64,000 bases of DNA from Tubulanus polymorphus (Eukaryota; Nemertea; Palaeonemertea; Tubulaniformes; Tubulanidae). Below are positions 1 through 64,000 of the stretch, piece after piece. Every line of letters starts with the position of its first letter. Within the stretch, counting starts at the first letter, position 1. Below the pieces are notes generated by a model, which was not told where the DNA came from, did no database searches, and saw only the letters and a list, made by a program, of their open reading frames with translations. Position numbers and translations under genes: made by a program. The stretch lies in assembly GCF_964204645.1 (NCBI RefSeq), contig NC_134033.1, forward strand, positions 2,787,631 through 2,851,630. Direction: 5' to 3'.

Positions 1-168
1 CAGTAATGTTATTATTTTGTCCTCGTGGACATAAAGTTCACTATAACTGAAGTCAAGTTCTCCCAATATGAGTTCGTTTGTTTGTTTATCCTGTCGCTGA
101 GTTTGAACACTGCCCACACCATCTGATGTAGTCCTGATCATAGTTCCACCATATTGATGACAAACATC
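1..168 (-). CDS. Exon of an unidentified minus-strand gene, cut by the window start
   Basis: On the minus strand a T-rich tract ending in TTTTTAG lies next to base 168, followed by 56 open codons to the window edge (starts DVCHQYGG, later LGELDFSYSELYVHED). A partial copy of this exon start, with the same acceptor, lies at 4478 inside a duplicated segment. The phase (0) matches the end phase of the RCC1 exon at 3956-4041 on the same strand, so both may belong to one gene; this is inference only. I do not recognise the domain. Confidence 0.45.
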
Positions 169-681
169 CTAAAAATATACATGAAACTTAATAGATTTAA
201 GGCCATCAATCAAACATACAGAGTTAGAGTTAAGTCTAGTTACCGGTGTATCAGAGAAATGGCAATCTAAGGTACCCCCAAAATGAGGGTCAGGGGTCAA
301 ATATTTTTTGTCTCCGATTTCGATGAAATTCAGTATATACATGTATTCTGGGGTGCTGATTACAAATCTGAAAGAATTTTTCGGATCCGAGGCCCCAAAA
401 ATGAGAAATTCAAATTTTTGGGGGGACCCCTAAATTGTCAAAAGGCCTTGGACCCCAGAATTTTCGAGATATTCAAAATCTGATTGCAGATTTGGAATCA
501 GCGCCCCTGAAAATAGTAAGGACTAAAATTTTAAGCAAATCGAAGAGATTCGATTTTTTGGCCAAAAACGGCAAAAATCTAAGGTGTAAGTCCAGGAGTT
601 TTTTTTCGGCGAAAAATTTTTTTTCTCTGATTCCTTGTAAACTTGGTAGGAAGATGTATTCTGTGGTGTAGATTCCGGATA
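141..681. repeat. Duplicated segment, copy 1 (second copy at 4451-4961)
   Basis: The sequence from the exon acceptor region through 'gattccggat' recurs at 4451-4961 with scattered substitutions and small indels. Within it, a motif with 'gacatgt.ttctggggtgctgat' recurs at about 340-360, 813-835 and 4633-4655, so the segment is internally repetitive as well. No credible coding content apart from the exon start at its left edge. Confidence 0.7.
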
Positions 682-1209
682 TGCAATCAGATTTTGAATC
701 GGAATTCATCTTCATTGGCAAATAAGGGTTTTAATGCCCAAAATATGCACCCCAAAAATGGGGTACAAAGTCAAAATTTTTTTTTGGCCCAATTTTAATA
801 AATTTTGGTGCAGACATGTTTTTTGGGGTGCTGATCACGAATATGAAGTTAGTTTTTGGATCTGAGGCCTCTAAAATGAGATATTCAGGATTTTGTGTTT
901 TGACCCTTATTTTCGTCACAAATTTTGATGAAATTTGGTCCAAAAGTACAATTTCATCTATTGAGCCGAGTATTCAATTAATTTTTAAGGCAGAAACTCC
1001 ATTGACAATTCTTATGACACTCAGTAAACACTATGTTTACAGATAAACTGCTCTCTCATAATTGTTTTTGGAACATAAAAGAAATTCTACTCACACAAGT
1101 CTCTCCTCCCTTGTCTAGCAGTAATAATAGTCCACTGAGTTCCACAATTCCACATACAGAGTTCCACACCTTCAGGAGTCAACCACTGATTATTTTTTAC
1201 GAGTATCAA

Positions 1210-1376
1210 TCCACTTTTAGTCCAGTTAGTCCACATGTAGTTCGGTAAGTTCACATGTAGTCCAGTTAGTTCACTAGTAGTCCGGTTAGTGCACATGTAG
1301 TTCCCATGTAGTCCGGTAAGTTCACATATAGTCCGGTTAGTTCACTAGTAGTCCGGTAAGTTCACTAGTCCGGAAG
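1210..1376. repeat. Degenerate minisatellite, about 24-bp unit
   Basis: Repeated variants of 'gtccggttagttcacatgta' and 'gtccggtaagttcactagta' run head to tail for about 165 bp. The unit is about 24 bp with substitutions between units. No gene is seen here. Confidence 0.75.
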
Positions 1377-1633
1377 AAGTTGACTGAAGAAGTAAAACTG
1401 ATGAATTTCAGTCGAAGTCCACATCCAGTATTTGTGATGAAGTTTACCAACGATAGTCGAGAGAGGAAAACCTGAAATATGAAATTGAAACAGTCTCTAG
1501 AGAAACACATTAACAAACTCAAACTCAAACTCTCAGACATACTAGTAAAGGCTTATACAAAAGTTTTCACAACTTTACTGGATTAACAGATTGTTTTTAC
1601 GTAACTGATATACTCGGCCACTGTAGGAGTAAG

Positions 1634-2086
1634 ATGGTGAAACTGGTTGAGTCAGCTGGTGATGGTAACCTGCTGAACATGTGGAAAAGAGGAGGAATTA
1701 ACAGGAATTGTAACAACAGCTCATCAAGATTTGTGAAACTATCACCTGCACCATGTCGTGCATGCGGCGCCGCCTGGCTAGTGAAAGTGGTTATTGATAC
1801 TGAGTGCCGAGGTCCCTGTGTCTGTGAGGTCCCCCTGTGTGTCCCTGAGGACATGAAATCTTGTGAATTCTTATTCTTACGTATGTCTTACTTTAAACGG
1901 CCAAGTGAAAGTGACCACAGCAAGGACAAGGTTACCGTTAAACACTTGACTCCAGGTCCCTGTGGACGTGTCTGTAAAGTCCGAGTGTCTGTGAGGGCAC
2001 GAAATCTCATGAATTCTTATCTTTTAAACCAATATCAAAGCTCGTACGTTGGGAATCATTGTGGCTTTAAAGTCTTTATCAATTGA
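1634..2086 (+). other. 150-codon open frame, coding status doubtful
   Basis: The frame is open for 150 codons but I recognise no domain. It contains a diverged internal duplication: the segment around 1800-1880 (ggtccctgtg, then gacatgaaatc and gaattcttat) recurs at about 1950-2030. That looks like repeat DNA read by chance. No splice sites or partner exons were found. Listed only because it is the longest frame in the stretch. Confidence 0.15.
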
Positions 2087-2155
2087 GAGACTTAGTTTCA
2101 TTGTAAATAAAGAATTAGAGATTGAATTGAGCGAGCTCCACAGTGCGCGATTTCC

Positions 2156-2784
2156 ATGTCGACCGTCTAGTGCTGCCCCTACATATAACGATAGCGGGGA
2201 AAACGTGAACTAACTTAATACTCGCTTGCCAGAGTCTTCGGACAGCCGTAGTGGACGAACTAATTACCGATTTGCGGGCCGGATTCCGAGGGAATTCTCA
2301 AAATCTTTCAACTGCTCTGAAACGTTTGAACCAAACAATCATTCTATAAGAGAATTAACCTTAAAAGAGTAAATTTGAATCGGGATATTTCTAGTATCGT
2401 CTGGCAGAGAGCGACAGGTGTTTGAATGTTCCCTGATTATTTGCGCGCAATTAAAATATATCGAAGAAAAAATATGGAAATTTTGTCAATTCAGATGATA
2501 AATTATCATTCAAAAATATAAATGAATAACTTATTCTGAATATAAATACTAATTAATTGATAAGAAAGTGAATTTTAGCTATCAAAATTGAATATCGTTA
2601 CCTAAAAAATAAGAAAATTTCATTAAAAAATTATAGAGTATTCATAGTTTAATATTTAATAGAATTAGGTGCCACACTGGTCCGTATTGTACGTAAATGG
2701 GAAATTCATATTCCGGCGGCGCTATTTTAGTTCACAGAAATTCCGCTGTCGTTATTCATAGGGGCAGCACTGTACGGTTGATAT
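2156..2784. mobile_element. Non-autonomous TIR element (MITE), about 630 bp
   Basis: The left end (2156 on) and the reverse complement of the right end (2784 back) align for about 55 bp: both contain ACCGT, AGTGCTGCCCCTA, then ataacga(t/c)agcgg and gtgaactaa. The interior is AT-rich and has no coding frame. I could not define a clean target-site duplication because similarity extends a few bases beyond the AGTGCTGCCCC core. The (C/T)AGTG start is compatible with hAT-type ends, but that is a guess. Confidence 0.65.
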
Positions 2785-3955
2785 CTAACCCAGCCTCGCA
2801 ATCTTACTGTGGCATGCAAGTAATACAGATATTATTTTAGCCGAATTTCGTTCATTATTCACCACGATTCCGTTTTCTATGAATAATTCAATTAATTTTT
2901 AAGCTTTTGGAAAGGGGATCTTCTTTTTAAAACGATTTTCAAGCCATTTTTGATAGAACTCTTCTGTCAACGGAATCTAATTGCATAAAGCGGTAAAGAG
3001 GTAGACTCACATGCCACAGACAGAATCTAAAGCAAATTAAATTTTATTCTCCAAAAAAGTGCATTCATCCAACGCTATCATCAAAGTTGCAGCACGTGAA
3101 CCATTAAACCTCCTATTAAGGTCGACCCTTCTTGGTCAGGGTTAAAATCAAACTCTCCCAACCACAAATTGGCGCAAACAACTGGAAAAACTTCAGTTGA
3201 ACCTCGTTAATACGACAAATCTGTGTAAAGACGAAACCAGTTTGATTCAACAATTGCATCCCACAAGATTCATATCAACGAGATTCCACTTAAACTAGAA
3301 CAGAAAATCAGTTACAACCACCACAAAATTAGTGAATAATCAATTTATTGTGAAATTTATTTCTTTCAGTGAAAAATGTGCATCAGAGTTAAATATCAAA
3401 TAAAAGTCTTGCATAAAGCGAACATGTGATCAACTCCGCAAAGAACTGACTGAACTAACCCAGGAATCGAAACCTGAAATCATATTTACAATATCAGACA
3501 TCAGATTTATGATGCATCAGTATCACACATGTTGTTTCTGGTGCGCTATGTTATTACAGTACAGAAGAGTCTGTTCCTAACTTGAATCAATGTGATACCA
3601 GTGATATCCCATTGACTGATGATTCAAGTTCTGTGGTCGAGAATTAAAACCTAGCAATCTAACTCGGAAATGTCTAAAAACTCCTGGACTTTTGTCGAAT
3701 TCAGACGGAAATGAAATTTTCTGACTTTCTAATGGAATTTTCTGATCCTCAACTCAGATTTTTGCTTCGCAAGTATAAATTTTGCAAGTCTCCATTTCAG
3801 TATAAATTTTGCAAGTCTCCATTTCAGTAAGACAAGGTTTACTGTTTTTGAGTTAAAAGCCGACAACTCTTTGCACCGTCTAGTAGAAATAAACCAAACA
3901 TTTTGAGTGAGTGGTGCTTTAGGAGTGTTTTAAATCTAGAGAAATTGAGACTTAC
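2785..3955. other. Intergenic or intronic DNA, nothing recognised
   Basis: AT-rich sequence with no credible exon, RNA gene or repeat apart from a short tandem doubling of 'tataaattttgcaagtctccatttcag' near 3774-3828. It may be intron of the minus-strand RCC1-like gene. Confidence 0.4.
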
Positions 3956-4041
3956 CTTAAACGGAAAGAATTGATCGTCCATGTTTCCTAAACCTAAGGA
4001 GCCATGTTTATTTCTACCCCACACGTACAGATCATTGTTAT
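3956..4041 (-). CDS. Exon encoding part of an RCC1-type beta-propeller repeat
   Basis: On the minus strand an acceptor (tatattgtag) precedes an 86-nt exon that ends at a strong donor (AAG|GTAAGT). The 28 full codons read NNDLYVWGRNKHGSLGLGN and then MDDQFFPFK. The LYVWGxNxxGSLGLG pattern is the signature of RCC1 repeats, the seven-bladed propeller found in chromatin- and membrane-traffic GEFs and in HERC- and BTB-type proteins. The exon enters in phase 1 and leaves in phase 0. The rest of the gene is unplaced; the minus-strand exon at 1-168 has a compatible phase. Which RCC1 protein this is cannot be told from one exon. Confidence 0.7.
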
Positions 4042-4450
4042 CTACAATATACATGTAATAACATTGTAAACAATGTAACATCATTCTAGATGCTAGGCTA
4101 GGGATTGATAGAGAGAGGGAGCAGGGCCAGGGAGTTTCACACAGTAACTAGGCTTAAGAATAGAAATCCCTATTCCTATGTACTAGCATGTCTCCAGCCT
4201 CGATTACCTACGTACCTATTGATAACTATTGAAATGAGACATCAATTTCTAACATTTCTTCCAAGTCACAACTCTACTTGGTTCATCTTGGTTTATCTGG
4301 GTTCGTCCTGGTTCATCCTGGTTTATTGGGGCTCGTCCTGGTTCATCTTGGTCCATCTGCTCCACTGCATCAATGTCTGTATAATGTTCAAATCAATTCT
4401 CTACTGATTGTAGGTAAAGGGGGAATCGTCACCACCATAACATCCGTCAA

Positions 4451-4961
4451 TAGTTCCACCATATTGATGACAAACATCCTAAAAATATACATGAAACTTA
4501 ATAAATTTGACTTATGTTAGAGTTAAGTCTAGTTACTGGTGTATCATAGAAATGGCAATCTAAGGTACCCCTTAAAACGAGGGTTAGGGGTCAAATATTT
4601 TTTGTCTCCAATTTCGGAGAAATTTAGTATAGACATGTATTCTGGGGTGCTGATCACAAATCTGAAAGAATTCTTAGGATCCGAGGCCTCAAAAATGAGA
4701 AATTCGAATTCTTAGGGGTACCCCTTAAATTTTAAAAAGGCCCTAGACCCCAGGGTTTTTGAGATTGCAGATTTGGAATCAGCACCCCCGAAAATATTTA
4801 GGACTAAAATTTTAAGCAAATCGAAGAGATTCGATTTTTTGGCCAAAAACGGCAAAAATCTAAGGTGTTAGTCCAGGAGTTTTTTTTCGGCGAAAAAAAT
4901 TTTTTCTCTGATTCCTTCTAAACTTGGTAGGAAGATGTATTCCGAGGTGTAGATTCCGGAT
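4451..4961. repeat. Duplicated segment, copy 2 (first copy at 141-681)
   Basis: Same order of motifs as 141-681. It carries a truncated copy of the minus-strand exon start at 4478 (DVCHQYGGT, then diverging to a stop). Its right end abuts a short relic of receptor exon 3 (from 4962), so the duplication junction sits at about 4961. Confidence 0.7.
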
Positions 4962-4992
4962 CTACCGCTGTGATCCCCGTCTTACTTTGTTG
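4962..4992 (+). pseudogene. Short relic of GRL101-like exon 3 (TM4 end)
   Basis: 'ctaccgctgtgatccccgtc' plus 'ttact' matches the receptor exon 3 stretch encoding the end of TM4 (at 22771-22796 in B), with few differences. The following 'gttgctattgtttcttcaaaacaat' is shared with the flanks upstream of C and D, where the relic is longer. Read as debris of an earlier gene copy upstream of A. Confidence 0.5.
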
Positions 4993-5237
4993 CTATTGTT
5001 TCTTCAAAACAATCTGTACCAAACAAGACCTTACTCACCACAATCAGATATCCATGCGCTTCACTTAGCTTCAACTCAGTTATTATATTGACTGTAGAGT
5101 GTGAATTGTCGAAACAGATATTGACGAAGTGTTTTACAGAGACGCAGAATATTTTTAGGTAAAGATAGAAAATATTATCGAATATTATAACAAACTGAAC
5201 GCAGTTCGGGAGCGACAGTAAATATTTTTAGAGAAAT

Positions 5238-5519
5238 AATTGCACATGATTATAAACAAGATATATTGAAACACGTCTAAATTTAGAAACCGCGGTAATT
5301 ACTGCGAAACCGAGCGCAGGTGAAAGTAACAGAAATACGAGACTGGCGCCAGTTTGATGGGAGATCTTTTTACAAAATAATTGGACTCAATCCATTCGTC
5401 AACTTCTGACATTTGCGAATTCGTCATTTATTACTGTGCAGCGACACTTTTGAGAAATATCGCGCAAACTTGGAAAGAGTTAGAAATGTATTAGTTTTGA
5501 AGCGTGAATTGTGTTCAAT
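5238..5519 (+). promoter_or_regulatory. Conserved upstream block of receptor A
   Basis: About 280 bp before the start codon are conserved in all five receptor copies. They include a perfect palindrome ACCGCGGT (5289-5296) and a second, CTGGCGCCAG (5343-5352), plus the stretch 'gattataaac.agatatattga'. No classical TATA box was placed. The role as promoter and 5' UTR is inferred from position and conservation. Confidence 0.5.
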
Positions 5520-8500
5520 ATGCAGCGAATGAAAGCGTTGTTCGTAGTTTTACTGATCGCTTGCGGAGACTGTATATTTACGCGGGCTGATCGCGCAAAC
5601 TCTGTCGAGGAAGCCGCGTCTGTTACAGTCAGTTCATCTTGTAACAACACTCAATACTCCGTCGATTCTACGTCTGGTTACATCGTTTCACCGAACTATC
5701 CGTCGTTAGTTCGCGGTGTTGAATGTCGTTGGTTCGTCAACAGCTCTTTACCGGGAAGTTTTCTCGTTCAAGTTTACTACGACATCGAGCCGTCGATATT
5801 CTGTAACGAAAATTACCTTCTCGTCGGTGAGTCCGACAACAAACTCTGCGCTACCGGAAAAAAACAACAAGATATCCGCAGTAACGATTTGATTTCGTTG
5901 TTTTTTAAGAGTAACGTCGATGGAGCGCGAGGTAGTCGGGTTTATATCATATATCGTTTTGAAGAACAGAGTCGTTTGAAAATTGTACATAAATGCTCAA
6001 AACGTGCAGTAAACGAATTACCAACTCAAACAGGTTATAAATTCACAATTTCTACTCGGCGATGTAAATTGTTGTTTGAATGGATCGAGATGCCAGACAG
6101 GTTTGCAATGAATTTAACGTTTATAGAGATAGATTTCAGATTAAGACCAGGTGAGGATCCGATGAAAACTCGTCCTCAAATTTACGACGGATGGAACAGC
6201 ACCAGTGAACCTATAGCTCTTATACGAGAACAAACCGGACATCCGCCTTCATCGTTTTATACTAAAACTAATAAAGCACGTATTGAATTCATTTCAAATA
6301 AACTGTCGTTTAAGTCACAGTTACTCGTGCAAGTTTACCAAATATCAGATTGGAACATCTCTAACCCGTTAATTCAAGTCTACAATAAATCAGGACTGCT
6401 CACTACAATTGATGGAATACCACATATAGTAACTCAGTCTAAACACTTATACTGCTGGTCTATCACAGTCGATGTTCTGCAGTACGTCGTCTTCAACTGG
6501 ACACGTGATCTCGTCTCGTCACCAGGTGTCGTTGGTGTATATAAACAGGAAGGATTACGTATTGTGAGAACTGATATTTTACTCAGTTTTAACCATCTTA
6601 ATTCCCTGAGTGTAAAATCAGACGGATTTCTCGTGATTCTGTGCGTTTTAACGACATCGGATTTCTCAAGATCGAATTTGAAAATAGAATTTAAAGCGAA
6701 ATCAATGACAATATCAGACGTCTACGTCGACAAACCATGGATATCGGTAAGTTTATTACAGTGATTTGTAAGTTTGGATCGTGTAATAAAATCATTGTAA
6801 TTACATATATTTTGATGGCGATTTTGACCAGTGAAACTTTACCGAGAAACTTGGAATAATAACGTAATGCGACCCAAAACACATGTTGTTTGCGCAGACA
6901 CTAATTATGATGGGTGTTGAGAATTTGGGTTAAGTTTGGAACATCTTGAACTGTTATTGATATATTTATCTAATTCTAAGTCGTAAGGAGTTTAGAATTG
7001 TCGTATTGTAAACGTTCAATGTTGTCATCGATTCTCTTATATTTCAGAATGATGTGGGCGCGAAGGATTTAACAGCTTATCGATTGTTCCCGAGAACGAG
7101 GAACACATTGTATCGTGTAGCTACATTACAACTAAACTGGAAAGTGAACATCTATGAAGAACAGTTGAAACTAACAGTGCTATCAGAAAACTGTGATCGA
7201 GCTGGTTCTTATATATTTGATGGTAGTAATTTCACAGCTAGACGCTATGGTCCGTATTGTCCTGGTTCATACTACGGTCGATCTGTCGTCAGCCTGATTA
7301 CATCAGGTGGACCGGTTACTGTAGTAGCATACGCTTATTACTATAACAATCAGTTAACAGTTGGTGATCCCAGCAGGTCATATCTTAAATTAGCTCCTAC
7401 TGATTGTGACGGTTACGTTCTACAGGATGAAGAACGTCAGATCAATATGACGTCACACTGTCTCGTGATTACACCTGAAAATCGACGCCTTCGCTCGAAA
7501 AATATTCACATATTATCAGAACACGAATATCAAATTGACCGATGTTTTCTCAAGATGTCATGGCGATGTGATCAGTTTCTGAGTTTGAGTAATCAGTTTC
7601 TTAATAACAGTCTCGTATTAAACACTGTAGATTTCACAGTTTATGAGATTGGATTCTGGCAGTATCCACTAATAGTTAAACTACGTCGTAAATGTCTAGG
7701 AGTGAAAAAAGCGGATAGTTTTGGATTTGCCGGTTCCCGTCTTCCAGTTACTACTAAAGATAAATGTGGACTCGTGCAGTCACCGAACTACCCGGGTCGG
7801 GCAGGAGGTACATTAAAATCTATTTCATATAAATTTGAAAACCCGATACAACAAAATATATTTCAATATTACAGATTTATTGTCAAATCTATTGGACTAG
7901 TTTCATGTGAAACAAACAATGCCCGTCGAAATGATCCGATCATATTGATGCAGATTATTATTTTCAACCTTTTCCTAAATGGAAAAATATCTAAAATTAT
8001 TAGTAACCAACATGAAACTAAAATATGTGAAAATAACGCGGTTCGTGGATTTATATTTCATAGTTTAACAGATAATACTCTGCGTTTTGAAGTTAATAAT
8101 CATATCCCGACATTTCAAATACAATACACTTTACACGAGTCGTTACCGATTAAACATTTCGATGATTTCTACTGTAAACAAGGATTTCTAGATTCCGGAA
8201 TTTCTTGCATCAAATTCATCAGAGATGAACGTCTGAATTGGGAGAACGCTGAAATATACTGTAGACAGAAGTTCGCGGGACATCTACTCAGTATCAACTC
8301 GGAACAGGAAATGATTTCCATCAAAAGATTATTCGCTACAGAACTTCTCCGAATGGCGTACACATTAAAAGCGCTCATAATGATGATTGGATTGAAATGG
8401 CAGGTAAGACTAATGTATTCAAATATGAATTAGAAAAGAAAGGTTTTTAAAGAGAATGATATATATTTCATTTTCTTCACGAAACAGAATGATGGTTATT

Positions 8501-11500
8501 ACACGTGCACTGACGGTAAACCATTAAGCTACGCAGAGTGGTATAAACCTGTTATTAATGAAACGATACCAGAAGTTATTCGAGGATTGATATCTCCGCT
8601 AAGAAAACAACCGATTAATGACGTCAATATGCCGTGTACGGCGATGATACTAAATAATCCACGAGGATCAGCGAACTGGGTTCGATTCCCGTGTCAAATC
8701 GAGGAGACGCACACGACATTCATTTGTGAATCTGAGAGAATCGACATCAAAAACAAACATAATTCAACGATAAACGACGCGAACAATTCAACAAATACAG
8801 GCTTAAATAAAACCAAAGATCAAATGATTCCCGATGTTACTTTAATAAATTCAACCTGTCCAAGAGGTTGGGTAACTATTACCGGACAATGTTATCAAAT
8901 ACTAACCGACTGGAAAAACAATCGAGGTTTGAATATTCGGATTGCTAGAGAAATGTGTAACAGCATCCGCACCGAAATAGTAAGAATCAACTTAAATATA
9001 GAAAGTGATATGAAAAATTTGATCAACAAATTTCAATATCGCCATCAATATGGCGCTATACTGACAATGGACCGCGGCGGATTTAAAGTTATCAAACCAC
9101 TGGTGACCAGAGATGAAATTACTTATATTCAGTCAGTTAAATGGTTATTGAAACCTTTCGATAATACAAAAGATAAAGTGCATTCCGTGTTGTGTACCTA
9201 TAATGTAACTGGTAAAGAGTTAGCTTCTATAAGCGGTTGTAAATCGTGGCAATTTGAATGTAACGATCGAAGATGTATCAGCGACCATCGCGTATGTGAT
9301 ACCAGACACGACTGTCAACACGGTGAAGATGAACTCAATTGTACGGATATCAATTTACACAGTCAGTTCCGCTGTAACGATGGACAGGTTATATCGATTA
9401 GCGGTTTCTGTGACTTTATGAGAGATTGCGTCGATGGCTCGGATGAGAACTCGTGCTATCATCCACCGTGTTTATCTACGCAATATCGCTGTTCCAATGA
9501 CCAATGCATCGATAGTTATAAACGATGTGACGGACTAGCCGACTGTAAAGACGGTTCCGATGAGATCGGATGCACTGCCGAACTTTGTCAGGGGTTCTCG
9601 TGCGCGGACGGTGAATGTATTAGTTCTCAGTTGTATCGGGATGGTGTCGTTGATTGTAGCGGAAGTCTCGAAGAAGACGAATTGGTCAATAATATGACAT
9701 TGAATCCCGAAGTTTACTGTAATAATGACAATCACTGTACGACTCGTTTCACAGATCTGTGTAAACAATCGGGTGAACAAAGATGTTCGTTCAATTCTCC
9801 TCGCTGTTATTCCCGACACGAAAGGTGTTAGAAAGGATGCCGATTGGTTTCCCGGTATGTCGAAATCTTGAACACATACTCGCGTGTAATGACTTCCAAT
9901 GCGCGGCTGGTACTGTAAAATGTCCGGCATCTTACTGTATACCGATCAGACACGTTTGTGACGGTCGATCCGATTGTCCTAATTCAGAAGATGAACGAAA
10001 CTGCGAGACTTGGTCGTGTCCGGGAATGTTTAAATGCGGCCAGGAAAATCGATGTTTTCCGCAATCTGAAGTTTGCGACGGTTTCGTAAATTGTAAACAT
10101 AACTCGGATGACGAGACATACTGTAACGTCACGTGTCCTGAACGTTGTAATTGTCGGGGCCATTTAATCGATTGTGAAGATGCTCTTTTATCAGATATTA
10201 CTGGTCAATTTATAGAATCAACTCGGGTTTTGATTTTGTCGAATAACCGAGTCGTATTTAACGAGTCGACGTTCAACTCTTTCATTTATCTTCGTTTTCT
10301 CGATATTTCGGCCAATAATTTGTCTTACATCGTTCCAAACGCGTTTTCTAATCTAAACAATCTATACACATTAGACCTTACTCACAACCGCATAACATCA
10401 TTATCTGCTAATACCTTCGCAGGTTTGATCAGTTTAGAACAACTATTTCTTATCGGAAATCCGCTGCAACATTTAGAAGACGGTAGTTTCCGAGGTCTGA
10501 TGTCACTGACTGTTCTCGATCTTCACGGACTTTCTATATCGGTTCTCGGTGGAAATGTATTTAAAGGTTTATCCGCATTACAGTCGTTAAATATCAGCAG
10601 TAACAGAATACATTATATTTCTAGCTATGCTTTTTCTGGATTGGTTCGACTTGAAATTTTAGACCTTGTCAACAATTATGAAGTAATATCCGTACAAAGA
10701 AACGTTCTTGGCGATCTTACATCATTGAAATACCTCGCTTCGGATGCTTACAAATTTTGCTGTATGGCGCCGAATGTTGACCGATGTCTTCCCGAAGCTG
10801 ATCAATTTTCGACCTGCTCTGACCTGATGGGTAACGCTGTGCTGAGAGCCATTATCTGGATGATCGCATCTTTCAGTTTTCTCGCTAACAGTATCGTTAT
10901 CTTATTTCGCGTTCAAGCTTTGCGGATGGAATCCTCCGGAACACGTAACACATCTTCAGATATCCTCATCATAAATATTGCAAGTTGTGATTTTCTGATG
11001 TCGGTCTATTTGTTTTTGATCGCGGGAGATTTTTTGATTATGCCGTCTCGCCGGGGTTATTGTCACAGTTTCGTGCGAAGGTTCCTTGACTTTTCTCTTA
11101 TTTCTAACACGTCAGAGATATTCAAATATCGTCAACCCATTTTCTAGAAGTCCGATTATAACTCCGAAATACGTTATCGGTATTTGCAGCATTTGTTGGC
11201 TCGTTATAAGCACAGTTTCTATTCTACCGCTGTCATCGTCGTCTTACTTCGGAGACAATTTTTACGGTACAACCGGAGTTTGTTTGCCTATGAATTTACT
11301 GACGATCGACGTCAATAGCTGGCACTATTCATTCGCTATTTTTGCCTTGTTTAATGCGTCCATATTGGCTACGATAATGGCGACGTACGCTCAGATGTAT
11401 AGACTAGTATCTGGAAGTAGGTCGGGCTCGGGAAGAGCCGATCCTACCGAACTTGTTTTAGCTCGAAGGAGTTTAGTAATCAATCTTTGTAATCTAGTTT

Positions 11501-11703
11501 GCTGGCTACCGATAATAATCGTTCAGTTTTGCGCCGTATTTTCGGTCGAGATACCGAACCAGGTGGCCGCTTGGCTGGCCGTTCTATTTCTACCGATCAA
11601 CTCGTCTCTGAATCCGCTTCTTTATACAATACTAACTATCGATATGAAATCTATTCGTGAACGCAATAAACGACTACTAGGATTGACGACATCCAGTAAA
11701 TAA
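5520..11703 (+). pseudogene. GRL101-like receptor, copy A (two frameshifting deletions)
   Basis: Exons 5520-6746, 7048-8403 and 8488-11703, all with GT-AG borders in phase 0. Exons 1 and 2 are open: signal peptide, CUB domains and the first part of a C-type lectin domain. Exon 3 is broken twice relative to B and D. Four bases are missing after the cysteine-rich stretch that follows LDLa 4, giving a TAG at 9829-9831. About 50 bases are missing at 11028-11051, removing the TM2-TM3 loop and start of TM3. The two losses together restore the frame, so the 7TM end is open again, but LDLa 5-6 and the LRRs are read only in the shifted frame. One lectin-domain tryptophan is also changed (YYTC, where the other copies have T-W). 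Exon 3 is otherwise almost identical to D. Likely a recent pseudogene, or a truncated secreted ectodomain ending at 9831; assembly error is possible for the 4-base loss. Confidence 0.85.
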
Positions 11704-11840
11704 ACAACAGGTTGACAGGAGTCCCTGTATAATGTTTGCCTGTCTATAAATAGGGGTTGAAACTCGAAATACTAAAACTTAGTTGAGTTCGTTTGAAATC
11801 GCTTGACCGAATTAGTTTAATTTTTTATTGTGTCATTCAC

Positions 11841-11846
11841 AATAAA
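11841..11846 (+). terminator. AATAAA poly(A) signal after copy A
   Basis: AATAAA about 140 bp past the stop codon. The same signal and following 'agtttccagtttctaggcgcc' occur after copy C at 31934, so the site predates the duplication. Confidence 0.5.
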
Positions 11847-13813
11847 TAAGTTTCCAGTTTCTAGGCGCCTGGCGGTCCGTCGAGATCCTCATTGTTGCGA
11901 TAAATTTGCGCTCATTTTTTGAAACATACGTTTTTATTCAATATCATACAGCTCTGCAGTGTATTGAAGTTAAATCATGGTGATTAGATATTTCGACTCC
12001 ACAAAATGTCTACTCGCCATGATTCATGTGACGTGTGGAGCTCCTTAGTTTATTCCGGAAGAGTTTGAGTCTTCCGGTCGCGATTTGGGTTGGTTTAATC
12101 GAAACGGTAGCAATCATGTCCCGAGAAAATGGCGAAAGGGCATCATTTAAAAAAACCAATATTTGAAGTTCTCTTGGATGATTCAATTAGTGACGATGGT
12201 AGTTGGTATATCAACCCTCGTCACGCGTGAGTGAACACGAAATACCCTGTTAAAATTAACCTAACCTCAGTTTCCTAGAGAGAAATAATTTATAATTTCT
12301 ACTCACCGATTTATGTGAGCAGTTTTTAGATTATCATTCAGCTCACAGGAGTTCTCTATCATACCAGGTTGGTTTAGTCAGCACACACTTGATGCAATCA
12401 GGTCCTGATGAAGTGAGGAAGTTCTGGAATCTGGAAACTTTATTTCTCGGTTTAGTCAACAATCAGATCCTGCACAGGAAGATCTTCTCTGAAAAAGCAA
12501 CTTAAGTGTTTAATGAGACTTGAATCAGCTTGAATCCGGCCTAACTTAAGTTTGACATTTAGATTTGAAATTAAAATGTCCGCTCACCGATTCATGTGTG
12601 GAACTGCATGGATTTCAATCTGTTATCGTTTCCTTGGAAGATGTGACATCCGAGCTACAGCACTAATATCTGTCCGGCCTTGTAGGTTTAGTCAGCAAAC
12701 ATTGACAGCAATTAGATCATGTGAGAAGTAGAGCTTATCTGAAAAAAAGTATTGATCTCAATTATAAATTTTAATTTGCCTCGATACATGCACATTGTAA
12801 TCTGTTATAGCCAGTATAAAAATCCTACAAATCTACTCACCACCAATTTCTGTGCGGAGCATCATGGATTATCTCAAAAATGTCTGGAGTTCACGCGTCG
12901 GTTTACTCAGCTTCGGGGTATTGGCAGCAATCAGGTCCTGAGTGAGGAATGGCTGATCTGAAAAACAACAATTTCATATTTCAGTTCTGACTGGAAGAAT
13001 CAATTTTAAGTTTAGGTTGGATGTCCGAGTGAGATCCCAGAGACAGGGAGTCAATTAGACAAAGTTATCCACGAGATGTGAACTGTCGAAAACATCCCTC
13101 GGCAACTTCCCAAATTAGTCTTTAAATTAGTGAAAAAAAACTTATAGATCTCCCTTTCTACTAACCTAAACTCACGTAAGGACCGGACATATATGCGCGT
13201 GTATAGTGAATTCAACGTGTTTTAAGAATTAATCCAAACTGGTTCAATTCAAATCGAAACGTATTCATTGATTTCAAAGACCGAAGACAATAACATGACA
13301 TAATATGAACTGAGTTTGTCATAATGCGGTTCAATGGACACGAGAACCACTGGCTACAAAATACCGGACTGACCCTGTTAATATTTTAACTTTAGAAACC
13401 TAACTAATATATGAAGTAGATATAATATCAGATATTCTCTAACAGTCCTCGTTAAAATGATATTTCTATACAGTGAATTAAATCCTTTCAAAATTGAATT
13501 AACTGAAAAATCACTTTGCAAGACAATCTGTTAATTACATTTACATTGTCTATAACTCGAATTGTCACTGAAATCGAACACGGATCATAGAACTATTTGC
13601 AATCGATTTATCAAATAAAATGAATTAAGATGATATCATCATAGGAAATATGCGATACATTCAATTAATCAAATGTCCATTGTCTGTAACTTGTTAGAAC
13701 TGTCTAAGCACCTGCAGCAACAGCAGTAGTAGTAATAGTAGCCAAGCAGGAAATACTGCTATTTATATTTATGAATTCTAGTCATCAAGATGATAAATAG
13801 AGGCTACTTTACT
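11847..13813. repeat. Intergenic block shared with the flank of copy C
   Basis: No gene. The sequence matches the downstream flank of C (31940-33548) in order, including repeated short phrases such as 'caatcaggtcctga.gaagtgagg' and 'ctcaccgatt.atgtg'. The end (13411-13813) carries a roughly 240-bp unit ('atgaagtagatataatatcag...gatatcatcatag') that recurs at 33311-33548, 36530-36770 and 37290-37515. Confidence 0.65.
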
Positions 13814-14413
13814 ACTTTTCTCTTAATTCTAACGCGTCAGAGATATTCAAATATCGTCGACCCGTGTTCTAGAAGTCCGATTATAACTCCGAAATACGTT
13901 ATCGGTATTTGCTGCATTTGTTGGGTCGTTATAAGCACAGTTTCTATTCTACCGCTGTCATCGTCGTCTTACTTCGGAGACAATTTTTACGGTACAACCG
14001 GAGTTTGTTTGCCTATGAATTTACTGACGATCGACGTCAATGGCTGGCTCTATTCCTTCGCTATTTTTGCCTTGTTCAATGCGGCCATATTGGCTACGAT
14101 AATGACGACGTACGCTCAGATGTATAGACTCGTATCTGGAAGTAGGTCGGGTTCGGGAAGAGCCGATCCTACCGAACTGGTTTTAGCTCGAAGGAGTTTA
14201 GTAATCAATCTTTGTAATTTATTTTGCTGGCTACCGATAATAATCGTTCAGTTTTGCGCCGTATTTTCGGTCGAGATACCGAACCAGGTGGCCGCTTGGC
14301 TGGCCGTTCTATTTTTACCGATCAACTCGTCTCTGAATCCGCTTCTTTATACAATACTGACGATCGATATGAAATCAATTAGAACGAGATATAAACGTCA
14401 ACAAAAGAAGTAG
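13814..14413 (+). pseudogene. Receptor fragment F: late TM3 through C-terminal tail only
   Basis: About 200 codons match exon 3 from the end of TM3 (LLILTRQRY) through TM4-TM7 (NSSLNPLLY motif) to a tail ending RTRYKRQQKK, the same tail as copy D. Everything upstream of TM3 is missing and is replaced by the intergenic repeat unit. No start codon context, signal peptide or upstream block is present, so it is a 3' truncation product. The frame is fully open, which suggests a young event. The sequence after the stop matches the 3' flank of D. Confidence 0.85.
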
Positions 14414-14718
14414 ATTAAGAAAACTTCAGTAGCAATTAAAGAGCTTTTAAACGAATCGTTTTAATGTTCATGGTCGCGCACCAAACTCTAGTAATGAATC
14501 TAAAGAACAAAGGACAGATATTAACGGTGACCTTTGGGCCTATGGTCCATTCAGTTTTTTTATCACTACTTTATCTAAACAGTTCATATGAAATAGTTTT
14601 TTTTCGTAGCCATTAGATTAATTGTAGATTGTTTGTTAAATGCAATAGTATTTGCTTAAGGTGTGGATTTAAGGTGCTCGGCGAGCCCTTTACTGACCAG
14701 TTTACTGATCAGGAATAG
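14414..14718. repeat. 3' flank shared with copy D (44439-44730)
   Basis: No gene. This stretch matches the DNA after copy D with a few differences, including 'catggtcgcgcacca' and 'ggtgtggatttaaggtgctcgg'. It shows that fragment F is derived from a D-type 3' end. Confidence 0.7.
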
Positions 14719-15647
14719 GGACCGTGCATAAAGTACGTACGCTTGACTTCCGGGTATTTTTAACCCCCCTCCCCCCTTGTACGCTCATTGTATGTTTTTT
14801 ATAACCCCTCTTGCGTACATACTTTTAGGGGTAACCCCCCCAGTAAAACAGAATTTTCAGGAATAATGGTTTAAAGAAGGCAAAATCCACCCTGATTCAA
14901 CAGAGTTCCTGCTGACGTTGATCAACGATCTTCCATGGCGACAAAATGAAAGACTGAAAGTGGGGAATTCCCGCGATCCAAATATAATATATCGAATGCA
15001 ACAAACCCAGGGAGACCGGTTTCGCAATTAAGGCAGTGTTTGCTGTACATAAAAGGAAGACAGGTTTACCCGCAGACATAGATGTTAATATTAAAATAAT
15101 GATCACAATAAAAATAAACTATTGTTTGTTTTATTCTACTACCTATTGAATATAATTATGAACAGATGTATCTATCATTTCAACAGATTTATCTTCAAGA
15201 CAGTTTATTAAAAAACAATTGTAAAATGTCAGAATATGCGGCTTTGTATGCCTCCATAAACTGGTCATATTTCGTAGCGGCCATTATCGTAGGATCTAAT
15301 AAAGAGTACCAATGTTGAAACAATAGTGGATGTTTAAATGAGCAATTAGCGACAGCTACGGCTTATGATCGAACCCCAAACAGTCGAATGTGAAAAAATA
15401 ATCCAACAAACTTCAAGTAATATATTCATTTTATTGTCACTAGACACACTTAGGATCGTCGGCAAACGGGGATATTTGTGAAATTCACATTATGTTTCGT
15501 GCACAAAGTACTTACTATTAATATTAACCCTCCCCCCTTGGAAAGTATGTACGTTTTTAGCTGACCCCTCCCCTCCCCCTGTACGCTTTTGTACGGATTT
15601 TAAGAACCCCCCCCCCCTACGGACGTACGTACTTTATGCACGGCCCC
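14719..15647. mobile_element. TIR transposon (MITE-like), about 930 bp
   Basis: Both ends begin with about 25 bp of matching inverted repeat (ccgtgcataaagtacgtacg), followed on each side by C- or G-rich tracts. The paralogous flank after D has an uninterrupted 'aaatagacgattac', whereas here 'atag' stands on both sides (14715-14718 and 15648-15651). This indicates an insertion with a 3-4 bp target duplication. No transposase frame is present; a minus-strand 69-codon frame at 14897-15106 has no recognisable domain. Confidence 0.75.
15496..15646. mobile_element. Nested 150-bp palindromic derivative within the TIR transposon
   Basis: A second copy of the left terminal motif in direct orientation (cgtgcacaaagtac, then a C-rich tract) lies at 15496, so 15496-15646 on its own has inverted ends. 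It could be a nested short MITE or an internal duplication of the terminus. Confidence 0.45.
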
Positions 15648-15651
15648 ATAG

Positions 15652-16718
15652 ACGATTACATAGATGACGACTTATTAATTTATGAATGTATTCACTGATG
15701 TAGTGTGAGCGTGTGTGTGTAAGAGTGATTCGTCAGAATCAATACGAGCGGAACTATATCCCATACTCGGCACCGTAATCCACCGAACGCCGAAGGCAAA
15801 CGAGAATTTATGAATCACGAATGTTCTTCTTTATAGTTTACTATGTACGTGTATCTGTATATAGAGATGTACATCGAGAAATCTTGGGGGTAGGCGGGGG
15901 TAGCGGTAAATGGGAGGGCTGTATATCGGGGATTGACTGTATTCATATTATAGTTAAGCAAGCCACGACTAGGTCAATATTGGTTAAGAAAAACTCTCCC
16001 TACAGAAATTGACGTTTTAATCGGAATCAATATTTCAAAAAGAAATATTCCGTCCTGTTTACCAAACACAATCAATAATTTAGAATTTTCGTTTATATGC
16101 ATCTGAGTATAGATTTTCAATTTCTTGGTTACGTGAAGCGCGATTTACTCATTCGGAAAGTCAAAGCTGACGTTTCCAAGAGTTTGGCCGTTCGTTGATG
16201 TGTCGATATCGTTCTCTGCGGACATGGAGCGACCGTGATTGCTGAGATCGTCTGTCGATGCCGATTCTCACAAGGACGAGGAATCGCCCGTGACCGACAG
16301 CACGACGCGGTACAAACTGCTCTACAAATCTATGTATTGTTGTACAAATTTTGCTCGCGATAATTCGATTTTCAAAGGGATTTAATGCGGCTTTTAAAGC
16401 GAACCCTAAATGTTACTGAGAACTGGTAGAATATCTGATCATCCACGTCATACATTCGATATGTATTCGAGAAGATATTTGAAGTTGAAATAAGTACTAT
16501 CCTGCTATTATTCCAGCCGGTGGTGCTCGTGTCCATTGAACGGCAAATGACCGAACCAGTTCATACTGCGTCCTGTTATTGTCCTCGGTCTTTGAAATTA
16601 GAAGAAATACGTTCGATTTGAGTTGAACAGAACCCGAGGAATATTTTGCAGTAAAGATAGAGAAAATATCATTCGGTACGCAGTTCGGTAGCGACGGTGA
16701 ATATATTTTGAGTGAAAA
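15652..16718. repeat. Upstream flank of B, duplicated upstream of E (about 61590-62573)
   Basis: From about 15737 (caatacgagcggaactatatcccatactcgg) on, the sequence is nearly identical to that from 61599 on, at a constant offset near 45860 over the orphan exon. It contains the minus-strand terminal exon relic described separately and no other gene. Confidence 0.8.
16145..16321 (-). pseudogene. Orphan terminal exon relic (copy upstream of B)
   Basis: On the minus strand an acceptor (atttgtag) precedes a 177-nt stretch homologous to the intact exon at 62005-62181. Here codon 18 is TGA (CGA in the other copy) and the neighbouring Trp codon is TCG, so the frame is dead. No upstream exons are visible between it and receptor B. 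Confidence 0.6.
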
Positions 16719-17002
16719 AATTGCGCGTGATTATAAACACGATATATTGAAGCACGTCTAAATTTAGAAACCGCGGTAATTACAGCGAAACCGAGAACAG
16801 AAAGATGAAGGTTTCACAAATACGAGACTGGCGCCAGTTTGATAGGCGGATTTTTTTAACAAAATAATTGGACTCGATCCATTCGTCAACTTCAGTCATT
16901 TGCGAATTCGTCATTACTTTGCATCTACTCTTTAGAGAAAGGTCGTGAAAACTTGGAAATAGTTAGAAATGTGTTTGTTTTGAAGCGTGAATTGTGTTCA
17001 AT
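16719..17002 (+). promoter_or_regulatory. Conserved upstream block of receptor B
   Basis: Same block as before A, with ACCGCGGT at 16770-16777 and CTGGCGCCAG at 16828-16837. Confidence 0.5.
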
Positions 17003-20000
17003 ATGCAGCGAATGAAAGCGTTGTTCGTAGTTTTACTGATCGCTTGCGGAGACTGTATATTTACGCGGGCTGATCGCGCAAACTCTGTCGAGGAAGCCGC
17101 GTCTGTTACAGTCAATTCATCTTGTAACAACACTCAATACTCCGTCGATTCTACGTCTGGTTACATCGTTTCACCGAACTATCCGTCGTTAGTGCGCGGT
17201 GTTGAATGTCGTTGGTTCGTCAACAGCTCTTTACCGGGAAGTTTTCTCGTTCAAGTTTACTACGACATCGAGCCGTCGATATTCTGTAACGAAAACTACC
17301 TTCTCGTCGGTGAGTCCGACAACAAACTCTGCGCTACCGGAAGAAAACAACTTGATATCGGCAGTAACGATTTGATTTCGTTGTTGTTTAGGAGTAACGT
17401 CGATGGAGCGCGAGGTAGTCGGGTTTATATCATATATCGTTTTGAAGAACAGAGTCGCTTGAAAATCTTACATACATGTCACAAGCATGCAGTGAAAGAA
17501 TTACCAACTCAAACAGGTTATGAATTCATGATTTCTACCCTCCGATGTAAATTGTTGTTAGAATGGATCGGGATGCCAGACAGGTTTGCAATGAATTTAA
17601 CGTTTATACAGATAGATTTCAGATTATATCCAGGTGAGGATCCGATGAAAACTCGTCCTCAAATTTACGACGGATGGAACAGCACCAGTGAACCTATAGC
17701 TCTTATACGAGAACAAACCGGACATCCACCTTCATCGTTTTATACTAAAACTAATAAAGCACGTATTGAAATTATTTCAAATAGAAACCCACTTTTTAAG
17801 TCGCAGTTACTCGTGCAAGTTTACCAAATATCAGATTGGAACATCTCTAACCCGTTAATTCAAGTATATAATAAATCAGGACTGCTCACTACAATTGATG
17901 GAATTCCACATATAGTAACTCAGTCTAAACACTTATACTGCTGGTCTATCACAGTCGATGTTCTGCAGTACGTCGTCTTCAACTGGACACGTGATCTCAT
18001 CTCGTCACCAGGTGTCGTTGGTGTATATAAACAGGAAGGGTTACGTATTGTGAGAACTGATATTTTACTCAGTTTTAACCATCTTAAATCTCTAAGCGTA
18101 AAATCAGACGGATTTTTCGTGATTCTGTGCGTTTTAACGACATCGGATTTTTCAAGATCGAATTTGAAAATAGAATTTGAAGTGAAATCGATGACAATAT
18201 CAGACGTCTACGTCAACAAGCCAAGGATATCGGTAAGTTTATTACAGTGATTTAGATTAGGTTCGTGTAATAGAATCAATGTAATTATCTATATTTTTAT
18301 GGCTATTTTGACCAGTGAAACTTTACCGAGAAACTTGGAATAACAACGTTATGTGTGACCCAAATTTAATATATTCGGACGCACTTGTTGTTTACGCAGA
18401 GTAATTATGATGATTAATGGAGGAATTTAAGTTAAGTTTCGATAGCTACATTTTGAACTATTATCAATATATCGAGGTCGTACAGAGTTTGAAATTGTTG
18501 TATTGTAAACGTTTAATGCTGTAATCAATTCTCTTATATTTCAGCATTTACTCACAAACCCAATATCAGTTCATCAAATGTTCCCGAGATCAAAGATTAC
18601 ATTGTATCGTGTAACTACATTACAACTAAAATGGAAAGTGAACATCTATGAAGAAAAACAGTTGAAACTAACAGTGCTATCAGAAAACTGTGATCGAGCT
18701 GGTTTTTATATATTTGATGGTAGTAATTTCACAGCTAGACGCTATGGTCCGTATTGTCCTGGTTCATACGACGGTCGATCTGTCGTCAGCCTGATTACAT
18801 CAGGTGGACCGATTACTGTAGTAGCATACGCTTATTACTATAACAATCAGTTAACAGTAGATCGTCCTGACTGGACATACGTAAGATTTGCTCCTACTGA
18901 TTGTGATGGTTATGTTCTACAGGAAGAAGAACGTCAGATCAATATGACGTCACACTGTCTCGTGATTACACCTGAAAATCGACGCCTTCGCTTGAAAAAT
19001 ATTCACATATTATCAGAACACGAATATCAAATTGACCGATGTTTTCTCAAGATGTCATTGTCATGTGACCAGTTTCTGAGTTTGAGTAATCAGTTTCTTA
19101 ATAACAGTCTTGTATTAAACACTGTAGATTTCAAAGTTTATGCGGTTGGATTTTGGCAAGGACCACTTATAGTTAAACTACGTCGTAAATGTCTAGGAGT
19201 GAAAAAATCAGATAGTTTTGGATTTTTTGGATCTCGTCTTCCAGTTACTACTAAAGATAAATGTGGACTCGTGCAGTCACCGAACTACCCGGGTTCGGCA
19301 GGAAGTACATCAAAATCTATTTCCTATAAATTTGAAAACCCAATACAACAAAATATATTTCAATATTACAGATTTATTGTCAAATCTATTGGATCAGTTT
19401 CATGCGAAACAAATAACGATATAGCGAATGCTCCGATTATTCTAATACAACTAATGAATTATAAAACTTTTCATAATGGTGGATATTTCAAAACTATTAA
19501 ATCTCAACATGAAACTAAAATATGTGAAAATAACGCGGTTCGTGGACTTATATTTCACAGTATGAAAGATAACACTTTGCGTTTTGAAGTAAACAATTTA
19601 ATTCCGACATTTCAATTGCAATACAATTTACACGAGTCGTTACCGATTAAACATTTCGATGATTTCTACTGTAAACAAGGATTTCTGGATTCGGGAATTT
19701 CCTGCATCAAATTCATCAGAGATGAACGTCTGAATTGGGAGAACGCTGAAATATACTGTAGACAGAAGTACGCGGGACATCTACTCAGTATCAACTCAGA
19801 ACAGGAAATGATTTCCATCAAAAGATTATTCGCTACAAAACTTCTCCGAATGGCGTACACATTAAAAGCGCTCATAATGACGATTGGATTAAAATGGAAG
19901 GTAAGACTAATGTATTCAAATATTAATTAAAATAGAAAGATATTTAAAGAAATGATATATTTCATTTTGTTCACGAAACAGAATGATGGTTATTACACGT

Positions 20001-23000
20001 GGACTGACGGTAAACCATTGAGCTACACAGAGTGGTATAAACCTGTTATTAATGAAACGATACCAGAAGTTATTCGAGGATTGATATCTCCGCTAAGAAA
20101 ACAACCGATAAATGACGTCAATATGCCGTGTACGGCGATGATACTGAATAATCCACGAGGATCGGCGAACTGGATTCGATTCCCGTGTCAAATCGAGGAG
20201 ACGCACACGACATTCATTTGTGAATCTGAGAGAATCGACATAAAAAACAAACACAATTCAACGATAAACGTCGAAAACAATTCAAAAAATACAGACTTGA
20301 ATAAAACAATAGATCAAATGATTCCCGATGTACCTTTAACTAATTCAACCTGTCCAAGAGGTTGGGTAACTATTTACGGACAATGTTATCAAACACAAAC
20401 CGACTGGAAAAACAATCGAGGTTTAAATATTCGTAGTGCTAGAGAAATGTGTCACAGCATCCGCGCCGAAATAGTAAGAATCACCTCAAATACAGAAAGC
20501 GACTTGAAAAATTTGATCAACGAATTTCAATATAGACATCAGTATGGCGCTATACTGACGATGGACCGCGACGGATATAAAGTTATCAAACCAATGGTGA
20601 CCAGAAATGAAATTACTTATATTCAATCAGTTAAATGGTTATTGAAACCTTTCGATGATACGAAAGATAAAGTAAATTCCGTGTTATGTACCTATAATGT
20701 AACTAGTGAAGAGTTAGCTTCTGTAAGCGGTTGTAAATCGTGGCAGTTTGAATGTAACGATCAAAGATGTATCAGCGACCATCGCGTATGTGATACCAGA
20801 CACGACTGTCAACACGGTGAAGATGAACTCGATTGTACGGATATCAATTTACACAGTCAGTTCCGCTGTAACGATGGACAGGTTATATCGATTAGCGGTT
20901 TCTGTGACTTTATGAGAGATTGCGTCGATGGCTCGGATGAGAACTCGTGCTATCATCCACCGTGTTTATCTACGCAATATCGCTGTTCCAATCACCAATG
21001 CATCGATAGTTATAAACGATGTGACGGACTTGCCAACTGTAAAGACGGTTCCGATGAGATCGGATGCACTGGCGAACTTTGTCAGGGGTTCTCGTGCGCG
21101 GACGGTGAATGTATTAGTTCTCAGTTGTATCGGGATGGTGTCGTGGATTGTAGCGGAAGTCTCGAAGAAGACGAATTGGTCACTAATATGACAGTGAATC
21201 CCGAGGTTTACTGTAATAATGAAAATAACTGCACGACTCGTTTCACAGATCTGTGTAAGGAATCGGGTGAACAAAGATGTTCGTTCAATTCTCCTCGCTG
21301 TTATTCCCGACACGAAAGGTGTATTTTAGAAAGGATGCCGATTGGTTTCCCGGTATGTAGAAATCTTGAACATATACTCGCGTGTAATGACTTCGAATGC
21401 GCGGCTGGTACTGTAAAATGTCCGGCATCTTACTGTATACCGATCAGACACGTTTGTGACGGTCGATCCGATTGTCCTAATTCAGAAGATGAACGAAACT
21501 GCGAGACTTGGTCGTGTCCGGGAATGTTTAAATGTGGCCAGGAAAATCGATGTATTCCGCAATCTGAAGTTTGCGACGGCGTCGTAAATTGTAAACATAA
21601 CTCGGATGACGAGACATACTGTAAGGTCAGGTGTCCTGAACGTTGTAATTGCCGGGGTCATTTCATCGATTGTGAAAATGCTCTTTTATCAGATATTACT
21701 GGTCGTTTTATAGAATCAACTCGGGTTTTGATTTTGTCGAATAACCGAGTCGTATTTAACGAATCGACGTTCAACTCTTTCATTTATCTTCGTTTTCTCG
21801 ATATTTCGGACAATAATTTGTCTTACATCGTTCCAAACGCGTTTTCTAATCTAAACAATCTATACACATTAGACCTAACTCACAACCGATTAACATCATT
21901 ATCTGCTAATACATTCGCAGGTTTGATCGGTTTAAAACAACTATTTCTTATCGGAAATCCGCTGCAACATTTAGAAGACGGTAGTTTCCGAGGTATGACG
22001 TCACTTACTGTTCTCGATCTTCACGGACTTTCTATATCGGTTCTCGGTGAAAATGTGTTTAAAGGTTTATCCGCATTACAGTCGTTAAATATCAGCAGTA
22101 ACAAAATACATTATATTTCTAGCTATGCTTTTTCTGGATTGGTTCGACTTGAAATTTTAGACCTTGTCAACAATTATGAAGTAATATCCGTACAAAGAAA
22201 CGTTCTTGGCGATCTTACATCATTGAAATACCTCGCTTCGGATGCTTACAAATTTTGCTGCATGGCGCCGAATGTTGACAGATGTCTTCCCGAAGCTGAT
22301 CAATTTTCGACCTGCTCCGACCTGATGGGTAACGCTGTACTGAGAGCTATCATCTGGATGATCGCATCTTTCAGTTTTCTCGCTAACAGTATCGTTATCT
22401 TATTTCGCGTTCAAGCTTTGCGGATGGAATCATCCGGGACACGTAACACATCTTCAGATATCCTCATCATAAATATTGCCGGTTGTGATTTTCTGATGTC
22501 GGTCTATTTGTTTTTGATCGCAGGAGCTGACCACGTGTTCAAAGGCGTTTATTATCTGAATTCTGAAACCTGGACGGATAGCTCATTATGTCGTCTCGCC
22601 AGGGTTATTGTCGCCGTTTCCTGCGAAGGTTCCTTGACTTTTCTCTTAATTCTAACGCGTCAGAGATATTCAAATATCGTCAACCCGTTTTCTAGAAGTC
22701 CGATTATAACTCCGAAATACGTTATCGGTTTTTGCTGCATTTGTTGGCTCGTTATAAGTACAGTTTCTATTCTACCGCTGTCATCGTCGTCTTACTTCGG
22801 AGACAATTTTTACGGTACAACCGGAGTTTGTTTGCCTATGAATTTACTGACGATCGACGTCAATGGCTGGCACTATTCATTCGCTATTTTTGCCTTGTTT
22901 AATGCGGCCATATTGGCTACGATAATGACGACGTACGCCCAGATGTATAGACTCGTATCTGGAAGTAGGTCGGGCTCGGGTAGAGCCGATCCTACCGAAC

Positions 23001-23251
23001 TGGTTTTAGCGCGAAGGAGTTTAGTAATCAATCTTTGTAATCTATTTTGCTGGCTACCGATAATAATCGTTCAGTTTTGCGCCGTATTTTCGGTCGAGAT
23101 ACCGAACCAGGTGGCCGCTTGGCTGGCCGTTCTATTTTTACCGATCAACTCGTCTCTGAATCCGCTTCTTTATACAATACTAAATATCGATATAAAATCT
23201 ATTCGTGAACGCAATAAACGACGACTAGGATTGACGACATCCAGTAAATAA
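17003..23251 (+). CDS. GRL101-like receptor, copy B: CUB / C-type lectin / LDLa / LRR / 7TM GPCR, 1951 aa
   Basis: Coding exons 17003-18232, 18545-19900 and 19982-23251; every border is GT-AG and phase 0. The ATG at 17003 is chosen because it opens the signal peptide (MQRMKALFVVLLIACGDC); the in-frame codon three upstream is GTG. Domains by residue: signal 1-23; CUB 41-147 (GYIVSPNYPS, Cys pairs 41/69 and 95/110); CUB-like 159-410 and 425-525; CUB 650-772; C-type lectin domain 786-942; second lectin-like 983-1102; LDLa modules at 1113, 1156, 1190, 1228, 1330 and 1373; LRR N-cap 1413-1430; about six LRRs 1442-1622; TM1-7 within 1647-1929 with CDF in TM2, RQRY after TM3, CWLP in TM6 and NPLLY in TM7; short tail. 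LDLa 2 and 3 keep CxDGSDE-type calcium residues; LDLa 4 is degenerate. LDLa+LRR+7TM is the type-C LGR/GRL101 plan, a cell-surface class A GPCR; ligand unknown. The added CUB and lectin domains are the unusual part. Confidence 0.9.
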
Positions 23252-24767
23252 ACTATAGTTTGACACGAGTCCCCGTATAATGTTTGCCTATCTATAAATC
23301 GGGGTTGAAACTCGAAATCCTAAAACTTGGTTGAGTTCGTTTGGAGTCACGTGACCGCATTAGATGAACGAATACTATGAGATAAGTTAACAGCAGGGCA
23401 TAATTACCCCGATTATCATAAATACCGTAAATTTTGGTTATTGTTATATCTAACTCACAACATTCTCGAATAGGTAGTAATTTTACCGGAGTCGTGTTTT
23501 CCGAATTACTAACTCGTAAAAAACCTTCAAAATTATTTCTAACTGTGAAGGATTAAGCTTACACTTAATATCTAATACTTCAACATCTATATCCCCAAGA
23601 TTCTTGCGTAAATATAAGCGGGTTTGATTGGAGCGAGAGGGAATCATCCGTTTGAAACTAGAATTTAGGGTTTCATGCATATAAAATTCCCCTAATTCGA
23701 AGGCGTTTATTTTACTAAATAGTAATCTACGATTCAACCCTCAAAAATCTATGAAGTATTGTCATTAAGTTCCGAAAGAAGAAGAATTGAGTTTAACGAT
23801 GATTTAAGTCACTCGATGAAAATGATTAAGAATTCATGTCTCTCGCGAGGACGCTGTTAGTTAGATTTATCAATATAACGGTTTCTACCACGAGAGACGA
23901 AGCACCTCCCTTCAGAAATATAACATCATAATGCATAAACACAGTTGATTGGGGAATATTGAAATATGTTCTTTTTCACGGACCGAATATACACCAGTGT
24001 TGAAATAATACAATATTTTAAAGTTCTTTAATATATCTGAATTAAAACTATTATCAACCGATGATAATTTCGTACCAGAAGAACAAATTATATCAGATAC
24101 TTAAAAGTTGAATCTACCGCTGGCGCCAACTTATTGTCAATAATAATTATTTAGACACACAAACATTTCCCCAACTATCGGTGACCGAACATATCAGATC
24201 ATCATTTTTGCCATCATACGTGTAGGCGTTCCAAAACAGAGGGAGACAAACAGGAAAAAAATGAATTTGTTTTATTATAAGAGTATTCAACACAAAAAAA
24301 AATAACGACCGCAAAAAATGAAAATAATTGGAAATCGTGATTAAGTTGATTCAAATAATTGGAAAAATGAAAAAAGAACTAGCTTTCGCATCCCATGAGA
24401 TTGAAAATTAAGATGAACATAACTTCTATAAGTTAGTGGATTGAAACCAGGACAGGAATAACAGAATTTTTTATTGTTGAAAAATTGTACCAAAAAGAGG
24501 AAGGAGGAATAAAAACAATTCAGTTCGATGAATTTGCTGATCCGTGTCCCAACTAAAAATGCTGAACGGACTGTAATGTACATAGATTGAGTCAAATCAA
24601 ACATTTTTAAATGATGATCATAAGTTTCGGAATTATCAATTCCCCTCATTAATTATTGGTTGGACTTTCGTCGCGTTCACACTTGGAACCAGTTAGACCG
24701 TTCTAAACGGGTCCGTGTCCGGAACGGGACAAATTTAGAACGGACCGCATCAGAGTGCGCGAGTCAG
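23252..24767. other. Intergenic DNA between B and C
   Basis: The first 100 bp resemble the 3' flanks of A and C; then the sequence is unique. Minus-strand frames at 23483-23737 (84 codons) and 24341-24649 (102 codons) have no recognised domain or splice context. The first contains a fairly protein-like stretch (NLGDIDVEVLDIKCKLNPSQ), which might be a relic, but I cannot identify it. Confidence 0.4.
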
Positions 24768-24860
24768 ATTCTCGCCGGGTTTATTGTAACCGTTTCCTAA
24801 CTAAAGATTCCTAACATTTCTTTGTTTCTATTCTACAACTGTCATCCCCGTCTTACTTGG
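24768..24860 (+). pseudogene. Relic of receptor exon 3 (TM3 and TM4 pieces) upstream of C
   Basis: 'ttctcgccgggtttattgt.accgtttc' matches the TM3 start of exon 3. After a gap, 'tttctattctac.actgtcatc.ccgtcttactt' matches the TM4 end. The pieces between are lost. The same relic with the same deletion lies upstream of D (37591-37681), so the decay predates that duplication. Confidence 0.65.
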
Positions 24861-25107
24861 TTGCTGTTGTTTCTTCAAAACAATCCGTACCAAACAAGAC
24901 CTTACTCACCACAATCAGATATCCACGCGCTTCACTTAGCTTCAACTCAGTTATTATATTGACTGTAGAGTGTGAATTATCAGAACAGATATTGACGAAG
25001 TGTTTTACAGAGACGCAGAATATTTTGAGGTATAGATAGAAAATGTCATCGAATATTATCCCAAACTGAACGGAGTTCGGGAGCGACAGTAAATATTTTT
25101 AGAGAAA

Positions 25108-25388
25108 TAATTGCACACGATTATAAACACGATATATTGAAACACGTCTAAATTTAGAAACCGCGGTAATTACTGCGAAACCGAGAACAGATGAAAGTTT
25201 CACAAATACGAAACTGGCGTCAGTTTGATGGGAGATCTTTTTACAAAACAATTGGACTCTGGATCAATTCGTCAACTTCTGATATTTGCGAATTCGTCAT
25301 TACTTTGCAGCGACTCTTGTGAGAAATATCACGCAAACTTGGAAATAGTTAGAGATGTGTTTGTTTTGAAGCGTGAATTGTGTTCAAT
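25108..25388 (+). promoter_or_regulatory. Conserved upstream block of receptor C
   Basis: ACCGCGGT at 25160-25167 is intact. The second palindrome at 25214-25223 has one change (CTGGCGTCAG), unlike the other four copies. Confidence 0.45.
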
Positions 25389-26876
25389 ATGCAGCGAATG
25401 AAAGCGTTGTTCGTAGTTTTACTGATCGCTTGCGGAGACTGTATATTTACGCGGGCTGATCGCGCAAACTCTGTCGAGGAAGCCGCGTCTGTTACAGTCA
25501 GTTCATCTTGTAACAACACTCAATACTCCGTCGATTCTACGTCTGGTTACATCGTTTCACCGAACTATCCGTCGTTAGTGCGCGGCGTCGAATGTCGTTG
25601 GTTCGTCAACAGCTCTTTACCGGGAAGTTTTCTCGTTCAAGTTTACTACGACATCGAGCCGTCGATATTCTGTAACGAAAACTACCTACTCGTCGGTGAG
25701 TCCGACAACAAAATCTGCGCTACCGGAAGAAAACAACTAGATATCCGCAGTAACGATTTGATTTCGTTGTTGTTTAGGAGTAACGTCGATGGAGCGCGAG
25801 GTAGTCGGGTTTATATCATATATCGTTATGAAGAACAGAGTCGCTTGAAGATCTTACATACATGTTCAAAACATGCAGTTAACAAAATACCAACTGAAAC
25901 AGGTTATAAATTCACGATTTCTACCCGGCGATGTAAATTGTTGTTAGAATGGATCGGGATGCAAGACGGGTTTGCAATGAATTTAACGTTTATACAGATA
26001 GATTTCAGATTAGCACCAGGTGAGGATCCAATAAAAACTCGTCCTCAAATTTACGACGGATGGAACGGCACCAGTGAACCTATAGCTCTTATACGAGAAC
26101 AAACCGGACATCCACCTTCATCGTTTTATACTAAAACTGAAAAAGCACGTATTGAATTTATTTCAAAAGGATACCCATATTTTCAGTCGAAGCTACTCGT
26201 GCAAATTTACAAATTATCAGATTGGAACATCTCTAACCCGTTAATTCAAGTCTATTATAAATCAGGACTGCTCACTACAATTGATGGAATACCACATATA
26301 GTAACTCAGTCTAAACACTTATACTGCCGGTCTATCACTGTCGATGTTCTGCAGTACGTCGTCTTCAACTGGACACGTGATCTAGTCTCGTCACCAGGTG
26401 TCGTTGGTGTATATAAACAGGAAGGGTTACGTATTGTGAAAACTGATATTTTACTCAGTTTTAACCATCTTAAATCTCTGAGTGTAAAATCAGACGGATT
26501 TCTCGTCATTCTGTGCGTTTTGACGACATCGGATTTTTTAAGATCGAATATGAAAATAGAATTCGAAGTGAAATCAATGACAATATCAGACGTCTACGTC
26601 AACAAGCCAAGGATATGGGTAAGTTTATAACAATGATTTGTAAATTGGGTTCGTGTAATAGAATCATTGTAATAGGGTATTTGAAATTGTTGTATTGTTC
26701 AACGTGATAAAACAACGCAATAAATCGCGAGAGACGAATGAAATATGAGTCCCACAATCACAGGATCGATAAAGATTTTAAAACATCAAAACTATCTAAA
26801 TCTATTCAAAACCTCGAATTTTCGGTTTTATGCTAAAAACTATTTTCAAGAATGACTAAAAGTATGGCATTTCGCA

Positions 26877-26968
<92 letters not shown>

Positions 26969-29900
26969 CAAGCAAGAACGACACACACTATCCCCAGAGA
27001 GGGAACAGGGACAAACATTTTATTATGGGGGGAGGGAGGATTGTAAACGTAAAAATTGATAGTAAACGTTCAATGTTGTAATCAATTCTCTTATATTTCA
27101 GAATGATGCAGGCGTGACACCAATAACAGCTGGTCACTTGTTCCCGAGATCAAAGAATACATTGTATCGTGTAACTACATTACAACTAAACTGGAAAGTG
27201 AACATCTATGAATCACAACAGTTGAAACTATCAGTGCTATCAGAAAACTGTGATCGAGCTGGTTTTTATATATTTGATGGTAGTAATTTCACAGCTAGAC
27301 GCTATGGTCCGTATTGTCCTGGTTCATACTACGGTCGATCTGTCGTCAGCCTGATTACATCAGGTGGACCGGTTACTGTAGTAGCATACGCTTATTACTA
27401 TAACAATCAGTTAACAGTTGGTAGCTCATATCTTAAATTTGCTCCTACTGATTGTGATGGTTATGTTCTACAGGAAGAAGAACGTCAGATCAATATGACG
27501 TCACACTGTCTCGTGATTACACCTGAAAATCGACGCCTTCGCTTGAAAAATATTCACATATTATCAGAACACGAATATCAAATTGACCGATGTTTTCTCA
27601 AGATGTCATTGTCGTGTGATCAGTCTCTGAGTTTGAGTAATCACTTTCTTAATAACAGTCTCGTATTAAACACTGTTGATTTCACAGGTCATGAGTTCGG
27701 TTTCAGGCAGGAACCACTAATTGTTAAACTACGTCGTAATTGTCTAGGAGTGAAAAAAGCGGTTAGTTTTGGATATCTTGGATCCCGTATCCCAGTTACT
27801 ACTAAAGATAAATGTGGACTCGTGCAGTCACCGAACTACCCGGGTTCGGCAGGACGCACATCAAAATCTATTTCCTATAAATTTGAAAACCCGATACAAC
27901 TAAATATATTTCAATATTACAGATTTATTGTCAAATTTATTCGGTCAGTTTCATGTGAAACAAAAAGCAGGTATGAGAATGATCCGATCATTTTGATACA
28001 ATCAATAAATTACGAACCATTTCTTGATGGTAAAAATTTAAAAGCCATTCGAACTCAACATCAAACTAAAACATGTGGAAATAACGCGGTTCGTGGACTT
28101 ATATTTTATAGTTTAACAGATAATACTTTGCGTTATGAAGTAAACAATAGAATTCCGACATTTCAAATACAATACACTTTACACGAGTCGTTACCGATTA
28201 AACATTTCGATGATATCTACTGTAAACAAGGATTTCTGGATTCCGGAATTTCCTGCATCAAATTCATCAGAGATGAACGTCTGAATTGGGAGAACGCTGA
28301 AATATACTGTAGACAGAAGTACGCGGGACATCTACTCAGTATCAACTCAGAACAGGAAATGATTTCCATCAAAAGATTATTCGCTACAGAACTTCTCCGA
28401 ACGGCGTACACATTAAAGGCGCTTATAATGATGATTGGATTGAAATGGAAGGTAAGACTAATGTATTCAAATATGAATTAGAATAGGATGATTTTTAAAA
28501 TTATGATATATTTCATTTTCTTCACGAAACAGAATGATGGTTATGACACGTGGACTGACGGTAAACCATTGAGCTACACAGAGTGGTATAAACCTGTTAT
28601 TAATGAAACGATACCAGAAGTTATTCGAGGATTGATATCTCCGCTAAGAAAACAACCGATAAATGACGTCAATATGCCGTGTACGGCTATGATACTGAAT
28701 AATCCACGAGGATCAGCGAACTGGGTTCGATTCCCGTGTCAAATCGAGGAGACGCACACGACATTCATTTGTGAATCCGAGAGAATTGACATCAAAAACA
28801 AACACAATTCAACGATAAACGACGCGAACAATTCAACAAATACAGATTTAAATAAAACAATAGATCAAATGATTCCCGATATTACTTTAATCAATTCAAC
28901 CTGTCCAAGGGGTTGGGTAACTATTTCCGGGCAATGTTATCAAATACTAACCGACTGGAAAAACAATCGAGGTTTGAATATTCGGAGTGCTAGAGAAATA
29001 TGTCACAGCATCCGCGCCAAAATAGTAAGAATCTCCTCAAATACAGAAAGCGACTTGAAAAATTTGATCAACGAATTTCAATATCGACATCAATATGGCG
29101 CTATACTGACAATGGACCGCGATGGGTTTAAAGTTATCAAACCATTGGTGACTAGAAATGAAATTACTTATATCCAATCAGTTAACTGGTTATTGAAACC
29201 TTTCGATAGTACAAAAGATAAAGTGCATTCCGTGTTATGTACCTATAATGTAACTGGTGAAGAGTTACCTTCCATTAGCAGTTGTAAATCGTGGCAATTT
29301 GAATGTAACGATCACAGATGTATCAGCGACCATCGCGAATGTGATACCAGACACGACTGTCAACACGGTGAAGATGAACTCGATTGTACGGATATCAATT
29401 TACACAGTCAGTTCCGCTGTAACGATGGACAGGTTATATCGATTAGCGGTTTCTGTGACTTTATGAGAGATTGCGTCGATGGCTCGGATGAGAACTCGTG
29501 CTATCATCCACCGTGTTTATCTACGCAATATCGCTGTTCCAATCACCAATGCATCGATAGTTATAAACGATGTGACGGACTAGCCAACTGTAAAGACGGT
29601 TCCGATGAGATCGGATGCACTGCCGAACTTTGTCAGGGATTCTCGTGCGCGGACGGTGAATGTATTAGTTCTCAGTTGTATCGGGATGGTGTCGTTGATT
29701 GTGGCGGAAGTCTCGAAGAAGACGAATTGGTCACTAATATGACAGTGAATCCCGAGGTTTACTGTAATAATGACAATCACTGTACGACTCGTTTCACAGA
29801 TCTGTGTAAGGAATCGGGTGAACAAAGATGTTCGTTCAATTCTCCTCGCTGTTATTCCCGACACGAAAGGTGTATTTTAGAAAGGATGCCGATTGGTTTC

Positions 29901-31789
29901 CCGGTATGTAGAAATCTTGAACATATACTCGCGTGTAATGACTTCGAATGCGCGGCTGGTACTGTAAAATGTCCGGCATCTTACTGTATACCGATCAGAC
30001 ACGTTTGTGACGGTCGATCCGATTGTCCTAATTCAGAAGATGAACGAAACTGCGAGACTTGGTCGTGTCCGGGAATGTTTAAATGTGGCCAGGAAAATCG
30101 ATGTATTCCGCAATCTGAAGTCTGCGACGGAGTCGTAACTTGTAAGCATAACTCGGATGACGAGACATACTGTAAGGTCACGTGTCCTGAACGTTGTAAT
30201 TGCCGGGGTCATTTCATCGATTGTGAAAATGCTCTTTTATCAGATATTACTGGTCGTTTTATAGAATCAACTCGGGTTTTGATTTTGTCGAATAACCGAG
30301 TCGTATTTAACGAGTCGACGTTCAACTCTTTCATTTATCTTCGTTTTCTCGATATTTCGGCCAATAATTTGTCTTACATCGTTCCCAACGCGTTTTCTAA
30401 TCTAAACAATCTATACACATTAGGCCTTACTCACAACCGCATAACATCATTATCTGCTAATACATTCGCAGGTTTGATCGGTTTAAAAGAACTATTTCTT
30501 ATCGGAAATCGGCTGCAACATTTAGAATACGGTAGTCGTCACTAACTGTTCTCGATCTTCACGGACTTTCTATATCGGTTCTCGTTGAAAATGTATTTAA
30601 AGGTTTATCCGCATTACAGTCGTTAAATATCAGCAGTAACAGAATACATCACATTTCGAGATTTGCTTTTTCTGGATTGGTTGGACTTGAAATTCTAGAT
30701 CTCGTCAAAAATGCCGAAGTGATATTTGTAAAAAGAAACGTTCTTGGCGATCTTACATCATTGAAATACCTCGCTTCGGATGCTTACAAATTTTGCTGCA
30801 TGGCACCGAATGTTGACCGATGTCTCCCCGAAGCTGATCAATTTTCGACCTGCTCTGACCTGATGGGTAACGCTGTACTGAGAGCCATCATCTGGATGAT
30901 CGCATCTTTCAGTTTTCTCGCTAACAGTATCGTTATTTTATTTCGCGTTCAAGCTTTGCGGATGGAATCCTCCGGAACACGTAACACATCTTCAGATATC
31001 CTCATCATAAATATTGCCGGTTGTGATTTTCTGATGTCGGTCTATTTGTTTTTGATCGCGGGAGCTGACCACGTGTTCAAAGGCGTATATTATCTGAATT
31101 CTGAAACCTGGACGGATAGCTCATTATGTCGTCTCGCCGGGGTTATTGTCACCGTTTCGTGCGAAGGTTCCTTAACTTTTCTCTTAATTCTAACGCGTCA
31201 GCGATATTCAAATATCGTCAACCCGTTTTCTAGAAGTCCGATTATAACTCCGAAACACGTTATCGGTATTTGCTGCACGTGTTGGCTCGTTATAATCACA
31301 GTTTCTATTCTACCGCTGTCATCGTCGTCTTACTTTGGAGACAATTTTTATGGTACAACCGGAGTTTGTTTGCCTATGAATTTACTGACGATCGACGTCG
31401 ATGGCTGGCACTATTCATTCGCTATTTTTGCCTTGTTTAATGCGGCCATATTGGCTACGATAATGACGACGTACGCTCAGATGTATAGACTCGTATCTGG
31501 GAGTAGGTCGGGCTCGGGTAGAGCCGATCCTACCGAACTGGTTTTAGCTCGAAGGAGTTTAGTAATCAATCTTTGTAATCTATTTTGCTGGCTACCGATA
31601 ATAATCGTTCAGTTTTGCGCCGTATTTACGGTCGAGATACCGAACCAGGTGGCCGCTTGGCTGGCCGTTCTATTTTTACCGATCAACTCGTCTCTGAATC
31701 CGCTTCTTTATACAATACTAAATATCGATATGAAATCTATTCGTGAACGCAATAAACGACGACTAGGATTGACGACATCTAGTAAATAA
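25389..31789 (+). pseudogene. GRL101-like receptor, copy C (13-bp deletion in the LRR region)
   Basis: Exons 25389-26618, 27102-28451 and 28533-31789 with GT-AG, phase-0 borders. Exons 1 and 2 and exon 3 up to the LRRs are open with all domains seen in B. Relative to B, 13 bases are missing after 'ggtagt' at about 30536, inside the LRR stretch, so translation stops at 30543-30545; the LRR end and all seven TM segments follow in another frame (open from about 30600 to 31789). As it stands the gene could encode only an ectodomain ending in the LRRs. LRR residues just after the deletion differ more from the other copies (IHHISRFAFSG, VKNAEVIFVKR). Intron 1 carries a long TA tract and foreign sequence not found in A, B or D. 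A 13-bp loss is unlikely to be a base-calling error. Confidence 0.85.
26878..26958. repeat. TA dinucleotide microsatellite in intron 1 of copy C
   Basis: About 80 bp of uninterrupted TA. The surrounding intron sequence (about 26700-27050) is unlike intron 1 of A, B and D, so it belongs to an insertion or replacement. Confidence 0.9.
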
Positions 31790-31933
31790 ACAACAGTTTG
31801 ACAAGAGTCCCTTTATAATATTTGCCTATCTATAAATTGGGTTTGAACCTCGAAATCCTAAAACTTGGTTGAGTTCGTTTGGGGTCACGACCTGATAAGT
31901 TTAACGAATACAATGATTCATTGTATCATTCAT

Positions 31934-31939
31934 AATAAA
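31934..31939 (+). terminator. AATAAA poly(A) signal after copy C
   Basis: AATAAA about 145 bp past the stop codon, in the same context as the signal after A at 11841. Confidence 0.5.
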
Positions 31940-33548
31940 GAAGTTTCCAGTTTCTAGGCGCCATCTTGTGGCGGTCCCTCGAGGTTCCCATTGTTGCGAT
32001 AATTTGCGCTCATTTTTGAAACATAAGTTGTTATTCAATATCATATAACTCTGCAGTTTATTGAAATGAAATCATGGTGATTAGACATTAGATTCATGTG
32101 AAGTGTGGAGATCCGTAGCCGGAAGAGTTTGAGTCTACCGGTCGCGTTTTGGGTTGATCCCGAAAAATGGCGAAAGTGCATCATTTAAAAAACCAATATT
32201 TGAAATTTTACTGGATGATTCAATGCGTGACGATGGTAGTTTGCATATCCACCCTCGTCACGCGTGAGTGAACACGAAATTTCCTGTTAAAATTAAAATT
32301 AAACCTTACCTAACCTCAGATTCCTGTAGAGAAAAAATTTAAAATTTCTACTCACCGATTTATGTGAGCAGTTTTCGATTATCTTTTCCTCGAAGAGATT
32401 TATCATTCAGCTCACATGAGTCATCTATCAGATCAGGTTGTTTTTGTCGGCACACACTTGATGCAATCAGGTCCTGATGAAGTGAGGAAGGTCTGGAATC
32501 TGGAAACTGTATTTGTCGGTTTAGTCAACACGCATTGGCAGCGATCAGATCCTGCAGAGGAAGGTCGTCTCTGAAAAAGCGACCAAAGTTTAATGAGACT
32601 TGAATCAGCTTGAATCCGACGTAACTTAAGTTTGACATTTAGAATTGAAATTAAAGTGTCTCTTACCGATTCGTGAGTGGAACTTCATGAATTTTTTCGA
32701 TCAGTTATCGTTTCATTGGGAGATGTGACACTCAAGCAACAGGAATCATATCGGTCCGGTCATGTTGATTTATTCAGCAAGCATTCACAGCAATCAGGTC
32801 CCGAGGAAGTAGAGCTTGTCTGAAAAATAGTATTGATCTCAATAATAATTTCTAATTTGCCTCGATACATGCACATTGTAATCTGTTATAGCCAGTATTA
32901 AAAACCTACAAATCTACTCACCACCAATTTCTGTGTGGAGCATCATGGATTATCTAGAAAAACCTGGATTCTGCAGCATTGGTTTACTCAGCTTCGGGGT
33001 ATTGGCAGCAATCAGGTCCTGAGTGAGGAATGGCTGATCTAAAAAACAACAATTTCATATTTCAGTTCTGACTGGAAGATTGAATCAATGTTCAAGTTTA
33101 GGTTGGATGCCCGCGTGAGATCCCAGAGACAGGGAGTCAACTATACTAATTCATACACGAGATGTGAACTGTCGAAAGCATTCCTCGGCAACTTCGCATA
33201 TTAGAATTTAGATCTAGTAGACCTAATTGATAAAAAGCTAATAGATCTCCCTTTTTACTAACCTAACCTCACGTAAGGGACATATGTGCACTTCAATATC
33301 CTACCTAATGCATGAAGTAGATATAATATCAGATATTCTTTAACAGTCCTCGTTAAAATGATAGTTCTATGCAGTAATTTAAATCCTTTCAAAAATCGAA
33401 TTGAAAGAAAAATCAATTTCCAACACAATTTAGCAATCACATTTCCATTATTGAATTGTCACTCGAATTTTCACAGGAATCAAGCACGAATCTTAGAACT
33501 ATTTGCAATTGATTATCAACTAATATAAATTAAGTTGATATCATCATA
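31940..33548. repeat. Intergenic block after C, shared with the block after A
   Basis: Matches 11847-13640 in order with indels and substitutions. No gene seen. The homology ends at 'gatatcatcatag' (33548), where unrelated sequence begins; the shared flank resumes after the LINE at about 36530. Confidence 0.65.
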
Positions 33549-34454
33549 GTGATACATCGGTCACAATCCTCTCCTTAGCCGTTGTTTAATAAAAGCGATG
33601 ATAGGTCCCTGTCGAGAGAATGTGTCCGTGCACAAACCCAAGAAAAAACTAGAATGCCGAAAATTTGAATGAATATAATGATAGTAAAACGAATTGTATT
33701 TACCTTTATAATTAATCTAAGCTTTCCAGTTAAAACACAGTCCAGTTCCTAACTCTAAGTTCCTATTGGACTCTCCTGCTGGTAACTGTCCTGAATCAAG
33801 TCCCAAACAAGCTTCCTAACAAGTATCTATCGAATCTCTATCGAGTGTCTGCTCTCCCAAGACTGCGGATCCCTTTTATAGAAAGAATCGGCATTCGTAA
33901 AATACCGACTCTCCCACTCGACTTTTGGCAAGGAGCAGCAACCTAACTGTCATGACTGCTTTGGTCATGTAGAATTTATCCCTAATGATTCGCTAATCTA
34001 AATTTATTTGGGAAACTGATTTGCTAAACACACTTTTTCTTTCCAACCCTCCTGTCATGACGCGGAATGATTTACTCACTCCTTGCTTATCGTTGAGAGA
34101 ACAGCTATTCTCTGCGAGTTACCAACAGACGTATACAACAAGAGAAACTTTAGAGAGCTAGTATTATCATTTAACAGAAATTAATTTTCATAAAACTTTA
34201 GCGATTATAGAGACTTTGTTCTTAATTAACATCCAGGATACTCAAATTAAATATATTTTCAAAACTTTAGCTATTCGTCTCAAATTACAGTAATGCTCAT
34301 TGTTTCTTTTTTTGAATTATTTAAAGTACTTTTGCTTCAGAACTTCATTATGATCCATTATCATTCTTAAGATCAGTCTATAACAGTTATACTAATTTTA
34401 TTACAATACGGGATAAAGCAAAACAACAATATCTCCCATGACGGTTTATGCGAT
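33549..34454. other. Unclassified DNA between the intergenic repeat and the LINE
   Basis: Sequence absent from the corresponding place after A and F. No coding frame recognised. It could be the 3' untranslated end of the minus-strand LINE or a separate insertion. Confidence 0.35.
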
Positions 34455-36520
34455 TTAGAGATTATCGTTCCTGAGTAGCAATTTTCTTCTTTTAAATAAT
34501 TGATATAAACACTTGCCTAGTTTTATAATGGTGGCAGGAGAGTTGGAAGATAATAAGTTAATAAATTTGAAGACAGATGGATGGTGAACATAATAGTTCG
34601 AAAGAAGATTGCTTCTCAGGGCACTGTAAGCATTGCAATACGTGGTACTCATCTTCTACTTGGTCAGTGTTACAAAGGCTACATATACGCTGTTCTCTGG
34701 GTGTGATGGGTCGGGCCCATCTTCCAGTTTCAACATGCGGGTTATGATTACTACACCTAAATTTACTTAAAATGTTAACCAAATGATGGTCGCTGATATC
34801 TAAATATCCCTCAGAGTTTTATTGTATATAGCCTAGTCTAGCCAAAAATTACCTAAACCTAGGCGGTTCAACAAATCTCGCATATCTGTTGCCCAGTTTT
34901 TTGCATTTGGAACATTATTCGAGTCCATTAGTAACAGATCGTAAGTTTTTCTCAAGCTTGTCCAGGCAGGGGAATCTAATATTTTTACCCAAAACTTACA
35001 AACAGAAATAGCAACGTCAACGCTAATGGGATACCTGCCCAGTTCTCCATAGCCATTACATTAGGAGTAGAACGTCTTAGTCTTAGCACATATTTACAAA
35101 ATTTAAGGTGTACAGATTCAATAGCCTCTAAGTTCTGGAATGCCCATACCGGAGAACTATACTTTAAGACTGATTTTACAAGTTTATCAAAAATATCCCC
35201 CTTTACTTTTGGGGTCAAGAGTCTTGCACTTAGCAAATACTTCTTCATTGCAAACATAGCATTTAATCCTTGATCAGCTAACGATTCTATTGAATGTCTG
35301 AGACAGCCATTACCCTGTGTAATCAATCCTAGATATTTAAACACAGATACCTCGTCAAGCTGATTACCATCGTAGACACACCTAAGTGGTTGAAATGCAG
35401 ACCTACGATAGCATACTTTCATGACTTTGGTTTTTTCAGTGTTAACTGATAGTTTCATTTTTGTACAATGGTTAAGTATATCTAGAGATCTCTGCAGCTC
35501 TGTGGGTGATTTAGCCACGATGGCAGTGTCATCAGCATAGAGCAAGAGGTATATTCTAAAGAATTCAAAATCTACACCAGTGTGACCGTTTTCAATAAAG
35601 AAATTTTCCATATCATTTATATAGAGATTAAAAAGAGCTGGTGAAATGCATTCCCCCTGTCTCACTCCAGTATCAGAGTTAAAAAACCCAGATAGGAAAC
35701 CATCACTTTTTACACAGGATCTATTACTAGCATACGTCGAGCGCAAAATATTATAATCTTTGCCTGTAATTCCCGATTGGATTAATTTCTTCCATAATAT
35801 CTCATGATTTAGAACATCGAAGGCCTTAGAGAAATCGATAAACGCAAAGCACACACCTTTCATTTTCGACTGAAGACAATGGTTAATTAAGGATGATATC
35901 ACAAACGATTGTTGCGTAGTACCGTTGTTTGGCCTAAAGCCAGCCTGACATTCGTTTATGATATGATATATGTTTCTGTCCACTGAATTGTACGAGTGTT
36001 AATAATGGTAGAAAAGACCTTTCCGAAACAGCTTAGCACAGTTATCCCTCTATAGTTATTGCGATCTGATACGGAGCCCTTTTTATAGATCGGAGTGATA
36101 CAACCCTCACACCAGTCGCTTGGGTACAAACCGGTTTCTAAAATGGCATTAGAATATATAGTCAGGGTAGGCGCCAAGGTATCAACTGCTGCTACAAACA
36201 TAGCACAAAGGAAGTATATCATCTAATCCAGGCGATTTTCCGCGTTTCAGTTTTTTTATTGCAAATTTCACTTCCTTTATCGTAACAGGAAAATCTAAAT
36301 CACGTGGCTCCTGCGACTTTAATTGGTCTTGATTATTAAGTTCGAGGTCGGGATCAATAGTAGCATTGTTCACGGATTCGCCCAGGCCGGCAAAATAAGT
36401 TTCGAATTCATTTAATGTCGGTTTATTACCCTTTCTTTCGTTTTTTTTTCCTGGGTGGATTTTAGAATACGCCAGAACGATTTTGCGTCGTTTCGCGCAA
36501 GTGCAATTCCGAGTTTCGAA
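34455..36520 (-). mobile_element. Decayed 5'-truncated non-LTR retrotransposon (LINE)
   Basis: Reading on the minus strand from 36520: a pre-RT region (FWRILKST; KSPGLD), then a reverse transcriptase with FIDFSKAFDVLNHEIL, GVRQGECISPALFNLYINDM, the catalytic LLYADDTAIVA, and FKYLG, then a C-terminal Cys-rich motif (CSLCNTDQ...YHVLQCLQC) at about 34690-34640. The frame breaks at least three times (near 36440 in an A-run, near 36200, near 35000), and no endonuclease domain is present, so the copy is dead and truncated at its 5' end. I do not assign a clade. Both sides carry the roughly 240-bp intergenic unit (33311-33548 and 36530-36770). Confidence 0.9.
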
Positions 36521-36524
36521 GTAG

Positions 36525-37590
36525 AATATATGAAGTAGATATAATATCAGATATTCTCTAACAGTCCTCGTTAAAATGATAGTTCTATGCAGTAATTTAA
36601 ATCCTTTCAAAATCGAATTGAAAGAAAAATCAGTTTGCAACACAATTTATCAATCACATTTCCATTATTGAATTGTCACTCGAATTTTCACAGGAATCAA
36701 GCACGAATCTTAGAACTATTTGCAATTGATTATCACCTAAAATAAATTAAGATGATATCATCATAGGAAATATACAAAAAATTCAATTAATCAAATCTTA
36801 ATTGTCTGTAATATAAATAACATTTTCATTGTCTATAACTCGAATCGTCGCTGAAATTAAACACGAATCTTATCATAAAATAAATAAAATTAAGACGATA
36901 TCATCATAGTAAATATGCAATAAATTCAATTAATCAAATGTCCATTGTCTGTAACTCGAATTTCTTAGAACTATCGCAGCAGCAGCAGCAGCGGCGGCGG
37001 CGGCGGCGGCGGCAGCGGCAGCAGCAGCAGCAGCAGCAGCAGCAGGCACAGTTATTTTTATTTATTCAAATCATCAAGAGTAATAAATAGAGGCTGCTAT
37101 AACATATCTCTCAATTCTAAATAATGTTACGAATAAGTATTCAATGATTTCAAAGACCGATAACAATAACAGGACACAATATGAACTGAGTTTGTCATAA
37201 AATGCGGTTCAATGGACATGAGAACCACTGGCTGAATAATACCGGACTGACCCTGTTAATATTTCAACTTCAATATCGTAACTAATATATGAAGTAGAAA
37301 CAATATCAGATATTCTCTAACAGTCCTCGTTAAAATGATAGTTCTGTGCAGTAATTTAAATCCTTTCAAAATCGAATTAAAAGAAAATCAATTTGCAAAA
37401 CAATCAATCACATTTCCATTATTGAATTGTCACTCGAATTGTCACAGGAATCAAGCGCGAATCTTAGAACTATTTGCAATTGATTATTATAAAAGATAAA
37501 TTAAGATGATATCATCGGAAATTTGACCGTTCTAAACGGGTCCGGAAGGGGACAGATTTAGAACGGACGGAATCAGAGTGCGCGAGTCAG
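36525..37590. repeat. Intergenic repeat units between LINE and D
   Basis: Contains the roughly 240-bp unit at 36530-36770 and 37290-37515 and a partial unit at about 36830-36960. Also includes 'aaatagaggctgct' and 'ctctcaattctaa' (37085-37125), the ancestral form of the junction seen at fragment F. No gene. Confidence 0.6.
36976..37046. repeat. CAG/CGG trinucleotide repeat
   Basis: Runs of GCA/CAG flank a central run of CGG. The equivalent place before fragment F (13711-13735) has only a short, mixed CAG/TAG tract, so the repeat has expanded here. Confidence 0.9.
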
Positions 37591-37681
37591 ATTCTCGCCG
37601 GGGTTATTGTCACTGTTTCCTAACTAAAGATTCCTAACATTTCTGTTTCGATTCTACCGCTGTCATCCCCGTCTTACTTGG
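37591..37681 (+). pseudogene. Relic of receptor exon 3 upstream of D
   Basis: The same two joined pieces of exon 3 (TM3 start 'ttctcgccggggttattgtcac' and TM4 end 'attctaccgctgtcatc') as upstream of C, with slightly better preservation. Confidence 0.65.
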
Positions 37682-37926
37682 TTGCTATTGTTTCTTCAAA
37701 ACAATCTGTACCAAACAAGACCTTACTCACCACAATCAGATATCCACGCGCTTCACTTAGCTTCAACTCAGTTATTATATTGACTGTAGAGCGAATTTAG
37801 TCCAAACAGATATTGACAAAGTGTTTTACAGAGACGCAGAATATTTTGAGGTATAGATAGAAAATGTCATAGAATATTATCACAAACTGAACGCAGATCG
37901 GGAGAGATAGTAAATGATTTTAGAGA

Positions 37927-38209
37927 AATAATTGCACATGATTATAAACACGATATATTGAAACATGTTTAAATTTAGAAACCGCGGTAATTACAGCGAA
38001 ACCGAGAACAGATGAAAGTTTCACAAATACGAGACTGGCGCCAGTTTGATGGGAGATCTTTTTATAAAATAATTGGACTCTGGATCAATTCGTCAACTTC
38101 TGGTATTTGCGAATTCGTCATTACTTTGCAGCGACTCTTATGAGAAATATCGCGCAAACTTGGAAATAGTCAGAAATGTGTTTGTTTTGAAGCGTGAATT
38201 GTGTTCAAT
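37927..38209 (+). promoter_or_regulatory. Conserved upstream block of receptor D
   Basis: ACCGCGGT at 37981-37988 and CTGGCGCCAG at 38035-38044, with the same surrounding order as in the other copies. Confidence 0.5.
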
Positions 38210-41200
38210 ATGCAGCGAATGAAAGCGTTGTTCGTAGTTTTACTGATCGCTTGCGGAGACTGTATATTTATGCGGGCTGATCGCGCAAACTCTGTCGAGG
38301 AAGCCGCGTCTGTTACAGTCAGTTCATCTTGTAACAACACTCAATACTCCGTCGATTCTACGTCTGGTTACATCGTTTCACCGAACTATCCGTCGTTAGT
38401 GCGCGGTGTTGAATGTCGTTGGTTCGTCAACAGCTCTTTACCGGGAAGTTTTCTCGTTCAAGTTTACTACGACATCGAGCCGTCGATATTCTGTAACGAA
38501 AACTACCTTCTCGTCGGCGAGTCCGACAACAAATTCTGCGCTACCGGAAGAAAACAACTAGATATCGGCAGTAACGATTTGATTTCGTTGTTGTTTAGGA
38601 GTAACGTCGATGGAGCGCGAGGTAGTCGGGTTTATATCATATATCGTTTTGAGGAACAGAGTCGCTTGAAAATCTTACATACATGTTACAAACATGCAGT
38701 AAAAGAATTACCAACTCAAACAGGTTATAAATTCATGATTTCTACCATCCGATGTAAATTGTTGTTAGAATGGATCGGGATGTCAGACGGGTTTGCAATG
38801 AATTTAACGTTTATACAGATAGATTTCAGATTATATCCAGGTGAGGATCCGATGAAAACTCGTTCTCAAATTTACGACGGATGGAACAGCACCAGTGAAC
38901 CTATAGGTCTTATACGAGAACAAACCGGACATCCACCTTCATCGTTTTATACTAAAACTAATAAAGCACGTATTGAAATTATTTCAAATAGAAACCCACT
39001 TTTTAAGTCGCAGTTACTCGTGCAAGTTTACAAATTATCAGATTGGAACATCTCTAACCCGTTAATTCAAGTCTATAATAAATCAGGACTGCTCGCTACA
39101 ATTGATGGAATACCACATATAGTAACTCAGTCTAAACACTTATACTGCTGGTCTATCACAGTCGATGTTCTGCAGTATGTCGTCTTCAACTGGACACGTG
39201 ATCTCGTCTCGTCACCAGGTGTCGTTGGTGTATATACACGGGAAGGGTTACGTATTGTGAGAACTGATATTTTGCTCAGTTTTAACCATCTTAAATCTCT
39301 GAGTGTAAAATCAGACGGATTTCTTGTGATTCTGTGCGTTTTAACGACATCGGATTTTTTAAGATCGAATTTGAAAATAGAATTTGAAGTGAAATCAATG
39401 ACAATATTAGACGTCTACGTCAACAAACCAAGGATATGGGTAAGTTTATTACAGTGATTTGTAAATTAGGTTCGTGTAATAGAATCATTGTAAAAGTCTC
39501 TGATTTTGATGGCAATTTTGACCAGTGAAACTTTACCGAGAAACTTGGAATAACAATGTTATGTGTGACCCAAATTTCAATATATTCGGACGAACTTGTT
39601 GTTTACGCAGAGTAATTACGATGATTTGTGGAAGAATTTAAGTTAAGATTTGATTGCAACATTTTGAACTATTATCAAAATATCGAGGTCGTACAGAGTT
39701 TGGAATCGTTGAATTGTAAACGTTCAATGTTGTAATCGATTCTCTTATATTTCAGATTTCTAATCTTGTGATCTCAATATCAGCTAATGATTTGTTCCCG
39801 AGATCAAAGAATACATTGTATCGTGGAACTACATTACAACTAAACTGGAAAGTGAACATCTATGAAGAACAGTTGAAACTAACAGTGCTATCAGAAAACT
39901 GTGATCGAGCTGGTTTTTATATATTTGATGGTAGTAATTTTACAGCTAGACGCTATGGTCCGTATTGTCCTGGTTCATACTACGGTCGATCTGTCGTCAG
40001 CCTGATTACATCAGGTGGACCGGTTACTGTAGTAGCATACGCTTATTACTATAACGATCAGTTAACAGTTGGTAGCTCATATCTTACATTTGCTCCTACT
40101 GATTGTGACGGTTATGTTCTACAGGAAGAAGAACGTCAGATCAATATGACGTCACACTGTCTCGTGATTACACCTGAAAATCGACGCCTTCGCTTGAAAA
40201 ATATTCACATATTATCAGAACACGAATATCAAACTGATAAATGTTTTCTCAAGGTGACATTATTATGTGAACAGTTTCTGAGATTAAGTAATCGGTTTCT
40301 TAATAACAGTCTCGTAAAAAACACTGTAAATTCCACAGGTGGGTTTGTATTCTGGCAAGAACCACTAATAGTTAAACTACGTCGTGAATGTCTAGGAGTG
40401 AAAAAAGCGGATAGTTCTGGATATCTTGGATCCCGTCTTCCAGTTACTACTAAAGATAAATGTGGACTCGTGCAGTCACCGAACTACCCGGGTTGGGCAG
40501 GAAGTACATCAAAATCTATTTCCTATAAATTTGAAAACCCGATAAAACAAAAAATATTTCAATATTACAGATTCATTGTCAAATCTATTGGATCAGTTTC
40601 ATGCGAAACAAACAGCAGGGTTGAGAATGATCCGATCATTTTGATACAATCAATAAATTACGACCTCTTTCTAAATGGAAAACTGATCAAAATTATTATT
40701 ACCCAACACGAAACTAAAATATGTCAAAATAACGCGGTTCGTGGACTTATATTTTATAGTTTAACAGATAATATTCTACGTTTTGAAGTAAACAATGGAA
40801 TTCCGACATTTCAAATACAATACACTTTACACGAGTCGTTACCGATTAAACATTTCGATGATTTCTACTGTAAACAAGAATTTCAGGATTCCGGAATTTC
40901 CTGCGTCAAATTCATCAGAGATGAACGTCTGAATTGGGAGAACGCTGAAATATACTGTAGACAGAAGTACGCGGGACATCTACTCAGTGTCAACTCAGAA
41001 CAGGAAATGATTTCGATCAAAAGATTATTCGCTACAGAACTTCTCCGAATGGCGTACACATTAAAAGCGCTCATAATGATGATTGGATTGAAATGGCAGG
41101 TAAGACTAATGTATTCAAATATGAATTAGAAAAGAAAGGTTTTTAAAGAGAATGATATATATTTCATTTTCTTCACGAAACAGAATGATGGTTATTACAC

Positions 41201-44200
41201 GTGGACTGACGGTAAACCATTAAGCTACGCAGAGTGGTATAAACCTGTTATTAATGAAACGATACCAGAAGTTATTCGAGGATTGATATCTCCGCTAAGA
41301 AAACAACCGATTAATGACGTCAATATGCCGTGTACGGCGATGATACTGAATAATCCACGAGGATCAGCGAACTGGGTTCGATTCCCGTGTCAAATCGAGG
41401 AGACGCACACGACATTCATTTGTGAATCTGAGAGAATCGACATCAAAAACAAACATAATTCAACGATAAACGACGCGAACAATTCAACAAATACAGGCTT
41501 AAATAAAACCAAAGATCAAATGATTCCCGATGTTACTTTAATTAATTCAACCTGTCCAAGAGGTTGGGTAACTATTACCGGACAATGTTATCACATACTA
41601 ACCGACTGGAAAAACAATCGAGGTTTGAATATTCGGATTGCTAGAGAAATGTGTAACAGCATCCGCACCGAAATAGTAAGAATCAACTTAAATATAGAAA
41701 GTGATATGAAAAATTTGATCAACAAATTTCAATATCGCCATCAATATGGCGCTATACTGACAATGGATCGCGGCGGATTTAAAGTTATCAAACCACTGGT
41801 GACCAGAGATGAAATTACTTATATTCAGTCAGTTAAATGGTTATTGAAACCTTTCGATAATACAAAAGATAAAGTGCATTCCGTGTTGTGTACCTATAAT
41901 GTAACTGGTAAAGAGTTAGCTTCTATAAGCGGTTGTAAATCGTGGCAGTTTGAATGTAACGATCGAAGATGTATCAGCGACCATCGCGTATGTGATACCA
42001 GACACGACTGTCAACACGGTGAAGATGAACTCAATTGTACGGATATCAATTTACACAGTCAGTTCCGCTGTAACGATGGACAGGTTATATCGATTAGCGG
42101 TTTCTGTGACTTTATGAGAGATTGCGTCGATGGCTCGGATGAGAACTCGTGCTATCATCCACCGTGTTTATCTACGCAATATCGCTGTTCCAATGACCAA
42201 TGCATCGATAGTTATAAACGATGTGACGGACTAGCCGACTGTAAAGACGGTTCCGATGAGATCGGATGCACTGCCGAACTTTGTCAGGGATTCTCGTGCG
42301 CGGACGGTGAATGTATTAGTTCTCAGTTGTATCGGGATGGTGTCGTTGATTGTAGCGGAAGTCTCGAAGAAGACGAATTGGTCAATAATATGACATTGAA
42401 TCCCGAGGTTTACTGTAATAATGACAATCACTGTACGACTCGTTTCACAGATCTGTGTAAACAATCGGGTGAACAAAGATGTTCGTTCAATTCTCCTCGC
42501 TGTTATTCCCGACACGAAAGGTGTATTTTAGAAAGGATGCCGATTGGTTTCCCGGTATGTCGAAATCTTGAACACATACTCGCGTGTAATGACTTCCAAT
42601 GCGCGGCTGGTACTGTAAAATGTCCGGCATCTTACTGTATACCGATCAGACACGTTTGTGACGGTCGATCCGATTGTCCTAATTCAGAAGATGAACGAAA
42701 CTGCGAGACTTGGTCGTGTCCGGGAATGTTTAAATGCGGCCAGGAAAATCGATGTTTTCCGCAATCTGAAGTTTGCGACGGTTTCGTAAATTGTAAACAT
42801 AACTCGGATGACGAGACATACTGTAACGTCACGTGTCCTGAACGTTGTAATTGTCGGGGCCATTTAATCGATTGTGAAGATGCTCTTTTATCAGATATTA
42901 CTGGTCAATTTATAGAATCAACTCGGGTTTTGATTTTGTCGAATAACCGAGTTGTATTTAACGAGTCGACGTTCAACTCTTTCATTTATCTTCGTTTTCT
43001 CGATATTTCGGCCAATAATTTGTCTTACATCGTTCCCAACGCGTTTTCTAATCTAAACAATGTACACACATTAGACCTGACTCACAACCGCATAACATCA
43101 TTATCTGCTAATACATTCGCAGGTTTGATCAGTTTAGAACAACTATTTCTTATCGGAAATCCGCTGCAACATTTAGAAGACGGTAGTTTCCGAGGTCTGA
43201 TGTCACTGACTGTTCTCGATCTTCACGGACTTTCTATATCGGTTCTCGGTGGAAATGTATTTAAAGGTTTATCCGCATTACAGTCGTTAAATATCAGCAG
43301 TAACAGAATACATTATATTTCTAGCTATGCTTTTTCTGGATTGGTTCGACTTGAAATTTTAGACCTTGTCAACAATTATGAAGTAATATCCGTACAAAGA
43401 AACGTTCTTGGCGATCTTACATCATTGAAATACCTCGCTTCGGATGCTTACAAATTTTGCTGCATGGCGCCGAATGTTGACCGATGTCTTCCCGAAGCTG
43501 ATCAATTTTCGACCTGCTCTGACCTGATGGGTAACGCTGTGCTGAGAGCCATTATCTGGATGATCGCATCTTTCAGTTTTCTCGCTAACAGTATCGTTAT
43601 CTTATTTCGCGTTCAAGCTTTGCGGATGGAATCCTCTGGAACACGAAACACATCTTCAGATATCTTCATCATAAATATTGCCGGTTGTGATTTTCTGATG
43701 TCGGTCTATTTGTTTTTGATCGCGGGAGCTGACTACGTGTTCAAAGGCGTTTATTTTCTGTATTCTGAAACCTGGACGGATAGCTCATTATGTCGTCTCG
43801 CCGGGGTTATTGTCACCGTTTCGTGCGAAGGTTCCTTAACTTTTCTCTTAATTCTAACGCGTCAGAGATATTCAAATATCGTCAACCCGTTTTCTAGAAG
43901 TCCGATTATAACTCCGAAATACGTTATCGGTATTTGCTGCATTTGTTGGCTCGTTATAAGCACAGTTTCTATTCTACCGCTGTCATCGTCGTCTTACTTC
44001 GGAGATAATTTTTACGGTACAACCGGAGTTTGTTTGCCTATGAATTTACTGACGATCGACGTCAATGGCTGGCACTATTCATTCGCTATTTTTGCCTTGT
44101 TTAATGCGGCCATATTGGCTACGATAATGACGACGTACGCTCAGATGTATAGACTCGTATCTGGAAGTAGGTTGGGCTCGGGTAGAGCCGATCCTACCGA

Positions 44201-44438
44201 ACTGGTTTTAGCTCGAAGGAGTTTAGTAATCAATCTTTGTAATCTATTTTGTTGGCTACCGATAATAATCGTTCAGTTTATCGCCGTATTTTCGGTCGAG
44301 ATACCGAACCAGGTGGCCGCTTGGCTGGCCGTTCTATTTTTACCGATCAACTCGTCTCTGAATCCGCTTCTTTATACAATACTAACTATCGATATGAAAT
44401 CAATTAGAACGAGATATAAACGTCAACAAAAGAAGTAG
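38210..44438 (+). CDS. GRL101-like receptor, copy D: CUB / C-type lectin / LDLa / LRR / 7TM GPCR, 1942 aa
   Basis: Exons 38210-39439, 39756-41099 and 41184-44438, all phase 0 with GT-AG borders; open throughout. Domain order is as in B: signal peptide, CUB and CUB-like domains, C-type lectin domain split by intron 2, second lectin-like domain, six LDLa modules, LRR N-cap and LRRs, 7TM with NPLLY. Exon 2 starts with different residues from the other copies (ISNLVISISAND) and is shorter in the loop near 40320-40350 (NSTGGFVFWQEP). The tail ends RTRYKRQQKK, unlike B and C (GLTTSSK) but like fragment F. Exon 3 is almost identical to that of A up to the 7TM region. One TM6 residue differs (QFIAVF for QFCAVF). 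A poly(A) signal follows 20 bp after the stop. Likely a functional cell-surface GPCR; ligand unknown. Confidence 0.9.
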
Positions 44439-44458
44439 ATTACGAACACTTCAGTAGC

Positions 44459-44464
44459 AATAAA
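44459..44464 (+). terminator. AATAAA poly(A) signal after copy D
   Basis: AATAAA 20 bp after the stop codon. In fragment F the equivalent is ATTAAA, a weaker variant. Confidence 0.45.
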
Positions 44465-45747
44465 GGAGCTTTTAAACGAATCGTTTTAGTGTTCATGGTC
44501 GCGCACCAAGCTCTAGTAATGAATCTAAAGAACAAAGGACAGATATTAACGACGACCTTTGGGCCCATGGTCTATTCAGTTTTTATATCACTACTTTATC
44601 TAAACAATTCACATGAAACAGTGTTTTTTTCGTAGCTATTAGATTAATTGTAGATCGTTTGTTAAATGCAATAGTATTTACTTAAGGTGTGGATTTAAGG
44701 TGCTCGGTGAGCTCTTTACTGACCACTGCAATTGAAATAGACGATTACATAATTGACGACTTATTAATTTATAAATATATTCACTGATGTAGTGTGAGCG
44801 TGTGTGTAAGAGTGATTGGTTTGATTTTTCTTTTCGCAATATGTGATTTAAACAGAATAGTAGATTTATTTCTCTCACAATTTAATCATGTTAACCCCTT
44901 TATCAGATTTAATTTCGAAAGTTGACTATATTGCTCGCTATACAGGTATATAGTTTATGATTATTTGTCCTTGTTTAATTCCGGTCACGATACAGTTGGA
45001 TTGACAGATACTTTCGTTGATCACGCTTAATCAGTTATCAGAAAAGAACACTAACTCTCCATCTATCCACTTATTCTGGAAAATGAACAATTTGAAATTT
45101 TTTTTTTAATGGCTCACAGAATTGTCGAAACGTCTCTTTTCTTACTATAGGTGGGTTTATCAACTAACAGTTTGCAGAGTTAGCCAATAGATAATGCTTT
45201 GGTACGATCATCTGGAAATGACAAAAATCGCTTTTCGATATCAACCACTTTTGTGGGTAGGTGCCGAATGGATGCCCCATCTTAAGTTTTATGTAGGACC
45301 CAGTTTCGTTAACTGAATATTTTGTTTTAAATCGCTTTCAATGCGGAAAAAAAATTCAAACTCAACCGCGATTTAAAGTTAGAACTTTTTCATAAATCTC
45401 TTGCCGTTTTCGTATAAGCAAGTAAATTCCTTTAGGTAAGCGATGTTGTTATTTAGCCATATGAACTGTTCAAACCTGTCTGTTTTACGGTACCGAGTAT
45501 CCATTGTATTCCGTACGCTTAATGCGGGTATCAGTTTGTATCCATGGAACCACATCGCTTCAAGCGATCACTATTGAAAGGCTGCTGATTGAATGTATCT
45601 AACGTCTGGTGCAGTTCATATTTTCCGGGGTGACCTCTGGTTCGAAAATATATAAAAGTTTAAATTTTAGAAATATAACAGAATCAAAGTTCATTTAATT
45701 CTTACTTTCATTTGTTCATAGTTTTGATGATTGCAAAAAGCCTCTGC
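44465..45747. other. Intergenic DNA after D
   Basis: The first 350 bp match the flank after F and before B. A segment at about 45055-45235 recurs at 48900-49085. No gene or RNA recognised. Confidence 0.5.
45055..45235. repeat. Dispersed repeat, copy 1 (second copy 48900-49085)
   Basis: Shares 'gtgggtttatcaactaacag', then 'tttgcagagttagcc.atagataat' and 'catctatccact.attctgga' with 48900-49085, in the same orientation. Confidence 0.7.
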
Positions 45748-45817
45748 ATCTGCCGTTGCCTGCCCCTGCCCCTGCCCCTGCCCCCTGCCCCTGCCCCTGC
45801 CTCTGCCTCTGCCTTTC

Positions 45818-45848
<31 letters not shown>

Positions 45849-45896
45849 CTCTGCCTCTGCCTCTGCCTCTGCCTCTGCCTCTGCCTCTTCCTTTCC
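45748..45896. repeat. Hexanucleotide microsatellite (CCCTGC / CTCTGC)
   Basis: About 150 bp of C-rich hexamer units, first CCCTGC and then CTCTGC. All six frames are open across it because of the repeat, giving GR/RQ/EA/PLPL low-complexity frames; none is a gene. Confidence 0.9.
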
Positions 45897-46771
45897 CTCT
45901 CCAATAACAAATATCACAGCCAGTGATAAACATCACGGTTAGATACATCGTTTCATAGCGATGTATAAATATTTTACCACATATTATACGAACGCACCAG
46001 CGAGCCGGCGATCATATCAGCGGATAAATCACTCGTAATAAATGCAAATAAAACCGCGGTGATGAGTTATAAAAACACGTTTTAAACGAATCTGTATCGA
46101 TACAACACCTCTCCACACATCAGCTCGTATGTACGTACCAGTGCGCGACGTACTTGAACAGTCATTTTAATCGCGTTTTTCATCAGTGACTGTTTGTCAC
46201 ACAGTTCTGTGATCTAGCTACCAGTTGTACTTTATCATCGCTAGGATTTCGTCAACTTCGGGAGCCGGTCGAACCCAGTTCCATAGTTGCCGTTACAATT
46301 TGATTATGTTGAATTTATGAATGTTAAAAAAACAACTTAATCTCGATCGTATATGATACAAAAAAACTAAACATTTCTATGGCGACTACATTGGAAACTG
46401 GATAATGACGAGTGATTCATATATTGAAAACTGGTCGGGATCTCGGAGGGAAAAATTGACAACTGATTTTGAATTTATTGCGAAACAATCGGAAGAAACT
46501 TAACAGTGACGTGCTAAAACTGATTGTGACATTACAGATATCATCGTTGGACAACGATTGTGAAAAATGAAATCTGATTGTAAGTTCTAAATCGATGGAA
46601 AATTGAATTTGAATTTCTTTAGAAATTGACACATTGAAAACTGATTGTGACTTTCTTGCCAAATCATCGAAAACTAATCGTGATTTGGAAGCGAAATCAT
46701 TCTAAGCTGATTGTCACTTCGCGATCAAGTTGACTGGAGCGAACTTTTCAGGAGAATTTATCCGCGAATAA

Positions 46772-51613
<4,842 letters not shown>

Positions 51614-53522
51614 ACGACTCGTCGAGGAACCGGTGACAAACACTAGATGGCGCGACTAACAGTCGGTTTTGCGACATTCCGAATATAAAAAAATTTGAAA
51701 TGTTTTATATATATAGATCTGGGGTAGAGATAATTAATTAATTAATCTAGATAATTAAAAATCCATAGCAGCAAAAACAGTACAAATCTCATTTCTTATT
51801 TATTATAGCGAACGTTTTCGGGAGTTACATCATCCCCTCTTCATGCATAGCGCAAATGATTAAATTTACATATCATACTGGTATTTATATAGAATAAGAC
51901 GAAGCTAATTACTAACGATTTCAAATTACTGAGTGACAAGAATATCATAATATCGTCAAACATCGTCTGCGTTTCCGGTGTCGCTGTGAGCACGTGATCT
52001 AAAACGAATCGGGTCAATGTCGTACGCGCGACAATAGAGTTTACTCTTATCTGGAGACAAACAAATAAACAACGGTTCAACAATGAAGAATGTTTGTCAG
52101 ATACTCGGAGTCCCTGTTCATATACCTTAACCGGTGGGCCCAAAAGCTGTCCCAATAGTTTACGTACCCCGTGCGGTCCAAATTGTACCGCCCCAAGTCG
52201 CGTCATCGCGTCAAAAGTCGCTTAACTGATTATACAGGAATCGACCTTCAAGTCGAACCCACGAATCGAACCGATACTGGACATATTGACAATATAAGCG
52301 GCAACTTAACGATCGATCAAATTCTTAGCCACGACCTTCAAACTACAAGAAACAGAAATTACGAACGTTGATGTAAATACGTGAGAAGTGTTGTTTGTTG
52401 ACTGTTTAAATATGCGAGAAGTGTTGAATCACGTGACTGTTCAAATATGTGAGAAGTAAGTTTTTGATCACGTGTTTTGATCATAAAATAGGGATTGTCC
52501 ACGTTATATATTTGTTTGGCTGGTAAATTTCGTTTGATGTTTCGAATGAGTGTCGTTAACAGACCCACCACACCTGCCGGGAGCGAAACAGGGGGTTTGA
52601 TTTTAAAATCGAAAATCGAAGTACAGATATAGTTGTGTGATCGGCGATCGAGTTCAAAGATTTTGTTTTGTTCAAATCGAAGTACAGTATTGGTAATTGG
52701 TTACCTGAGTTACGTTAATCACTGATTTTACGTTCACGTTTCATCGTGCTAGGAATGATAAAATTAGAGGATATTTAATCTAATTACCTCATACAAACAT
52801 TGAAACATTATTGATGAAATATAGATTAAGTAATGTACAAGAATTTCTAAATTAAGCTAAAAGAAAAAAAAAATTTTCAAATGTAATCTTTGGATCGAAA
52901 TTAATACGATTGGATCAGTTAGCGATATACATGTATGTACGTACTTTTCTGAGACGGGCTCTCTTAAGAAAATGCACGTACTAAGAGGAATCAAAAATCA
53001 TGTTATACAATTACAGAATCCTAATGTCATCGTCGCTATTGAATTCTAGCATTAAACGTCCGAGATTTCCGTTCTGGTGGGTACATGAGAGCTCATATTT
53101 GAATAATTTTTCTGTTGATGATACAATGCCATTGAGGTTATCTCTGGTCTAAGAACGGATCCAGATGTTTCACCACCTAAGGGCGGATAGGTTAACTGGA
53201 TAGTCACCTACATCATGGCCAAATATGGAGGATCTGGGGGCACTCCCAAGAAAATTCTGAATGTCAAGGCCCTGAGATGCGATCTTTGAGTACATTCGGG
53301 TCATTTTCAATTAATGGTAGGTCAACAATTTGAAAAATAACCTCATACAATTCGTCGATTGATGGGAATAGGCTTCAAAATGAACGTATGGTTGGTCAAT
53401 AAAGTAAGTACACCTCTAGATTCGGGATTAATGCCATAAGGGGGGTGTGCTCACGACCGACGAGAAAGCCGGGTATTCAGCTAGTATGTATATAAAAGTG
53501 GAAAAGCACCATGGGACCGGTC
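51614..53522. other. Intergenic DNA between the TRP-like gene and GPCR copy 2
   Basis: No credible gene, RNA or long repeat. Short frames on both strands lack domains. A short tandem phrase 'tgtgagaagt' recurs four times at 52379-52459. Confidence 0.45.
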
Positions 53523-54613
53523 TTACAGCATATTCGAATCACAAAAATAATTCATCAGTAAAATCTGTTTAGCTTTTTTTCTAAAGGCGCCGTTTGTCGC
53601 GCAGTAAAGGAAGAAATTTACGGAAGAATCTAAAACACTGAGCAGAATTCCTACTTTACGCATGATCATTAGTTGAGCCGTAAATAGGCCGTTAGGTATC
53701 CAAACTCCTTTCTGAAGTAACCTAGCAGACGGTCCAGTGATGCGGGAATTTCACAGATAAAAAATATAGCTACAATTATGAGAACCAATTTTAATATTTT
53801 GAGTTCGGTGGATTTTTCACCGGGCGCCGCCGCGTCCGCGTGAAATTGTTTCTTTCGATTTAGTTTTCTAAATATCATAATTCCGAACAAAGTTATATTG
53901 ATCACAATTAGAAAAATAAAAGGTGCAAGAATAGTCATGAACAAATAGGAATTAGAAACAAAGCTGGATGCTCGATTACTTTTATAAATAAAAGGTGTTC
54001 GAATTATTTTCGCTCCAAAAGGTCCCATTGTAAATAAACCTTCAAAACAGCGTCGCGTAGCCCTTCCGGGTAAACGTTTTGGAAAATAATACGGCCAGAA
54101 ACAAACGGCGGAAGAAATTGCGTTCAAAACCGAGAAAAAGATGATTTGTTTTTTGTTCCAGAATCGTTTGAAATACAGCGGACTCGCGACGACCAGAAGT
54201 CTTTCAAAATTGATTATAACTACGGCCCAATTTCTGGACATGTGGAACGTGTGAAACAGCGGTAGAACCCAAATTATAATTTCGTGTCCAAAAAACCAAT
54301 CATCGTAATGGCCAAAGAACACAGCATCTATTTGACCAGAGATAATTATTATCCGAAGTGGATACAGAAGAAACACTGAAAATACGAACAGTAAATCAAA
54401 CCAGGCGAGAACTATGATAGTTTGATAAATAGCGCGACCGATCTTTCTGAATACTAGAATGGAAACGAAGTTTAGAAACATTCCGAAAACTGAAGCCGGC
54501 AAATATCCGTACAAGTACAGATTATAGCTGAAAACGTGTGTCCATTGTTCTGGTGGGAATCGGCTGGCGAGGCAGCGCTCAATTTTAGTCGTGGAGATTG
54601 TGGTAGAATTCAT
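53523..54613 (-). pseudogene. Orphan class A GPCR, copy 2, frameshifted before TM7
   Basis: Minus strand from ATG at 54613. TM1-TM6 are open and clearly homologous to copy 1 (shared YLYGYLPASV, NFERLLVVASPLYFKRFWNK, QFHADAAAPG, FFICEIPASLDRLL). A 1-bp loss near 53675 leads to TAA at 53669-53671; TM7 (RKVGILLSVLDSS...YCATNGAFRK) follows in another frame, and the final residues diverge from copy 1. Missing TM7 would abolish a GPCR, so this is probably a pseudogene unless the base is miscalled. Same intronless layout and strand as copy 1, 4.4 kb apart. Confidence 0.8.
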
Positions 54614-54777
54614 GTTGAAACTCAGAGAGACCCGTAATCAGTTGCTCTGCAGTAACACAACCTCTCTCTCTCTCTTTCTTGCTCTCTCTCTATATCTGAC
54701 ACCCTGATGATGGATCTGTGCAATAAAATAACACCCATCGTTCTCCGCGTCTCTCATCCCAACCCCTATCATCAAAC

Positions 54778-55021
<244 letters not shown>

Positions 55022-55388
55022 ACGGTTTAGATAGTATAGAGCGCTGCTGTTGTATGTTAGTAAATAGTACATTTGTATAACCTTGTAAATAACCTTGTTA
55101 AAAGTCTTTATTTTTCTCCTTTTCGATTGTAAGCAAAATTATTGTTCCCTACATATATACCATTACTATCAAAATGGTAGGAAAATAAATCAATTTATCT
55201 ATCTTTACATTTAGGCAAAATCATTTTTGCCTACCGTCAGTTTACGTTCAGTCAACCTTAACCAGACAACGGATCAGATTAACTGCTCGGTGTTTGGTAA
55301 AGTTAAACTTCAAGCAAAAAAGAATAAATTATCCGATTTCAGTTGAATGAAATGTAGAAGGAATTAAAGCGCGGACGACCAAGTAACT

Positions 55389-55615
55389 ACTAGCGACACC
55401 CGCTGGATCCTCACTTGCCACAAGTGGAATCCTCTATTGTCGCAGTAGTTGATGTCCTACTGCACACTAGCGACACCTGGTGGATCCTCACTTTCCACAA
55501 GTGGAATCCTCTATTGTCGCAGTAGTTGATGTCCTACTGCACACTAGCGACACGTGGTGGATCCTCACTTGCCACAAGTGGAATTCTCTTGCCGCAGTAG
55601 TTGATGTCAACTGTA
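55389..55615. repeat. Minisatellite, 77-bp unit, three copies
   Basis: Units begin at 55389, 55466 and 55543 with 'actagcgacac'. Each contains 'ggatcctcact' and 'ccacaagtgga', and ends with 'gcagtagttgatgtc'. The third is shorter at its end. Confidence 0.9.
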
Positions 55616-56545
55616 AATAGATCGACGTTGTTCGTGTTTGGCGTCGCTAAATCTAAAACAAATTCGAATCTGTGGTTTCGTTGTTTTCGTCGAAATGTAA
55701 ATAATGTATTGTCAAGATAAGCGCAGCAGCAGATAACACAGTCAGATGAGATCGTGATATGTCAGCATGGTTCTCTTTTTGACATACGCATGACTATCCT
55801 ACTATTTATTCTATTGATTGATTTGAGTTCTTCGTCTACATAGTTGTAGGCTGTCCCGAGTGAAGGGGCGTAGCTTCCATGTTCCACTGTCCCACACATT
55901 TTTGGGCAAGATCATTATTTTGTTCCTTTAGTTCAATTCCATAAACTAGCTGGACGACGGGTTTGCGAGTGCATTTAAAAGTGATATCGAAATAATAAAG
56001 TGACCTTGGCCTTGGGCAAAATGTCTCTCAAATTACAGTTATTTCCGAAATCTCGATGTATTGAATTAGGCGGCCAACATAATTAACCCCAGTCAGTCGC
56101 TTGCCTGTTCAGGTTAGTTGGAAGATTGGTTGAATGAACCGGAATCGACATTTTACAATTATGCACTTCGATATGTACTTCGATTTAAACAAAAAAAAAA
56201 ATTGTATATTCGGCCACCGATGCTATTTCTATTGTATCTGTGCTTCAATTTCCAATTTCAAAATCAACCCCCCTCCCCCCTCCCTCCCCCATTTGTTTCG
56301 TTCCCGGCACGTGTCGATGGTCTGTAAGGGACACCGAATAAAAACAGAAAAGAATCAAAATCTATCAATTAAATAAATAACATGTTCAATCCCTATTTTT
56401 AGGTAGAAAAATACATTTCACATTTTCGTGGCTGCTACTTTTAGAATCCTGAATTGGTAACCAGTATTGGGAACGTGACATCTGGTTTGTTTTTTTTAAA
56501 CAGAATAAATAGTTCGATAAATTTCTATATACTATCATTGCGAAC
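55616..56545. other. Intergenic DNA before the astacin relic
   Basis: No gene recognised. Includes a C-rich tract at 56266-56290. Short plus-strand frames at 56118-56376 run through this low-complexity stretch and are not supported. Confidence 0.4.
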
Positions 56546-57291
56546 ATGTTCGGCATATTCTGGATTTTAGCAGTTTTCCGCTGCACTGGAGGTAAAATTT
56601 AATGAATATCGCTTCTTTTTACCAATTCATTTTTGATGAAATCAATATTACCAATTTGACATTGGATTCGGTTGATTTGTTTTCAAGGAGTTAAAGCCAA
56701 AATACCACAATTTAAGAATAAATATCTATCAGCCATCATCAAGTGGATTGACGATGGCTTTTTAGGGAACAGTTTGGCTTTTAGGGAACAGTTGAAGTGT
56801 TGTGACATAATCAACTTTTCAATCCTTGATTATCTCTAATTTTTTTCAATTGCGGAATCTTGCTTAATTTTTTTACTGATTTACGCGTTTGAATTACTGT
56901 GGTAACTATTGATGGCAAATTCAAAAATTCGTTCCAACATAACTTTAAAAACTTATCTTTAGTCTGTGAGCTATCTAAACTATGTTCAACTTCTTTGTGG
57001 GACTGGGCCCTGTTTGAATCATGAAATGAGCGTTCATTTTATTTTGGAGTAATCTATAAGACGAATTAGACGATTGCTCCAAAGACGATTTCTTCAAAAT
57101 TTCACCAATAGCATTCATCTATGTTTACAGCGTTCAAGATTCCTTACGAGGATCCGCTTTATAAAGATGGTAAGTTCATTTTGTACGATTCATATACGGA
57201 AATGAAAAAGATTCCTTTCAATTAATTGAACAGACTTTAATGAATTGCATTTGTAAAAAGGTAGCAAAAAACATTAAACCAAAAATACTCG

Positions 57292-57363
57292 TTCCCACAC
57301 CGGGAATCGAACCCGGGCCGCCTGGGTGAAAGCCAGGAATCCTAACCACTAGACCATATGGGA
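57292..57363 (-). tRNA. tRNA-Glu (anticodon TTC)
   Basis: The minus strand folds as a full cloverleaf: acceptor TCCCATA/TGTGGGA, D-arm with GGTCTAGTGGTTAGG, anticodon stem CCTGG/CCAGG with loop CTTTCAC (anticodon TTC at 57328-57330), T-arm CCCGG-GTTCGATT-CCCGG, discriminator A. It has 72 bases, no intron and no encoded CCA. It lies on the opposite strand in the intron between the second and third astacin exons. Intact pol III A- and B-box sequences suggest it is functional. Confidence 0.95.
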
Positions 57364-57650
57364 ATCTGATTACAAACGGCCACACATGCTCTTAAGTCTT
57401 GATATTGTTGTTATTAAGTGATGTCTATTTGATTTTCAAGGGTATTTCGAAGGAGATATCGTATTAGATGACGTAAGTTCGGAATAAAAGCAATTCATTT
57501 ACTTATCAATAGAGGACTTGTATTAAGATTAGATTTATACACACCATTTAAGTTTAAATGTTTTAAGTAAATCTTTCGTTGGCCGAAGTAAAACTGACCA
57601 ATAGGAGAAAACAATGCTCTAGAAATATAGAAGTTAACGGTTAGTCCAAT

Positions 57651-57702
57651 CATGGACGTATAAACTAGTTCGCGCAGTTTAGTTCTAGTTTATACGTCCA
57701 TG
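57651..57702. repeat. Hairpin with 18-bp perfect arms
   Basis: 'catggacgtataaactag' at 57651-57668 and its exact reverse complement at 57685-57702, with a 16-base loop. Outside them 'ccaatc' and 'gattgg' also pair after a 3-base bulge. Probably the centre of a small foldback element. Confidence 0.75.
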
Positions 57703-58086
57703 GTCCGATTGGTCAATGCGTGTACAGTACAACTTGATTACATCTAATCAAATCGAATATATTGTTTTCGAACTGACAACCTATAGATAGGTCTATATAC
57801 GATTTATGAAAAATTGTTTAGAATTACTTGATTTCCAATTATATTCAAATGATTTGTTTAAATAACTAAGAAGACGATTAAATAAAATTCGGCTGAAATC
57901 TTTGATCCTACTGTTTTTTTTCTTTCTGGATATTTGTATTGGTTTGTAGTGCCGCACAGCTCATGCTGATCGAAGAAATGGGCCGATAATACATTCTAAT
58001 ACGAGTTCGACGAATCTTTAGGTAATCAACAAATCAAACTAACATGGAAGTTTGAACAAGAATACCACAATAATGAAGAAAAACAG

Positions 58087-58340
58087 TCATCTTCAGGAAT
58101 ATTGAAATCATTGAGCTAGTGTAGTTTATTCAGCGTGTCGACTATATCCTAATAGTCATCTTCAGGAATACTGTATTCCTTGAGCTAGTGTAGTTTATTC
58201 AACGTTTCGACTATATCCTAATTGTCATCTTCAGGAACACTGTATTCCTTGAGCTAGTGAAGTTTATTCAACGCTTTGACTATATCCTAATAGTCATCTT
58301 CAGGATTACTGTATTCGTTTAGCTAGTAGCTTATTCAGCG
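58087..58340. repeat. Minisatellite, 69-bp unit, about 3.7 copies
   Basis: Units start at 58087, 58156, 58225 and 58294 with 'tcatcttcagga'. Each contains 'gagctagtg.agtttattca' and ends 'gactatatcctaat.g'. The last is truncated. It lies directly between the broken astacin exon and the virus-like element. Confidence 0.95.
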
Positions 58341-58345
58341 ATAAT

Positions 58346-58534
58346 ACTAAAGAAGATAATAATAATGATAAATATTGTGAAGAATGTGATAAATATATAA
58401 GTCGTAGTAATTTTTCAAAACATAAATTAACTGAAATACATTTAAACATAGGGAGAAATGTATGTGCAAAGTGTAATGTTGTTGTATTACCTAAAGATAA
58501 AATCAATCATGATAATTCTATTGAACATATGTAA
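58346..58534 (+). pseudogene. Zinc-finger fragment of a virus-like element
   Basis: A plus-strand frame ending at TAA 58532-58534 encodes two C2H2-like units: YCEECDKYISRSNFSKHKLT, then a unit containing VCAKCNVVV and ending INHDNSIEHM. There is no upstream ATG context, and the frame starts in A-rich sequence just after the minisatellite. The composition (very AT-rich, Lys/Asn-rich) matches the minus-strand element at 59-61 kb, whose first frame has a similar C2H2 unit. Probably the broken end of a related protein. Confidence 0.45.
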
Positions 58535-58928
58535 CCGGCTGGTTGTTGTATCGGCAGGCTGGCTGGGGAACTAGCATTTACGCCAGCGGTACAGGATTCC
58601 ATCCATCAGGAACAACAAGGCAGTTAAACCTTATATGTACAATCTTTATTGCATCCCGGAATGAGAATAATTATCATGGCTTTACATAGTCTTTATATAC
58701 AGAATCATGAGTATAATGTGAGAACTAGGTGTCAGACAAGTTGTAGACATCAGGACGCACAAACAAACACCTAGTGACATGTTTGAGAGACATTAATTAA
58801 TTATCGATGAGCACTGACCATAGCTAATTATCGTGAAAACATGTTGAGTAATGTCACATGTTGATTACGACCTTAAAGCACATATTGACACTATAGTCAT
58901 AAGTTATATTATATTATTATTATTATTA

Positions 58929-58969
<41 letters not shown>

Positions 58970-59220
58970 AATATGTAGTAGAGCTATGAAATGTTATGAA
59001 CTGTTCGATATGACATTGTAGATCTATATGATTATGAAATATGCAAATTATATCAGGGTGAGACATACAATAAAAGCTATTGATTCAAAACACCTTTATA
59101 GAGTACCAACTGTATTTTTTGATATCGAAAATAATAATCATCGATTATGTAAGAAATAATCCAAAAGAAGTATTATCCGATCTAAGAACTGTAATGTTCT
59201 CTAAGAACTCATTTTTTCTG
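58535..59220. other. AT-rich spacer with an ATT trinucleotide repeat
   Basis: An ATT/TTA repeat lies at 58910-58968. The stretch 58531-58900 is less AT-rich than its surroundings and may be a separate insertion. A plus-strand frame at about 59030-59150 (RVPTVFFDIENNN) is open for about 40 codons but not recognised. Confidence 0.35.
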
Positions 59221-59224
59221 AATT

Positions 59225-60601
59225 CTAATATTTTATCTTTTTATTTGGTAAAATTAATTTACAATAATCATGATTTTCACATAATTGTTTATGATTTAAT
59301 AATGCACTTTCATTACTGAATTTAGTTATACATTTTCTACATAGATATTTTTTATGGGCATAATCAGAATCTGATTCAAAAAATAAATCAATTCGTTTAA
59401 TCCACATAAAATGATATTTCATAATATAATATATCTATAACACCATTTGAATCGTAATATTTTGATAAATACAAAGGTTCTAATGTATAATGTTTAATTC
59501 TATCACCTTTTGTTTGATTAAATCAAATACATTTATCTTTATATTATTATCTCTTTCTATTTTTTGTTTTTGTTTAATTTTAACAGGATAACTGTCTATC
59601 TTATGATTATTTTCAAATTGTTTATAATTTGATACTCTACAAATATTATCAGTTGCAGGATGTAAGCAACTAATTATTGTCCATAGAAAACATTTATCAT
59701 CACATTTTGTACATTTATAACAGCATTAGATTTAAATGGTAATTTGATATAACTTGATCCATTTATATTATCATCTTTATAATAAGATAAATTATTTTCA
59801 TCAATCGGTATTGATTTATCTAATTTATTATATTTTGTATTATAAACATGTAACGTCATAAATATTATTTCATCAAATATTAAACCCGATCCTTCAAAAT
59901 ATCTCTCTTCTATTTTACTTTTTATTTCATTATAACATTTATCTAATTTATCATCTATATGTTGTTTAGATATAATATGTTGTGAATGAGAATTTATATT
60001 ATATATTGGTTTATCTTAAGATTTTATTAATTTAACTTTAACAGATGTACTAATTTTAGGATATTCTACGTCAGTAATTATTTTTATAATATATTTCATA
60101 TTTTTTAAATGTTTTTTATTTTCTTCTAACGTTTTACCTTATAACTCGATAGCTGCTGCACCAATATCACTTTTAAATGCTTCAATTATTTCAATTTCTT
60201 TTTTATACTCTAATGAATTAATATAATTTTTACATCTTCCATGTATGGTCTTGTATTGTTTAATTTATATTTTATTCTTTTAATTGTCTTCTGTTTCTTA
60301 TCATTATCTTTATCAAAATAATCTTCACCTAAAATATCATTATTAATGTTTCTAATATTATTTTTAGATTTTTAATGTTCTTTATAATATCTTTGTTACT
60401 GAATGATTGATTACATGTATCACATTTATATATTTCTTTTTCAATCTTTAATTCTTCTAATTTAGTTTCTTAGATATCGTCTTTATATTCTAATTTCAAT
60501 TAACTTTCTAAGTGTGTTTTAGTTTTATTGTGTCTTGCTTTTTGAGATTTATCTATATTGATTTTACAAGTTGGACAGTAGTACTTCTCATTTGCTTCCA
60601 T
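59225..60601 (-). pseudogene. Maverick/adintovirus-type DNA polymerase B N-terminal region, decayed
   Basis: Minus strand from ATG 60601. A C2H2-like unit (YYCPTCKINIDKSQKARHNK) is followed by stops, then a second finger (YKCDTCNQSF). Further on come ERYFEGSGLIFDEIIFMTLH, GSSYIKLPFKSNAVINVQN, CFLWTIISCLHPATDN, NIKINVFD and, near 59300-59420, a finger CRKCITKFSNESALLNHKQL. This order is the N-terminal part seen in many invertebrate genomic proteins that lead into a family-B DNA polymerase of Maverick or adintovirus-like elements; that link is from general knowledge of the family and not tested. Many stops and frameshifts, no polymerase catalytic motifs found in the window. Composition is far more AT-rich than host genes, consistent with foreign origin. 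Confidence 0.55.
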
Positions 60602-60637
60602 TTTAACATCAAATCATTTAACAAAATTGATGTTATA

Positions 60638-60979
60638 TTATTCGAAATCTATATCGTGGTGCCCTTTTTCATTCTTACCTTTATATATGAAATAAAAAAC
60701 ACCAGAACATAAATCTTCAATATCTTCAATAGATAATCTATGAAATCTATCTGGTAAATATGTTCTGAATATACATTTATTTCCTTTTAATCCTTCATAT
60801 TCTAAGTGGATAACTAATTTATCTCCATACCTATTAGTAATAGTTTCAATATTTGTAATTGAATATTTCTTATAAATTGTTAATTCTGTTACTTTTTTAA
60901 ATTTTTATTATACAGATTTAACATTTGTAGTATCTTTGATTCTATCTAGGAATTCACTGCGTATTTGTTTACTCTCCAT
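60638..60979 (-). pseudogene. Small ORF of the virus-like element, possibly ssDNA-binding-like, with two stops
   Basis: Minus strand from ATG 60979 (MESKQIRSEFLDRIKDTTN) to TAA 60638-60640. Two adjacent stops interrupt it after about 23 codons; the rest is open: YSITNIETITNRYGDKLVIH, then CIFRTYLPDRFHRLSIEDIE and FIYKGKN. The pattern 'xxITxIETxxTRYGxKxVVxL...FLPxRF' recalls short OB-fold-like ORFs that accompany polymerase genes in such elements. This assignment is tentative. It lies immediately upstream of the polymerase-like frame on the same strand, about 80 bp from the palindrome. Confidence 0.4.
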
Positions 60980-61061
60980 TTAAATATAAATTTTTTTTAT
61001 TGAAATTGATTTCATTAATAAATTATTCATATCTAAAATATCCATATATAAAAATATTAGG

Positions 61062-61469
61062 GTAATTGTAAATGTGTCGTTCTAGATTAACGGTTGAAAG
61101 ATAGGGCTCATAAAAAAAAACAAATATTAAAAGTAGTTTAAAACGATAATATATTTTCATAGCCGTGTGTATTTTAGATTAAATAATAGAATAATTATTA
61201 TCAGAATATATTTGATTATACGAATATATTCTTTATTGTGTATTGTAATTAAATCAATTGGGAGCGGAGCGAAGCGACGCGATGCGACCATTTGATTTAA
61301 TACAATATGCTTTTAAAATAAAAATTATTAATATTTTAGGATATTTATTTATAATATAAAATACACACGGCTATAAAAACATATTATAGTTTTAAATTAC
61401 ATTTAATATTTGTTTTTTTATGAGCTCGACCGTTCGACCTTTGATCTAGAACGACATATATACAATTAC
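61062..61469. repeat. About 408-bp imperfect palindrome at the end of the virus-like element
   Basis: Arms 61062-61176 and 61355-61469 are reverse complements with scattered differences (gtaattgta, gtcgttctagat, gctcat, then A-run, caaatatta, and 'atagccgtgtgtatttta'). Inside, 'tattgtaattaaatcaattg' and 'catttgatttaatacaata' pair again around a GC-rich loop of pentamers (gagcg, gagcg, aagcg, acgcg, atgcg; about 61260-61287). The right end abuts host flank DNA (agtgtgagcg) shared with the regions before B and after D. Confidence 0.8.
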
Positions 61470-61470
61470 T

Positions 61471-62573
61471 AGTGTGAGCGAGTGTGTAAGAGTGATTGGT
61501 TTGATTTTTCATTTAGGTAACATACTACAACAAATACTTTTTATTTTCTTATGAATATAATCGGATTATCACGAGGATTTTTCGATAACGAATCAGAACC
61601 AATACGAGCGGAACTATATCCCATACTCGGCACCGTAACCCGCCGAACGCCGAAGGCAAACGAGAATTTATGAATCACGAATGTTCTTCTTTATAGTTTA
61701 CTATGTACGTGTATTTGTATATAGAGATGTACATTGAGAAAACTTGGGGGTATGCGGGGGTAGCGGTAAATGGGAGGGCGGTATATCGGGAGTTGACTAT
61801 ATTTATATTATAGTTAAGCAAGCCACGACAAGGTCAATATTGGTTAAGAAAAACTCTCCCTACAGAAATTGACGTTTTAATCGGAATCAATATTTCAAAA
61901 AGAAATATTCCGTCCTGTTTACCAAACATAATCAATAATTTAGAATTTTCGTTTATATGCATCTGAGTATAGATTTTCAATTTCTTGGTTACGTGAAGCG
62001 CGATTTACTCATTCGGAAAGTCAAAGCTGACGTTTCCAAGAGTTTGACCGTTCGTTAATGCGTCGATATCGTTCTCGGCGGACATGGACCGACCGTGATT
62101 GCCGAGATCGTCTGTCCATGCCGATTCTCGCAAGGTCGAGGAATCGCCCATGACCGACAGCACGACGCGGTACAAACTGCTCTAAAAATTTATGTATTGT
62201 TGTACAAATTTTGCTTGCGATAATTCGATTTTCAAAGGGATTTAATGCGGCTTTTAAAGCGAACCCTAAAGGTTACTGAGAACTGGTAGAATATCTGATC
62301 ATCCACGTCACACATTCGATATGTATTCGAGAAGATATTTGAAGTTGAAATAAGTACTATCCTGCTATTATTCCAGCCGGTGGTGCTCGTGTCCATTGAA
62401 CGGCAAATGACCGAACCAGTTCATACTGCGTCCTGTTATTGTCATCGGTCTTTGAAATTAGAAGAAATACGTTCGATTTGAGTTGAATAGAACCCGAGGA
62501 ATATTTTGCAGTAAAGATAGAGAAAATATCATTCGGTACGTAGTTCGGTAGCGACAGTGAATATATTTTGAGT
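61471..62573. repeat. Upstream flank of E, duplicate of the B flank
   Basis: From about 61599 it is nearly identical to 15739-16718. Holds the intact orphan exon at 62005-62181 and no other gene. Confidence 0.8.
62005..62181 (-). CDS. Orphan terminal exon of an unidentified gene (intact copy)
   Basis: On the minus strand the acceptor aaatttttag precedes 58 open codons and TAA at 62005-62007 (177 nt, phase 0). It begins SSLYRVVLSVMGDSS and ends NGQTLGNVSFDFPNE. Codon choice (TCG, GTC, GAC rich) looks like host coding DNA. I do not recognise the protein. Upstream exons would have to lie to the right, inside or beyond receptor E; none is visible up to 62857. It is probably the tail of a former neighbour gene carried along by the array duplication; its twin at 16145 has a stop. 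Confidence 0.4.
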   Translation of the reverse strand, partial: SSLYRVVLSVMGDSSTLRESAWTDDLGNHGRSMSAENDIDALTNGQTLGNVSFDFPNE

Positions 62574-62856
62574 GAAAAAATTGCGCGTGATTATAAACAC
62601 GATATATTGAAGCACGTCTAAATTTAGAAACTGCGGTAATTACAGCGAAACCGAGAACAGATGAAAGTTTCACAAATACGAGACTGGCGCCAGTTTGATG
62701 GGCGGATTTTTAACAAAATAATTGGACTCGATCAATTCGTCAACTTCTGCCATTTGCGAATTCGTCATTACTTTGCAGCTACTCGTTAGTGAAATATCGC
62801 GCAAACTTAGAAATAGTTAGAAATGTGTTTGTTTTGAAGCGTGAATTGTGTTCAAT
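62574..62856 (+). promoter_or_regulatory. Conserved upstream block of receptor E
   Basis: CTGGCGCCAG at 62694-62703 is intact. The first palindrome has one change (ACTGCGGT), unique among the five copies. Confidence 0.45.
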
Positions 62857-64000
62857 ATGCAGCGAATGAAAGCGTTGTTCGTAGTTTTACTGATCGCTTG
62901 CGGAGACTGTATATTTACGCGGGCTGATCTGGCAAACTCTGTCGAGGAAGCCGCGTCTGTTACAGTCAGTTCATCTTGTAACAACACTCAATACTCCGTC
63001 GATTCTACGTCTGGTTACATCGTTTCACCGAACTATCCGTCGTTAGTTCGCGGTGTTGAATGTCGTTGGTTCGTCAACAGCTCTTTACCGGGAAGTTTTC
63101 TCGTTCACGTTTATTACGACATCGAGCCGTCGATATTCTGTAACGAAAACTACCTTCTCGTCGGTGAGTCCGACAACAAACTCTGCGCTACCGGAAGAAA
63201 ACGACTTGATATCCTCAGTAACGGTTTGATTTCGTTGTTGTTTAGGAGTAACGTCTATGGAGTGCGAGGTAGTCGGGTTTATATCATATATCGTTTTGAA
63301 GAACGCTCGAAAATCTTACATAGATGTTACAAACATGCAGTAAAAGAATTACCAACTCAAGCAGGTTATGAATTCATGATTTCTAGCGGGCGATGTAAAT
63401 TGTTGTTAGAATGGATCGGGATGCCAGACGGGTTTGCAATGAATTTAACGTTTTTACAGATAGATTTCAGGTTATATCCCGGTAATGATCCAATGAAAAC
63501 TCTTCCTCAAATTTACGACGGATGGAACAGCACCAGTGAACCTATAGCTCTTATACGAGAACAAACCGGACATCCACCTTCATCGTTTTATACTAAAACT
63601 AATAAAGCACGTATTGAAATTGAAAGAAGTTGGAAGTCGAAGTTACTCGTGCAAGTTTACAAAATATCAGATTGGAACATCTCTAACCCATTAATTCAAG
63701 TCTATATTAAATCAGGACTGCTCACTACAAGTGATGGAATACCACATATAGTAACTCAGTCTAAACACTTATACTGCTGGTCTATCACAGTCGATGTTCT
63801 GCAGTACGTCGTCTTCAACTGGACACGTGATCTCGTCTCGTCACCAGGTGTCGTTGGTGTATATAAACAGGAAGGGTTACGTATTGTGAGAACTGATATT
63901 TTACTCAGTTTTAACCATCTTAAATCTCTGAGTGTAAAATCAGACGGATTTCTCGTGATTCTGTGCGTTTTAACGACATCGGATTTTTTAAGATCGAATT
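62857..64000 (+). CDS. GRL101-like receptor, copy E, exon 1 (cut by the window end)
   Basis: ATG at 62857 opens the same signal peptide (MQRMKALFVVLLIACGDC) and CUB domain as the other copies, and the frame stays open to the window end (381 codons). Two in-frame length changes set it apart: two codons lost at about 63304 (EERSK) and five at about 63622 (IEIERSWKSK in place of IEIISNRNPLFKSQ). Both lie in the CUB-like parts where the other copies also vary. One glycan-rich stretch (FVNSSLPGS) is unchanged. The rest of the gene is outside the window. Confidence 0.85.
   Translation, partial: MQRMKALFVVLLIACGDCIFTRADLANSVEEAASVTVSSSCNNTQYSVDSTSGYIVSPNYPSLVRGVECRWFVNSSLPGSFLVHVYYDIEPSIFCNENYLLVGESDNKLCATGRKRLDILSNGLISLLFRSNVYGVRGSRVYIIYRFEERSKILHRCYKHAVKELPTQAGYEFMISSGRCKLLLEWIGMPDGFAMNLTFLQIDFRLYPGNDPMKTLPQIYDGWNSTSEPIALIREQTGHPPSSFYTKTNKARIEIERSWKSKLLVQVYKISDWNISNPLIQVYIKSGLLTTSDGIPHIVTQSKHLYCWSITVDVLQYVVFNWTRDLVSSPGVVGVYKQEGLRIVRTDILLSFNHLKSLSVKSDGFLVILCVLTTSDFLRSN

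Follow-up and report, generated by a model that had tools for sequence, protein, structure and literature searches.

Relaxin- or insulin-like peptides are the known or proposed ligands of type C LGRs (PMC8286064, PMC11863921). GRL101 of Lymnaea is described as carrying multiple LDLa modules and LRRs together with a class A 7TM (PMC8286064). In the snail Biomphalaria sudanica, the schistosome-resistance-associated region SudRes2 contains a cluster of GRL101-like receptors of the CTL-LDL-LRR-7TM plan; gene content varies between haplotypes, and the validated resistance variant sits in a neighbouring Zn-RING-IAP gene (PMC12297450). Two echinoderm GRL101-like proteins, P0062 of the sea urchin Lytechinus and P0064 of the crinoid Antedon, have CUB, C-type lectin, LDLa, LRR and 7tm_1 in this order of their best Pfam stretches.

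The locus considered here is a 64-kb window (64,000 nucleotides) of the nemertean Tubulanus polymorphus. With a probability of about 0.7, it holds a cluster of type C2 (GRL101-type) LRR GPCRs with a CUB/CTLD head that arose by recent tandem duplication and whose intact members are encoded by three exons as single-chain receptors. The predicted chain would consist of a signal peptide, a CUB domain, an ectodomain stretch of ~600 residues, one firm and one degenerate CTLD, six LDLa modules, LRRs and a class A 7TM. The initial annotation had regarded CUB and lectin domains on the LDLa-LRR-7TM plan as undescribed, which is contradicted by the same domain order in P0062 and P0064 and by the CTL-bearing GRL101 cluster described for the snail (PMC12297450).

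Organization of the cluster

Five copies, A to E, form a head-to-tail array on one strand of the window (Table 1), in agreement with the at least five initially proposed, and copies A-D are 89-98% identical exon by exon. The accompanying description as an array of giant receptors suits copies B and D, the only ones in the window with uninterrupted reading frames, but not copies A and C, which are frame-broken, nor copy E, which is incomplete at the window end. Exon 3 of copy A is interrupted by a 4-nt deletion where it encodes LDLa and by deletions of 24 and 26 nt where it encodes the 7TM; the copy is a probable pseudogene or would encode a truncated product. In copy C, a frame-breaking 13-nt deletion falls in the LRR part of exon 3. 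Over 567-887 bp, the 7TM-only fragment matches copies A to D at 95.9-96.8% identity. Copies D and E are separated by ~18 kb with other ORFs, and a reverse transcriptase is located between copies C and D.

Table 1. Features of the receptor cluster (positions in the window; aa, residues of the copy B product).
Feature	Position	Strand	Evidence and remarks
Copy starts	A 5520, B 17003, C 25389, D 38210, E 62857	+	
Copy A	5520..11703	+	Exon 1 (5520-6746) and exon 2 (7048-8403) open; exon 3 (8488-11703) broken
7TM-only partial copy	13775..14413	+	Homology from 13814; 7tm_1 E=1.5e-15
Copy B exon 1	17003..18232	+	Open frame, donor GTAAGT; putative signal peptide, likely CUB, further ectodomain without domain match
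Copy B likely CUB domain	17123..17443	+	aa about 41-147; Pfam (under cut-off), hhalign
Copy B exon 2	18545..19900	+	Acceptor TTTCAG, donor GTAAGA, phase 0; ectodomain without domain match, then first half of CTLD1
Copy B C-type lectin-like domain 1 (CTLD1)	19667..20239	+	aa 785-948; split by intron 2 (19901-19981); Lectin_C 3e-6
Copy B exon 3	19982..23251	+	Open frame, Pfam; second half of CTLD1, CTLD2-like segment, six LDLa, LRRs, 7TM, stop
Copy B candidate degenerate second lectin-like domain (CTLD2)	20342..20719	+	aa about 983-1108; weak evidence only
Copy B LDLa block	20732..21619	+	PF00057 1.3e-33, 6 stretches
Copy B leucine-rich repeats	21620..22315	+	LRR_8 2e-29, 3 stretches
Copy B class A 7TM	22334..23173	+	7tm_1 9.2e-22
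Copy C	25389..31789	+	Exon 1 (25389-26618) and exon 2 (27102-28451) open; exon 3 (28533-31789) broken
Copy D exon 1	38210..39439	+	Open frame; CUB E=0.0015, under Pfam cut-off
Copy D exon 2	39756..41099	+	Open frame; Lectin_C start alone E=0.063
Copy D exon 3	41184..44438	+	Open frame; 15-nt gap near end when aligned to B
Copy E exon 1	62857..63999	+	Runs off window end

Receptor core and family placement

The core of the receptor is as first annotated, with Pfam placing six LDLa modules, LRR_8 and 7tm_1 in that order. Six separate hydrophobic stretches exceed the threshold of a KD19 scan between aa 1648 and 1903 of copy B (seven entries, two of which overlap); the seventh helix is taken from the Pfam match. 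The 7TM retains CWLP and NPLLY and has QRY where D/ERY is expected; this variant, found in none of the 22 other rows of the 7TM alignment, counts against the favoured reading.

Among solved LRR+7TM proteins, relaxin receptor 1 (RXFP1) is the best relative of exon 3 (251 bits, best stretch residues 623-1073), followed by LGR4 (154 bits, best stretch in the LRR), the lutropin receptor LHCGR (118) and FSHR (96). Judged by score alone, the LRR/7TM part has its nearest relatives in the type C (relaxin) group, with type A and B LGRs further away. The best matches to exon 3 include GRL101-like proteins which, together with the multiple LDLa modules, LRRs and class A 7TM, bear out the kinship to GRL101 and type C LGRs named at the outset. 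In an unrooted 7TM tree of 24 rows, rebuilt after four long rows and P0057 had been removed and with no type A/B outgroup, B and D share a long branch, split support is 84/83, and an Acanthaster protein named 'relaxin receptor 2-like' is placed among GRL101-like rows; the position of B and D on this tree is unsure.

Divergence among copies

The longest runs shared between copies exceed those of all 2000 shuffles in five of the six pairs and of 1997 of 2000 in the sixth; the copies are mosaics, and the locus is best read as a recently duplicated, gene-converting cluster. The most divergent exon is exon 2, which encodes outer ectodomain (8-11%); with copy C left out, divergence in intron 1 is 8-15%, near that of exon 2. 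Pooled over copies that include the broken ones, pN/pS is 0.20-0.21 in the C-terminal half of CTLD1 and in the 7TM, and 0.35-0.40 in CTLD2, LDLa and LRR. Pairwise dN/dS lies at 0.38-0.80 for exon 1 and 0.43-0.65 for exon 2. Some windows exceed a pN/pS of 1, for example codons 101-140 of exon 1 (1.66) and codons 1-40 of exon 2 (1.48), on small counts per pair (0.9 synonymous/5.0 nonsynonymous; 3.5/18.3); codons 21-60 of exon 2 show zero synonymous change, and in the most variable patch, codons 281-320 of exon 2, pS (0.46) is greater than pN (0.24). Because the window counts are small, positive selection is not claimed.

These patterns bear on a possible, if unlikely, alternative, in which the copies are ordinary peptide-hormone receptors that bind an insulin/IGF/relaxin-like peptide via LRR and LDLa, the head being accessory and the copies dosage variants. 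It would match the relaxin- and insulin-like peptides known or proposed as ligands of other type C LGRs (PMC8286064, PMC11863921), and LDLa and 7TM have changed less than the rest of exon 3 (pooled pN 0.015 and 0.018). However, at least two of the five copies are broken, the copies are mosaic and their divergence peaks in exon 2, a combination that would seem odd for a hormone receptor.

Lectin-like and CUB domains

Two lectin-type domains had been annotated, of which the first is firm. CTLD1 reaches 28.4 bits against Lectin_C, above the curated cut-off of 22.6, when scanned as a separate piece, and is absent from the whole-protein Pfam scan. On a family CTLD profile, the exon 2 half covers positions 4-63 (25 bits), the exon 3 half positions 79-145 (30 bits), and the joined domain scores 59 bits. 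Of 23 matches of exon 2 to PDB sequence profiles, 21 fall on the start of the CTLD (best E=0.0088) and two are chance-level matches elsewhere. CTLD1 aligns to the CTLDs of P0062 and P0064 at 28-31%. Sugar-binding C-type lectins usually have the calcium-site motifs EPN/QPD and WND; at these places CTLD1 has QPI and WIR and so lacks the usual sugar-site motifs. The second domain is weak: Pfam gives UL45 at E=0.12 in copy B and no lectin-type match for the segment in copy D, and the family CTLD profile matches over its first third only (E 0.0059 in B, 0.055 in D). The homologous segment of P0060 matches Lectin_C at E=0.016.

As for the several CUB domains of the initial annotation, one region is supported. 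At aa 31-150, Pfam CUB scores 17.5 bits in B (E=0.0053) and 19.3 bits in D (E=0.0015), short of the curated cut-off of 21.4, and hhalign against a CUB profile built from relatives gives 92.5%, compared with 0.1-4.9% for ten column-shuffles. With the same profile, hmmsearch at default filters finds no match in B or D, and with the filters off just 9-10 bits at aa 53-110. Kinship of this region to CUB domains is likely on these profile comparisons. Five further ectodomain segments were compared with CUB by hhalign, with weak values for two of them (5.5% and 8.0%) and no signal in the other three (0.2-0.5%); the ~600 ectodomain residues after the CUB region are without an assigned domain and possibly CUB-like.

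AlphaFold2 models had a mean pLDDT of 27.1 for exon 1, based on five copies, and of 27.2 for exon 2, based on four, and were set aside. Exon 1 has four matches to PDB sequence profiles, all at chance level (best PsaF, E=0.44), and the chance-level matches of copy B exon 1 alone include neuropilin-2 (E=0.71). A protein search with aa 30-1150 of copy B returns a single match, a mannose receptor at E=0.3, and no relative below that value. None of the 56 matches listed in a full-length protein search is a relative with precomputed CUB or Lectin_C, in a search that is not exhaustive, P0062 being within its length range yet missing from those matches. A plasmid search gives no match, as expected.

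Exon structure of copies B and D

The four joins put forward initially (18232/18545, 19900/19982, 39439/39756 and 41099/41184) hold in the sequence: all introns are GT-AG and phase 0, and joining the three exons leaves no internal stop and yields products of 1951 aa in B and 1942 aa in D. A KD19 scan of copy B finds an N-terminal segment at aa 3-24, a putative signal peptide, and nothing above threshold between aa 24 and 1648. CTLD1 spans exons 2 and 3, and the join between them is therefore supported; for the exon 1/exon 2 join, the basis is confined to splice sites, frame and signal peptide. The database protein LOC141911221 of T. polymorphus is identical to copy B in pieces. P0057, the sole database model found for copy B, begins within exon 2 and skips three parts of exon 3, and one of these three gaps is compatible with GT-AG. 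Truncation of this model is probable and may mean that arrays of this kind are under-reported.

The start of P0057 in exon 2 and the basis of the first join would fit a reading in which exon 1, or exons 1-2, forms a gene of its own encoding a secreted CUB protein and the GPCR starts in exon 2 or 3. This arrangement is very unlikely, since CTLD1 is complete only with exons 2 and 3 joined, the same GT-AG sites are conserved in all four copies A-D, and a receptor without exon 1 shows no signal peptide in the KD19 scan. Equally hard to credit is a decaying cluster, mainly of pseudogenes kept similar by gene conversion and without special function, which would account for the broken copies A and C, the 7TM fragment, the reverse transcriptase between C and D and an exon 2 divergence close to what intron 1 shows when copy C is left out, but not for the ~1950 open codons of B and D or for pN/pS below 1 in LDLa, LRR and 7TM (broken copies being in the pool).

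Possible function and comparison with known receptors

In the favoured cluster of single-chain receptors, the CUB/CTLD head would bind a ligand, either protein or glycan. As in relaxin receptors, the LDLa/LRR stem would relay this binding to the 7TM, which would then activate a G protein. The copies would vary most in the outer ectodomain of exon 2, with the signalling part held alike. By analogy with the snail GRL101 cluster, the likeliest use, and a plausible one, would be to recognise surface molecules, external or self, in an immune, chemosensory or reproductive setting. Three scattered records, namely the sea-urchin and crinoid proteins, the snail parasite-resistance region and the nemertean cluster, can be joined as one candidate class of GPCRs that carry a recognition head. 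If this class recognises non-self, it would be an animal GPCR-based recognition repertoire among receptors hitherto discussed chiefly as hormone receptors. A much more speculative proposal, given little credence here, is that CUB/CTLD-headed type C2 LGRs are an old bilaterian class of G-protein-coupled pattern- or self-recognition receptors that expanded repeatedly in tandem (snail, nemertean, perhaps starfish), with outer ectodomains reshuffled by gene conversion among clustered copies and pseudogenes into individual-specific repertoires.

RXFP1, a type C1 LGR, shares LDLa, LRR and 7TM with the array; it carries one LDLa and is not known to have a CUB or CTLD. Lymnaea GRL101 differs in being described with twelve LDLa modules and six LRRs, and the passages describing it mention no CUB/lectin head (PMC8286064). 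The SudRes2 cluster resembles the array in its GRL101-type GPCRs, their C-type lectin, LDL-A and LRR ectodomains and the presence of incomplete members; it differs in that CUB is not named once in the main text and in belonging to a resistance-linked region of a snail (PMC12297450); the nemertean array is known from sequence. Among the matches listed, no paper naming a CUB on a GRL101-type receptor was found. The 'ena' proteins P0058-P0060 match 97-100% of the LDLa-LRR-7TM query at 37-38% identity, and P0058 and P0060 can also be aligned to the C-terminal half of CTLD1 and, weakly, to the CTLD2-like segment, but they are predicted proteins without the N-terminal exons. The closest in plan, P0062 and P0064, differ in their length of 1485-1495 aa, in one clear CUB apiece and in a shorter stretch before the lectin, and P0064 also has two extra SRCR stretches and two Lectin_C stretches by Pfam count. 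Beside these proteins and the snail receptors, the array seems to add a new branch to a family that has received little study, and does not seem to amount to a new kind of system.

A five-copy receptor array

The tandem array is genuine: on the forward strand of the window, a three-exon gene for a giant LRR-GPCR lies head-to-tail in five copies, here called A to E. The exon joins that the initial annotation had proposed for B and D are correct, as their introns (312 and 81 nt in B, 316 and 84 nt in D) are GT-AG and phase 0, and the products, of 1951 and 1942 aa, are receptors of unusual size. Copies A and C share these splice sites, and their first two exons are open; their exon 3 is disrupted, by deletions of 4, 24 and 26 nt in A and by a 13-nt deletion in C; copy E is truncated at the window end.

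The case for placing exons 2 and 3 in one gene is strong, since the two halves of the first lectin-like domain (CTLD) match successive parts of the profile, positions 4-63 for the exon 2 half (25 bits) and 79-145 for the exon 3 half (30 bits), and the joined domain scores higher, with 59 bits. The corresponding argument for exons 1 and 2 is weaker, and it draws on splice sites and phase common to four copies and on the hydrophobic segment at aa 3-24 of exon 1, the only N-terminal one above threshold.

Among the best 120 of 240 exon 3 matches, the first is a T. polymorphus database protein, P0057 (LOC141911221, 689 aa), with 75% identity there, a value lowered by gaps. It is identical to copy B in four blocks, 681 residues in total, and it opens with the last eight residues of copy B exon 2, so that it starts within exon 2 and misses three exon 3 pieces, while GT-AG fits only one of its three exon 3 gaps. 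The deposited model of copy B thus looks truncated.

Besides the array, the window holds several other features (see table). The reverse transcriptase ORF between copies C and D is probably part of a broken retroelement; the adjoining ORF (36185-36646) had no Pfam match. The two tandem segments contain small GPCR-like ORFs on the reverse strand, with a weak 7tm_1 match in both and Srsx in one. The ORFs with the weak ankyrin match perhaps encode a channel, and a PDB search with them returned chance-level matches only, including PKD2L1 (E=0.34-0.52).

Features of the window outside the five copies
Feature	Position	Strand	Remarks
7TM-only fragment	13814-14413
RVT_1 reverse transcriptase ORF	34985-36646	-	RVT_1 2.6e-28 in 34985-35995 (Pfam)
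ORFs with weak ankyrin match at start and hydrophobic end	46772-51613	+	Pfam
Two tandem segments, 80% identical	49115-50519, 53533-54979		between D and E
tRNA-Glu (ttc)	57291-57363	-	ARAGORN

Domains of the ectodomain

In copy B, six LDLa modules, LRR_8 and 7tm_1 are firm Pfam assignments, and at E up to 1 the full-length protein gives neither CUB nor Lectin_C. When scanned as a piece, the domain across the exon 2/3 joint is recognised as Lectin_C (3e-6). The first CUB region, scanned likewise, reaches 0.0053 in B and 0.0015 in D, both below the Pfam cut-off. Against a CUB profile of the relatives (47 entries, representing 23 distinct domains from 13 proteins), the same region scored 92.5% in hhalign, compared with 0.1-4.9% for ten column-shuffles. 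Five other segments of exons 1-2 gave 5.5, 0.2, 0.3, 0.5 and 8.0% (the last based on nine columns), with a shuffle maximum of 4.3%. With this profile, hmmsearch of B and D found no match at default filters; once the filters were off, aa 53-110 scored 9-10 bits. From these Pfam, hhalign and hmmsearch scores, of the "several" CUB domains initially annotated one is likely, two further segments are weak hints, and three are unassigned.

Similarly, one of the two lectin-type domains originally described is firm, and the second is only weakly indicated. Pfam gives UL45 (E=0.12) for the latter in copy B and no match in copy D, and the family CTLD profile covers its first third only (0.0059 in B, 0.055 in D). 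Homologous segments of two exon 3 relatives match Lectin_C at 0.016 (P0060) and UL45 at 0.0098 (P0058).

Divergence among the copies

Copies A-D differ by 3-6% in exon 1, 8-11% in exon 2 and 2-5% in exon 3; in intron 1, the divergence is 8-15% among A, B and D and about 33-35% where copy C is compared. On these figures, exon 2, within the outer ectodomain, is the most diverse part, which refers to diversity alone and makes no claim of positive selection. Between pairs of copies, dN/dS ranges from 0.38 to 0.80 for exon 1 and from 0.43 to 0.65 for exon 2. In exon 3, pN/pS, pooled over pairs and including the broken copies A and C, is 0.20 for the C-terminal CTLD half and linker, 0.38 for the second lectin-like domain, 0.35 for LDLa, 0.40 for LRR and 0.21 for 7TM. 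The most variable 300-base coding stretch (19339-19638, copy B exon 2), with 13-21% between copies, lies upstream of the CTLD and has pS > pN.

The closest partners vary along the gene: B pairs with D over the whole of exon 1 (2.8%), A with D over most of exon 3 (53 of 57 two-against-two sites), and other pairs are closest near the C-terminus. For five of the six pairs, the longest run in common exceeds 2000/2000 site-order shuffles, and for the sixth 1997/2000, counts that are only indicative because rate variation along the gene also alters them. As read from the sequences, such partner switching with long shared runs is a signature of gene conversion or unequal crossing-over.

Motifs and predicted function

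In relaxin receptors, the LDLa module can act on the 7TM domain once ligand has bound to the LRR; in the Tubulanus copies, the CUB/CTLD head would add an extra binding surface for proteins or glycans. Sugar-binding CTLDs usually carry EPN or QPD and WND; the firm CTLD has QPI and WIR at these positions, which makes classical calcium-dependent sugar binding unlikely, and protein binding would be the likelier role. The 7TM domain keeps CWLP and NPLLY, and in B and D it has QRY at the D/ERY position (22661-22669 in copy B), with Q in 0 of the 22 other rows compared; five starfish rows depart otherwise, with C or S instead of R. QRY may alter basal activity. By analogy, these receptors would most likely serve in recognition.

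Relation to known receptors

LDLa, LRR and 7tm_1 are combined, by precomputed domains, in 26 of the best 120 of 240 exon 3 matches, including P0057; 13 of these 26 also carry CUB, and two, Lytechinus variegatus P0062 and Antedon mediterranea P0064, carry both CUB and Lectin_C. A search with the full-length protein gave precomputed CUB or Lectin_C in 0 of the 56 matches listed. For six of these proteins, domain order was taken from the best stretches in Pfam. In Patiria P0072 and P0078, the best LDLa precedes the best CUB, unlike in the Tubulanus copies. The CUB-bearing GRL101-like proteins P0072, P0078 and P0087 of Patiria have close LOC numbers and the same contig size value (17541389), as do P0080 and P0085 of Acanthaster (1110468); clusters in starfish as well are suggested.

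GRL101 is a type C2 LGR according to excerpts of PMC11863921, and it has been proposed as a second IGF receptor (excerpts of PMC8286064); in a starfish, the level of one GRL101 in sensory tentacles exceeds that in tube feet (excerpts of PMC6267866). The excerpts of PMC4079206 and PMC11521371 contain nothing on CUB heads, and no CUB named on a GRL101 receptor was found among the papers listed or in the excerpts of open-licence PMC text. Lectin-C, CUB and LDLa are present in Adhesion GPCRs, another GPCR family, of amphioxus (excerpts of PMC2246102). In a snail, as excerpted from PMC12297450, GRL101-like genes whose ectodomain combines C-type lectin, LDL and LRR, ten of them full and two partial, sit in a 440-kb region associated with schistosome resistance, of which the validated variant concerns a neighbouring Zn-RING-IAP gene; the CTL domain is termed unique to those genes, yet six genes elsewhere are annotated with GRL101, CTL and LDL domains.

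The copy B CTLD matches P0062 at 31% (56 bits) and P0064 at 28% (59 bits), whereas a mannose-receptor domain (P0175) scores 44 bits; Diadema P0070, however, reaches only 40 bits. An ancient head common to nemertean and echinoderm receptors would fit, short of proof. The initial annotation knew of no described system with this combination, but the same kind already exists in other phyla, in P0062 and P0064 and, as far as the C-type lectin goes, in the snail (PMC12297450). The receptors belong to the GRL101-type LGRs that bear a CUB/lectin head, which is a known kind: P0062 and P0064 share the order CUB, Lectin_C, LDLa, LRR, 7tm_1 with the Tubulanus copies, from which the Antedon protein differs in an SRCR domain ahead and two Lectin_C stretches.
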